Of a stretch of 64,000 bases of DNA, positions 1 to 64,000 are shown in pieces. The stretch comes from Thysanoteuthis rhombus (Eukaryota; Mollusca; Cephalopoda; Oegopsida; Thysanoteuthidae): positions 57,285,538 through 57,349,537 of the forward strand of contig OY735212.1 of assembly GCA_963457665.1 (NCBI GenBank), in the 5' to 3' direction. The notes under the pieces were generated by a model, which did not search any database, had not been told where the DNA came from, and saw only the letters and a list, made by a program, of their open reading frames with translations. The position numbers and the translations under genes are program-made. The stretch's first letter is position 1. Each line of letters begins with the position of its first letter.

Positions 1-173
1 CAAGATTTCTTTCTCCAAAGATCTGATTAAACCTTTCAAAACTAACCTATTATGCCTACATGGAATGTTTCAGTAGATTTTGAAAAAATAATTTTATATC
101 CTAGCAGTCATAGAAACAAGTGTATATATATATGATTTCCATGACTATTGGGATGTAAATGTACTGAAATTAT

Positions 174-178
<5 letters not shown>

Positions 179-227
<49 letters not shown>
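179..227. repeat. (TA)n microsatellite
   Basis: About 24 uninterrupted TA units. Confidence 0.95.
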
Positions 228-230
<3 letters not shown>

Positions 231-281
231 TCCCAGGAATCTCAAAAGGGCTAAGTAAAGGCTTCTTCAATTTGATCTTGA

Positions 282-395
282 TTCAAGGAGTTCAAATGCC
301 TTCTTGAAGTCTATAAATGCTGCAGCAAGTGGCATTTTATATTCTGCTGCTTTCTCTTTCAGCTGATTTATTGAATGGAGATGGTCCATGGTCCA
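282..395 (-). pseudogene. RTE-type reverse transcriptase fragment (palm motif A)
   Basis: The minus-strand translation holds TMDHLHSINQLKEKAAEYK followed by AFIDFKKAFE. This is the segment leading into and including catalytic motif A (the FIDxxKAFD-type motif) of RTE-clade reverse transcriptases. The final Asp is Glu here. Residues before TMDH do not look like the family, so only this piece is supported. Confidence 0.7.
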
Positions 396-399
396 TGTA

Positions 400-1520
400 A
401 GGAAGAGATCTAGATGCTTGAAAAGATGGCTGGCCATAAGAAAGAAAACAGGTTTCAGGATGTGCAATAAAAATAAAACCTCTTTCTTCAATTCATTCAA
501 TTTAAGCAACATTATTTTTACAACATGCTCGTATTGCCATGCAGCAAAATTGATATCCTTTTTTTTATTCTCCATACTGAGAACTGTTCATTTGCATTTT
601 TTATACTCCATTACAGGCTTGGCTTTTGATTAACTACTTTGAAAGCAAATATGATTAATCAATCTACTCCTGGTTTTGCAAACACTCACAGGGATGATAG
701 CTTGGTTTTAACATCTCATCTGCATCCATCCATTATGCATGTTTCCTGAGTGTAATATTGATTAAAATTCATTTTTCACTGTGTTATGATTTCGAGAAAA
801 AAAATGGATGAATTTGGTACTCTTGGACGTGAATAATGTATTTATCATATTTTTTGTTCTCCACTCAATTAAAATGGAATCCATTTATCAAGCTTTTTTG
901 CTGATCACTTGTAAATAATTTTGGATGGATTGAAGTTTGCAGAAAGTTCTCTGATGAAGGTTCTCGGATCATTTTCCAGCAAAGCCTTCAAAACTTTCAT
1001 CATTAAGTGGCTTTCTTATCTAATATCTCCACTCTCACCAATCTTCCTCTAATTGCATTGTTCTGAAAGTGGATTTTATATTCTTCACAGTTTTGGTCTC
1101 AGCCAACAAGCAGATTTTAGTGTGAAATCTGAAAATTTGAAAGGCTCTGTGTATTGCCTAAAAAATTTTTATAAATGAAACAATGATTAACAAATATTAA
1201 TGAAATGATTAATCAAAAAATATTTTGTTTTGAAAGAAAATAACATCCAAAAATGTTTTATTGCTTTAAAACAAACCGTAAAAATATTGTTTGATATTAA
1301 TTGGCAATTTCATGTTGAACAATATAATATTCAAAGCTGTTTTCAAAATGCACTGATCATGCTGTCAATAAATAGGATCCAATACAAAGACACAGTATGC
1401 AATTCTTTCATAGCCATTTTTATTCCAATCTTTGTAATGCTTGATAGTTTATTGCCTACTTTCAGACGGTTGCTGTTCCAACATTTAATACTTTCAAAGA
1501 CAATAAAGTACATTTATGGA
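400..1520. other. Downstream intron or 3' flank, nothing recognised
   Basis: Follows exon C in the direction of transcription. No second cytoplasmic exon was recognised. Confidence 0.4.
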
Positions 1521-1524
1521 GCTT

Positions 1525-1640
1525 CTACTTCCAAATATTGGTAACTGGATGAAAGACCCAGCAGCCCACAAGCAATATAACAATTACCAGCTTTACATAT
1601 GAGTTAAACAAACTGACGAAAAAGATAAATAAATACTTAC
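1525..1640 (-). other. Open read-through of exon C encoding a possible membrane segment
   Basis: Directly after the GTAAGT donor the reading frame of exon C stays open for 37 further whole codons to TAG at 1527-1525. The first residues, SKYL, resemble the family's continuation after the IN(T/K) helix. The middle, KLVIVILLVGCWVF, is long and hydrophobic enough to span a membrane; FHPVTNIWK would be the tail. An AATAAA lies about 70 nt downstream on the minus strand (1454-1449). This could be the true 3' end of one isoform or a chance open intron. Confidence 0.35.
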
Positions 1641-1719
1641 TTAGTTTGTTGATATTCAAGCTGCTTGCAAACTTAAATAATCTCTGTATCAAATTCTTGA
1701 CAGTCTTTTTACAAACACC
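1641..1719 (-). CDS. ADAM17: ADAM17/TACE-like metalloproteinase, exon C (juxtamembrane helix, CANDIS region)
   Basis: The minus strand reads CTCTTATTTCAG then GGT GTT TGT, 26 codons plus one base, then GTAAGT at 1640-1635. The phase-0 start fits exon B, giving QN|GVCKKTVKN, parallel to the family's NGKC segment. The peptide continues LIQRLFKFASSLNINKL, an amphipathic stretch corresponding to the ADAM17 juxtamembrane segment called CANDIS, which contacts substrates and the membrane. The next exon should hold the transmembrane helix. If the donor is not used, the frame stays open to a stop at 1527-1525 and adds a hydrophobic stretch (KLVIVILLVGCWVF) and a nine-residue tail, so this could instead be a terminal exon. 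I prefer the spliced model because GTAAGT is a strong donor, but only moderately. Confidence 0.82.
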
Positions 1720-1734
1720 CTGAAATAAGAGCAA

Positions 1735-2825
1735 ATGAAAGTAAATTTGTCTCGGTCCATGAATAATTTAAGCACTGCACACATGTCTTTCCCACAGGAA
1801 CATTCTCAGCTGAAAAAGGTGTTCAATCGAGTCCTTATCAATGCTGAAATGGAGTCAAGTTCAACAAAAAGATCCCCAAAAAAGGAACCATCAAGATGAG
1901 GCAGTTTCTGCAGTAAGTTAGAAATGAGCTGCAATGCTTGAATGAAATAAAAACAGACTTTAGATAACTATCTGGAAAAAATATTACACAAACATTTTTT
2001 TCTGCTAATTCTGCATAATTTACACCTGTATAAATATACCTTTCAAAGCAGGTTAGTGAAAAAACAACAAAAAATAGAATTGTCAGAAATATTTTCTGCA
2101 CAACATGCTGAAGTAATACCAGATGTTACATAACCATATAATTACTGGGTTATCAAAAATCTATTTAAAATCTGGGATAAGAAACCAACTTCAGATAAAG
2201 AAGAATACGAGGCTAAAAGTCAGACCATAGATCAGCTAGTTCTTTCCCCTGTGTGAAGATCTAACAATTGCAGTTTTGCCAACTTAATTCTCAATTTACA
2301 TCTAGAATTGCGTCAAAAAACATTTAAAAACATCCAGAAACACGTAGATTCTTAAGACATGTATATATAAAATCTACAAAATATCTTATTATCAAATTGA
2401 ATTTGACTTCAAACTTTACCCTTCATCTTATCAAAATATTTCTCAATTCATTAAAAATGTTATTTTATCACAATGAATTAAAAGGAAATATTTCTTATTT
2501 TATAAAAAGCAATTTCTGAAAAATCTAAAACATCTAGATTGAGATGAATAAACATCTGAATAGGATACACTGAGCAAGGGACATAATTAACATTTTGATA
2601 TGTTAATTATGGCAATCAATGCAAGAGATGCAAACACATCTAAAAATAAAAAATAAAAAATCACAATTTCCCAAATTTAGATTGTGTTTTCTCAAACAAA
2701 TCACACAAATCCGACAAAATTTGGATGATTTATGTTAAAAATATATAAGACATTTTATCAAAGTTCTATCATGCTCAGCAATACCGTTATCATTATCTTC
2801 ATTGATGTTTCCATATCATTGTTAT
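1735..2825. other. Intron, nothing recognised
   Basis: AT-rich unique sequence. The hydrophobic minus-strand frame at 1838-2101 has no family resemblance. Confidence 0.4.
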
Positions 2826-2829
2826 CATC

Positions 2830-3190
2830 AAATCATCGTAGCCCTCAAATGGCCTGCCCGACCAACCAGCTAAGTGGACTAATACCCCCTTTGTTCACTT
2901 GTGTGTCTGTGGGTATGCATCTCCGGATGCCCCTGGTCACATATTTGGGGCTAAAATCCTGAAAATTTGCATGAATACCTCACTAAGCACCATCTAGAAA
3001 ATTATATCCTTTTTTTTTAAGTGCTTTTTGGGGTCCCTATAGACATTTTAGACCAACAATGCCAAAATTGTGTCCTGATATTTTTTAGATAATTTTAGAT
3101 AAAAGATCCATTATATTAGATAATTTTTTAGATAATTAGTTCTGGTACATGAGCTGGCTATAGTGATTCATTTATGCAATGTACAGATAT
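2830..3190 (-). mobile_element. Family-A MITE, full copy
   Basis: In consensus orientation it runs from AAATGAATCACTATAGCC (3167-3150 region) through TACCAGAACTAA, the AGATCTTTTATCTAA units, CCAAAATGACCATAGAG-like and GTAGCCC-like blocks to the opposite end near 2838. The two ends are inverted relative to each other. Confidence 0.75.
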
Positions 3191-3504
3191 CAACATTATC
3201 ATTGCTTGGCAATTTATCCTTTCCAGATTGTTTATCTCTTTTAAAAAATTTCTCAGCAGTTTGCACTAAAGATTGATGCAATACGTTGGTGAATTATGGA
3301 AAAAATTCAAAATGGTAAAAAAAAGTTTGTTGTGCGAATTAAAATCTGGAAAATATTAAAGAAATTAATGCAAATGACGATATTTGAATAGGATTTTGTT
3401 AACGACTCAAATCTATTTATACCAAAGCTTATTTCTAACTTTTGGGAATTAAAAGATGATCCTCTATTATTTCAAGTGAATGCACATATATATTAGAAAT
3501 GGTT

Positions 3505-3845
3505 AACATAGGTTTCTTCAGTTTTTAAGTTTAGTTAGCTGGCTGTGTATTTATCACGTGTATATGCCGCACCGTGAGTGTTGAAAAAATTTACTCCTTC
3601 TTATCTCAAAAAAAAACTTAACTCCCTCGAATAGGTTTTTATTGGAGGTTCAGTTTGCAAATGTAAGTTAATGTTTAATTGGTCCTTAGTCTGCATGCAC
3701 TTGCTTTTCTGAAAACCTTTTTTAATGATTACTATCCAACAGAAAGCAAGTGAAGTTACCTTTTCATTGAAGATCCCCAACATTGCATGCTACCAAAAGA
3801 TTTTGGTCACGGTTTTCATTGAGTGACTAACCAGACCTGTTATTT
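3505..3845 (-). mobile_element. Family-B repeat copy
   Basis: Consensus end CAGGTCTGGTTAGTCACTCA lies at 3839-3820 and the other end, AACATAGGTTTCTTCAG in reverse, at 3505-3522. The internal CCAACAGAAAGCAAGTGAAG block is typical. Confidence 0.75.
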
Positions 3846-3859
3846 ACTAGTGCTAGTTC

Positions 3860-5330
3860 CATGAAAAGTGGATTACATTTTCATGTTCTAAAGAAAACAT
3901 CTTTGCTAGCATCTTCATCTCATAAGCCATTACAATATGTACATCACACCATGGCTTTAATTCATTGACAAAGGTTTTGAATGGGGTTCTATATATGTTG
4001 CAGATCTATGATGCAGAGAAAATGTCTGGCTAATGGACGGAGTCCTGGTTTTGTGACTCTGTGCTATGCCAATCAGGACCTCGAAAAGCCTCGCAAAATT
4101 AACATTTTTTTCTGGTGAGATGCAGCATACATCCAATCAAAATGAGGGGGTTTAACCATTTGGTTGGATAGGCTAATTAAGCCAAAGAGCCGGAAAAAAT
4201 AGCTTAACTAAGTTTTTAAAAGAATGATTCAATTAAATGTACACGTGAGTATTTCGGATGATATTTCAGTACTTTTGCATGTATTTTTTCATATCTGGAA
4301 TATCATTAATGGTATTTTGATTTCTGAATTGGGTTCTCCAAAAACAACATTAAGGAGTAAAGTTTTTTGGACTTTCTATTTAATCACTGTCCCACCACAG
4401 CAATATGTGACACAAGGTCAGGCTTAACGTGGGAAGAACTTTGTACCACAGCAGTGACACCAACCATGTATATATCTTGTATATGAAGGCAGATAGATTG
4501 ATACTTTACATAGGAATGATCCCCAGGTTTCTATGATTGCTTCCTTCCTTTAATACTTGAAACTGGAGTCTTTGGCATTCCAAGTAACAGATGATATCTC
4601 TACAAAAGTAATTTTAAAAAGATGTTGAAATTCAGCTAGCAACTTTAATATCCCTTAGGACATTTTTGATGGAGTTTTCAAGTTAAAAGTGATGTACAGC
4701 AGTGAGGAATCTATCACCTGAAACCTGACACTCTAGTTTTATATCTTAAGTGATAACATGACTTCAGAGAACTCAACCTTTGGTAAATTAACCTTTGATT
4801 ACTTCATGTAGGAAATAATAAATAGTATTTCATTCGGTCACTACTTTGGCCAAAAATTACCAGCATGAATCTTTCAAGCCTTCATTGTTGGATAGAGAAA
4901 GGTGGGTGTTTTTATCATTTATTTAATATCTCCTCAACAATCTGTTTGACTCCTCCCTTATCCTATAAACTGACTTGGTGTTAATTTTTTTTTTTTATGA
5001 GGGAATCTCAGAATACAACAGACAAATGTTATTTACCCCCCATCCTAGCCCTCCGGCATCTTACAGAAACAGAAGCAAGGAACAAATTACTCAAACTACT
5101 TGTCGAGAAAGACAAAACAAACTCCAATTAGTTGAGTTTCTTTATCATCTCTGTCTTAATCTCAAAAGATAATTGTATTTTCTTCTGATGATAAAAGGAT
5201 TTGTAAATGATACAAAAATACCCACCAATGAATCGCTGATATCAACAATCAGCAGTAATTTAAAGAAAACAATATTACCAAATCAATTGAAGCCAGATAA
5301 ATATCTTTATATTTACAATATTTAATTCAA
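3860..5330. other. Intron, nothing recognised
   Basis: No repeat family or exon seen on either strand. Confidence 0.4.
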
Positions 5331-5334
5331 TAGA

Positions 5335-5704
5335 CCCATAGACCCAACAGAACCATAGAGGTATATGAAAGAATTATGCTCAACCTTACATGGAGAGATC
5401 ACAAGACAGCACAATATATTAGGGGAAGAAGAGGAATCCAAAACATCATAGAATTCATCAGAAACCTCAAATGGCAATGGGCTGGTCATGTTGCAAGAAT
5501 GGCAGACAATTGATAGAAATCAAAACTCACAACGTGGACCCCCAGAGATCACATGCAAAACTAAGACCAGCAGAATATAAGATGGATAGATGAACTAGAC
5601 AAGTTCAGAAAGTATTGGCTCTGTGATGCCCATGATAGAGAGGCGTTGTTGATGGATAATAAAAGACTGCTGCTACAGCTGCTGCTGCTGATGATGATGA
5701 TGAA
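5335..5704 (+). pseudogene. RTE retrotransposon 3' fragment with (CTG/ATG)n tail
   Basis: The plus strand holds the RTE C-terminal signature: ERIMLNLTWRDHKTAQYI-like codons, then LKWQWAGHVARMAD, then codons like those for DELDKFRKYWLCDAHDRE. It is interrupted by a stop in place of the RW after MADN and by small indels, and ends in CTG/ATG trinucleotide repeats. It is 5' truncated. Confidence 0.8.
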
Positions 5705-5998
5705 TTTGGCAATTCAGAAAAACAAAAAAATCATAAATTTTAATTTCCGATTACGCATTTCGCATTGGTAGCGTCATCAGATCGTATTTAGAGAATTATG
5801 AAAAGTACATGAAAAATTTTAAATTTAGTTGCTTTCTCCAAATTACACATTGTCAGAAAAATCTACTGACTCATAATGAAAATTTACAATGTGCCAACTT
5901 AGAAGAATACCAACACAATATTTGGGTATTGTTAGGCAGCAGTCGTCATGAAGGAGATAGGAAAGGCCTTTATCCATCAGTGAGCTTATAATGGCTGA

Positions 5999-6000
<2 letters not shown>

Positions 6001-6070
<70 letters not shown>
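6001..6070. repeat. (AT)n microsatellite
   Basis: 35 uninterrupted AT units. Confidence 0.97.
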
Positions 6071-6073
<3 letters not shown>

Positions 6074-6083
6074 TATAAATAGC

Positions 6084-6455
6084 AGGCAGATTGTGTTGCT
6101 AAAAGAGCTTTATCTTTTGGAAAATATCTATACACATTGAAATCAAAGATCAGTTCACTAGTATGAAAACAAAAAGAGATTACTGAAAGATTAAAAAGAT
6201 GTTCCTTGTCTGTTATATTCAATGAAAAATGTATTATGATAGATATATATGTGTGTGTGTGTGTGTTTAATTCCTCATACATGCACTCACAAGCACACAT
6301 TCTAGAGAGAAAGAGGATATTCATAGACATATCTATATCTTTACACATATGTATATGTATATGTATATCAATCAGATTGTGTTGCCAAAAGTGCTTTATC
6401 TTTCAGAAAATATCTATGTTCATTGAAGCCAAAGATCTGTTCACTTGTACGAAAA
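6084..6455 (+). repeat. Pair of ~85-bp direct repeats
   Basis: CAGATTGTGTTGCTAAAAGA...GTTCACTAGTATGAAAAC (6088-6170) recurs as CAGATTGTGTTGCCAAAAGT...GTTCACTTGTACGAAAAC (6373-6456). Each is preceded by TA-rich simple sequence. Confidence 0.7.
6248..6267. repeat. (GT)n microsatellite
   Basis: A short GT run following ATATAT. Confidence 0.85.
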
Positions 6456-6481
6456 CAATGTGATAGAGAGATTTGCCAGGA

Positions 6482-6672
6482 GGATCTTTTATCTAAAAGT
6501 ATATTAATAAATACCAGCACAAGATTTGGGAATTGGCCAAAATGACCATAGACACTAAAAAAGGCACTCTGAAAAAAAACAAAAACACCATTTTTAGATG
6601 GTGCCTAATGGTGAATTCATGCAAATTTCCAAGGTTGTAGCCCCAAAAATGTAACCAGGAAATGGTCAAAAT
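6482..6672 (+). mobile_element. Family-A MITE, internal fragment
   Basis: Contains GATCTTTTATCTAAAA, ATACCAGCACAAGATTTGGG, AAAATGACCATAGACAC and TTCCAAGGTTGTAGCCCC. Both terminal repeats are missing. Confidence 0.7.
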
Positions 6673-6675
6673 AAG

Positions 6676-7610
6676 TTTGAATTCAATTAGAAGTAAAGGC
6701 ATATTTGTTCCCTATATTCCTTGTAGAACTGAAAATACATATGATGTTTTGTATTGTGTGCTTGCAAAAACAATTTAGTGTCAATATAAAAGCAATATAT
6801 AGAAAAAGGCTTCTGGCTACAATGTAGAGAAGGTGGTTCAGATTGCAAATTGTAAAATTTCACTCTCTCACTCATTTGATGTTACAAACAGCAAACAAAT
6901 AAAAAGAAACAAGAGAATTTATGAAAGAAAAAGAAAAATTAGGATTGGACACTATTATCAGTGGATGATAGTGTCCCATCCTAATTTTATTTTTTCCAAA
7001 TTCTGTTTTTCCATTGATTCCCTAATTTTTATAATCGGGACCACCTCTCCTAAATTGTACCAAAAAGACTTTAACTGTCCATGGCTTCTTAAAGACACTA
7101 AAATGTTTCTACGTTTTTGAGCATTTGTAGCACGCAATTCACCCAAGATACAAAGCAACATATGCACCTGAAATATTCTTACGTTTTTGTACATCCGTAG
7201 CACACAGTACACACAAGATACAGAGCACCATACGCCACTGCTCATAATTGGATTTGTTTCATTTCTGTACTCATCACTTTCTTCTTCTGTCTGAGATAAA
7301 CGTTATTTGAAGTCCAAAGAACAAAGTCATTTTCAATTTAAAATATTCAAAGTCTTTTTTCCTAATCTATTTTCATTTCTAGAAACTTAAAGTAATAATG
7401 CACTTCGCCTACTATCATGATTCTCTCCTGAGACTTCTCTACTTTCATTGTGCACTGCATAATGTCTCCAAATTGATTACAGTTTAGTTTAATCTGTTGC
7501 TGTTGGCTTGGAATAGCTTTTCAGAAAACCTTCTTGCATTTGCGAGCTGAGTTTATCTTTCATTATTATATGGAGAAGACAAAAGCAAACTCAATGAAAA
7601 ATGGAAATAA
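6676..7610. other. Intron, nothing recognised
   Basis: Contains only a short near-palindrome near 6945-6985 (GGACACTATTATC...GATAGTGTCC). Confidence 0.4.
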
Positions 7611-7611
7611 G

Positions 7612-7957
7612 ATATCCGTACCTCGCATAAATGAATCATCATAACCTGTGGATGTACCAGAACTCATTATCTGAAATTATCTAAAAAAATAGATCTGATA
7701 TCTAAAATTATCTAAAAGAAATACTAGCACAAGATTTGAACATTGATGGTCCAAAATGACCATAGAGCACTTTTTGGACCCCCCCCCCCAAGAAACAGTT
7801 TTCAGAAGGTACCTAGTGGTGTACTCATGCAAATTCTCTAGATGTGACCAGCAGCACCCAGAGACACGCATAGATAGACACAGACATACAAAGAGAGAAA
7901 ATTTGGTAGCTCACTTGGCTGGTTGGTTGGGCCATTTGTGGGGCTACAGTGATTCAA
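7612..7957 (+). mobile_element. Family-A MITE, full copy
   Basis: Begins at CGCATAAATGAATCATCATA, with the GTACCAGAACT, ATCTAAAATTATCTAAAAGA, CCAAAATGACCATAGAGC and AGCTCACTTGGCTGGTTGG blocks, and ends GGGGCTACAGTGATTCAA. The ends are a short inverted repeat (AATGAATCA...TGATTCA). Confidence 0.82.
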
Positions 7958-7962
7958 TATCT

Positions 7963-8154
7963 CTATATTTGTATGTGTTTGATGTACATAACATTTGTTT
8001 TGCTGATGTTCATATGGAGTCCAACTTTCTTGCTTGCTTCCTTTGATTTATCTAACATTATTTGGAGATCATGAAGGTTCTTAGCAAAGAGGAAGATGTC
8101 GTCAGTAAATCTGAGGTTAGAATTGTGTTTAATGCCCAGTTTAAGATAAATCAA
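7963..8154 (-). pseudogene. RTE reverse transcriptase fragment with catalytic FTDD
   Basis: The frame reads LRFTDDIFLFAKNLHDLQ then KKVGLHMNISKTNVMY. FTDD is the YxDD-box of motif C with both aspartates kept, followed by the family's LHDLQ and KVGLHMN blocks. The fragment lacks the C-terminal part and the tail. It begins a few bases after the end of a family-A MITE (7612-7957). Confidence 0.8.
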
Positions 8155-8332
8155 TACCAGCTGAAATCTTTTAAGGTCTTAAAATAAATAGCAAATGAAA
8201 AAACAAATTTTGATCTATTAAATGTTGTTCACAGTAAATTTGGGGGCAAATCAAGCCCCCCCCCCCTTTAGCAAAGAGTTCCCATACACACATGAATGAT
8301 ATGGGGAAATGATAGTTGTATGCTCAAAATAA

Positions 8333-8738
8333 TAGTTTTCCATGAGTGTCTAGGAGTTGCATTATACACAAGTTTGAAAAAGAAGTGATCAGTGAATAAG
8401 TTACTTCTCTCACCTTTTGTTGGGCAGTGATCATTTAAAAGAGTGAATTTCAGAAGAATAGGCAGGTACGAAATAGTTATCAACTTGGCATTAACGTAAT
8501 TGTAAATTGAAACCCTCACTTATAAACCTTTGGAGGGTGTTTCCAAAAAACAAAAAAAAACTATTTTGTAGAAATGATTTGGAGTAAACATTTGATTTTT
8601 CAATTCTGTAGCACCATTTGTGTGGCCTATATGAGAAATACAAACATACATCACCAGCCAGCCAAACTGACTTGAAAACTGAAGAAACCTATGTTGACAG
8701 TTTTGGTTTATGGTTTCTAATTAGTTGACTAAACACTA
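8333..8738 (+). mobile_element. Family-B repeat copy
   Basis: Contains CTTTTGTTGGGCAGTGATCA, the GGAGTAAACATTTGATTTT block, CACCAGCCAGCC and ACCTATGTTGACAGTTTTGG, and ends in GTTTCTAATTAGTTGACTAA, which resembles the inverted start of the family. Confidence 0.78.
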
Positions 8739-8884
8739 TGATGAAAATTGGGGACTCCCTATGTCAAGGCTGGGCTTTAAAAAATCAAGTATACGGTAAG
8801 GATGGGTTTCAATAACTAAGTATACAGTAATGACTCCATTAGTAAATACTTCACAAACAAAAGAATTGAGAAGTAGATATACAC

Positions 8885-10080
8885 CATATGTCCACACTCA
8901 TTTCCATCATTGGTCAGATGTTGGTCATAAATGTCTATAAATATTAGTGGACCGTATTCCTGTATGCCCACTACCATTTCCATCATTGGTCGGACGTTGG
9001 TCATAAATGTCCATAAATATCAGTGGACCATACTCCTGTATGTCCACACCCATTTCCATCATTGGTTAGTTGTTGGTCATAAATGTCCATAGATATTAGT
9101 GGACCATACTCCTGTATGTCCATACCCATTTCCATCATTGGTTAGTTGTTGGTCATAAATGTCCATAGATATTAGTGGACCATACTCCTGTATGTCCATA
9201 CCCATTTCCATCATTGGTTAGTTGTTGGTCATAAATGTCCATAGATATTAGTGGACCATACTCCTGTATGTCCATACCCATTTCCATCATTGGTTAGTTG
9301 TTGGTCATAAATGTCCATAGATATTAGTGGACCATACTCCTGTATGTCCATACCCATTTCCATCATTGGTTAGTTGTTGATCATAAATGTCCATAGATAT
9401 TAGTGGACCATACTCCTGTATGTCCACACCCATTTCCATCATTGGTTAGTTGTTGGTCATAAATGTCCATAGATATTAGTGGACCATACTCCTGTATGTC
9501 CATACCCATTTCCATCATTGGTTAGTTGTTGGTCATAAATGTCCATAGATATTAGTGGACCATACTCCTGTATGTCCATACCCATTTCCATCATTGGTTA
9601 GTTGTTGGTCATAAATGTCCATAGATATTAGTGGACCATACTCCTGTATGTCCATACCCATTTCCATCATTGGTTAGTTGTTGGTCATAAATGTCCATAG
9701 ATATTAGTGGACCATACTCCTGTATGTCCATACCCATTTCCATCATTGGTTAGTTGTTGGTCATAAATGTCCATAGATATTAGTGGACCATACTCCTGTA
9801 TGTCCATACCCATTTCCATCATTGGTTAGTTGTTGGTCATAAATGTCCATAGATATTAGTGGACCATACTCCTGTATGTCCATACCCATTTCCATCATTG
9901 GTTAGTTGTTGGTCATAAATGTCCATAGATATCAGTGGACCATACTCCTGTACACCCACACCCTTTTCCATCATTGGTTAGAAGTTGGTCATTAATGTCC
10001 ATAAATATTAGTGGACCGTACCCCAGTATGACCACACCCATTTTATCATTGGTTAGATGTTGTCCATAAATGTTTATGGA
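8885..10080. repeat. 76-bp minisatellite, about 15.7 copies
   Basis: The unit contains CATTGGTTAGTTGTTGGTC, ATAAATGTCCATAGATATTA and GTGGACCATACTCCTGTATG. Copies between 9061 and 9900 are nearly identical, while the first two and last two units differ at several positions. The unit has two short inverted repeats (GTCCA/TGGAC and CATAC/GTATG). No spacer lies between units. There is no coding potential, since 76 is not a multiple of three. Confidence 0.93.
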
Positions 10081-10289
10081 CTGTAATCTTGTTTTTCTTG
10101 TTATCAGTCAAGAAGGCACTTTTCGTAATTAGCAAAATTATTGATGTCGTTGGCTATTTCTTCTGAGTTTCTGCAAAAATAGTGTCCAGATATTTCCACT
10201 CTTTTGATAAGATCACCTCATTCCGACTGGAAATGGCCCAAGGTGTTGATCATTTCAACGTGGCATTGATATCTCTCATTTTTGAGAAA

Positions 10290-10540
10290 GAGCTCTGTTT
10301 TTCTGTCTCTCACCCTTTCTTTCTTTCTCTAATTATCTCTCTTTTTATATCTTTTTTTCTTTACTTTCTCTCCTTCTCTCCATCTTCTTTCTTTTTGAAA
10401 AGCACGCTCTTTCTCTTGCCTTCTTTTCGAAAAGAGTTCTCTATTTCTGTCTCACTCTTTTTATCTTTTTCCTTTCTCTCTCTCTTCTTTCCACTTTCTG
10501 GTTCAAAAATTCTCTCTCTTCACTTTCTCTCATGATTGTT
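10290..10540 (+). repeat. Polypyrimidine tract (C/T on plus strand)
   Basis: Nearly all C and T with TTTCTTTCTCTC-type runs. Two rough repeats of about 120 bp start near GAGAAAGAGCTC (10284) and CGAAAAGAGTTC (10428). The frame at 10182-10535 is Ser/Phe/Leu low complexity and not a gene. Confidence 0.75.
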
Positions 10541-11055
10541 TGCGTGCATATATGTGAATCTGCACAAGCACAATGCAGAGTCACTTCTTGCGTATAACAT
10601 CCAAAATAAATAAAATAAAACTGAAATATATTCTCGTATATTCTAGCATTCAACACGCAGATGCACCCATAGAAGCCAGAACTAAATATAGAAATTAAAA
10701 AGCAGGGACCTTGCTCTTCAAGAAAGCAAATCATATCTACCGAAATTATTTTTTCTTTCATTCGATGCAAGAAAATTATTTCGATTCCATTTCCCTCGAC
10801 ATATTTCAAGAGTTAATGGAATTTTGCCAGAAGATTCATGTGTCATCTTTAATGCATTGATTTTTCATAAGCATTCCTAAAAATTAAAAGATTTTTGTAT
10901 CCATAAATGCATAAACCCTTCATGTTCCAGTCAGAAGTAGATTTTTTGTCCTTTTAATAACCAAATGTTATAAGATCAGAAAGATTATAATGAACTGTTC
11001 TTGGCATGGACTGGACACCAATTGTTCTTCATAAATGTATTTGCATCAGATTATC
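10541..11055. other. Intron, nothing recognised
   Basis: Between the pyrimidine tract and an RTE fragment. Confidence 0.4.
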
Positions 11056-11059
11056 TTCC

Positions 11060-11571
11060 TACGACAACGAGTCTCCACAACATCCTCGAAAGAAGTAGAA
11101 ATCAAGTAAAGAATCAATCTAGGGTGGTAGGCCTTCGGTAGAGCAAACTCAACCTTCAAGAACAAGAAAATCCCACAAGTCATAGAAAGAAGAGTATACC
11201 ACCAATGCATCCCCCCTCGATAGTCACCTATGGAGCTGAAACATGGGAGCCAAGACTGACTGAGAATCATGCAACATGCAACATCATATGGAGAGATCAC
11301 GAGACAGCACAGTATATTAGGAGAAAAACAGGAGTCCAACACATCATAGAAACCATTTGGAAAGTCAAATGGCAACGGACTGGCCATATTGCAAGAATGT
11401 TTGACAACCAATGGACATCATGACTCACAACATAGATCCCCAGAGATCAAATGCAGAACTGAGGCTGACAGAATGTGAGATAGCAAAACAAACTGGATAG
11501 GTTTAGAAAATATTTCCTCTGCAATGCCCACAATAGATGTGGTGAATCCTGGGGGGGGGTGTCTATGTCCA

Positions 11572-11613
<42 letters not shown>
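11060..11613 (+). pseudogene. RTE retrotransposon 3' fragment with (GAT)n tail
   Basis: The segment begins in the EIKQRI-like block. A frame-disrupted IVTYGAETW block at 11220 is followed by IWRDHETAQYIRRKTG, VKWQRTGHIARM and a decayed 3' end. It ends in about 14 GAT repeats (11572-11613). There are several frameshifts. Confidence 0.8.
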
Positions 11614-11734
11614 CAGTAACCAAAAGAGTTTTGGTTACTTGAAATGTATCATGCACAATGACTCACAAAAACTCTGTCAGTCAACTGGCAACCATTTACA
11701 CATCTTGGTCTTTAGCCAAAGAAAAGTACCAGAA

Positions 11735-12860
11735 CTAAACATTTATTATCTAAAACATTTATTATTATCTTAATTATCTCAAAAAGATAGATCTTTTATC
11801 AAAAATCATCTTTAAAAAACATATCTTCCATCTAAAATTATCTTTAAAAAATAGATCTTTTATCTAAAATTATCTTTAAAACATAGATCTTTTATCTAAA
11901 ATTATCTTAAAAAAATAGATCTTTTATCTAAAATTATCTTTAAAAAATAGATCTTTTATCTAAAATTATCTTTAAAAAATAGATCTTTTATCTAAAATTA
12001 TCTTTAAAATAGATCTTTTATCTAAAATTATCTTAAAAAAATAGATATTTTATCTAAAATTATCTTTGAAAAATAGATATTTTATCTAAAATTATCTTTG
12101 AAAAATAGATCTTTTATCTAAAATTATCTTTGAAAAATGAATCTTTTATCTAAAATTATCTTTAAAAAATGGATCTTTTATCTAAAATTATCTTTAAAAA
12201 ATGGATCTTTTATCTAAAATTATCTTTAAAAAATAGATATTTTATCTAAAATTATCTTTGAAAAATAGATCTTTTATCTAAAATTATCTTAAAAAAATAG
12301 ATATTTTATCTAAAATTATCTTTAAAAAATAGATCTTTTATCTAAAATTATCTTCAAAAAATAGATCTTTTGTCTAAAATTATCTTTAAAAAATAGATCT
12401 TTTATCTAAAATTATCCTAAAAGTAGATCTTTTATCTAAAATTATCTTTAAAAATAGATCTTTTATCTAAAATTATCTTTAAAAAATAGATCTTTTATCT
12501 AAAATTATCTTTAAAAAATAGATCTTTTATCTAAAATTATCTTTAAAAAATAGATCTTTTATCTAAAATTATCTTTAAAAAATAGATATTTTATCTAAAA
12601 TTATCTTTGAAAGATAGATCTTTTATCTAAAATTATCTTCAAGAAATACCAGCACAGGGTTTGAGCATTGTTCATCCAAAATGACCATAGAGACTTAAAA
12701 AAGAATGTTTTTGCAAAAAAAAATGATGCCTAAGTAAATTTTCAAGGTTATAGCACCCAGATATACAAACATGCAGACACACGGACGCTTTGAGAGAGAA
12801 AAATCTGTAGCCTACTTGGCTGACTGGTCTGGATGCCATTTGTGGGACTATTGTGGGACG
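11735..12860 (+). mobile_element. Family-A MITE with internal array expansion
   Basis: Starts with GTACCAGAACTAA and ends with AGCCTACTTGGCTGACTGG and a degraded terminal repeat, as other family-A copies do. Where other copies have two or three AT-rich units it has about 27 (11780-12650). Confidence 0.8.
11780..12650. repeat. ~32-bp tandem array inside a family-A MITE, about 27 copies
   Basis: The unit is TAGATCTTTTATCTAAAATT plus ATCTTTAAAAAA, varying from about 28 to 32 bp by A-run length. Variants such as TAGATATTTT and TGAATCTTTT recur in blocks, suggesting multi-unit duplication. Confidence 0.92.
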
Positions 12861-12864
12861 ATTT

Positions 12865-13530
12865 GATTATAAAACCTTATCAAATTTTAAAAGTGCATCA
12901 ATTAGAGTGAGTCAAAAAAAAAATATACTAAATCAAACAAAATAGTTTTTATCCAAATTTAGAATGTAGATAAATTGATAAATTGCCACTGAAGCTTAAA
13001 AATGGAAATGATACTCATTTTCAAGAACTGAAATCATCAAACATTCATACAATAAATAAAACTTCTACATTTTCCCCCTGGAATCAAGAAAACCCCCAAG
13101 TAGGCCCGTCACTAGTTGCCGGCATTTTCCAAAATCTTATAAAAGTGCAGATAATCCAATTTAGAGTTTTATCGGTTGACTATGATAGCTCAAGTCAAGA
13201 ATTTATTTCATTAAATATATCTTAAGCATCTATTCTATTCAATATATGTAATTTAGTATCAGTCTGAAAGAGAGCATTAAAAACTTTTGTTAGTCTGTTT
13301 CTTTATGATATAATGTTGATATGATTCATATATCTGTATAATCTCAAGTGTCCTATCGCAAATGCTAACTTGGCAAGTCAGAAGACTTCTTCAAGATAAC
13401 TTGGCCAATTAGTCAGCATAGAATAAAATGAGTGACAAGTATCATTTACTAATTACTAAAACAGTTCTGTATCCTAAATTGCTCTTTACCCATTGACAAA
13501 ATGGTTCCAGTCAAACATTTTATAGAATAA
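12865..13530. other. Intron, nothing recognised
   Basis: Lies between two family-A copies; no exon signature in the frame at 12983-13225. Confidence 0.4.
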
Positions 13531-13534
13531 CAGT

Positions 13535-13840
13535 ACCCTGCATGAATGAATCACCATAGCCTCCACATGTACCAGAACTGATTATCGGGAAAATTATCTA
13601 AAAAATGGATCTTTTATCTAAAATTATCTAAAAAAATAAAAACTATCTGTACATGATTCGGATATTGTTGATCCATAATGACTATAAAGACCTGAAATCC
13701 ACTTTTCTGAAAATATTTTTTTTTAAACTCCTTTTAGATGATGCAAAATCTCAAGGTTGTAGCCAGGAGAGAGGAATCTGTAGCCCACTTGGCTGGTTGG
13801 TCGGGTGGATCATTTGTGGGGCTACAGTGTTTTTGTTGGC
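13535..13840 (+). mobile_element. Family-A MITE copy
   Basis: Begins GCATGAATGAATCACCATAG and ends GGGGCTACAGTG, with the internal ATCTAAAATTATCTAAAAAA units and TAGCCCACTTGGCTGGTTGG. An open frame at 13653-13850 is part of the repeat. Confidence 0.8.
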
Positions 13841-13889
13841 AATCATATAGTAAACCATCATTATTTTAAGAAAAACTGATTTTTTTTAA

Positions 13890-14150
13890 AAAAAGGTTTT
13901 TAGCAGTGCATCAATTAATAATGTAAATTCATGCTAAATCGGTCACTTAATTTGTGTTCAGCAGTGTTTATGCTTTGTTTTAAAAATTCAGATTTTTCTT
14001 AGTGATCACCATGTAATAATAGGCAAGAGAAGTAATTTATTCATTGATTACCCTGTTTTCCAATTTTTTTAATTGATAACCCCCAACACAGCATACTGCC
14101 AAAAGATTTTGGTCACATAATGGTTTTTATCAAGTGACTAACTAAGCCAG
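13890..14150 (-). mobile_element. Family-B repeat, partial
   Basis: Contains the GGTTTTTAGCAG, GTGATCACCATG, AGGCAAGAGAAGTAATTTAT and TATCAAGTGACTAACTAAGC blocks. It lies immediately after a family-A copy. Confidence 0.7.
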
Positions 14151-14235
14151 TCTTTAAAACATTTTTATGTTCATCGATTTAAGGATAAGTTTTCAGATTT
14201 TCCTTTTAAGAAACTATTGATAAAAACTATCACCA

Positions 14236-14632
14236 AATCTGTCAACATAGGTTGCTTGAATTTTTAAGTGACTCTGGCTGGCTGGCTATGTATGTGTTGC
14301 ATGCACACTAAATGAGCTAAAGGGCTGAAAATTTAAAAATTTACTCCTAAGAAAAAATGTCTCATTTTTTAAAATTCCCCCACCCCAAGGGGTTTTAGTG
14401 GGAAGCGGGTAGCTAAATTAGTCCTGTAATTTGTGTCTGGCAACGTTCACACTTGTTTTTTTGAAAATTCAAATTATTTCAGTGATGATAGTCCAACAAA
14501 AGGCAAGAGAGGTAATTTGTTTATTGATCACTCAATTGTTACTAATTTATTTAAATGATCACCTCCAATGCAGCTTGCTGCCAAAAGACATTGGTCATGT
14601 GACAGTTTTTATTGAGTGACTAAACAGACCTG
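14236..14632 (-). mobile_element. Family-B repeat, near-complete copy
   Basis: From CTGTCAACATAGGTTGCTTG to TTGAGTGACTAAACAGACCT, with GGCTGGCTGGCTATGTATG and TCCAACAAAAGGCAAGAGAG between. Confidence 0.78.
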
Positions 14633-14639
14633 TTTATTT

Positions 14640-15170
14640 CCAATTTTAAAGTCAAAAGGGTGATTTGCTCTGCAGTAAAAGACTATGAAATCCAATGTAG
14701 CTTTAGTATTGTTTGTCTTTGATAGACATCATATCTGCTTGCTTTTCAAACCAAATCACTTATTGATGCAATTAACCGATTCCCAATTGACTCAAAATCT
14801 TTTTAGACTTTTATTTGTAACCAATATACCATAACTATCCCAAGTTTTTTTTCACTCTCCCAAAATGCATTGCTGTTCAATAATTTGGGGAAAAAAAAGG
14901 AGAAATAATCCATGTATAAGTATTTCAAAACTAACCCAAGTATATTGCACATAACATTTTTCACATACCCATAAATAATATTGATTCTACTGGAAAAAAT
15001 TCCTTTGGAATGAAAAATTTTCATTCAATAAAGCCCAGAGCTAAACATCCAACATAATTCAACAGTCAGTATTCAGAATCTGAAAACATTGTATAGTTTT
15101 TTTGTAACTGAAGATTGTAAGTGGAGCTGATTAGAGACATGAGTGAACAAAATGGTTGTTTAGGGCCCCA
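14640..15170. other. Intron, nothing recognised
   Basis: Unique AT-rich sequence between family-B copies. Confidence 0.4.
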
Positions 15171-15177
15171 TGGCCAT

Positions 15178-15440
15178 CAGAGGGCTGAAAATTTAAAGAT
15201 TTACTCCCTTTCATGTCTAGAAAAATGTTGTTTTTTTTTAAATCCCCCACCCCAAGGGTTTTAGTGGGAAGTGGGTCACTAAATCGGTCGCGTAGTTTGT
15301 GTCTGGCAGTGTTTTTTGGAATTTCAAACTTTTTCAGAGATCATAGCCCAACAAAAGGCAAGAGAGGTTATTTATTTATTGATCATTCCTTTTTTATTAA
15401 TTTTCTAATTAATCACCTCCGATGCAGCTTGCTGCCAAAA
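15178..15440 (-). mobile_element. Family-B repeat, partial
   Basis: AGAGGGCTGAAAATTTAAAG to GCAGCTTGCTGCCAAAAG. Close in sequence to 14316-14590. Confidence 0.72.
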
Positions 15441-15444
15441 GTGG

Positions 15445-16315
15445 GTACTTAGGGCCCCTTAGAAGTGATCAAGATGGAGTTCGAGATTAAAATTTGGGGG
15501 CCTAACTACAAATATCTCAGTTGGCATAGAGTAAACGGAGCACACTAAGAAAAGTTTACCATCATGTAAAAGCTAAAAGCATGGAGGTAAATCAATAATG
15601 TTTACATCAGCATCAAAGACTGTTGTCAGCTCGTCAAAGTAAATGGCAAAATGAATGGCAGACAAAATCAGGAAATTTTAAAAGGAAATTTAAACTCACT
15701 CGCAAGAAAATTGAGAATGAGCAGGTAATGAAGATTCTAGTAAGATAATGAGCCTGAACATTTGTTAAAAGCTATTCAAAAACTGTAACAGGACAACGAA
15801 ATATCAGAAACAAAATATCAGAGAGTCTTTCTCAGATTCCAGATCTCAACATCATGAGAACTGTGGGGGATATTGGAAGGGGATGCATATGAAAACATAG
15901 AAGTCTTCAAGAACTGGAACAATACTGCTCTGAGGAATGAGATAAAATGGACCTTGAGAATATCAAAAAACTAATGACAACTTATCACAAGAGGATGGAA
16001 GCTATAGTACTTGCTAAAGGTGGAAAAACAAAGTATTAGTTCTAGATATGGAAACTTTTCTCTGATTGATTTTAATTATACTTTTAATCTTTTAATACTT
16101 ATTTTCGTTATATATTACATGAAAAAGAGGAAAAAGAATTTTTCTCATAAAGCATTTTGTCTTTTTGGAATTTGTCAAACATCTTTTTCCTGAATAATGT
16201 TTTGAATTGTGTTCTATTACCAAATCACACTGTGAAATTTCTTTGGGTCTTGCTATTGTATTGATATGAAAGTTCAATCAATTGCTTCCATAGGAAAAAT
16301 AAATATACACACAAA
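15445..16315. other. Intron, nothing recognised
   Basis: The text near 15560-15990 (GTAAAAGCTAAAAGCATGG, CATCATGAGAACTGTGG) may be an old DNA-transposon remnant, but I cannot support a family. Confidence 0.35.
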
Positions 16316-16319
16316 CCAT

Positions 16320-16505
16320 CGAGTTTAGCAGGGAAAAATTGCCAAAACTGAAACTCAGTGTTGCCAACTCAAAGAAATATCTTCAGATTAAATCTTTTTG
16401 ACTGCCAAAAAGTGCTACATAAAAATTTTTTTTCATGTGGCCAAAAACGGCACCTCCTACCAAAAGATGCTAAAAATGGTCAAAATGTGTACCCCTATTA
16501 GGACA
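16320..16505 (+). repeat. Family-C dispersed repeat, copy 1
   Basis: GCCAAAACTGAAACTCAG, CTGCCAAAAAGTGCTA and GATGCTAAAAATGGTCAAAA recur in the same order 1.4 kb downstream. Class unknown. Confidence 0.6.
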
Positions 16506-16861
16506 TATCTTTTTGATCCCCTGCCCCTCTCCCCAGACAATTAAGCACCTAAAAATAGCTGACACCTTTTTGGTGGGGTTGTATGCAATTTAACTAGCCT
16601 TTTTGATGGAAACACTTTTTCTATCAGTAATGTTTAGAGCATTTAGAAAAATCTTTTTTCCTGTCTTGTCTTTTCTGAGTCAATCAATAATATATCTATT
16701 CTTTTCTAGATTTTCTATTTCAGCAAAGACATTGCCTTGCATTATCAGATCTTACCATTTATGGCCAAGTTATTACTTTCAAACACAAAAATTGGCCCAG
16801 AATGAATTCAAGTGAAATATGATAGGTACAAGTACGAAAAACCCAATATTTACAAAATAAT

Positions 16862-17345
16862 AGGTCTGGTTAGTCACTAAAAAGAAACTTATGTGTGACA
16901 TATTTTGATAGTATATAGTATTGGAAAAGGGGTGATCAATGATTAGTCTATTGATTGGTCAATAATTAGTCTTATGTCAGAAATAGACACCTGGCTTGTG
17001 TGAGAAATATGTTGGCTTAGTTCATTTTGTTGTGCAGTGATCACTAGAAAAGTCTGAATTTAAAGAAAAGAACAACCATGAATGCTGCTGGACACAAACT
17101 ATGAGAGCAATTAGGCATAGACTTGAATTGTAAATTGAACTCTCCACCAAAAAACTATTTGGGGATCAATTTTTAAAAAACATTTTTTCTAGACATAATA
17201 AGGAGTAAATGTTTTGATTTTGAGCCCTCTTGCTCCATTTGTATGGCCTATACATGTGATACATACATACATAGATCATAGGCCAGCCAGTGCAACTTGA
17301 AAAATGTTTACTGCTTTGATGACAGGTTTGATTGAGGGTTCCTAA
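16862..17345 (+). mobile_element. Family-B repeat with extra internal segment
   Basis: Starts AGGTCTGGTTAGTCACTAAA and contains GTTGTGCAGTGATCACTAG, CATAATAAGGAGTAAATG and a CCAGCCAG block. About 60 bp around 16940-17020 is not in other copies. Confidence 0.72.
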
Positions 17346-17714
17346 CAATTATATGGAAGGTATCTTTTCAAATTGATTTAAAGTCCCTCAAATATGTTTT
17401 TACAGAACAAATTAACATTGAAAGTCTCAAATTTTGAATGTTTACAGTTTGGGGGCTTTAGCAATGAAAATGAATGTTTCTTAATTAGCATAATCAAAAA
17501 ATAAAGAAAATGTTAAGTATAGAGTTTAAGTAAGTAAAAAGCTAAATTTTCCACTAAATTATTCACAGGTTGAATTTTCAAAACTTGGCCATCAAAAACT
17601 TGATAACTTCTTAAACTGGTAGTTATCAAGTGATGTCCAATACTGTTCAAATGTTAAGTTCAATTAACTGCTCTTTTAGGTAAAGTGAATGTATAGACAT
17701 ACCTTGGGTGTTCA

Positions 17715-17880
17715 CAGAAAAAAAATTGCCAAGACTGAAACCTAGAAAACTCAAAAAAAAAAGAAGTCTTTTTTCTACCAAAAAGCGCTAAATAAAAAAA
17801 AACAGAAATGGCAAACAAAAAACCCACCCAAAATATGCTAAAAATGGTCAAAATGTGCACCCCCACTTATTAAATTGAGA
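17715..17880 (+). repeat. Family-C dispersed repeat, copy 2
   Basis: GCCAAGACTGAAACCTAG, CTACCAAAAAGCGCTAAAT and TATGCTAAAAATGGTCAAAA, parallel to 16320-16505. Confidence 0.6.
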
Positions 17881-18024
17881 CCATACTGATACGGTGACTC
17901 TCACAGCATTTTATTTTGAAGTCACATGTTTCAAGTGCTATGATTTCCACACTACATCTTCATTATTTTTGTTTTGCACTGTTTTTCATACTTTGTTTTA
18001 TACGAAAATTCAGCAAATTCAAAA

Positions 18025-18540
18025 AGTCGACTTGGCACAGGTTCTGACTTTGCGAAGTTGGAGAAATTTCCGCTGTGTGTGCATATGCCTCATTATATAT
18101 TTTTAAATAGAGAGACAAGAAAAAAAGGGACCAGCAAGGCGAATGGGAACAGAATTGCAAAAGCATCAACCATTTCTCTTTAATCACTTTGAAATTACAC
18201 GGTGAAAGCAAATGGATGTGTTTGCAAATGTTTGATGGTGGCTATCTTACAAGATCAAGGAGGAACTGCCATTCCCGAGGTGCTGCGAATGTTACGATGC
18301 AAATGCAAAGATCTCTTTCAGGAGCTTTGAAATAACTCTCTTTGAAACTGAACAGGGTAGGTCTGTATTTGCGTGAATGCAGTGCATTTTTTTAAGGCGT
18401 CGTAAAGCTGTTTTTAGGCTCTCAAACACCCTCATCCTTTAGCCATTCTGTTTTTACCTATTCTCACCCGTCTAGCATGCTATGTTATATCCGCTGACTG
18501 GTGAACGATTGTCAACCTATTTCATTAATGGACGTATTGT
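18025..18540. other. CpG-retaining, repeat-free patch
   Basis: Contains GTCGAC, GCGAAG, CCGCTG, ACGGTG, CCCGAG, GCGAAT, ACGATG and GGCGTCGTAA, many more CpG than neighbouring intron. I see no repeat family and no convincing exon. Possibly a conserved non-coding element. Confidence 0.35.
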
Positions 18541-18544
18541 ATCA

Positions 18545-19325
18545 ACTTAGGAATATTACTCTTAAGCCCCTTTTAGCTGCTCCCCCCCTTCCGTATGCCA
18601 GAGATGAGAATTTGAACATATTTATTTGTGCTCTATCAACCTGTCTGAGCCATCCTTCCTTGAGGAAAATTATGGTAGAGTGGATTTTCCCATTTTAATT
18701 CTGAGAAGGTTAAAAAACAACAAATGAAAAGACAACTGTTTGAACCACCGTAGCCACTGAAGATGGTGAAGGATTTTATTCCTTTTAATGTGCGTATGTG
18801 TTTGTGTGTTCAGCACTCCTGGCCATATCGTTTTGTCTACAGACTTGGAAATTAGCATCAGAACTCCACTAGACCCCTTCTAAAAAATGTTCATTTCAAT
18901 TTTTGGAAAAAAGCTTTGCTGACCTTTTTTTAACCTCATGTTGACAGGTATAGTATATTAATTACTAAATAACATCTAGATCCTCCAGAATCTCGTTGTT
19001 TCTAGATAATTCTTTTTACTCTATTTTAGATGTTTTTCCAGTAGAAAATGCCAGTGATGTCATAAATAGAATTTCTTCTGACCATATTTATTCTTCCATA
19101 GAATTTTTTTACATGACTTCAAATTTTTATGCTACAGTTGTTCAATTACTGACCATGTTGCTGAATATTATTTTATTATCATACCTGAAACAAATCAAAT
19201 ATTGGCATCCAGGTTTACACACATTGTAAGTAATGAATATACGTCTAAACAAAAATTTAAAAAAAACTCACAATATTTTCACCCTACATGGAAAAAACAA
19301 ATAATGATTAAATCAATTCTTAAAA
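18545..19325. other. Intron, nothing recognised
   Basis: Unique AT-rich sequence. Confidence 0.4.
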
Positions 19326-19330
19326 CAACA

Positions 19331-19652
19331 GGTCTGGTCAGTCACTCAATATAAACCATGACCAACATGCCATATTGGGATGATCAATTAAAAAATTTGA
19401 AAAAAGAGTGATCAATGAATCATGCTTCTCTCACCATATGTTGGTAGGTAATCACTGAAATAACTTCAATTTTCCAAAAAACAAGTGTGAATGCTACCAA
19501 ATCAATGATCAATTTGGTATTGCATTTGAATCCCCCATTAAAAACTTATTTAAGGGGAAATTCTCAAAAAACAAAAAGATTGTTTTTTTCTAGACATTAT
19601 AAGGAATAAATATTTGAGTTTTCTGCCTTATAGCTCTATACATAACAGCTTT
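19331..19652 (+). mobile_element. Family-B repeat, distal end lost
   Basis: Starts AGGTCTGGTCAGTCACTCAA and ends after GTTTTCTGCCTTATAGCTC. A minus-strand RTE fragment begins at once, suggesting that the RTE insertion removed the rest. Confidence 0.72.
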
Positions 19653-19654
19653 TT

Positions 19655-20135
19655 CTAGATGTCATCATCATAAGTTATCATCAGTAATTTGACATAGACC
19701 TTTCTCAGTATGCACCAGACCCCTCTAAAGGCATTGTAGAACCAATACTTTTTGAATTAGTCTAGTTCATCATACCATCTTATTTTCTCCTGGCCTCAAT
19801 TTCACTTGTGATCTATAGGGATCCATGTCATGAGTAGTTATATCTAACGGTTGTCAGCCATTCTTGCAATGTGACCATATCATTTCTGTTCTTTGAAATG
19901 GTTTCTATGTCTTAGCATTCTATCTGTTCTCTAAAATACTGTGTTGTCTTGTGATCTTTCCATGTGAGGTCGAGCATGGTTCTTCCATGAGCATGTTGCA
20001 TGGTTCTCAGTTTGAGGGTCAGTCTCTTGGTTAGGTTCTATATCTCTGCTCCATAGGTGACTATCGGGATGGCATATTGGTGGTATACCCTTCTTTTCAG
20101 AACTAATGGGATTTTATTGTTCTTGACAATTTTTG
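19655..20135 (-). pseudogene. RTE retrotransposon 3' fragment
   Basis: The reverse complement carries the YGAETW/LTKRL/TMQHAHG-like block, the HKTAQYF-like block and the terminal RKV(L)VQ-like region, with a short ATG-rich tail at 19663-19680. It directly abuts the end of a family-B repeat (19331-19652). Heavily mutated. Confidence 0.72.
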
Positions 20136-20384
20136 CCAGACATGATAAGGAGAAAATGTAGAAATTTTCAGACCAAATTTAAATAGACCAATGTCTTTTC
20201 ATACCATGTTAGAGGTGATCAAAAAAAATTGAAAGTGCAATCAATATGAATGGATATCAGTGACATTTATTAGAGCAAAAATCCTGAGCAAGGATTAGGT
20301 TTACTTAATCTGTCTCATTGACTAAGATACAAAAGAATTAGGTCTACTCATTTACTTGATTTGATAAAAGTGCTGAAGAAGCAG

Positions 20385-20470
20385 ACGCAAAGGCAAGGTA
20401 AGGCGTCTGTCTCTCAAGAGATGCTCCCAATGGAGTATGACGGCCGGTGACAAAGTCCTGGTTATTATTG
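20385..20470 (+). repeat. Short dispersed repeat, copy 1
   Basis: GTCTGTCTCTCAAGAGATGC and GGAGTATGACGGCCGGTGAC are echoed at 22126-22185. Identity unknown. Confidence 0.4.
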
Positions 20471-20804
20471 CATGCGTTTTTAATATAGCAGCAAATCTAC
20501 TTTGTATCCAATTTCAAGAACCACCAATCAAGTACGTTTCTTTCAAAACGTCAGACCAGGTGCATGATATGATATTTGATAGATAACAATGTTTCCCTCT
20601 AAGAATTAGTCAATTTCCATGGGACGCACAATGATAACTGAAACATCAGAATGTCATTGACATATATTGGAACCAAGAACTGCACGAGAATTAGGTTTTA
20701 CTTATTTGATGCAATTATATGCCCAATAATATGATGTCTGATCTTGAAGATAATATGATGAATTACCTTGTGCTGATAAGAAAGGCTTGAAATTCATATT
20801 CATC

Positions 20805-21462
20805 ATAAGCCATTTAGCATCCATCGTTTGACATACACCTTACCCAAGATTTGCCAGACCTCTCTATCATGGGCATTGCTGAGCCATTTTTTTCCAAATT
20901 TGTCTAGTTCATCACACCATCTTATTTTCTACCAGCTACTATTTTACACATGAACATGAACTTGGAACCATGTTGTGAGCTACAACGTCAATCGGTTATC
21001 TGCCATTCTTGCAACATAACCAGCCCCTTGCCATTTAACTTTTCTAATGGTTCCTGTGATATCTCTTATAACTGTTTTTTCTCATAAACTGTTTTGTTTT
21101 GATATGATTCTCTCCAGTGCACGTTGCATGGTTCTCAGTTTGAAGGTTAATCTTTTGGTTAGATTCCATATTTCAGCTTCATAGGTGACTATCTGAAGGA
21201 TGCATTGGTTGTAGACCATTCTTTATAGGACTAAATAAATTTTCATGTTCTTCATAGCATGCCTATCTACTGTGACTCTTTGCTTGTTCTCTTTTTCTTG
21301 AGGATTTCATGAAGATTTGTTGTCCTAGGTTGATTTAGTGGTATACTTTCTTCAGCTCAGCATGATTCCGATTGCAATATCTTTGTCCTTAGTATATTTA
21401 TTGTACGTGCCATTTGTTTTACTGAGGTTCATGGGAGACCTACTTTCTTGTCTTGCATCAAA
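20805..21462 (-). pseudogene. RTE retrotransposon 3' half fragment
   Basis: Read on the minus strand it runs from KKVGLPMNLSKTNGTY (after motif C) through RMVYNQCI to a decayed 3' end near 20805. It has multiple stops and indels. It lies about 670 bp from another minus-strand copy (19655-20135). Confidence 0.72.
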
Positions 21463-21469
21463 AGCTGAA

Positions 21470-22120
21470 AATAATTCTGAGAAACATTTTTGAAGCTAAT
21501 CAGTGTAAGATCACCAAACAAAAAAAATGTGGTTTGTTCAGTTAATAGTTCAACGTTTATAAAGTTCCACGGAAGATGCAAATAAGTATTAAAATATCAA
21601 CAAAAAATTGTGTATTAAATGTGTCTGTTATGAGCATCTGTCCTGGGTTAGTCATTCACTAGAAAATCAACAGGACTAGGATATATAATTTAAGTATTGA
21701 AAATAAATACCTATTTAATGGCCTAAAGATACCGACGAATGCTAATTAGGTTGTATTCAAGATCATAATTCAAATAATCACAAATTATTTTGGATTCACT
21801 GTTATTTAAATAGTGTACTCATCTATTAAGGAAATTTTATCTATCTCATCAAGTAAGAAACCCAGACTGAGTTACCCGACTTACTTGATGCATCAAGTAT
21901 ATGCAAAAATTCCCAGCACCATTATTAAACAAATAAGCAATTTTTAGGAAAATCATCAAAATATCTTCAGATTTCATTCAACTATTCAATGCTTGTGCGT
22001 GTAGTCTTTAAGAATTGTTTGAAGAAAACTGATAATTCTTCTTGATTATGGTGAAAATAATAGCTGAGCATCAACCATATTCAACATTGTTCATCCTCTA
22101 TGTTTAATCTGAGAAAGTAA
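21470..22120. other. Intron, nothing recognised
   Basis: Unique sequence between RTE fragments. Confidence 0.4.
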
Positions 22121-22125
22121 AGATG

Positions 22126-22185
22126 AAATGTCTGTCTCTTATGAGAAATCCCTTAATAGAGTATGACGCCCATGGACAAGGTCCA
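22126..22185 (+). repeat. Short dispersed repeat, copy 2
   Basis: TGTCTGTCTCTTATGAGAAA and TAGAGTATGACGCCCATGG parallel 20385-20470. Confidence 0.4.
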
Positions 22186-22299
22186 AGTGTCCATCGTGAT
22201 CCTTACAAATCATGATATCCTGGGGCTTTATATCTACCTACAAGTTTTTTTTATGACCACCCCCTTGGCAGGATGTAAGTTCACTGAGGGGATACCTCC

Positions 22300-22475
22300 A
22301 TCCAATATTATTGTATACCCTAGTACTGGTTGTGTATGCTTCTTTTCAAGACTAATTTTCTTGTTTTCAAAGGTTGAGTTTGCTCCTCTGAAAGCTTGCC
22401 AACATGAAGTGATTCTTTGCCTGATTTCTTCTTCTTTTAAAGTTTTTGTGGAGATTGGTTCTGGCAATCAAAAAT
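22300..22475 (-). pseudogene. Short RTE fragment
   Basis: The minus strand encodes EEEIRQRITSCWQAFRGANS then TFENKKISL, the RTE block before KRRVYNQCI. Both ends are lost. Confidence 0.68.
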
Positions 22476-22479
22476 GGGT

Positions 22480-23070
22480 TTAAGATGAGAATTAAAAAAA
22501 GAAAACCATAGCTCTCAGGATAGCCTTCAACTGTTCACTTTAAATGGAATCTATTACTTAGTGAAATTCAATGAGATTTTTTTTTTTTTTTTTGACAAAT
22601 TGCTGGAACCACCGTTATTGTGCAATGCTACAATAAGTAATTAGCTTGTTTGAATGATGTATTTGAGAGGAAAAACCTTTGTTTCAAAATAAGGAGGTTG
22701 ACTGGTGATTTTGCTGCTTGACAGTGCCCGTTCTGATATTGCGAATGTGACGCAGAGAAAGATCATGGGGTTAGGGTAGGAAGATATTCTATATGCTGAA
22801 TATTCTACAGACTGGTCACCTTCGAACTTGTTTCACTCCGAGCAACACTACTTGTCTGGTCTGAGGTGTCAACAAGTTCAACATATTAAAAAAAATACCT
22901 CTAAGGATTAATTGCATCAAAATCGAAAATCGTTTTTTATGCACTTAAATGTACTTTGACAGCAGTTAATTGCATCATTAGGCCAGCTTCAGTTTGGTTG
23001 GGGTAGAATTGAACAAATAACAAAATTTGTAGTTTAGTTTGATATGACCAATATCAGAATAAAGGTGATT
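22480..23070. other. Intron, nothing recognised beyond a T-run
   Basis: A T-run of about 16 at 22577-22593; otherwise unassigned. Confidence 0.4.
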
Positions 23071-23074
23071 TTTT

Positions 23075-23455
23075 AATTATATTCTCAGATGTGACCATCT
23101 TTTTACTTAGGCTGTTCCATATGATTGTCACTCTTGCCAAGAAAGAATTTTTCTAACACCAATAGAGGTCTGAATTTATGATACATGGCTGTGTTCTACT
23201 GTGTTTTACAAGAGATAGATAGTCAACATTTTCTTATCAGGGAATTTTGAGCAACAAATGTCAGTATCCACTATATGTATATTGTTCCAAATTCTATAGA
23301 CTTCCAATAGGTCAGCATGTTTTTTTCAGTTTTCTAGGGTCTCTAGATTGAGTTGTTTTAATCTTTCAGTTTAAGATATATTTTCAAGTTTCAGAATGAT
23401 TGTAGTTGCTCTCTTCTGTACTTTCTCTATGGTATCTGAACGAATATACAATTTA
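23075..23455 (-). pseudogene. CR1/Jockey-like LINE C-terminal fragment
   Basis: The minus strand reads DTIEKVQKRATTIILKLENI, ERLKQLNLETLEN and HADLLEVYRIWNN. This is the post-reverse-transcriptase block (VQRRATKL...RLxxLxLxxLExRR...) of CR1/Jockey-type LINEs. There are several stops. Confidence 0.72.
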
Positions 23456-23459
23456 GCTG

Positions 23460-24340
23460 AAAGGTGGGTTAGAGTCATAAAAAGCAGAAAATATCGGATT
23501 ACCAAATGATACTAGGATTTTTTACAGATAAAAAATACTGGCAGAAGAATGCTGGAAACTTTTGCATGACCAAATAGTATACCAATCCATGCTGATAATG
23601 AATTATTTAAATACATTATCTAAAAGTGATTTTCAAAGAGACTGCTCCAGCTGATAGTTCTGAATCAAGAACGTTTAAAGGGTGATAAAACACTTCTAAC
23701 CAAATCTTCATAACTAATCTGGAAAAGACCAGCTTCAAAAGAATGTGAAAATATGGATTTAGTTTAACAGAAGCCAGGAATGAAATGAAGTATTAAAATT
23801 AGAACAATCGCAAGAGTTGAACCATTAGAATCAAAATAATGGTAAACAAAGCTAGCCTTAGACTTGACTTTCAATCCCTTCAAATTTTTTGTAATACAAT
23901 GAATCACAATCTACCGAGTAAGTATTCCAGTCACAAGAGTATTCATGACCATCCGCGGATTTTGTTCAATATGAAATTTTTTTTCTTTGAATTCAAGAAG
24001 GGATTGTCAAATATTTCTTGACCATTATCCTCTTCAAAGTTAAATTTGATTCTTTGTTATTTGACGTAAGGTTGTTTTGCTGAGTTTGTTCCACTAAGTG
24101 GTCACTCAATCATCTATTAAGGACCCACTTGACCCTTTTGCATATGGTACTTGTTATTTGCAGCTAAGTCCCTATGCTCATTTGCTTACCTGGACTTGTT
24201 GGGGTATACCATGTAACATGTTGATTTGTTGGGATTGTGATGTCCTGATCTGATGTGGAATATCTCAAGAATATTAGCATCCAAAAAAGAAAAGTGATTT
24301 CCAAATATATATACGTATATATCTTACATATATATGATCC
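23460..24340. other. Intron, nothing recognised
   Basis: Unassigned AT-rich sequence. Confidence 0.4.
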
Positions 24341-24344
24341 GACA

Positions 24345-24595
24345 CTGAATCAAAACTCTATTTGAAATGAACTCTCATGATTATGCAGTGAACGTATCAT
24401 TTGGCCTAGACAATGTACATAGAATAAACAATTAAAGAAAATGGGGTTGCTGCAGGAATCTAACCTGCGACCAATAGGGCAGTCATCTCAATGTAGCGTT
24501 TCTCTTACAGTTCAGCTGAACAGGTGTTGATTAGGCCAAATGATATACTCATTGAGAGATCATTTCAAATAAGTTTAAATATAATATAATGCAAT
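24345..24595 (-). mobile_element. tRNA-derived SINE folded back on its own tail
   Basis: The minus strand holds a tRNA-like half (GGTCGCAGGTTAGATTCC, box B type) followed by TTATTCTATGTACATTG, TCTAGGCCAAATGATAC and a tail ending TTCATTTCAAATAG (24357-24340 region). A second, inverted copy of the tail (ATTAGGCCAAATGATATAC to GATCATTTCAAAT) lies at 24530-24583. It resembles 62857-62960 and 52680-52850. Confidence 0.6.
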
Positions 24596-25017
24596 TTATA
24601 ATCATATGTATATATATATAAATGAAAGATATCAAGATCATTTTGCCATTTTCAATACAAACAAATTAGTTAACAAAACGAGATCTGTTGATTACAATGA
24701 ACCATCTTTTAAGAGGATTTTCTGACACAAATATGTCATAAATAATGAAACTTATCTAAGTAAGACAAGTGAAATTCTTTTTTTAGAAATTCTTAATACA
24801 TATCATGTTTGGGATCTGGGCTCATTTTGTTTGTTTTTTTTGATATTGTGTAATTTTAATCTTGGCATAATTAGAGAGATCCATTTATAGATTTACAGCA
24901 AAATTAAATTATTATCAATATTTACTAAGCTTTGCTTAGAGGAAATGCTGGGTTGTACTAATTTTCCGAGCATGGAGAATCTGTCTGAATCAACTTGAGA
25001 ATTCCGGGGTTTTTTTC

Positions 25018-25800
25018 ATCATAATCATCAGCAGACTTTTATCTTCACAAGGATTTGCCACACCTCTCTATCATGGGTGTTATGGAACTAATACTTCCTG
25101 AATTTGTCTAATTTGTCCCTCCATCTGGTATTCTGCCGGCCTTTTTTGCACATTATCTCTGAGGATCCATGTAGTTAGTTGTGATGTCCATCGGTTGTCT
25201 GCCATTCTTGCAACATGACCAGCCCATTGCCATTTGAGTTTTATAACGAACAGTATGATGTCTCAGCCTCCTGTTTTTCCCCTGATATATTGTGTTGTCT
25301 TGTGATCTCTCCATGTGATGTTGATTCTCTCCTGCGCATGTTGAATGGTTCTCAGTTAGAGGGTCAGTCTCTTGGTTTCATGTTCCAGCTCCATAGGTGA
25401 CTATCAAGAGGATACATTGGTTGTATACTCTTCTTATTAGGACATTGGATTTTCTTGTTCTCAAAGGTTGAGCTTGCTCTGCCAAAGGCTTGCCATCCTA
25501 GTGTGATTCTTCATTTGATTTCTTCATCTTTTGAGGATTTCATATTGATTTGTTAGTAGATGCAGTGGTCTATTCTCTTCAGTTCTGCAATTTCAATTTT
25601 GATTGGTGCGTGTTTATTTCCAACATGATTGTTGCACATGACATTTGTTTTGCTTTCTTCATTCTGTTCACCAAACATTTGTTGGAGGTTGTGGAGGTTC
25701 TCTGCTAAAAGGACCATGTTGTCTGCAAATCTGAGGTTCCTTAGTTATTTGCTGTCTATTTTGATTCCATGGGCTAAAATACTAACCACTAATGATAGAG
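25018..25800 (-). pseudogene. RTE retrotransposon fragment, palm motif C to tail
   Basis: The longest minus-strand copy. It reads LRFADNMVLLAENLHNLQ (catalytic FADD changed to FADN), then a deletion removing the KKVGLHMN block, then KTNVMCN, the QRITLGW-like and YGAETW-like blocks, and the C-terminal block. It ends in a short ATG tail near 25018. Confidence 0.8.
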
Positions 25801-25804
25801 AGAA

Positions 25805-26880
25805 AAACTACTTCAGCTACTATGGAAGGCCTGAAGTTGAATTACTATAATAAAACAGATAAAAAAAATACATTCATGATCGGATATAAATTCAAAAGGT
25901 TTGGGTTGTGGAATTGATGTACTATTAGAGACAAGAAGAAAAAATCCTTTTACCCTTCAAAAATGTTACTGACGTCTAAAATCCTTGATTCAAATAAATC
26001 AATATTTTTTTCATTCTTTTCATACAAATATAGCTGTATGAAAACGGTTACCCCTGTCTAGTTATTTGAACTTGTACACGGGTAAAGTCCATACTTGATG
26101 AAATAAAAAAATTTCATTTTGACCTATTCAAAGAAACTAGCATTCCAAGAGAAATTATAAATCTCTGCAACCTATATATGCTGTTTTTAACCTCATAAAT
26201 CAAGCAATGGTGGTGTTAAAATCAAGTTACCTTCATGAGAATACTACAAGTATGGTGTGAATCATAAATTTATGATTTTAAGAAATGTGGACACAATCTG
26301 AGGGACCAATTCAGCATAAACTTTCATTATAAATTGATATTTCCAATAAAAAGCTATTTACTGTGGCGGGGGGGGGGTTAAAGATAAAAATTTTCCATAC
26401 TCACAGAGGGGAGTGTGTGCACAAAATTCAGGTCTTTACTATGAATGGTTAGGGATAGGCATAGACTGGATTGATATATAGATATGAGATATTAATAACC
26501 CAAACCAAACAGCAGCGGTTAAACTGGTCTGTTGGGGTTTGTGATGATTAATTATATTTTTGAATCTTATATGAAGTTCTTAACTGAGCAAAAGGTCAAA
26601 ATATGCTAAATAAATTCATGGACATTTGTTTTCTCAACAAAGATACGTTGGTAATTAAATTGAATTATACATAATATATTATATTATGTATATAAATTTT
26701 GTGTGCCAACTATGATATAACATTCAAATTTCAATTATATGTAAAACGAGTGATATGATTTCTGACTATTGTTCTTAAAGAAAAGTTTATAACCAATATA
26801 ACTGATTCATTTTTGGTAGTTATGATCATACTGGGGGGAAAGTAAGCAATAAACGATTCAAATATATTTTTATCTAATAT
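25805..26880. other. Intron, nothing recognised
   Basis: A G-run at 26366-26378 and otherwise unassigned sequence. Confidence 0.4.
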
Positions 26881-26884
26881 CTAA

Positions 26885-27038
26885 TAATAATAAATCTATG
26901 GGCTTCCTTAGCAAAAGAAAAGCACAATATTGGAATAAATTGCCTGAATATGTGGAGAATAAAAGTTATATTAACAACATTAAAAATAGTATTGACATTT
27001 TTCAAGAGAATGATGTAGCATCCCGTTACTTTTAGTTA
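26885..27038 (+). pseudogene. CR1/Jockey-like LINE extreme C-terminus
   Basis: An open frame reads FLSKRKAQYWNKLPEYVENK, SYINNIKNSIDIFQ and ends in a stop at 27033-27035. The WNxLPExV...NxFKxxxD pattern is the normal end of these LINE ORF2 proteins. Confidence 0.62.
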
Positions 27039-27227
27039 AGAATTAAACACAAAACTCTTCTTTTAGCTAGATATCTGAAATGTCACATGACTACCCCCTA
27101 TAAAAGTCCTGAACATGCATTCAATTACTTGTTTGCCCTTGCTTTCTAAGCAGTTACTTTCTTTTTTTTCTTCTCTCTAAACTCCCGGCTGGCAGAGTTT
27201 CTATTATTTGACCCTGACTCTATGTCA

Positions 27228-27287
27228 TTTTCTCCAGTTCTGTATCCTCAATTTTGATCAAAATCAAGGACACAGAACTGGAGAAAG
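27228..27287. repeat. Spacerless inverted repeat at an RTE 5' truncation point
   Basis: 27228-27257 is the near-perfect reverse complement of 27258-27287 (26 of 30 positions). The centre is ATTTTGATCAAAAT. The right arm is RTE coding sequence. Confidence 0.85.
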
Positions 27288-27915
27288 TAGATCACTACAT
27301 CTACTTAGAACAACAAATCACCATGAGACCCTCAAAAAAAGATGAAATCAAGCAAAGAATCACACTGGGATGGCAAGCATTTGGTAGTGCAAGCTTAACC
27401 TTCAAAAATAAGAAGATCCCATTGATTCTAAAAAGAAGGGTGTACAACCAATGCATCCTCCCAATAGTCACTTATGGAGCTGAAACATGGAACCTAAGAG
27501 ACAGATCCACAAATTGAGAACCATGCAACGTGTACGTGACAGAATTATGCTAAACCTCACATGGAGAAACCACAAGACAGCACAATACATCTGGGAGAAG
27601 ACAGGAGTCAGAGACATCATAGAATCCATTAAAAATCTCAAATGGCAGTGGGCTGGCCATGTTGCAAAAATGGCAGACAATCGATGGACATCGCGACTCA
27701 CAATATGGATCCACCAAGATCACATGTGCAACCAAGGCCGGCAGAACATTAGATGGAGAGACAAACTAGACAAATTCAGAAAGTACTGGCTCCACAACGC
27801 CCATGATAGAGAAGTGTGGCAAATCCTGGGGAAGGTCTATGTCCAACAACAGACCTTGAAAGACTGATGATGATGATGATGATGCTGCTGCTGCTGCTGA
27901 TGATGATGATGATAC
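27258..27915 (+). pseudogene. RTE retrotransposon 3' fragment, best preserved copy
   Basis: Two long frames give IKIKDTELEKVDHYIYLEQQ, KQRITLGWQAFGSASLTFKN, KRRVYNQCILPIVTYGAETW and, after a deletion-caused frameshift near 27500, KLRTMQRVRDRIMLNLTW, KTGVRDIIESIKNLKWQWAG, GRQNIRWRDKLDKFRKYW and VYVQQQTLKD followed by a stop. An ATG/CTG tail runs 27866-27915. The 5' truncation point is a spacerless hairpin (27228-27287). Confidence 0.88.
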
Positions 27916-27919
27916 GTCA

Positions 27920-29555
27920 TTTATCATAACAGGCACTACTAATCAGGCTCCATTTGATAGATAAATCAAACAAGATTAGACCCACTATGTCATGTGTCCC
28001 CTAAATACTTATTCTTTCCTATATTCTATTTTTACATATAGGAATAACCCTCTAGACTAAAAAGGCCTCATCTCTACATGATCAATCGTATTGATGTTCA
28101 TTTTCCTTCTTTATTTGTCATAAATGTTAGGCTCAAATGTACATTCCATTTCTTTATCTAAACACTTGTATGTGTCTTTTTTACTCTGTTTGATCTTCAC
28201 ATCCAGAATCATACTTGGCCCACAGGCTCTCCGTTCATGTCCCTTCCTCCTTCAATGTTTCCAATGATGTCAGTGCTAACACCAAACCATGTGGAAGCAA
28301 AATTCTTTGTCTTCACCAACATCTTCTCACCTCCACTAACCAAAGCCATTTTCTACTCTCCCCCACACAATATAGGAACCATCATTCCTATAATGTCATA
28401 AAAGATGGATTAAAGGGTCAGAATTGGGAACTTCCTGAGGAAATCTTTAAAAGAATTCAATATACAGTATAGTAAACCAATGTGTAATGAGATGTTAAAC
28501 TGGAATAAGATTTTTAATGTTGATAAGACAATATATTATAATGAGATGCCTATAAAGACATTATATATAAATAGATATTATAATTGGTAATAATACAACC
28601 TCAAGAGTGATGATCATTATTATGATAGCAAAAATAAGCCTTGAAATTTCCAGTTCTCATTAATTACCCACAACCATACATTAAAAGATCCACTTTCTTG
28701 TTTCATTGATAATAAGCAAACATAAGTAAATGCCCTTCCTTTGGCTGCACCTAGCAATGATGGCTCTGTCAGCAGAACTCACAAAGTTTACTAATTTATT
28801 CACATGCTGCAAATCAATTTAATTCAAAGTTTGCTTTTCACTATTTTCAATGACAGTTAGATCTGATCGAATGTCAACCCTTATCTTAATTAATTACTCG
28901 TTTACAAATACGGTTTCTAATTTGTGTTTTCTTTTTCTGATTAACAATATTAGTTTTGGGGGCTTTAGTTATCTCAAGTCTCACTCAATTAGTTGAGGAA
29001 TGTAAAAGAGTCAGAAACAATGATTTGTCTAGATGGACATTTGCTAAATGAACAGTGTTTTCAATCCAGAAAGTTTACAAATAGCACTGTTGATGCCTCT
29101 AAATTTCAAGGACTAACAAAACATACTTAAGGAATAGAGTGATGTCTGTATCAACATATATAACAACAAAATAACAGCTCTTTTAGAAGATGATAATTCC
29201 CATGAAAAATCATTGACAAAAAAAGAGAGGAGATAAATTAAATGCTGGTAGAAATGACCATATAATATATATATCAAAAAAGTAAAATATATGTATTAAA
29301 ATATAATACTTATACTTTGTATGTACTTATTTATAAGCTTGGGGGAAAATCAGGTGGAATCTTTGAGAGGGAGAGAGAGGGAGATGTTGCAACATGAAGA
29401 TACCAAAGTATGGAGCGGTGGGGACAAAAAAAAAACTCATAAATTTGAAAAATGCAATGAAAAAAAGATCATCCTAAAAGCACACAGAGGATATTAAAAA
29501 CTTCAAAACATTTATTTCCTATGTATGTTGAAGAATGCTTGAAGGCGTCAGCCGA
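27920..29555. other. Intron, nothing recognised
   Basis: The plus-strand frame at 28215-28472 has fairly mixed composition but no family resemblance and no paired splice sites that I trust. Confidence 0.4.
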
Positions 29556-29559
29556 AGAA

Positions 29560-29909
29560 CTAAGACAAATTTGAAATCTTTGCTTTTGAAAAAGCAAGAA
29601 ATATTAAGAAACAATTGATACACAGAAACCATAAAGATATAAAGGAAAACAAAATAAAACAAGAAATTATAGAAATAAGGAACAAACAAATCCAAAAATC
29701 AAAACCACAAAATTACCTCCCTTTGTATGGCCAGTAAGCAGGAAAACATTGGATGCAAGGATCTCATCCATATTTCATCAAAAATCCAATTCACCACCAC
29801 AGAATTTGAAGCTGTTAGTTTTGGGATAAAATTCTCAACTGGAAATGATAACGACATCACAAATAGAACAACCAGAAACTATGAATACAAGGAAACTGAT
29901 TTTGTGATG

Positions 29910-29943
<34 letters not shown>

Positions 29944-30598
29944 GACAACAAAACCTTACCTTTTATATTATTACATAGAGCAGACACTATTTTAGAATAA
30001 AGTGTTTACCACAAATAAACTAACAAAAAGGATTAGATAAATATTTATTTCCCATCACAGCAAGAGTTAAATCAGGAGTGATCATAGAATTTTATTTGAG
30101 AGCCTGTAAGAATCTGCTGCCACAAATATTTCAAGGAAGAGATGAAATACATTGAAAAATCTTTCAAGAACCTCAATTAACCCTATCATTTTAAACAAAT
30201 TCTAGGAAAGGAGCTTACAAAGTCCACAGAAACAAAAAAGATGTATGAAATCAGCAACAAAATCAGAAAATATCTTGCAAATATGGACATGTAAGTTGTG
30301 ATTACAGCTTCTAAATAGATTAGAAATATGATCAAGAGGCCACACAACAATGATACCCCTGAAGCTGGAATCTATGAATTGCTCTGTAAGGACTGCCACA
30401 GGAAGTATACTGGTGAAACAGCCAGACCTTTAAAAAAAAGACTTCAATAAACATTAGAGAGCATTGAGGTTGAATGACAGCATCATTGCTCTTGTAAATT
30501 ATAAAAACAAAATGGATAATAATTTCGATCTGAAAAAGGCTCAATTGATCAAAAAAGAACCAAATAATCCAAAAAGACTGTGTAATGAATCTACTTGA
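29560..30598 (+). pseudogene. Penelope-like retroelement remnant with GIY-YIG endonuclease
   Basis: Three blocks appear in family order. The first, at 29760-29846, reads DLIHISSKIQFTTTEFEAV then SFGIKF, like the N-terminal NLSS..LT..E..VLxxGLKF block. The second, at 30063-30195, reads RVKSGVIIEFYLRACKN, the linker after the reverse transcriptase. The third, at 30328-30450, reads AGIYELLCKDCHRKYTGETA, the GIY...YxG signature with the Cys pair, and it continues in another frame with NNFDLKKAQLIKKEP. The reverse-transcriptase core is missing: only about 215 bp separates the first two blocks, and it holds an (AT)n tract. Confidence 0.78.
29909..29943. repeat. (AT)n microsatellite inside the Penelope-like remnant
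   Basis: Lies in the gap where the reverse-transcriptase core should be. Confidence 0.95.
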
Positions 30599-30599
30599 A

Positions 30600-31558
30600 T
30601 GTTAAATGGTGGAGCAAAGACTGGGATTTTTCAGCATTTTTCCTCACCTGACCAAAGAAGTTTTAAAATAGAATAAAACAATAGTCAATAGCAAGCAGGA
30701 ACATGATCAATTATAAATTGACGGCACTTTATTGCCTCATTTAAATGTGGATATTTGCACACAATGAATGATTATTAAGTGACATGGGACAAATCCTTGG
30801 GCTCTTCTTTGCTTTTATTCCTACCACTCCAGCATTTTTTATAATATTGTCTTGTTTTTATAGATTTTTTTTACAATATCAAAATGGTTTTGTATTCAAT
30901 CTCAACATCATGAATTGGAAGTAAAGCAATTCATTTGAGTTCAAATCTTCCAAAAACTAGTAAGGATGAATTGTTTGAAAAATATTTTTCCAATTGTAAT
31001 TAAATCTATATAATGTATATTCGGGCAGAAATCCTTCATTCATACATGTCTTGTGAGATATGATGGACAAGAAAAGTGTCAACATATATTTGGATCCATA
31101 GAGTTTAATAGTTGTTCAAAAGAGTAATCATACCTGTTTTTTCCGGCTAAACAACTGTTATTTACGGCTTTTCCATTAATGTGTTGATGTGACATGGCAG
31201 AGTGAGAGGAAAGGAGAATTCTCAATTCAGAGGCCATTTCATTTGCAAATTACATTCAAGATCACTGAGTTTTTAATGTATGGTATGATAACACTTTTGG
31301 AGGATTATTATACTCAATGGATCCAAACATATATTCTCTTATGAGGAAGATGCTTCTTGTGCATTGTATTTAACCAGGCATTCATATATTTGATAGAGAT
31401 TATAAACACTATATAATCAACTTACTCATGGAACGGAACATTCACTCAGTCTGATATAAAGCAACATGATTTTTTTAGAACAACAAAGATGAGTGGATCA
31501 GTTTAATGAAATTCTTCAGATTTGATCATCTTTTATCATCAAATTTTTACCATTTATC

Positions 31559-31622
<64 letters not shown>

Positions 31623-32105
31623 GCTATCTGATAGCAGAGATTTCTAATACAGCCTTGAAACCAAAATGGCGAAAAGCAAAGAAGCAATTAGCATTGATAT
31701 AAATGACAAAATCTTCAGTGTTCCCAGACCACAAAAATTGTGATGGTGATATTTGGGCTGAATCAACAGAGGCTGGGAGACTGGGGTGCAAAAGGGGAAG
31801 GAAGAAGATGTGTCATGCCTTTTTTATTTTTACCATTTTTTGCAATAAAAGTAAACTTTCAAAAAGCAGAGGATCCTTGCGTATTTATCTGTTACCACAT
31901 ACACAGCATATGTTTGTTTTCTTGATTGTGAGTATGTGCTCTACAGACTGCCAAATGATTGCAACTGAGGGGCCGCAAATCTGACCTCAAAATCAAGATA
32001 AGATAGGTGGTCACTGCGGGTCAATTTAATGTCAAAAGTACTTTTTCCACCCTAATTTGCAAACTTCTATTCAAAGATTTATTTATCTATAAGAAAATCA
32101 ATGGA
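30600..32105. other. Intron, nothing recognised apart from one (AT)n tract
   Basis: Overlapping plus-strand frames at 31703-31984 and 31740-31925 show no domain. Confidence 0.4.
31562..31618. repeat. (AT)n microsatellite
   Basis: About 28 units, followed by the small hairpin CTGCTATCTGATAGCAG at 31622-31638. Confidence 0.96.
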
Positions 32106-32109
32106 AGCA

Positions 32110-32160
32110 TCAATGACTCAGTGGTGAGAATCACAGAGGATGGGGTTCAAACTAAAATCT
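32110..32160 (+). repeat. tRNA-like (possible SINE head)
   Basis: AATGACTCAGTGGTGAGAAT and GATGGGGTTCAAACT resemble A and B boxes. The fragment is short. Confidence 0.3.
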
Positions 32161-32466
32161 TAAAAAATTCTTTGCGCTTTCAAACTTCACTAAACTTCTC
32201 GGAATTTGTCAGCAGATGAAAAAAATTTTTAGAGGGGATTTCTATTAACAATAGATGTATAGAATAAAACTTGAACCTTACTTTCTGTTCATCATAGGAA
32301 ACAGTGGAAGTAAATTTTTCTTTCAAGGCTCTTACGCCAATGTGGCATTATTTTCTCCAAGAATCTGACCCTAACCCAATAATTGAACAAGTTCTTTTTT
32401 TTTTAAAAGCCCTAATTCTAACCCCAAAAGAGATGCAACAATAAAACAATAAATCTGCTTTCCTGA

Positions 32467-32519
32467 GTTGTCATATTTGAAGTTTGTTTTCCCTGGGCAA
32501 CACTGGGTACCACAACTAG
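32467..32519 (+). mobile_element. Helitron-like 3' terminus 1
   Basis: Ends with a hairpin-type sequence CCCTGGGCAACACTGGGTA and then CAACTAG followed by T. The leader GTTGTCATATTTG is shared with terminus 2. Helitron 3' ends have a short hairpin followed by CTRR and insert before T. It lies about 100 bp downstream of exon B in the direction of transcription. Confidence 0.55.
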
Positions 32520-32524
32520 TATGT

Positions 32525-32529
32525 AAAAA

Positions 32530-32575
<46 letters not shown>
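32525..32575. repeat. A-run and (TA)n microsatellite next to exon B
   Basis: A14 followed by about 18 TA units, 45 bp from exon B and directly after a Helitron-like terminus. Confidence 0.95.
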
Positions 32576-32579
<4 letters not shown>

Positions 32580-32620
32580 CAATCAGTTTATAAATATTAA
32601 TCAAGTAGTCAGAATATTAC

Positions 32621-32736
32621 ATTTTGACAGTAGCCTTTAAGACAAGGGCGACCATTACTGAGAAAAATTTTGGGGTTGTACTTCTCACAAGGGCTTGTAC
32701 TGTTCAGTCGGCAACATTTCAGGCAAGATTCAGCAA
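32621..32736 (-). CDS. ADAM17: ADAM17/TACE-like metalloproteinase, internal exon B (cysteine-rich membrane-proximal core)
   Basis: On the minus strand a strong acceptor (TTTTCTTACAG) opens a 116-nt exon: two bases finishing the codon begun in exon A, then 38 codons. The peptide begins AESCLKCCRLNSTSPC and ends LSNGRPCLKGYCQN. Its cysteine pattern C-x2-CC-x7-C-x14-C-x4-C is what I know for the ADAM17 membrane-proximal (crambin-like) domain, including the CxxC pair thought to be thiol-switchable. NST is an N-glycosylation sequon. The donor AAT|GTAATA is weaker than the others; without splicing the frame adds only V-I-F and stops at 32611-32609. Phase 0 at the donor matches exon C. The exon lies about 45 bp from a (TA)n tract and 100 bp from a Helitron-like end. 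The basic patch next to GxPC in mammalian ADAM17 is mostly neutral here. Confidence 0.9.
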
Positions 32737-32739
32737 CTG

Positions 32740-33385
32740 TAAGAAAAGAGAATAAAGAAATAGAAATGATAAAGTCTTAAATAATAAACATTTTCAGATA
32801 TAAAATCCATCAACATCAACATTTGCATTATTTTTCAGAAAGGGAAAATCATTCGAAATTTAATTAAACTAATTCAATTTTGTTAATAAATGATTTTACA
32901 GTCGAGTGTTCACATCATTGAGTATTATCGAATAAATTCTGGCTTCCTCTTCAAAAAGAATTGAAGTTACAAATGAAAATCATTGCTATTAATCAATTGA
33001 AGCATGTAATTTTGAAAAGAAATCCGTGGGAAATTATGAATCACGTGTGTGGTAGTAGTGAAATAAAGTCCTTTTTATGTGAATAAATGACCAATTTAGC
33101 ATAAAATTACGTTGTAATTTTAATCACTCGCTGAAAAATATTTTGGGGGATTTTCAGAAAGAAAAAAAAAACAAAACAATTCCCCAACTCACTGAGTAGA
33201 CAAAATTTTATGAATACACAGATAAATATCTCTTTATCGTATTGAATGTAAATGCTACCTTCTCTATATTATTACTGTATTGCTTGATCAATAAGAGATC
33301 AGAGAAATAGAGAGAGAGGAAAGAAGATAGAAAAAAAGGAAACACTTGAAGTAAAAATGAATTGATGCATGATGAACTACATATC
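32740..33385. other. Intron 5' of exon B, nothing recognised
   Basis: Contains the acceptor side of the 26-kb intron; a branch point cannot be called with confidence. Confidence 0.4.
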
Positions 33386-33386
33386 T

Positions 33387-33897
33387 AAAGGATTCTATGA
33401 TGCCTCGGACTCCTGTTTCCTCCCTGATATATTGTGCTGTCTTGTGATCTCTCCATGTGAGGTTGAGCATGATTCTCTCACGTTGCATGGTTCTCAGTTT
33501 GCGAGTCAGTCTCTTGGTAAGGTTTAAGGTTTCAGTTCTAGAAGTGACTATCGAGAGGATGCATTGGTTGTGTACTCTTCTTTTTGGACTAATGGGATTT
33601 TCTTGTTCTTGAAGGTTAGGCTTGTTCTGCCAAACATTTACCATCCAAGAGTGATTTTTTGCTTGATTTCTTCTTGTTTCAAAAATTGCAATTGGCTGAT
33701 CATGTCGCAAGAATGGCAGACAACCAATGGACATCATGACACACAATATGGATCCCCAGAGATCACAAACCCAACCAAGGTTGACAGAATACAAGATGGA
33801 GAGACAATATAGACAATTTCAGAAAGTATTAGCTCCGTGACGCCCATGATTGAAAGGTATAGTAAATCGATGGACATTAAAAAACTGATAATAATGA
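33387..33897. pseudogene. RTE retrotransposon copy with inverted 5' part (twin-priming structure)
   Basis: Positions 33387-33680 are minus strand and carry KRRVHNQCILSIVTSRTETL, RERIMLNLTWRDHKTAQYI and REETGVRGIIESF. From about 33681 the plus strand continues the same element at ADHVARMADNQWTS and runs to a degraded ATG-like tail at 33897. The two parts together cover the element almost without loss. Confidence 0.82.
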
Positions 33898-33983
33898 CGA
33901 AATACACATCAGAGGTGCCTAAAATTTGCTTTTATGAAATGGAAGGAAGAAAGAGGGAAGCAAAGTGAAAAAGAAACAGAAGA

Positions 33984-33984
<1 letters not shown>

Positions 33985-34040
<56 letters not shown>

Positions 34041-34054
34041 ATATGATATATATA
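33985..34054. repeat. (AT)n microsatellite
   Basis: About 26 AT units, then GATATATGATATATAT. Confidence 0.95.
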
Positions 34055-34785
34055 AAGGAAGAAAAACCTTTCAGAATAATTGATGCAGATAGATGATTCC
34101 CCGTAGCAAAAAAACGCAATTTTTTTTTACAGCTGTGAAATTTGAATTTTGAATTTCACTATGAATTAATTAAAATACAATTTATTTCATTTGGAACATT
34201 ACTTATTTAATTTACCAAGAAAGAGTTTCCTTTTAATTTAAAGGTGATTTTTAATTTGTGTAAACTACATAATACATTGCTGAAAATTCATGACCCCTAA
34301 ATTGGGCAGGGTTAGTGAGTGCCAAAAAAACCTGTTGATTTGTAACATGAGTTTTAGAGGGTGCTCCAATTTACTACATATCTATAATGCTGAACTAGAT
34401 ATCTGATTCATGCCTACCTGGTGAAAACACTGTGATGTCATATTTACTATATAACTATTATAAAGAAATTGTAAAAGTATGACTATCTAACTGAACTAGA
34501 CCCTCAATTTCCATCCAGAGGATGAAAAAATAGAACATTTATTCTAACCATCTGCATTAACCCTAAACACTGAACTGTTCCAAAAAGATTTTTTTTACAT
34601 GACTCCACATTCTGTTGACACTATTTTTTTAATAAGTTCTCTTGACAAGTTAATTATTTTCCAGAACACAAAATTTTATTTTAAGTTTAGGGGTTCTATT
34701 TACCATGAATTGGACACTTGTTTCTGTCTTTTAGGCATTTTAATTACTTCCTTTTACTTCATTGATAAAACACAAAATTTAATCT
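34055..34785. other. Intron, possibly the 5' part of a Helitron-like element
   Basis: Precedes the 41-bp array and terminus 2; no Helitron 5' TC end is identified. Confidence 0.3.
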
Positions 34786-34789
34786 GGGT

Positions 34790-35150
34790 CAAAGTTGAGT
34801 GGGGACATTTATTTTTCACTTAAAAGGGATCAAAATCAAAGGGGAACTTTTTTTTCACTTAAAAGGGGTCAAGAACAAAGGGAATGTTTTATCCCTTTTT
34901 AGGAGTTGACATCAAGAGGGATTTTTTTGTCTGAGGGGATTGAAGTCAAGAGGAACTTTTTTTACACTTCAAGGGGTCAAAATCAGAGTGAGGGAACTTT
35001 TTTTTCACTTTCAGGGTTCAAAATCAAAGGAGGAACCTTTTTAACATTTAGAGATAAAAAATTGGGTGGGGGGCTTCTTTTCTCTTCAAGGGATCAAAAT
35101 CGAGGGGATACTTTTATTTTCATTTTTTTTTCTTTATGGGTCCAAAGCAA
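34790..35150 (+). repeat. Degenerate ~41-bp minisatellite, about nine units
   Basis: Repeating pattern of GGGGTCAAAATCAAAGGGG followed by AACTTTTTTTTCACTT, with indels. An open frame across it (34906-35214) is a by-product of the repeat. It leads straight into Helitron-like terminus 2. Confidence 0.7.
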
Positions 35151-35160
35151 GGGGAAGCAG

Positions 35161-35214
35161 TGTTGTCATATTTGCGGTTATTTTCCCCCAGGCAATACCA
35201 GGTATTATTGCTAG
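35161..35214 (+). mobile_element. Helitron-like 3' terminus 2
   Basis: TGTTGTCATATTTG, then CCCAGGCAATACCAGG, then TATTATTGCTAG followed by T. It sits directly after the degenerate 41-bp array, which may be the internal repeat region of the same element. Confidence 0.55.
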
Positions 35215-35219
35215 TAATA

Positions 35220-36228
35220 ACAATAAGTAATAAAACCTTACTTTTGCTCCCACTCTTTACTTCACTTATCTTTAGAACCACAGGATAGTTAGAAGTTAAT
35301 ATGTTTTGTCAAATGTGTTTAAGAAACTCCACAAACTTGATATTATTGAAGTTAAATCTAAAACGGGGCATGCTATTTTACATTTCAAAATCTCCCAAAC
35401 AACTTGATAATATAAATTAAAACATCACTTATTTTATTAGTATATTCTTTCTCTTATTTGGAAAGAGAAATGAGAGAAAGTGTAGTCACATTAAATACTA
35501 CACTCAGTGACTTGAATATTGAATTAGCCTTTTTATATTGAGTTAAATATTTCAAAAACCGCAGCCCATGATCATCAAGGTAGTGAAAAGTCATGTTCAT
35601 TTTTAGACACAAAAGAATCATAAAAAACTATCTGGACTCATGAAAACTCAATGAGTTTTGACAATTAAGATCATTCATCATCTTATATGCCTTTGCTCTT
35701 CCCTAACTCCACGTCTGTATCATCTCATTCTCTCCCGTCCAATCCTTATTTCATTTCATATTGTCAACTATTGATACCATCCAGATACATATCATTATCC
35801 AGATATTGATCATCAAATGAGCTGCAGATGTCACTTTAAAATGAAACTGAATGAAAACATGATTAAGTTAAACAGGAATTGTTAAGTGAAAGTGAAAGTA
35901 AAAAAGTTGAATAATGAAAGTGTTAACAAAATGACGAGGAGTTTATTTTTAGTGTTTGGCTTAGCTATTGACTGTGTTCAAGTGTAAAATTCAAACCTAT
36001 TAAAACACTTTAACTTGTTAATCATTATGGTTGAGTTCCACTCTGCACGAAATACCAGAGTTCATCTAATAACAACGTATAATAACAGGGAAAATGAAAG
36101 AGAAAAAGATGAATAAAAATGTAAAATATTGAGAATGTTCATACATTTGAATTTCTTTAAAAATACAGATTTAGGAAAGATTAGTGGATGGAACATGAAG
36201 AAAACTCAAAATAATAATTACATAAAAC
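35220..36228. other. Intron, nothing recognised
   Basis: Unassigned AT-rich sequence. Confidence 0.4.
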
Positions 36229-36229
36229 G

Positions 36230-36602
36230 AATCTGGTTAGTAAGTCAATAGAAACTATCATGTGACCATGGTTTTGGAAAAAAAGGGGTGATCAATGAAT
36301 GATTTACTTCTCTTGCCTTTAGTTGGGCAGCGATCACTAAAAACATTTGAATTTTTGAAAGACAAGAATGAACGCTGCTGGATATAAACTACAGGATCAA
36401 TTTAGCATAAACCTACGTTGCAAAAAGAACCCCAAATAATAAACCTATTTGGGATGGGGATTCAACAAAAAAAATGTCATTTTCTAGGAACAATAAAGAG
36501 TTCCAGCCCTCTAGTTTTATTGAAGCAGCCAGTCAGACCAACTTGAAGACTGAAGAAACCTATGGTTTAAGTTGACAGTTTCTGATATTGAGATAGTTCA
36601 TT
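36230..36602 (+). mobile_element. Family-B repeat copy
   Basis: AATCTGGTTAGTAAGTCAAT to GAAGAAACCTATGG and TTGACAGTTTCTGATATTG. Internal CTTTAGTTGGGCAGCGATCA. Confidence 0.76.
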
Positions 36603-37159
36603 CAAATGAAATTCATCAAAAATACAGATTTTGATTTGATTTGTACATACAATTGATCATGGAACAAAAAGAAAACTCAAGACTATTATATATAAAATAT
36701 AAACCAGGAAAAAAATAAAGTCAGTAAAGGATGAAAAAATTACAAAATTTAATTATATACATACATTGAAAAGAAATTGTTGGGTAACAAAGAACAGAAG
36801 GTGAATAGCAAGTCACCTGACCAATATTAAATCGTAAAAGCATCAGGATAATAAACATTATATTCATATCATCAGGTCATAGCATTCATATTCATACTTG
36901 ATTGGGCTGATAACCTCTTCAAGATGGATTGTCTTCTTTGCATGAAATATGCTTGTATTGATGAGTACTTCCTAAGTCTAGCTCAGACCAAAATACAAGA
37001 ACACATTTTTGAAGAACTCTGTAAGGATTGAACCTAGTTTCAATGGCTTGTAAGACCAGCTTGCAAACCCCTGTATCAAAATGAACATTTATTTGATTTG
37101 CTTGTTGTCCCTATTGAATGATTCATCATCAGTTCTCATTTTGAGGATTGAAATTTTGG

Positions 37160-37392
37160 GGCTTGTTGCTCGTTTTGGACCCAAATTTGGCTCTTCCCAA
37201 AAGGATACATTTTTGATGGACACCGATTGTGCAAGCTACTATGTCAAGACAGGTGGAATAATTTGAATATTAAAAAAAAAAAAAAATTGAAAACAAATAC
37301 AACATGCTGTGGAACATGTATAAAATAAAAAATATGTCCTTTGGGAAAGAGCCAAATTTGAGTCTGAAATTAGTAACAAGCACTGAGATTTG
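37160..37392. repeat. Imperfect inverted repeat around an A-run
   Basis: GCTTGTTGCTCG...CCAAATTTGGCTCTTCCC near 37160-37225 is mirrored by GGGAAAGAGCCAAATTTGAG at 37344-37363 and its flanks. A run of about 15 A lies between (37271-37285). Arms are roughly 65 bp with moderate identity. Confidence 0.6.
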
Positions 37393-37478
37393 CTCATAGA
37401 GCAACAAGAGCATCTCCAAAGTAAAAATAATGAAGGAGATGAATGTATCAAGACTGCCAAGACTTTTACCGTGACACA

Positions 37479-38010
37479 TCATCATCATCATCATCATCAT
37501 CAGCCTGTTAGTGTTCATGGTTGGACATATACCTTCCCCAAGATTTACCAGACCTCTGTATCATGGGCATCATACTTTCTGAATTTATCAAGCTTTTCAC
37601 GCCATCTTTGGTCAGGCCTCACACCTGATCTCTAGGGTTTCACGTGAGTTGCGATGTCCATTGGTTGACAGTCATTCTTGTTACATGTCTAGCCAATTGC
37701 GATTTTAGTTTTATAACAGTATCAATGATGTCTCCGCCTCCTGTCTTTTCTCTGATATACTCTGCTGTCTTATGATATCTCCATGTGAGGTTGAGCATGA
37801 TTCTTTCATGTGCATATTGCATGCTTCTCAGTTCAATCTTTTAGTTAGGTTCCATGTTTCAGCTCCATAGGGGTCTATCAAGAGGATGCATTTGTACAAT
37901 TCTTTTGAGGACTAGAGGGACTTTTTCCAATTCTTGAAAGTTGAGCCTGCTCTACCAAAAGCTTGCCAACCCAGTGTGATTCTTCACTTCTTTTCTTATT
38001 TTGAAAAAGT
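37479..38010 (-). pseudogene. RTE retrotransposon 3' fragment with (CAT)n tail
   Basis: On the minus strand: the LTWRYHKTAEYIREKTGGG and LKSQLARHVTRMTVNQWTS blocks, preceded by a degraded YGAETW region. The tail is eight CAT units (plus-strand view) at 37479-37502. Confidence 0.8.
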
Positions 38011-38014
38011 TCAT

Positions 38015-38540
38015 GTGTACAGGCCTCCCTGCATTTTGTCATAGCATGGCTCATATCATAGCATTGATGGATAGTATGATAATGTAACTCCAAGATAGCT
38101 AGATTTAGCTTCAAAATGGCAAAACTTTATCATACCTCTTTGCTGGTCAGTATTAGACCCCAGCATACGTTTTATAACAGTTGACATCCCTATCACTAAC
38201 CTTTTGAATATTCTCTCTTCCCTAGCGGAATTTTTTTATCACAATGCATAGATGTCACCACTACCACGGAAATAAAAAACAAGCTTTCAATGAAATTTGA
38301 ACTCATATTCACTATCCTTTGGTACCTCACCAATTAGGCAACAAAAGCTAAGCAGTAGATGTCATTCAAGTTTAATCATATGGCTACATTCTTCGCTATT
38401 GTATTTTTGCTCCTAACCATATTGTAACTCCTGGTAGTAACAGACAAAATAGTCCCAAGCGAGCCAAGCCCCTGAAGAAAAATACTGTCATTACTAATCT
38501 TTTGATTGGTCCTTCCCTTCGTCTTACCCAGTGGCTTTTT
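38015..38540. other. Intron, possible tRNA-like remnant only
   Basis: In reverse, TTGCCTAATTGGTGAGG and GAGTTCAAATT near 38300-38345 look tRNA-like; not firm. Confidence 0.3.
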
Positions 38541-38544
38541 AAAT

Positions 38545-38720
38545 TATCATAGCCTAACCCCCTCCAAAGACCTGACCGACCAACCTGTCAAGTGGGCTAC
38601 AGATTCTTCTCTCTTTGTTTGTGCCTCCAGACATACCTGGTCACATTTTGGGGGCTATTATCTTGAAAAGTGAAAAAAGAAAAGTTTTAAACAACTAGGC
38701 ACCATCTAAAAACATTTAAA
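38545..38720 (-). mobile_element. Family-A MITE, half copy
   Basis: Contains the complement of the GCCCACTTG, GACCAGG and GATGGTGCCTAG blocks and breaks off where a family-B fragment (38730-38880) begins. Confidence 0.7.
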
Positions 38721-38729
38721 GAAGTAACT

Positions 38730-38786
38730 GATTTTTAGCCCTTTAGCTCGACTAATGTCACCTGCAGTGTTGATACATACATATAT

Positions 38787-38817
<31 letters not shown>

Positions 38818-38880
38818 TAGACCAACTTGAAAACTGAAGAAAACTATATTGACAGTTTTGGATAATGCTTTCTAATTTAT
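38730..38880 (+). mobile_element. Family-B repeat, distal fragment with (CCAG)n expansion
   Basis: AGCCCTTTAGCTCGAC, GATACATACATATATAGC, then six or more CCAG units, then AACTGAAGAAAACTATATTG and TTTCTAATTTATA. Confidence 0.7.
38763..38818. repeat. (CCAG)n tetranucleotide repeat
   Basis: Seven or so units expanded from the CCAGCCAG motif of family B. Confidence 0.85.
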
Positions 38881-38884
38881 AAGA

Positions 38885-39830
38885 GAGAGGGAGAAAGAGA
38901 GAGAGAGAGCAACACATAAATGAACAAATTCATGCCTAGACACTGAAAAAAAATACAGGCCATCCATAAATATTCATCTTAATATATTTATATACATTTG
39001 TAGCTGTAGGAGTAAATATATCTAAAAATATACATGTAAACAAATCAAACAATGTATAGATTCCGATGCACATTTATAGATATTTCAAGATAAATGTTTC
39101 ACAGCAGGCAAACAGACCATCCTTACTTTGAAGATTGATTCACCACCATTTTCCCTCAATTTGACCTTGTGCCACACTAAAGTACTTGGACAATGTCTAC
39201 ATTTATAGATGTACTAGTAGGGAATCTTGGTGTTACTAGGGAAAAAGAGACCAAATTTGACATGAGTGAAGAAAGAATACTTGACTGTACACAGTAGTGT
39301 ATAGGATTCTTTGAAGCATGCTCCCATAATAGTTGCTAAATTTGCTTATAGAAATATATATATAGATACATCAACTATAATGGAACAGGGTGCATGAAAA
39401 AAAAAAACACAAAATTACCCAAGAGAGAATCCAGACTTGGTTTTCTTTATTCATGCGTAATTTTGTCATGCATTTTGAGCTCTGTGCCAAAATTGATCAA
39501 GACAAATCGAGAAATGACCATGATGTTTCAAGACAAACAAATTTTAGAGCTCATTACATATATATATATCTATTGGTATTCATAAAATACAAATGTTTAT
39601 GAATGTGTGTCTGAAAGTACGAATGTACACATACATCTTCCAAATAGTTTTTTTAGCTGAGACCAAGCTAATAAGATCTTTAATTACAGACATTGGTAGT
39701 TCCGAAAAAGTCTTATTATTATCAAACAAAAGAATGAAAAATGAGAGAGAAAAAAAGGGAAACGCATATTAAAGGATTAGTTTTATCTTTCCATTTGAAT
39801 CTATGTCTTGAGGCTAATCAAATAAAATCA
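38885..39830. other. Intron, nothing recognised
   Basis: Short GA and TA runs only. Confidence 0.4.
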
Positions 39831-39835
39831 AAATA

Positions 39836-40232
39836 CAGGTCTGGTTAGTCATTGAATAGACACTGTCACATGATCAAGATCTTTTTAACAGCATGCTGTG
39901 TTGGGAGTGATGAATTAATAAAGATGGATGATTGGTGAATAGGTTACTTCTCCTGTCTTTTGTTTGGGCTGTGGTCACTGAAGCGTCCAAATTTTTAAGA
40001 AATAGGTGAACATGAACTTACATTAGAGGTATGGGTGTCAAAAAACAAATAAAAATTTTTGTTGACATAATAAGAAGCAAATTTTTAGACATTAAGCCCT
40101 CTAGCAGTATTGCTATGGTCCATACCTGCTATACATACAAACATAACCAGCCGGCGAGCCAAGGCTAAATTGAAAGCTGAAGAAAACCTTGTTGGCAGTT
40201 GTGGTTGACGGTTTTTCGACAAGATATTAGTT
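39836..40232 (+). mobile_element. Family-B repeat copy
   Basis: AGGTCTGGTTAGTCATTGAA to CCTTGTTGGCAGTTGTGG, with ATAACCAGCCGGCGAGCC between. Confidence 0.76.
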
Positions 40233-40234
40233 TC

Positions 40235-41085
40235 TAAAAACAACTAAATTATGTTTTTGAAAGTTTTATCTTCCACTTGAATCTATCTTGAAGCTAATCA
40301 AATAGAATCAAAAAACAATTATTTTGTTTCTATGCGCAAGTAAAAAATCATATTTTGAAAAATGTTATTTATCAGTCTATCTTTCCAAAACAGCAATGAA
40401 TTTATGATTTCACGGTGCCCTGTAGAGTCATCGGTGAATGAATCCAAAATAGAGTTGCCATCATCACAAGTTTGAGGATTTTTGAAGTACACTTAAGACA
40501 GGGTCACTTTACCACAAGAACTTCTTTCATTGAGTAAATCTCCCAAAAGTTACCAATACCAATTCAAATTTCAATAAAATTTCTATTTTTGCTGTATCAA
40601 TATTGAAGTAAGGTATTTCATTCCAGCTGACTTATGTTCATTGATGAAGTTTCATTCTAGAATTTGATTAGTTTGATAATTAAATTGAAATCTTTCCAGA
40701 GGATAATTCTGTCTTCTTCACAATAGCATAACCCTAGCCCCACCACATCTGTAACAAATTCTTTGTTTAATTCATAAAAATTTTCCGTTGCTTTGATATT
40801 CAAGCATAAGCTCCTTTGCCCAAAATAGCTTTGAAATATTTTAACCTTCCACTTAACACATTGGCAGCAATCGTCAGGATTTCCCAAAATGTACAGTGGA
40901 TGAAGCATTTTGACTATAACAACCAAGTCAAGACAGATTAATCGATACTAATAATCAGGAAGAGTTTGTTTGTCTATCTAAATAGATGGCCAAACACCTT
41001 GATGTAGAGCTACTAAAATTGGACTGGGGGAGGGTTGATATCAAAAGTTATAATGAAATCAAATAACTTTGTAGGCAGCATCTTG
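40235..41085. other. Intron, nothing recognised
   Basis: The minus-strand frame at 40657-40926 has six cysteines but no known spacing and no matching splice phases. Confidence 0.4.
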
Positions 41086-41089
41086 AAGT

Positions 41090-41290
41090 GTTTTTCTGCT
41101 TTTCCAAAAAATGGTTTTTGGGGTCACTATGGTCATTTTGGACCAACAATGTCCTTGTGCTGGTATTCATTTAGGTAATGTTAGATTAAACATCTATTTT
41201 TCTTTTTAGATAAATTTAGATATTTTTTTAGATGATTAGTCCTAGTACTTGTGCAATGCTTCATTTAATGCAAAGTATGGATATCAAATC
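41090..41290 (-). mobile_element. Family-A MITE, half copy
   Basis: TATGGTCATTTTGGACCAAC, then the decayed AGATAAA units, then AGTCCTAGTACTTG and the end TTCATTTAATGCAA. It lacks the GTAGCCC half. Confidence 0.68.
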
Positions 41291-41294
41291 TCAT

Positions 41295-41955
41295 TTTAAT
41301 CTAAAAGGATCTTTAATCTGAAAGATCTAAGTGTACAAATACCATTTAATTTTGAAGTGCGGATATATTCATATGTAGAACATGTAATGAAGTTTATACC
41401 ATTAGTAAGTGAAACCTTAACTATCTGATAGGTATAGCTAATCTTCCTTGGGTTAGCAGATACCTGTAGAACATTTTTTCCAAAGGTGTTAATGAATGAG
41501 TGCAAGGATATCTCCATTAATAATAGGGAGGAGTTGGACAAATAGTTTGATGTAAAGCTGACTAAGGGAAAGTTTTCTTATAAAAAAATCATGATTAGAT
41601 TGATTCTCACAAGAAGGAAAAAAGTCGAGCTTTATTTTCACAGCCATCAGAATAATTTTATGAGGTTACTCTAAAAACAAACACTATTCACACTCACAAC
41701 CAATGTCATTGAAAATGAATGTTGCCGACATGAATAATGAGAATAACAAATTCTTTATTGAAAAATCAAAATCAGCTAAAGATGAATTCAGAATCTTTGT
41801 ATAATAACATCATGATCTTTCATATTAAACTTTTATATATATTAGTATGTTATTTAAGGCAGTTCAGCATTGTTTGGAACATTGACTTTTTTTGATAATG
41901 GGAAGGCTAGAATCAATTATCTTTCAGCTATTTTGGTGTTTATCTTCTTACAATG
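41295..41955. other. Intron, nothing recognised
   Basis: Unassigned sequence. Confidence 0.4.
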
Positions 41956-41959
41956 ATTC

Positions 41960-42060
41960 AACAAATGTCTGTCTGTCCGTCATCCTAAAACTCAAGAACA
42001 GTCAGAGCTATGGCCACCAAATCTTCTGTGATTAGTAGGGGAGTTTGATTTACAAAGTTT
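41960..42060 (-). repeat. Possible dispersed element with TCTGTCTGTCCGTC motif
   Basis: TGTCTGTCTGTCCGTCATCC and CTCAAGAACAGTCAGAGCTA are typical of repeat ends that carry a GACAGACA motif on the other strand. Tentative. Confidence 0.3.
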
Positions 42061-42189
42061 ATGATAAATTGATCCCTTATTTCATGTCTGGCAACATTCA
42101 CACTCACCTAAAAATTTAACATCTTTCCATATGTCTGTCTATCCATACTTACTGGACCAAGGACAATTTTTTAAAAATTTGCAAAAATT

Positions 42190-42905
42190 CTTGGAGTTTT
42201 CAAGACTATCCATATCGATTGACCTTGAAAAGCCCCTCAACTTAATGGAAATCCTTAAAGGCATCAATGCAATCAAACAATGTCCATTTATCAGACTACA
42301 TAAAGACTTGGAGTGCTTCCATCTCAAAAAAAATGTAAAACAAGGCAACACTAGCAGACCCCGAACAAATAAAAGAATCAGAATTGGTGGTGAATACTTG
42401 TAGCCTCAGATTTGCAGATGTCATCATTTTCTTTGCTAATGAACTCCAGAAAATGTTGAACAAACTGAATGAAGAAAGCAAGAAAGTTGGTCGTCACATG
42501 AACTTCAGTATAACCAATATCTAACAAATATGTTCAAGTCAAAGACACAACAATCAAAATTAAAAATGCAGAAATCAAGATAGTAGACCATTACATCTAC
42601 CTGGGGCAACAAATTTCCATGAAAACGCATTATTTTAGAGAAAAAACGAGAGTCAGAGATATAGACTCCATCAGAATACTTCAATGGCAATAGGGCAGGC
42701 CATATAGTAAAAGTGTCAGACACCTAGTGGGCAACACAAATCACATTGCGGATCCCCCAGAGATCATATATGAGATAGTTGCTGGCTCAAGATAAGATGG
42801 TGTGATGATTTAAACAACATTGGCTCCATGACAACAACAACTAAGAGATCTGGTGAATCTTGGGAAAGGTCTACATCCAATGATGGACATTGAAATGATG
42901 ATGAT
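42190..42905 (+). pseudogene. RTE retrotransposon fragment, motif A to tail
   Basis: Starts at ISIDLEKPLNLMEILKGINA (decayed motif A), passes VKQGNTSRP (motif B) and LRFADVIIFFANELQ (motif C, FADD changed to FADV), then KKVGRHMNFSITN, and reaches a decayed C-terminus and a short ATG tail. The block between YLGQQI and TRVRD is deleted. Confidence 0.75.
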
Positions 42906-43239
42906 ATTCATCAGTTTTGTATAACTTTATTCAGCAACAACAAACACAACTCTGTATCCACTTTTTTCTTTATTAAATCCTATTTTATACATTTGTTCTA
43001 CTTTAATCTTGGTTCTATTGCATTTTCATTTATTGGATAAAGTATTGCAAATCATTATCATTAATTTTATGCAACTTTTTGCCATAAAAAGCAACAGCAA
43101 TGGAGATGAAAGTCAAAAAATTGATTATGATGATTCAATATAGATTCAATTTTTTACTTTCAAAAAGTTGCAAAAATAATCCTTATACTGTCTAGAAAAA
43201 AGTTTTGTTTTATCAAAAATCTATCCAAGATAGGTTTTC

Positions 43240-43373
43240 AAGATGGCCATTCAATTTACAATGTACATTTTTATTAAATTGATCCTTAGTTTTAATTGAT
43301 CACTCAAAACACTAGGTGCTGCCAAAGGATGTTGTACACATAGGGTTTTCTATTCAAGGACTAACCAGATATA
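43240..43373 (-). mobile_element. Family-B repeat, proximal fragment
   Basis: Contains AAATTGATCCTTAG, GGTGCTGCCAAAGGATGTTG and TCAAGGACTAACCAGATAT. The distal half is missing. Confidence 0.6.
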
Positions 43374-43679
43374 CTGACTGGTTATAATGGAACAATGGTA
43401 TCAGTCCCATCTTTCATGGAATATAGAATAGACTCAATAAGACAGGTTTCCTCCCAGGACACTCAACCAAACACTTCTGAGCACATGCTATCTGAATTTC
43501 TATCCATAAAAAGGCTTGCACTCATTCATTAACATTTTACTGGCACCAACTACCCTGAGGGAGATTAGCTATGCAGAACCTATCACTTAGTTAAGGTTTC
43601 ACTAGTAATATCTCGTTTTACTAATGGTATTGATTTCATTACATATTCTAACCACAAGTATATCTGCACTTAGATGGAA

Positions 43680-43998
43680 TAATATCTGCATCTTGCATAA
43701 ATGAATCACCGTAGCCCAGGCATTTAACAGAACTAATCATCTAAAAAAAAAAAAAGATTTGGGCATTGTTGGTTTAAAAATGACCATAGAGACCCAAAGA
43801 AGCATTTTTTTGAGAAAAAAACAAAGAAAAAGGTTTTCTGAATATGCTATTGCTGTACTCAAGCAAATTTTCAAAAATTGTGACCATCAGCGCCAGGAGA
43901 CACACAAACATACAAACAGACAAGTAAAGAGAGATGAATCTCTAGCCAAATTAGCTGGTTGGTCGGGCATTTGTGGGTCTATGGTAATTCATTATATT
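43680..43998 (+). mobile_element. Family-A MITE copy with the internal AT-rich units deleted
   Basis: Starts GCATAAATGAATCACCGTAG and ends TGGTAATTCATTA. Between AACTAATCATCTAAAA and GATTTGGGCATTGTTGG the usual AGATCTTTTATCT units are missing. Confidence 0.76.
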
Positions 43999-44214
43999 TC
44001 TCAATCTAACTGATTATTTGGATTTCAGTCAAGGTAGGCAATTGACAGCTCTCAGTTGCCATTTCCTGGTCACTATGGTAATTGTGGGAGAGTGGTTTGC
44101 CAAATTGCTCATTCAGTCACACATCTCCATCAATGATCGTGGAATGCCCATAAGGAAGCAATTTGTAAACTTATGATATGACAGGGTGCAAGGAGAATTG
44201 GATTCATGCTTTTT

Positions 44215-44305
44215 TCCCAAGAGCCTTAGTGCGGAGTGATCATGAACAACCTCAGCTGGAATTCAAACTTGGTTGCCAGATTCTTTTTCCCATACCAATA
44301 ACCAT
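44215..44305 (-). repeat. tRNA-like (possible SINE head)
   Basis: The reverse complement has TAATGGTTATTGGTATGG and CAAGTTTGAATTCC at tRNA-like spacing. Tentative. Confidence 0.3.
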
Positions 44306-44404
44306 TACAAAACTAAACACCTCCGCTGAATGGCTAATTCAATGTAACACACCTGCCTCATCAGATTTGATGTAGACAGTCTCAGAATGAAAAGCCTGGC
44401 TTCA

Positions 44405-44927
44405 AGTATCATCATCACCATCATCATCAGTCTTTCAACGTCCATTGTTAGACATTGACCTTCCCCGCCAGACCTCTTTATCATGGACATTGCAGAGCCA
44501 ATACTTTCTGAACTTATTTAGTTAGTCTCTCCATCTTGTATTATGCCAGCCCCGATTACACATGTGATCTCTGGGGATCGATGTTGCGAGTTGTGATGTC
44601 CATCGGTTGTCTACCATTCTTGCAACATGACCTGCCCATTGCCATTTGAGTTTTTTAATGGATTCTATGATGTTTCAAATTCCTGTTTTCTTCCTGATAT
44701 ATTGTGCTGTCTTGTTATCTTTCCATATGAGGTTGAGTATATTTCATTCTTTCTGGCATTAAAGGAATAACCAATGCTTCAGTGAACTTTCTATTTGTTG
44801 CTATGCCCATGAGTGTGCGTGAGGTTGAGCATGATTCTTTCATGTGCATGTTACATACTTCTCAGTTTGTAAGTCAGTCTCTTGGTTAGGTTCCATGTTT
44901 CAGCTCCATAGGTGACTATCTGGCTAG
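44405..44927 (-). pseudogene. RTE retrotransposon 3' fragment interrupted by an 82-bp insert
   Basis: The minus strand shows a CAT-rich tail at 44408-44430, the LKWQWAGHVARM-like block near 44610-44660, the KTAQYIRKKTG-like block near 44680-44720, then an unrelated 82-bp stretch, then the MKESCST and YGAETW-like blocks. The insert is flanked by direct copies of TGAGGTTGAG. Confidence 0.75.
44738..44819. mobile_element. 82-bp insert with 10-bp target duplication inside an RTE copy
   Basis: TGAGGTTGAG occurs at 44728-44737 and again at 44820-44829. Removing one copy plus the 82 bp restores the RTE sequence seen in the other copies. I recognise nothing in the insert itself. Confidence 0.5.
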
Positions 44928-44929
44928 TT

Positions 44930-45380
44930 GACAGGCTATTTATGCATCATGAGTACAATTTGCCTCAAGTGGGCTGGAAATTTCCACACTTACTCCCTAT
45001 TATGTCTAGAAAAAAATTCCTCTCCTTATTGGGTTTTTAGTAGGGGGGATTCAGTTTGCGATGTAAGTTTCTATTAAACTGACCCCTTTGTTTATCTCTG
45101 CTTGTTTTCTAAGAATTAAAACATCAAAAAAAAACTTTTTCTTTTTTTTTTTAAATTTACACCTAAATAGGTTTTTAGAAGAGGGTTTGATTTGCAATGT
45201 AAGTTTATGCTAAATTGGTTTCTTATGTTCTGTTTTGTAGCATTCACACCTTTTTTATCCATGTTTTTATAGATATAAAAAAAAGTGAATGTTTAAATTT
45301 TCACCCCTTGGTGGCCTGTGCTCATGATACTTACATAGCCAGCCAGCCAGCCAGACCAGATTAGAACCTGGAGAAACCTG
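44930..45380. mobile_element. Nested family-B fragments (two minus, one plus)
   Basis: 44930-45125 and 45125-45258 are two consecutive minus-oriented pieces covering the same GTTTTTAG and GCAATGTAAGTTTATGCTAA part of the family. 45260-45380 is a plus-oriented distal piece ending in CCAGCCAGCCAGCCAGACC and GGAGAAACCTGTTA. Confidence 0.65.
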
Positions 45381-45689
45381 TTATCTAACATCCAGATAAA
45401 CTGCACCAAAAACTTGATTTATCATTTTCTTTTGTCAAACAAGTCTTTTCAAATTCCTGCAGCTTTAAAGAATGAGCAATTCATGAAAGATTTGTAATCG
45501 CAGTCAATAACTGAACAACCCTAGCATTAAAATTTGAAGACATTTAAAAAATTTTATCAAAGAATAAATATGGTCAGAATAAATTCTTTTTATGATATCA
45601 CTGGTATTTGCCAGTGGGAAACATCTAAAATATAATTTTTTAAAAGACATCTAGAAGCATCTAGGGTCTGGATAATCTATATGTTATTA

Positions 45690-45830
45690 ATTAACCCGTC
45701 AATAAAAGGTCCAAAAAACATTTGCTCCAAAAATAACATTTTTTTAGAGAAGGATGATTAGAGTACTGAGGCCCATTTTCAAGTCTGTAGTCAAAATGGT
45801 ATGGCCAGGACCCCTGGAACAATCAAACAC
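45690..45830 (+). mobile_element. Possible degraded family-A fragment
   Basis: The TTTTCAAGTCTGTAGTC and ATGGTATGGCCAGGACCCC stretches resemble the family-A block before the distal end. Similarity is limited. Confidence 0.35.
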
Positions 45831-45834
45831 GTGT

Positions 45835-46628
45835 ACAAATAAGAAAGGATTGAACCCTTCACCACCTTTGGTGGTTGTTCAACTATTTTATCACATTCAC
45901 ATTTTATACAAAGCAACTTAGGTTAAAAAATGATTATGATGTAAGTTGTAACAAAATCACTTCAGTAGACGATAACATAATTCGGCCTTTGGAACTACAA
46001 GAAATATACAGAATGACCTCAGATCTACACACCATCACACTATCGACAAATAATGTAAGTGCAACATCCGTCCAGATAAAATCATTCCACAGCACTCTGT
46101 ATGTAGTACAACCAGAGATCACAGCAAGAAGCTGCAAATAAAAGCAGGCACCAGAATTAGAAAGCACTTCTTCTCAAAGAGATCAGCTCCTAATAGGAAC
46201 AAACATATTCAAATGAAATCCTGCAAAAGTTCTTATGAACTGAATTTTTGAGTATGAATTTTCAAACTAAATATTAAAAGATGGAGGGACTTCATAGGTT
46301 GACTTCACTGACCTAAAGCTGTCCTAGTTGAGATACAATAACTCTTTCAATCAAATGATTGTATAAATTACTGAAATTTTTCAATACATTTCTCCAGTGA
46401 AATTATTAGCTAGGCATTTACATTATACATATAATAGCCCTACTCTGTCAGTAACATTTGCATTAATTTCTGATTACTGACATTCTCTTTTTTTCCTTGT
46501 CTTCAATCTACAGCATACAGATGGACTGCCAAAACTTGCTAAAATAGATTTTAGGCCCAAATTACAAAATTCAATACTTAATCAGCAATGTTTCCCTGCT
46601 GCCAGAAATATTTAGTTTGGTTGAGGAG

Positions 46629-46630
<2 letters not shown>
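45835..46630. other. Intron, nothing recognised
   Basis: Frames at 45875-46141 and 45934-46167 are unassigned. Confidence 0.4.
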
Positions 46631-46632
<2 letters not shown>

Positions 46633-46660
<28 letters not shown>

Positions 46661-46661
46661 T
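46633..46661. repeat. (GA)n microsatellite
   Basis: About 14 GA units. A shorter one lies at 38883-38910. Confidence 0.9.
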
Positions 46662-46721
46662 GGTTGATTAGTAGTAAAGTCAGTGCAGAGTGATTAAAAT
46701 AGTCAAAACTTCTTTTTCATC

Positions 46722-47306
46722 ATCACCATCATTTTAGTGTCTGCCATTGGAAATAGACCTTCCCCAGGGTTAGCGGAACGTCTCTAGCATAGGCGTTACA
46801 GAATCAAAATTTTCTCAACTTGTCTGGTTTGACAAACCATCTTATTTTTTGCCACTTACAGTTTAACATGTGATCTGTGAAAATCTACATTTTGATTTGA
46901 AACGTCGATTGGTTATCTGGCATTCACACAATAAGTCCAGCCCATTGCCTTTTGAGTTTTCCAATGGATTCTCTGATATTCCTGCTTTTTCTCTAATATA
47001 CTGAGCTGTTTTGCAATCTCTCCATGTGATGTTGTGCATGATTCTTTCATGTGCATGTTGCATAGTTCTCAATCTGAGGGTCAATCTTCCAGTTGGGTTC
47101 CATATTTTAGCTCCATAGGTGACTATCCAGAGGATGTATTGGTTATAGACCCTTTTTTTTAGGACTTATGAGATTTTCTTATTCTTGAAAGTTGTGCATG
47201 CTTAACTGAAAACTAGCAATCCTAAAGTGATTCTTTGCTTGATTTCTTCTTTTGAGGATTTCATGAAGAACCTTTGTCCTTGGTAAATATAGTGGCCTAC
47301 TTTTGG
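46722..47306 (-). pseudogene. RTE retrotransposon 3' fragment
   Basis: The minus strand has QHAHERIMHNITWRDCKTAQ, YIREKAGI and the upstream YGAKIW and KRRVYNQYI-like blocks. The short CAT-rich tail near 46722 is degraded. Confidence 0.76.
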
Positions 47307-47309
47307 AGA

Positions 47310-47495
47310 TATTGTGCAAATACATAGCTATGGGGTAACTGTAAAAAATTCATGGATCTTCCCCAAAATTTGATAATTTGGCTTATTTGCCCACCTTTCC
47401 ACAAAATTTCATGGAAATTCACTGAGAACTTTTTGAGATATTGCATGGACAGACAGACAGACAGAAGGTCATATTTGAATACAAAAACCTCTCCT
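47310..47495 (+). repeat. Dispersed element with ACAGACAGACAG motif
   Basis: CCACAAAATTTCATGGAAAT, GAACTTTTTGAGATATTG and a GACA repeat resemble a phrase common in invertebrate interspersed repeats. I cannot name the family. Confidence 0.4.
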
Positions 47496-47589
47496 ATTAT
47501 CAAATTCCAGTCAACCAAATTCATTGTTGATTCCACCACTCCTGATGAAATAATGTCTTATGAAACAATTTGTCCCAGCTCCAAATGAA

Positions 47590-48295
47590 CCTTACCTATG
47601 CTGTCTGTGGCAAAATAGGTAAATTACAAAATATTAATGTTCTAATGACAAAAAAGAAATTTGTAGAGAATAATAGCCATTTTCTATACTCTTTAGACAT
47701 AGTCAATACAAAAATAACACTTATTACCTAGGGAGAAAAAAAAAGGTTTCAGTGTCATCTATGTAAATTGGCATCAACAAGAGATTTTTTGCTCAATTTC
47801 ACAAGCCTTTTTTATTCTCCAACATCTGCTGAGCACAATGTTTGGTGAATGGCAAGCAGCCATAATTGACTGGAATCAAATCTTTAGCTGTTTCTTGATA
47901 TTGAACCACTGCCAAATAGGTTCAGTCTGAAGATGGTTCCTTTGTAATTAGCAGTAAAGCTTTGACATCTGTTGACAAGAATTCTACCAATGTTCCTTGC
48001 TTTTCTCAGATGATATGTTGTTTCAATTACACCGACTTTATTTCACGGGCTATCCAAAAGCAAATTCATTATTTTTGTCTCCATCTGAGTTTATTATTCC
48101 TCAGAGAAACCAAGTGGGTTTGTCTGGATATTTGAAAAGTATTGCACAGTATTCATGATTACTTTTTTAAAGCTTGAACATATAGGCATACAAGTCAAGA
48201 GGGTAGGGGGACAACTGCCACCCCCCCTGCCTGAATTTTGGCAAATCAGATTTTGGGCCCATTGCCTCCTTTAACCATGCTTGGCCAAGTGAAAC
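47590..48295. other. Intron, nothing recognised
   Basis: Unassigned sequence ahead of the second LINE family. Confidence 0.4.
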
Positions 48296-48299
48296 AGCT

Positions 48300-48660
48300 C
48301 TTATTGTTTGTATACATTCTACATCAACATCAGCCACAACAACATCATGAGTCGATAGCTGGACAAACACTTTTCCCATCTCTTTTCATGATGACCGCAA
48401 TTCTTACCTCATCCCTCCACCTTTAGTCTGATCTTTTCCCACTGTGTTCAATGTCCCATAGAGACCAACCAGTCTTCTGCTCCATCTATCATCATCTCTT
48501 CTTGCTAAGTGTCCAGCCCATTTCCATTTAATTTGTTGCTTAATCATTTGTATAATATCCTTCACACTAGTTCTGCCTCTACTCCATGTTTATCTTTTCT
48601 TATCTCTTAGACTAATACCTTGCATTGCTCTTTCAATGGTTGTTTGTATGATTCAAAATT
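48300..48660 (-). pseudogene. Second LINE family (RTE-related) C-terminal fragment
   Basis: The minus strand reads IKWKWAGHLARRDDDRWSRR, then LVGLWDIEHSGKRSD and a WRDEVRIAVI-like block. The layout matches the common RTE copies here (KWQWAGHVARMADNRW) but the residues are clearly different, so this is a separate family rather than a decayed copy. Confidence 0.68.
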
Positions 48661-48924
48661 GGTTCTCTATCAAGTTAATCATCAAATCTATGGAATTTCA
48701 GTTATCTATTCCTATCAAAAAAAATATCAGAACTCCTAAAACCCAAATAACAACCTTGTGAATAATTTGGAGCTTTCACTAAGTGAAATTTTGTTATAAA
48801 AATCCTTCACTGTCAGAGATATCACAATGCATAAATTAACAAATGATTTCAAGTAAATACTTACCTATCTTACTTATTGCATTCATGATTTCTATAGTTT
48901 TTGATAATTCTTCTCTCTTCAAAA

Positions 48925-49385
48925 ATAATTTGAGACATTTTATCTATAACTTTCAACATTTCTTTCGAAAATTTTCCTCTACAAAAATGTGTTTGTACTG
49001 AAGCTAATGAAATAATCTTTTTTTTTTCAATTATATCCAGAGAAGAGCAACAAAACTTGTTCCAGAACTAGAAAAAACTCCCTTACAAAAAAGACTTTAA
49101 AAATTAAAACTAACAAAATTAGAAGAAAGGGAAACAAGAGGAAACATAATACAAACATTCAAAATTATAAAAGGCATCAACAACATCCCAGCTAAAAAAT
49201 TCCTTATAATGAATGAAAGATAAAAATGTATGAAGAATATAATTGAAAATATTCAAAAAGGGATTCTTCCCAGAAAGCTTTGTCAATAATCAGAAGAAAT
49301 TAATAGATCACAATCCAGAAATAATAGAAGCTAAAACGGTGAACAGCTCCAAAAATGAATATGATAATTGCACAAAATTTTCACT
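48925..49385 (+). pseudogene. CR1/Jockey-like LINE C-terminal fragment, copy 1 of a pair
   Basis: After a non-coding lead-in of about 95 bp the frame reads IQRRATKLVPELEKTPLQKR, KLKLTKLEERETRGNIIQTF and KIIKGINNIPAKKFL. The second copy, 1.2 kb downstream in the same orientation, shares both the lead-in and this region. Confidence 0.72.
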
Positions 49386-49389
49386 TGAT

Positions 49390-49830
49390 ATACATCTTAT
49401 CTCATCTTATCTTATCCTAATTATAATCAAAAGCATTCTGATATGCTACCAGAAATTTCAAATTTGTTTATCCAAGAGTAGTTTGGAAAATTGAACTCAT
49501 TATTTTTGTAGCTTATCTTGTTATCAAAGAATAGAGATTGACCAAGACATCACAAAGGATATGATCAGTTGTGTGAATAATTCTCAGATTAATGATGTCT
49601 CTTCTCAAAATTAGAGACAATATCTTAAAATTTGTTCGATGAAGGTTCATTTCATATTATATTCTGGGTGTTCAAGGAATGTAAAGATATTTTATCAGTT
49701 CATGACACTAACATCTCCTCTATTTGAGTCAAAACAGGACCCATCTATTGGTGATAGTCTTTTATTCCAAGATTTGAGATGGTAGTGAAAATAAGATACA
49801 TGAATTCTTGAGACAGAACTATAAGCATAA

Positions 49831-49877
<47 letters not shown>

Positions 49878-50120
49878 TGCACTGAGATGTATATATGATG
49901 ATCATCATCATTTGACTATGTAAATGAAGATTTAGGAGGGGATTCCATGTCTGTTGCAAGTTGGCTGTTAGCCAGTGGGGTGCACACAAGACAGGCAATT
50001 TCTTCCCTGGTGGCTGCAAGAGAGGGTCTGGTAAATGGATTGCGTTCATAATAGATTGTTTTTTTTGGTGGGGGGATAGAGAAAAACTGACCTAAAAATG
50101 AGACAAGAAAGAGAGTCCAA
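49390..50120. other. Intron between the two paired LINE fragments
   Basis: Holds one (AT)n tract and a higher-GC stretch (49960-50045) that I cannot assign. Confidence 0.4.
49839..49878. repeat. (AT)n microsatellite
   Basis: About 16 AT units with a CATATATG end. Confidence 0.93.
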
Positions 50121-50124
50121 CACA

Positions 50125-50505
50125 AAAATAACTTGAGGCATTTGATCTATAACTTTCAACCTTTTTTTCAAAATTTTCCTCTACAAAAAAGAGTTTGCAC
50201 AGAAGCTAATGAAATAATCTTTTTTTTTCAATTATATCCAGAGAAGAGCAACATAACTTGTTTCAGAACTAAAAAAAGAACTCCCCTGCAAGGAAAGACT
50301 TAAAAATTAAAACTAACAACATTAGAAGAAAGGAGAACGAGAGGAGATATAATATAAACATTTAAAATAATAAAAATCATCAATATCATCCCAGCTGAAA
50401 AATTCTTTATAACAAATGAAAGAAAAAAAAGTATGAAGGACATGGCTGGAAAAATTTTTAAAAAGGGTTCTTCTCAGGAAGTGTTGTCAACGATTGCTAA
50501 GATTT
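50125..50505 (+). pseudogene. CR1/Jockey-like LINE C-terminal fragment, copy 2 of a pair
   Basis: A direct repeat of 48925-49290 starting at the same point and differing by scattered substitutions and small indels. Codons for RRAT, QERLKN-like and ERREDII-like blocks are recognisable but broken. Confidence 0.7.
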
Positions 50506-50833
50506 ATTTTCCTTTTTATTGTGTAACTATTGAAGGCAGTCTGACTTGATGACTTCTGAGTTGATAGAGAAAAAAATTTAGAGAAAAAAGTCTCGCAAAA
50601 ACCTTCCTAAAACCTTACAATCAGTGCATTGTGAAATCAACGCACAATCTACTGAATTACAATGCTCAATGAGTGTGTTTGTAGATAAATATTACAACTT
50701 TGTTGCTACTGATCAGTTTTACACCTTTACAATTGTCAGATCATTTCCATCATTTCATGAGTCGGACAAAAGATTTGTACCAAAGTATATGCTCCAACAC
50801 ACACATGAATACATGCAATTATGTACAAAAGCA

Positions 50834-50849
50834 TCTCTCTCTCTCTTGT

Positions 50850-50894
<45 letters not shown>

Positions 50895-50901
50895 GTATAT
50901 A
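50834..50901. repeat. Compound (CT)n(AT)n microsatellite
   Basis: CT units broken once by TTGT, then ATATAT. Confidence 0.93.
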
Positions 50902-50904
50902 GTC

Positions 50905-51289
50905 TAGAAAGCTTTAGAGCTTTATACTCTACACACATTAAAAACTTTCTGAAAAGTTTTTATGCATCACTTCAGTCACTAATTTCCCAATAACTATTAA
51001 TGAAGTTTACATGAATTTCTCCAGTGTTTTTTTGTTTTCATGTTTTACATATACTTTGTTATTATGGTATTACATGTAAATTCTCTCTTGTTGGGATCAT
51101 CAGCTGTTTACCATGTAACCATTTCAGGGATTTTAAAAACAAAACAGCCTTTTTAACATGGCACCCCAGCAATATCGATGAAACACCTCAGTTATGATTT
51201 TAAGACATAGCTTATGTTATACTTGTAGTTTTTTTGATAGGATATTACAATAATCTATTGCATATGGGAGTTATTTTATATATATATAT

Positions 51290-51372
<83 letters not shown>

Positions 51373-51390
51373 TACATACATAAATATATA

Positions 51391-51466
<76 letters not shown>

Positions 51467-51888
51467 CACATTTAAGGTCCAACTCAAAAGTTTTGGAAAG
51501 ACATTTTCATTTTATATGCCTTGGCAGCAAATTGATGGTTGCAGTGTATGGGAAATCAAAAGAGTGAATGTTAATAGATAGTATATCTTTTAGAGATTAT
51601 CCTCTCAAATTCATCAATGAGATTCAAAGAGGATCAGATATAATGTAGGTGGGGATAATGCCACTAAAGTAGACAAGTCTGAAACCTATCCATTTCTCTG
51701 GAATGGATTAAGTAATTGGTAAGGAAGTGGTGGGGGGTAAGCATGGAGGATATGGGCCAAGAGCATGCATCAAATTTGCGGAGGTTGTGTATCATAGCAT
51801 TTCCAGCTCAAAAAGAACGTTAAACAATTCTTTGAGAATCTAAGATGGGCCATTCCGCAACAATATGTTTCATGCAATTTCACAGGCC

Positions 51889-51890
<2 letters not shown>
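50905..51890. other. Intron, nothing recognised apart from the long (AT)n tract
   Basis: Unassigned sequence on both sides of 51276-51471. Confidence 0.4.
51276..51471. repeat. Long compound (AT)n/(CA)n microsatellite
   Basis: About 195 bp of AT/GT/CA alternation flanked on both sides by CACACACA. Tyr/Ile frames here are artefacts. Confidence 0.96.
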
Positions 51891-51891
<1 letters not shown>

Positions 51892-51928
<37 letters not shown>

Positions 51929-52375
51929 GTCTTTTAACGTCCGTCGTAGGACATAGACCTTCCCCGGGACGTGCCACACTCCTCTATCATGGGTGTCGCA
52001 GAGCCAGTACCTTCTAGCTAGTCTCTCCATCTAATATTCTGCCAGCCGCGGTTGCGCATGTGATCACGGGGAATCCATGTTGTGAGTCACGATGTCCACC
52101 GGTTGTCCACCATTCTTGCAACATGGCCAGCCCACTACCATTTGAGATTTTTTATGATGTCCCTGACTCTTGTCTTTTCTTGGATGTATTGTGCTGTCAT
52201 GTGGTCTCTCCATGTGAGGCCCTGCATAATTCTTTCATGTGCACGTTGCATGGTTCTCAATTTGCAAAGTTGTCTCTTGGTTATGTTCCATGTTTCAGCT
52301 CCATAAGAGACTATTGGGAGAATGCATTGGTTATACACCCTCCTTTTTAGGATTATTGGGATTTTCTTTACTATT
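51892..52375 (-). pseudogene. RTE retrotransposon 3' fragment, relatively young, with (CAT)n tail
   Basis: An 86-codon open frame holds KRRVYNQCILPIVSYGAETW, KLRTMQRAHERIMQGLTWRD and YIQEKTRVRDIIKNLKW. It shifts frame once into the GHVARMVDNRW-like block. The tail is about 12 CAT units (51892-51927). CpGs such as ccgcgg and ccgtcg survive, suggesting a later insertion than its neighbours. Confidence 0.82.
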
Positions 52376-52467
52376 TTCTTAATACTTATGTACATATCTA
52401 ATCAATATCATTAAAATTATAGATATACATAATCAGAAAATAAGTATATATTTATATTATATTCATA

Positions 52468-52468
<1 letters not shown>

Positions 52469-52514
<46 letters not shown>
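52469..52514. repeat. (AT)n microsatellite
   Basis: About 19 units plus a GTATATAATG end. Confidence 0.93.
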
Positions 52515-52679
52515 ATGTATATTATTAGTTAGAAAAACAAACACACATCCTCATGTTCATACCTACAGAAATACCGATAAAAAGATACGTACATAATTTT
52601 TACTAATTAAAAAGAAAATATGCTTATCCATTGTCACACACACAGAGAATGATCAGAATGATTTTAATCGCATTATATC

Positions 52680-52850
52680 ATACAGATGCTCTTATTGGGA
52701 ATGATCATCTGTTTTTACATGGTGAATGTACAATTTGGCCTAGACAATGTAAATAGAATCCTTCAATTGTATTTTGTATCTACGATGTCTAGGCCAAATA
52801 GTACATTCACCGTGTAATAATGGGTGATCATTTCAAAAAAGAATGTCTGT
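52680..52850. mobile_element. Foldback made of two SINE tails
   Basis: GGTGAATGTACAATTTGGCC + TAGACAATGTAAATAGAAT at 52720-52758, and its inverse, ATGTCTAGGCCAAATAGTAC + ATTCACCG, at 52783-52813. Arms are about 60 bp around a 20-bp centre. The same tail occurs in the SINE at 24345-24595. Confidence 0.65.
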
Positions 52851-52864
52851 ATAATATAACTCAA

Positions 52865-54075
52865 TTTATAATCATATATATATATCTATATATATATAAA
52901 CAATAAAAATGAATCAAGCATTTCCCTTAGTATGAAAGATCTTAACACCAAAGAGGATGGAAGAGAATTTGGGAATGTTGACCCACAGTGGAAAGTAGTC
53001 TGAGATAAATGGAACAACATTGATGCAGCACACTGGAAACAAAAATTAGACAACTTGCCCAAATGGCTCAGTTTTCTGGAGAAGAAATAAGGAAAAGCTA
53101 TCCTATACTAAAACAAACACTGTATGCACTGTTGTGTGCCATTGTTGAATATTTTACTCATAGTTGTTGAAGTAAAAGAGTAATTGCAAAAAAGATTCGA
53201 TAAGAGAAGTTTTGTCCCACTTTGCCAACGATCGTTAATATTTTTACGGTAAGAAATAATCATACTGACACAAAATTGTACTTTTAATTACTTATTCATA
53301 CGTATCTCATCTCATACACATGTAATAAGATATTAATTCACATCTCATCGTACACACTCAAACACACATACACAAATGTCCGCACACACAAGTTTAACCA
53401 TATATTTATAGTCATGCAAATTGATATTCTGATATTCATCTATCTACTTATATTTACCAAACTTTGATAAATTAAACCTTTATCTGCAGCGAATCCTCTC
53501 AATTACAATTCATTATGAGTAACTGACCAAGACTTTACCATCATTTCTGACTACCCACCAAAAATTGTTATCCAGCATGTAGAATACATCTCCCACAAAA
53601 CTTGTTCACTTTTACAATGTTTCTGGTTATAGAAGGGCTTTCTTACAGGCATTACCTTTTTCTCTCAATGTATATTTTTCTTACTTCCAAACATCTGGTC
53701 ATTTATTGTAAATATACATGTGTGTATGTGCTTTGAATGTTTGTGTATTCAATCCCTGAATACAGTAATACCTTAAATAGTTGATTAGTTCAAAACTACT
53801 GTTTGAGGTCTTGTAATAATTTAATGTTTTTCTTTCAACTCTTACTTAGTTGCATTTGTTTGTCCACCAATATCTTAACGGTACTACATCAAAACCTGGA
53901 CTATTTAAGGTATCGCTGTATTAACTTTTAAATATGTTTTGTACATTAACCAAACAAGGGAATCTTCAGAGTCTCCAAAAAAGTTTTGCATGCATGCAGA
54001 GTCAGGCATTTACACATGCTAATACTTATCTTTACATATGATCTCCACATTTTTTCAATGTATAGATACACAACT
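52865..54075. other. Intron, nothing recognised
   Basis: 52930-53110 (GGAATGTTGACCCACAGTGG) may be an old transposon remnant; unsupported. Confidence 0.35.
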
Positions 54076-54370
<295 letters not shown>

Positions 54371-54429
54371 TAAGATTCAGTCACATTAAATACATGTTTG
54401 TGCATATACACATCTAGTTGTACTGCTAT

Positions 54430-54535
54430 ATATATATTTGGACGAAATACGTTTCCTAATATAATGTCTCTAAAATTATCACATTCTGTCGGACATGAAC
54501 TGTCCAATTTAATGATATAGATACAGTCAGCAATA
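54430..54535 (+). mobile_element. 3' part of the second SINE family
   Basis: GACGAAATACGTTTCCTAAT, ATTCTGTCGGACATGAACTG and AATGATATAGATAC repeat the tail of the copy at 54660-54890. Confidence 0.6.
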
Positions 54536-54541
54536 TGGGAA

Positions 54542-54571
54542 CACACACACATATATGTGTGTGTGTGTGTA
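54542..54571. repeat. (CA)n(TA)n(TG)n palindromic microsatellite
   Basis: CACACACACATATATGTGTG and further TG; a self-complementary alternating purine-pyrimidine tract. Confidence 0.9.
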
Positions 54572-54659
54572 AATATTCATGGCTCCAACCAAAGAGTGGT
54601 AGTTTAAGTACGCTATTTCAATGGGTTGTTTAAGTGCACTATTTCAAACACATGCTCAT

Positions 54660-54890
54660 GAAGAGTGCTGCAAGTTCAGTTGGTAGAGCAGAGTTAAAGC
54701 TGCTTCCTGGTGGATGCTGGTTCAAGTCCTGCTTGGTGCTCACTTTTTTTATTCATTTCCAAGGTTGGCTGTTCGATTTGCTATTTGGTTAATTCCAGTA
54801 CCAGATGAAATATGTTTTCCGATATAATGTCTTTAAATTATCACTTTCTGTCGGATGTACACTGTCCAATCGAATGATATACATATGTAT
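54660..54890 (+). mobile_element. tRNA-derived SINE, second family
   Basis: A tRNA-like head (AAGTTCAGTTGGTAGAGCAG, box A type; GCTGGTTCAAGTCCTGC, box B) followed by a body ending in TTTCCGATATAATGTC, TTTCTGTCGGATGTACACTG and AATGATATACATATG. Confidence 0.65.
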
Positions 54891-54894
54891 GAAT

Positions 54895-56090
54895 ACACGT
54901 GTGTGCATGTGTGTGTATGTGTGTGTTATATAACTATCTCTAGAGACATAGGTGTTCTTATACTAAATCACACATAAACATGTTTCTATATTTCTATAAA
55001 TAAACCTTGGAACATTGTCAATTTTCCTACACGCAAACGTACATGATTCTCTATATACACATACACACATAATGATATACTTTGACAAAAACAGCACCAA
55101 CGCATATAGTCTATTTGTTAAGATACATACATTAATATGCTTGCATCCATACATACCCAGACAGATATGTAATGAAATATTCTATGGTCTATCAGATTAC
55201 CCTAAGAAAAAGATCACTGCACATCCAAAATAGCAGAAACAAAGAGCATACCAAATTGTCTACATTCAATTTTCATATCTACAAATTATTCATGTTAGTT
55301 TGAAGAGATTTGTAATGTGAACGACCGTATAAATATTATATGTACGTATATTTAATAAGAATGTAATAAATAACCAGTTACTATAATTAAGTTTGCACAT
55401 AAAAACTTGGCTTTATTTCAATAGAAAACTCTCGCTCTTGCCTTTGACGTATGGGGAATAACCAGTCTTTTATTCTACATAATCATTATTCTTCATTTCA
55501 CTACTGGCGCCAACCGTAAGGTTATGTCTAAAAATAGTGCCAAAAATTTCCTCACCTTCAAATTGATAGCCTTGCTCATATGTTCAGGTATTTGGTTAAG
55601 TAAAGAAGAAAGAATGTTTTCTTGCATATATACATATATATTTTTAGTATGTGGGCTAGGCTGACGTAACTTTTCAGTCAGATATAAAATTTTTGTAGAT
55701 AAAAGAGTTTTCTCAGCGATTTGGGGGGAACTCCCAATGTATATAAATAGAAGTGATACATAAACATCTGAGGGAAAGCCTGAAAATAACAACGAGGAAA
55801 ACTTAAGTAGTATCATTATTCTCTGCCCCCAGAAAACAATCTATTAATACGACACAGGTAATCATTTGCTTTGGTGTGAGTGCATCTTATGGCTAGCCAA
55901 ATGGCTGGACCCTGGGGACTAGAAATTTTTTGAAGGCATGTGAAATTTCAAGACAGATGTCGGATAAGTGGCACTATCTTCATAGGTCACTAAAGGTTGG
56001 CACAGGTCAACTTAGGGTCAAAATTGCTATTTCTGACCAAACTGCAAAAAAGAAGCATTTTACATGATACTGCATAAACTGGAAATCCCC
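54895..56090. other. Intron, nothing recognised
   Basis: The minus-strand frame at 55493-55816 has no family resemblance. Confidence 0.4.
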
Positions 56091-56094
56091 CAAA

Positions 56095-56357
56095 ACAGCA
56101 CAGGAACGACAGAGATCAGTGATATCATAGAAACCATTAGAAAACTCAAATGGCAATGGGCTGGCCAAATTACGAGAATGTCAGACAACTGCTGGACATC
56201 CCAACCCATAATGCAGATCCCCTTAGGATCATATGCAAAAACGTAGCCAGCAAAATATGAGATGGCATGACGACCTAAATAAATTCAGAAATTATTGGCT
56301 CTGCCCATGCTAGAGGATCTGGCGAATCTTGAGAGAAGTTTATGTCCAATGATGATA
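56095..56357 (+). pseudogene. RTE retrotransposon 3'-terminal fragment
   Basis: Carries ISDIIETIRKLKWQWAGQIT, RMSDNCWTSQP and a decayed end. The usual ATG tail has become the start of a GATATC-rich tandem array (56357-56620). Confidence 0.78.
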
Positions 56358-56620
56358 TCACTCGATACCTAGAGAAAACTTGATGATATCACTGGATATA
56401 TCATGATATCTAGAGAAAACTTGATATCACTTGATATATCACTATAGAAAACTCAATGATATCACTAGGTATCTGGAGAAAAAGATGATATCAATAGATA
56501 TCAAGAAAAAAATTGATTATATCACAATTTATATCACTAGATATTCAGAAAAAAATTTGATATCACCAGATACCTAGAGAAAACTTGATGATATCACCAG
56601 ATATCTAGAGAAAACTTTCA
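56357..56620. repeat. GATATC-rich irregular tandem array
   Basis: About eight units of the form GATATCACTAGATATCTAGA + GAAAACTTGAT, with unit lengths varying by deletion. It starts at the tail of an RTE fragment. A lone unit recurs at 57487-57510. Confidence 0.75.
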
Positions 56621-56653
56621 GGTAAATATTTTTTTCTAAAAGATATCAGTGAA

Positions 56654-56725
56654 GGTGTTGTTGGCCAAGTGGTTAGCAGCTTGGAAAATTGAATCAATGA
56701 GTGAATTTCAAACTCCAACTGGGAT
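56654..56725 (+). repeat. tRNA-like (possible SINE head)
   Basis: TTGGCCAAGTGGTTAGCAGC (box A type) and ATTTCAAACTCC (box B type) at tRNA-like spacing. No convincing clover-leaf. Confidence 0.35.
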
Positions 56726-57094
56726 GATCCATTTTCACTTCACACTTAAGCTCTTGGAAAAGGCAATAATAGGAATAAATGATGCAACTTAGGATAAAAA
56801 AATATTCCAAATATAACAAATTAACATACAGTAATTTTGTGAACGAGTAATTAAGGGGATAGGTACAGTATTCTGAATAAAAGGATATTTTTGTAGAAAT
56901 TTTTAAAAAGTTGTCAGAATAGAATTTCATTTCATGTCTTATACTTGTAAATTCGCATTTTTGTTTAAGAAAATTTTATGGGGGCAAAGGAACTACTCTT
57001 CTTAATTCCATGGAAGCAACAATTCTGATGGAATCAATATTCCAGGACCAATTGAAGATGGTCGGCATCTTTTCAAAGCAATCGATACAAAGTG

Positions 57095-57158
57095 TGATAA
57101 ACTTGCAATAGGAGTCATTTTTGGTAAAAACCCAGGCAAGGCTGGGTACTTCTGCTAG
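57095..57158 (+). mobile_element. Helitron-like 3' terminus 3
   Basis: CCCAGGCAAGGCTGGGTA forms a CCCAG/CTGGG stem and is followed by CTTCTGCTAG and T. This is the best-paired of the three hairpins. The element's 5' boundary is not recognised. Confidence 0.55.
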
Positions 57159-57235
57159 TAGTAAACATAGGCTGAAACATTTAACAGATAATGGTATTCT
57201 ACTTCTCCAATCATAACATCATGTATAAGATCTAT

Positions 57236-57375
57236 ACCGTATCACCGTAACCCCAACTAACCAGCCAAGTGGGCAACAGATTTTCATCTCTTCCCTTGTC
57301 TGTGTGTGTGTCTCTGCTTAATGTTGACCATAGGTTCACAATCACTAACAAGTGAATACCTCATTTCCCAAGATG
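57236..57375 (-). mobile_element. Family-A MITE, distal fragment
   Basis: TATCACCGTAACCCC, CCAACTAACCAGCCAAGTGG, then a TGTGTGTGTCTC tract and TGACCATAGG, matching the distal half in reverse. Confidence 0.6.
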
Positions 57376-57621
57376 AAGTGGCCTCAAAACTGTTAAAACA
57401 TCAGATTCTGACTGGTGTTATCTATTTTATTTTCTCACAAATGCCTTTAAGAAAGACATGACTCTATTTCTCCCTGTGCTCTATCCTATCACTAGATACC
57501 TAGAGAAAAACATCCCATTACTGGCATGTCATGAAGTTGATAAATAAGAGGGAGTGTGGCTGAACAGTTCAACAACCCAGTTTATCATAACTATCTTAAT
57601 GGCCGAGACATTAGCAACAAA

Positions 57622-58075
57622 AAAAGCTGTCAAAAACTGTCAATCAATACTTTCTGCATAGATTTCTTCAGTTTTTTAGTTGGTCTGGCTTGGATGGCTA
57701 TGTATATATCATATGTACAGGAGGAAACCAATCGAGTTAGAGGGCTGAAGATTTTAATATTTTCTCCCTATTATGTCTATAGAAAACTTTTGTTTTTTTT
57801 TCATAGATTTACCTCTTAAATAGGTTTTTAGTAGAGGGTTCAATTTGAAATGTGACTTCAAGCTAAACTGGTCCCTTAGTATGTGTCTGGTAGCTTGCAT
57901 GCTTTTTTTTTTTGAAAATTCAGATTTTTTAGAGATCATTGCCCAACAAAAAGCAAGTAAAGTAACTTATTCATTGATTACACCATTTTCCGATTCTTTA
58001 ATTGACCATCCACAACTCGGCATGCTGCCAAAAGACATTGGTCACATCACATCGAGCAACTAATCAGAGCTGTTG
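57622..58075 (-). mobile_element. Family-B repeat, near-complete copy
   Basis: Contains AGTTGGTCTGGCTTGGATGG, ATAGGTTTTTAGTAGAGGG, GCCCAACAAAAAGCAAGTAA and GAGCAACTAATCAGAGCTG. Confidence 0.74.
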
Positions 58076-58079
58076 TAAA

Positions 58080-58600
58080 TAAGATTTAGGTACTTATTAG
58101 GTAACATGGTTCAACAAAACCCAATTTATGGTGTACTCATTGATGAACAAACTAACTAGCAATGGGTTGCCAGATAAACTCACAATAAATCTCTCGTGCA
58201 TAATCTGCAATATTAATTTCATGATGAATAAAGATTATGTTTAAACAGCTATATTGGTGTACCTAACTACTGCTTGACAAGAACCAACAGCTTTTGTAAA
58301 CACTGTGAGATTAAAACTTCATAAACATTATCAATCACAACATGAATAATCCTTTTATTGATTACTGCCCAAAAACTCGTTGAAAGTGTCCATGTTCAGG
58401 ATTAGAGAGCTACGCTATGAGTGATTTAAAGAGCCATCAGGTGTTGCCTGGCTCTGTGAAGTGGTTTGGGACATTGTCAGATGGTAATTAGGATGTTCAT
58501 AAGGAAATAATATGCAATGATAATAATGTAGTTGGTTCATTATTTCAAATAAATGTCCGCATCATTTTAAGAGGGGGCTTGTTTGCAGTCTTTTAAATAA
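58080..58600. other. Intron, nothing recognised
   Basis: Unassigned sequence. Confidence 0.4.
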
Positions 58601-58604
58601 CATA

Positions 58605-58985
58605 TATAGATATATCTGTACCTTGTTCATAAATGAATCAGTGTAGCCCGCGTATGTACTACGACTAAATATCTGAAAACCTATCCAATACAAAAGATCT
58701 TTGATCTGAAATTATCTAGAAAAAAGTTACCAACATAAGAATCGGGCGTTGTTGGTCAAAAATGACCATGAAGAAAAACAAATTTGAAAAAACAAAACGA
58801 GAAAAGGTTTTCAGATGTTGCTTACGTTGTACTCGTGCAAATTTTTCAAAGTCGTAGCCCTCAAAATATGACCAGGATCTCACAGGTACACACACATACA
58901 CAAATAGAGGGAAGAATATGTGGCCCCATTGGATGGGTGGTCGGGAAGGTTATTGCCATTTGCGGAGACTATGGTTATTTGATGG
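58605..58985 (+). mobile_element. Family-A MITE, full-length degraded copy
   Basis: Starts TCATAAATGAATCAGTGTAG, then the AAAGATCTTTGATCTGAA units, GTTGTTGGTCAAAAATGACC and CGTAGCCCTCAAAATATGAC, and ends ACTATGGTTATTTGATGG. It lies about 100 bp downstream of exon A in the direction of transcription. Confidence 0.72.
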
Positions 58986-59090
58986 TGATACTAGTTGAGA
59001 AAGTTGATTACTCGGTAGGACATTACAACATGCTGACTCAAATGGAGACGGAAAAATCAAGAGAGATGAATTCAAAATGTCTGCACTCAC

Positions 59091-59164
59091 CATCATTACA
59101 AATACAAGAGATCAGTCCTCTAGCTTCGCAAAAAGATACACACACTCCATCATAACAAGTGCCA
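59091..59164 (-). CDS. ADAM17: ADAM17/TACE-like metalloproteinase, internal exon A (membrane-proximal domain, first part)
   Basis: The minus strand reads ...TATTTCAG, a 74-nt exon, then GTGAGTG, so both splice sites are strong. The exon starts with the third base of a codon (phase 2), carries 24 codons and ends with one base (phase 1). It encodes GTCYDGVCVSFC followed by EARGLISCICND, with five cysteines in the order and spacing of the region between the disintegrin domain and the membrane-proximal domain of ADAM17. ADAM17 is a type I membrane zinc protease that sheds cytokine and growth-factor ectodomains; this part is extracellular and non-catalytic. The last base G joins TT of exon B to make a valine codon, which keeps the frame. 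It sits between a family-A MITE (58605-58985) and a family-B repeat (from 59190). Upstream exons with the protease and disintegrin domains are not visible up to 64000. Family recognition is by motif, not by search. Confidence 0.88.
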
Positions 59165-59304
59165 CTGAAATATAAAACAAAAAATAGATGTTAGTCAATC
59201 AATAGAAACTGTCACAGGACCAAATATTTTGCCAGGATACTGTGTTGGGGGTGATCACGTAAAAAAATTAGAAAAAGAGGTGATATATCTCGGAATTTTT
59301 GAGA

Positions 59305-59594
59305 TGAGGTATTATTATTATTTCTATTGATATTCGGACCATCCTCATCTTTGTTGTTTTTCATACAACGTTTCGGCCGTTGCATTCTACGGCCTTCGTC
59401 AAGTATCATCTGGGAGATTTGGGAAGTAATGAACCGAACCCTTTATTTATCCGACTGGGGTATATTGACCATACTCCCCTCTTTTAGCATTAGTAGTATT
59501 GTTATACTGTCTCACACTAGGATCAAACCTAGAACCATCAGATTGCTTTACAGTAATTTGTCTGATGCTATAACCACTGCGCTATGTGTCCATG
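59305..59594 (-). mobile_element. Full-length tRNA-derived SINE with (ATA)n tail
   Basis: On the minus strand the head begins TGGACACATAGCGCAGTGG (box A type), with GGTTCTAGGTTTGATCCTAG as box B. A body follows with GACGAAGGCCGT, a short hairpin (GGCCGT/ACGGCC) and CCGAAACGTTGTATG, and it ends in an ATAATAATA tail near 59311. It sits inside a family-B repeat. Its head is followed by an inverted copy of its first 33 nt. Confidence 0.68.
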
Positions 59595-59627
59595 TGGACA
59601 CACTGCGCAGTGGTTACAGCCTCAGAC
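59560..59627. repeat. 33-bp inverted repeat at the SINE 5' end
   Basis: Arms 59560-59592 and 59595-59627, two bases apart, 29 of 33 positions matching. The right arm begins TGGACACACTGCGCAGTGG, a copy of the SINE head in opposite orientation. Confidence 0.8.
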
Positions 59628-59704
59628 ATCAATTTAGCATAAACTTGAAATAAACTTAGTAAATTGGACGCCACACTAAAAACATATTAAAGGGGTGGAA
59701 TTTT

Positions 59705-62225
59705 GCATAACAAAGGACCTGATTTCTCAAGTTATGATAAGGAACAAATGTTGAAATTTCCTTCCGTCCTGAGAATTGACTATAAATGCATTGTTAGGTT
59801 GGGTGGTTTTTCATCCTTCATAATCAAGATATTCTTGAATGATAGCAATAAAAGTATACAATCTATATCGCTGACTTTTAGACATACTTTTCAAGAAATT
59901 ATCTCCTTGTATTTCCTTTATCGAACAAGGACTCTTATCTTTTGTTGCAATATTTCATCTTCTCAGGCCTTCTTAGATTGTCTTTTGATTTTAAAACTTT
60001 CATCGATATCTATGCTTGGCCTGCTGATCCTATGTTCGAGCATAGTATTTCTTAGACTGTCTTATCCTTGAATGCTGCTCCCCGTCAATTATTTTGACAT
60101 TATCAAATAGAGATTAGTGGGCCACCCAACACCTTCCACACATGATCAGCCATTCTGGATTTTAAAGTTTCTCCACCAATTACAGCTTCACAATGTTCCT
60201 CAAGTCTTGTGAAGGAAAATGCATACCCAAACAAAACAAGGTTTAACTTGTTAGAAATAAAACAAGTAAAGGAAACCTGAATAAACAGCAGTCGAGCAAC
60301 TGTTGTGAAAAGAAAGAAAAACAAGCAAATTTGAGAAAAGAAAAGCAATAAACTGAGTGGAACATCTTGTCTAAAGCATTCAGACAAAAATGTTATCTTT
60401 CATTCATAAATCCAACAGGAAAAAAGAATTTCAAGATTTAATGATTGACTAGAATCAGTGTACTATCTCGGCTGCAGTAAACCCCGGCTTATCACAACAT
60501 GTTTAAGGCTGGGTAACAGACAACCATTCAAAATTAGTATCACACTGGGATATTTTCAGTCTGTACAAAAACTATAATAAAATTATCATTACAAATATAA
60601 CTAAAAAAAAGCATAAATCCAAATTTAGTTGAAAAATAATTCACAACAAAAACTCTGATCTTATTCTACACAAAACTAAGTAAATTTTTTTTTAGTAACT
60701 TTTTCATTTGATTCTCCATACACATCCACATATTTATCAGTTTTATAGATATTTTTGTACAAGACCAACTTATGCATCTAGATTCATGAATACTTAGTGA
60801 AGAAGAAACTTTCAAATAAGGCTTGATAGGCAATGAGAAACCGTCAGCCACAACTGTCAACATGGGTTTTTTATCAGTTTTCTGGTTGGTCTGGCAGGCC
60901 ATGTATCCTTGTAAAATGTACATAATCCAAAAGATACCTACATTGTTTGTTTTTCAGGTAATGTAAAAAAAAGTCAAAGATGTCTCACTTTCAAAGACCA
61001 CTTTCATGAAAATTAAAAACCTACACAGTGGTGAATAATAATGATTATTCATTATGAAATTAAAGCTCTTTGTCCTCTGCAAGTAATCCATTGCAAGATA
61101 AAAGCCCAGTCAAATAGGACTGACTTACCATCAATGACAATAAAACGGATATTTTATTGATTTAACTATAGAACTACAATAACAGGAATTCCCGTCATTC
61201 GCAGTTAATGATTTGAATTATCAGTAATACAATTCTTGTATCTTGGTACAGTAATGGATAGCAGTTTTTAAATACACTGGTACCTCTCATAGTGAAGAAC
61301 TCTTATAACAAAACTCCATGTTGTAAGAGGTCCCAATGGCCAGAAAAAAAAATCACTTTGCAAAATATTTTTAGCCAGCAAGGAAAATAAAGGAGGAATT
61401 CAATAGAATCATCCAGAATCATTTAGATTTCACTTATTATTATCAAGATTTATATCTAGTGTCTCAATGCTTTTTTTCAGATAAACAGACAAACAGACAT
61501 TTAGTGAATTATAATAAGATCATTTATTTATTCGTTAGATTATTTACGTGTTTACTTGTATTTATACATTATTTAGAAAGTAAGTTTTTACATTATGAAT
61601 TATCTACATGGTTATTATTGATGAGATCCCATATTTTTATATGGAACAAATTACTGAAATTGGTTAAATTATTCACTCAAAGAATTTCAATCTTTTGAGA
61701 CATTTTGTGGAATGGATTGTCCTCACTAAAAGAGGTGGCACTGTTTTTCTAATCAGACTTTAGTTTGGAATAAATTTAAGACAGAAAAAACAGAAAGAAT
61801 TTTATCAAGTCAAACTCAAATTTGTATTGTTCTCACATCATCGCATTTTAATGCAGGACGAGATCTGCGCAGTTTTAAAAAAATTTCCTTACAAAGTGTT
61901 TTGAGTGAAAATGAATAAAGGAGAAAAGTGAAGAAAATAGAGAAGGAAGCTTATAATCTTTTGTGCAAAATGCTTCTGTCTTAAACAGATTACTCACACT
62001 TCCTGAGCACGTGAAGTTTGGGAAAAGTGTAAGTAATTCATATTCTGATATTTATGAGATGCTGCCACAGTTTTAACTCAGAACAAATGCCTTTAGCTCA
62101 AATGGTTGAATAGTTTAGTGGTCGAAAGAAGAGATATCAATAGTTAAATATATATATATATATTGAAGTGGAGAATCAATCTTACATGCTTGTAAATGCT
62201 GAAGTAAGCCCTTATTCCCACAGAC
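59705..62225. other. Intron 5' of exon A, mostly unassigned
   Basis: Only a family-B fragment (60838-60925) is recognised. Frames at 59703-60071 and 60103-60387 are without family resemblance. No disintegrin-domain exon was seen. Confidence 0.4.
60838..60925 (-). mobile_element. Family-B repeat, distal fragment
   Basis: GAAACCGTCAGCCACAACTG, TCAACATGGGTTTTTTATCAG and GGTTGGTCTGGCAGGCC match the distal end in reverse. Confidence 0.55.
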
Positions 62226-62230
62226 CCATA

Positions 62231-62345
<115 letters not shown>

Positions 62346-62522
62346 TGTATATGTATAAGTAAATGAATTCCACAATAAGGGTTGAGTAAATTTAAGAAAA
62401 AAGTGAAAAAAGAAAACCCAAACTTTTTAGTATTTAAATTATAATAATTTTTAGTAAGGTTTGGTAAAATTTGTTATACCTTAAAACCATAACTAAAAAG
62501 CTTGGCTTTCCTTTTTCACTTT

Positions 62523-62526
<4 letters not shown>

Positions 62527-62573
<47 letters not shown>
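62527..62573. repeat. (AT)n microsatellite
   Basis: About 23 units. Confidence 0.96.
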
Positions 62574-62575
<2 letters not shown>

Positions 62576-62844
62576 GACCAACCCTAAATTGAAATAAAGC
62601 GATATAACAAAATCGTAGCTCATGAGGAGGCGGTGTTTGATAGCAGCTCATTTCTTTAATTGTTTTCTTCAATGCTGTCTTGGCCAACTATCATATTGAC
62701 CATGTAAAAACAGGATTTATAATAATTCTGTCCGATTACATATCCATTTCTTCATAATATGATTATCCACATTGAGAAACATAAGGAACAGATATGGACA
62801 ATGAATGAATAAGACAAGATTTGGGTATAAAGCAATAATTCAGG

Positions 62845-62962
62845 CCACTAATTCTTCAGCTGGATGGTCAGCTCAGACGGCCCCCAGTTGGACGCAGGTT
62901 TGATTCCTATAGCAGCCGATTTCATCAATTTTTTATTCTATTTACATTGTTTGAATTTAAAG
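62845..62962 (+). mobile_element. tRNA-derived SINE head with conserved body start
   Basis: AGCTGGATGGTCAGCTCAGA, then GACGCAGGTTTGATTCCTAT (box B type), then TTATTCTATTTACATTGT, the same order as in the SINE at 24345-24595. It breaks off before TAGGCCAAA. Not a real tRNA: the acceptor stem does not pair. Confidence 0.55.
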
Positions 62963-63112
62963 ATATGTCTGCTTTTTGATCTGAGGCATTATAAAGAGTC
63001 ACAGATTTAAAAAGAGTCTGATTTTGCCCTCATACGCTTTTTTATAAACAATCTTGGTCATAAAAATTGATAAGTAGTTTAAAAAGTGTTTTTTGTCATG
63101 TATATATTCTTT

Positions 63113-63320
63113 AAAAAACAAGCTTGAACATTGTCCTGAAAACCAATTAGAGAGATTTTCAAAAAACAAAAATCTAATAGAGAGTAAATGTTCATATTTT
63201 CAGTCTTTTAAATCTATTGGTACAGTCAGTATGAATTACATACGTTGCCACCGAACCAGAATCACTGAAAAACTGGAGAAACCAATGGTTGACTGTTTTT
63301 GTTGACGTTTTCTAATATTG
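63113..63320 (+). mobile_element. Family-B repeat, distal half
   Basis: ATTTTCAAAAAACAAAAATC, AGAGTAAATGTTCATATTTT, GGAGAAACCAATGGTTGAC and GTTGACGTTTTCTAATATTG. Confidence 0.6.
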
Positions 63321-63324
63321 GTTA

Positions 63325-64000
63325 TTATACAGTAAGAAAAAATCAGTAATTGTGGAAACTTTTCCATTGTGCATATGGAATATCTTGACGAAATTTACCA
63401 GAAAACTTTTCATGCAATACGGTTGTTTTGATCTTCTATGATTCTGCTTTGTACAGACAACATCGGGAAGACAGGAATTTTCTTGTGATATTTTTCACAA
63501 GAAACGATCAAAGAGAGAACAGACATTTTCAGCAGAGAATGGCTGCCAACAACCAACCTGAATCTTCTGAAAGAAGTAGTCTGTGTTTACCCTCAACAGC
63601 GGCTTGGTTTCTGCATCTTGATGACAACTAGACACAAAGAAATCACAGATATGCGTTGCTTTTTGCTCCTGGGACTAGAAGTTAAGCTCTTTGCTTTTCA
63701 GGAAAAGCATTCTTCAAAGATAAAACAGAATAACCTCAGATTTCCATCTCCAAAAACAGAGATTCTTACATATTTTTAACATAAGAGCTAAAATCTTTTT
63801 GGGAGGAATGAAAATGTTGCTTCCAACATATATTTATTCTTTTCCATGATATAAAAAGTACAAAACAAAGGTTCACTAATTTTTCCGTCAACAAATACTT
63901 GAGGCTTGATTATCACACATTGCTAGCAGATATTTCAAGATGGATACCCTCATTTTTGAAGGTTCTCAGGTTTTCAAGCAAGCTTCATTTTGACAAAGAA
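63325..64000. other. Intron, nothing recognised
   Basis: 63400-63660 is less AT-rich and open in several frames, but shows no cysteine pattern expected for the next ADAM17-like exon. Confidence 0.35.

Follow-up and report, generated by a model that had tools for sequence, protein, structure and literature searches.

The window, by which we mean the whole stretch of 64,000 nucleotides of the Thysanoteuthis rhombus genome that was analyzed (C15:57285538-57349537), very probably contains part of one of two cephalopod ADAM17-type (TACE) genes, in the form of three coding exons; in both genes the catalytic motif would be split over three exons. The predicted product is a membrane-anchored sheddase, whose domains would follow each other in the order RNRR furin-like site, zinc metalloprotease, disintegrin-like, cysteine-rich and membrane-proximal domains, juxtamembrane helix and a transmembrane helix that strongly resembles that of ADAM17. 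By homology, the part encoded in the window may position the protease over its membrane substrates. In both genes the catalytic motif would be distributed over an exon ending in ...TAH-G, a 6-nt exon and an exon starting with GHNWGSEHD..., and this split is the part of the window gene that deserves checking. Judged from the sequence, the exons are expected to be spliced as drawn and the enzyme to be active on such substrates.

The three exons of the window (74, 116 and 79 nt, all on the minus strand) were confirmed at the positions given in Table 1. Each is preceded by a T-rich stretch and an AG and followed by a GT, and the phases are those of the original prediction, with G/TT at the first junction and a codon-aligned second junction. 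In the joined exons the frame is open for 89 codons, and the resulting 89-residue peptide contains the predicted cysteine spacing C-x2-CC-x7-C-x14-C-x4-C. The introns, claimed to be approximately 26 and 31 kb, were measured and agree with these values (Table 1). The gene had also been described as spanning the window; the three exons do lie within it, but the gene extends past both window ends. Scans of the window with Rfam (at the gathering threshold) and ARAGORN gave no matches.

Joining the exons in silico and running a protein search, as had been suggested, places the peptide in ADAM17. In Pfam the joined peptide matches ADAM17_MPD (PF16698) with an E-value of 9.5e-12 (45.5 bits, cut-off 26.2), and the sole other family at E ≤ 10 is DUF5679, below its own cut-off (E 0.11). 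All six distinct sequences found with phmmer in the PDB at E ≤ 10 are ADAM17 (E 6e-14), and the peptide has 12 of 12 cysteines in common with the human ADAM17 segment. When the human segment was compared to the window by tblastn, the three exons were collinear and formed the best three matches (32.0, 29.6, and 26.2 bits), each above the best match over 100 dinucleotide-preserving shuffles (25.4 bits); the reversed window gave 20.0 bits. This bears out the claim that such an arrangement is very unlikely to arise by chance. An alignment of unrelated short frames within 64 kb could be considered, as every window exon is short and the third, taken by itself, only narrowly clears the shuffled maximum (26.2 vs 25.4 bits). 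However, the E-values of the joined peptide (approximately 1e-11 in Pfam and 6e-14 in the PDB), the matching exons in a second gene and the continuation of the window gene on both sides refute this explanation, to which we assign practically no probability. The three exons are thus real and belong to one ADAM17-type gene.

The genome (2.73 Gb, 514 contigs) was also searched with the ADAM17_MPD family, in which the 116-nt exon by itself passes the Pfam cut-off (27.4 vs 26.2 bits); matches below the cut-off were seen in one of 14 control genomes as well. Weak matches on C7, C3, C40, and C4, which contain internal stops, and one on C32 (E 3.56) were set aside.

The ADAM10 and ADAM17 families have a short cysteine-rich layout in common, which would allow the window gene to be read as ADAM10-like. 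This is very improbable, as the Pfam match of the joined peptide is to the ADAM17 family, there are no ADAM10 chains among the PDB matches at E ≤ 10, and C22 carries a separate locus that looks like ADAM10. The Pfam and PDB matches, the shared cysteines and the presence of further ADAM17 parts, in order, outside the window support the interpretation of the window gene as ADAM17-type.

Human ADAM17 (TACE; PDB 8snl, 8snm, 2m2f) resembles the squid protein in its membrane-proximal domain, including all 12 cysteines of the segment, its juxtamembrane helix, its transmembrane helix (NIVGSVIVFSLFFWIP), the zinc-site histidines with the Met-turn, the furin-like site and the order of the domains. The window segment differs in sequence, with an identity of 44% (38/86), and the gene of the window copy differs in its size of approximately 426 kb and in a catalytic motif that is apparently split by a candidate 6-nt exon. 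The human membrane-proximal domain and juxtamembrane helix are binding sites for phosphatidylserine and place the protease above its substrates (PMC4866515). At the positions of the human cationic lipid-binding motif, R625/K626/G627/K628 (PMC4866515), the window copy reads SNGR and the second copy PDGR. On this alignment the RK_K lipid contact appears not to be conserved in either squid copy, RK_K being a motif with a function in the human protein, not a criterion for family membership. The helix after the last cysteine is still basic in the window copy (KKTVKNLIQRLFKF).

Further exons of the window copy were located through a genome search with the metalloprotease part of the second copy and by reading small stretches of sequence (Table 1). 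The located exons run collinearly on the minus strand from C15:57637942 to ~57211493, with gaps of 66.1, 29.9, 5.0, 39.2, 40.5, 40.1, 71.7, 26.4, 30.9, and ~75.6 kb between them. Only two of the outer exons have strong E-values alone (1.1e-11 and 5.7e-9); the weaker ones were accepted because they lie in order, on one strand and within a single 430 kb stretch of a 2.7 Gb genome, and have fitting splice sites. All located exons are open and have AG acceptors and GT donors, with the exception of the cysteine-rich exon, whose end is directly followed by ATATCCTT in both copies.

Table 1. Features of the window copy. Positions are those of the window, unless preceded by C15.
Feature	Position	Strand	Length (nt)	Details
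Upstream intron(s), end part	59165..64000	-		nearest located upstream coding exon C15:57416460-57416353, ~71.7 kb off
Exon, start of membrane-proximal domain (GTCYDGVCVSFCEARGLISCICND)	59091..59164	-	74	aligns with human ADAM17 from residue 571; phase 2 at start, phase 1 at end; same 74-nt exon in second copy
Intron	32737..59090	-	26,354	matching second-copy intron 736 nt
Exon, membrane-proximal domain core (VAESCLKCC...GYCQN)	32621..32736	-	116	phase 0 at end
Intron	1720..32620	-	30,901	matching second-copy intron 1,237 nt
Exon, last cysteine and juxtamembrane (CANDIS-like) helix (GVCKKTVKNLIQRLFKFASSLNINKL)	1641..1719	-	79	phase 1 at end; exon of same length in second copy
Downstream intron, start part	1..1640	-		transmembrane exon ~C15:57211581-57211493, ~75.6 kb off
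RNRR and metalloprotease start	C15:57637942-57637812	-		E 0.67 alone
CLSHLFTYQSF... exon	C15:57571726-57571588	-		E 5.7e-9
TGWSS...ITAH exon	C15:57541699-57541589	-		E 0.30 alone
GHNWGSEHDP...YLMYPYSVNGYE exon	C15:57497334-57497213	-		E 1.1e-11
Disintegrin-like exon	C15:57456685-57456550	-		E 0.51 alone
Cysteine-rich exon	C15:57416460-57416353	-		E 0.055 in 173 kb searched
Transmembrane exon (FFRTNIVGSVIVFSLFFWIP)	~C15:57211581-57211493	-		E 0.0087; ends read by hand from sequence

The outer exons supply the expected ADAM17 features. By eye, the furin-like site RNRR, followed by CSLLLVADFRF, was recognized in the exon at the start of the metalloprotease, and the zinc-site histidines, Gly and Asp as well as the Met-turn YLMYP are present. 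The disintegrin-like exon is identical to residues 476-514 of the human protein at 15 of 39 positions. The juxtamembrane helix lies on the third window exon and the single transmembrane helix on the transmembrane exon, where 15 of 26 residues are identical to human residues 666-691. Genome searches for the MP2 and MP7 exons of the window copy returned the second copy only, and prodomain pieces included in a combined genome query likewise matched the second copy and not the window copy. A short exon that the second copy has ahead of its counterpart of the first window exon gave no candidates by pattern in the 71.6 kb upstream in the window copy, a weak negative because the pattern assumed an AG acceptor and phase 1, which does not fit the phase 2 of the preceding exon's ATATCCTT end. 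Short exons present in the second copy are expected to lie undetected in three gaps of the window copy. In the annotation of another squid the mean mRNA gene length is 42.9 kb, with 9.0 exons (PMC12475895), and the mean intron of Octopus minor is 5.4 kb (PMC6279123). Apart from its unusual length, the window copy is an ordinary member of an already known family, and its tiny, widely spaced exons hide it from searches for long frames.

The second ADAM17-type gene is compact and lies on the same contig, 9 Mb from the window gene (C15:48408880-48374391, approximately 34.5 kb found). Prodomain, metalloprotease, disintegrin, cysteine-rich, membrane-proximal and transmembrane exons were found, in an order that matches the window copy, and the two copies also resemble each other in having a candidate 6-nt exon at the same place and ATATCCTT at the same exon end. 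With exon ends chosen from consensus splice sites, exon lengths are equal modulo 3 in all 10 exons drawn for both copies, the 6-nt candidate included. Over the compared parts the proteins are identical at 168 of 363 positions (46%), one aligned residue lying past a donor. Differences between the copies at codon positions 1, 2, and 3 number 161, 120, and 228, a pattern as found under purifying selection. The distance to human ADAM17 is about equal, with 152/327 identical residues for the window copy and 156/324 for the second copy, in which count the cysteine-rich exon of the second copy is misaligned on the human protein; without this exon the values are 140/299 and 148/307. Within the window segment, the window copy is closer to the human protein than the second copy is (38/86 vs 28/85). 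These comparisons fit a duplication that is old and after which both copies stayed under constraint. The introns of the second copy measure 0.7-4.4 kb, vs 5 to 76 kb between the located exons of the window copy, and matching intervals are about 3-fold to 36-fold longer in the latter. Within a single genome, the pair allows compact and expanded introns to be compared directly on one gene structure.

The very large introns, together with the prodomain, MP2, MP7 and short pre-window exons that were not located, could suggest decay of the window copy, as a duplicate of the compact gene that no longer functions. However, a six-frame search that scores best candidates only may miss short or divergent exons, and the exons that were located are all open, with a single departure from AG/GT that the compact gene has as well. 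The window copy also retains its zinc histidines and Met-turn, and none of the 12 membrane-proximal cysteines is missing; its overall closeness to human ADAM17 is like that of the second copy, and the differences between the copies show the codon-position bias described above. We consider decay improbable on these grounds.

In both copies an exon ending in ...(I/V)TAH-G (MP4) is followed by a next located exon that begins with -GHNWGSEHD (MP6). Direct joining of MP4 to MP6 would give HGHNWGSEHD, lacking the Glu of HExxH and the residue after it. The gap corresponds to six bases with phase 1 on either side, so that the frame is kept when they are skipped. Candidates for a 6-nt exon were sought with the pattern AR-NNN-G between AG and GT/GC. 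A single such site, aaaaag/AAATTG/gtaagt, is present in the 3.2 kb intron of the second copy; it would yield HEIGH and has a weak acceptor (aaaaag). An AG/GT 6-nt exon with a leucine codon is absent from this intron, and with any middle codon there is one. The corresponding intron of the window copy measures ~44 kb, and its first 10 kb contain two sites, one with a lysine codon and the other, aaatggcag/AGTTCG/gtgagt, with AGTTCG at C15:57536556-57536551, which would yield HEFGH. Inclusion of the candidates would result in HE(I/F)GHNWGSEHD, as in HEFGHNWGSEHD for the window copy (AGTTCG) and HEIGHNWGSEHD for the second copy (AAATTG). The Glu of the zinc-binding HExxHxxGxxHD of the window copy would be supplied only by this putative exon.

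A strict form of the pattern, AG-AR-(hydrophobic codon)-G-GTRAGT, whose donor was defined after both candidate sites had been seen, occurs twice in 273 kb on both strands, and these two sites are the two candidates. Of 1500 shuffles of the second-copy intron none contained the strict form, and of 600 shuffles of the 10 kb from the window copy one did; a looser form (hydrophobic codon, GTR donor) was matched in 40 and 77 of these shuffles, respectively. Because of the matches to the looser form in shuffles and the post hoc nature of the strict form we slightly lowered our confidence, and consider that the 6-nt exon is probably real, with a candidate in both copies.

Alternatively, both copies might splice MP4 straight to MP6 and encode HGHNWGSEHD pseudoproteases without the catalytic Glu, in line with the frame being preserved by direct joining in both. 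Against this stand the candidates with a consensus donor in both introns, which would restore the Glu and a hydrophobic residue, and the fact that neither copy has lost any of the three zinc histidines or the Met-turn; we regard it as unlikely. If the 6-nt exon is real, an annotation that omits it makes both enzymes appear inactive. More speculatively, and with a rather low probability in our estimate, the HExxH Glu would be carried by a 6-nt exon in both squid-type cephalopod ADAM17 genes in such a way that splicing alone switches between an active and a full-length inactive protease. The inactive full-length form could then still bind partners and substrates, and if the 6-nt exon is regulated, a single splicing step would be enough to switch a central shedding protease.

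Among the literature matches listed, there was no title on a metalloprotease active-site microexon or on a squid ADAM17 gene. The main text of a survey of Drosophila microexons (≤ 30 nt; PMC8042270) has no occurrence of "tace" and one of "adam", an author's name. The survey resembles the present case in describing 6-nt in-frame exons, with a tested 6-nt example in UGP, whereas the candidate exon described here would encode a catalytic protease residue.

Reflectins are cephalopod proteins, and their presence in this genome, together with contig numbers that reach at least C45 and a length of still 45 Mb for C40, points to a decapodiform cephalopod. Of the 36 matches to a reflectin-like query, 33 lie on C45, and the best six are 81-83% identical.

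Candidate 6-nt exons may restore the catalytic Glu of the HExxH motif in both ADAM17-type genes of C15, the window copy and a compact second copy, as judged from their sequence. Directly after the cysteine-rich exon, which lies upstream of the window exons, both copies carry ATATCCTT, a sequence that matches the donor site of AT-AC introns of the minor (U12) class. In the second copy, no acceptor was resolved in frame for the intron after this exon, and the next exon of the window copy was searched for and not found.

Two minisatellites lie inside the 31 kb intron that separates the second and third window exons. The window also contains related frames on both strands, encoding peptides that resemble RRVYNQCILPIVTYGAETW and HKTAQYIREKTGVRDIIE; these are probably remnants of a single retrotransposon family. 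The five frames tested (two at 27218-27867, and those at 33288, 46863, and 52135) gave no Pfam match above the cut-off, the sole match below it being PF17882 (E 0.0097).

Positions of the features described (window coordinates unless C15 is given)
Feature	Position	Detail
Candidate 6-nt exon, window copy	C15:57536556-57536551	AGTTCG; between exon edges 57541589 and 57497334; outside window
Candidate 6-nt exon, second copy	C15:48389774-48389769	AAATTG; between exon edges 48391526 and 48388315; outside window
End of cysteine-rich exon, window copy	C15:57416353	
End of cysteine-rich exon, second copy	C15:48382999	
Minisatellite	8887-10073	76-nt unit x 15.6
Minisatellite	11765-12648	32-nt unit x 27.8
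Related frames	11142-11423	
Related frames	27218-27867	
Related frames	33288-33818	
Related frames	46863-47165	
Related frames	52135-52401	

Elsewhere in the genome, we observed a reflectin gene cluster at C45:35726309-37577385, from which we judged the animal to be a cephalopod, and an ADAM10-like locus at C22:12886870-12891972.
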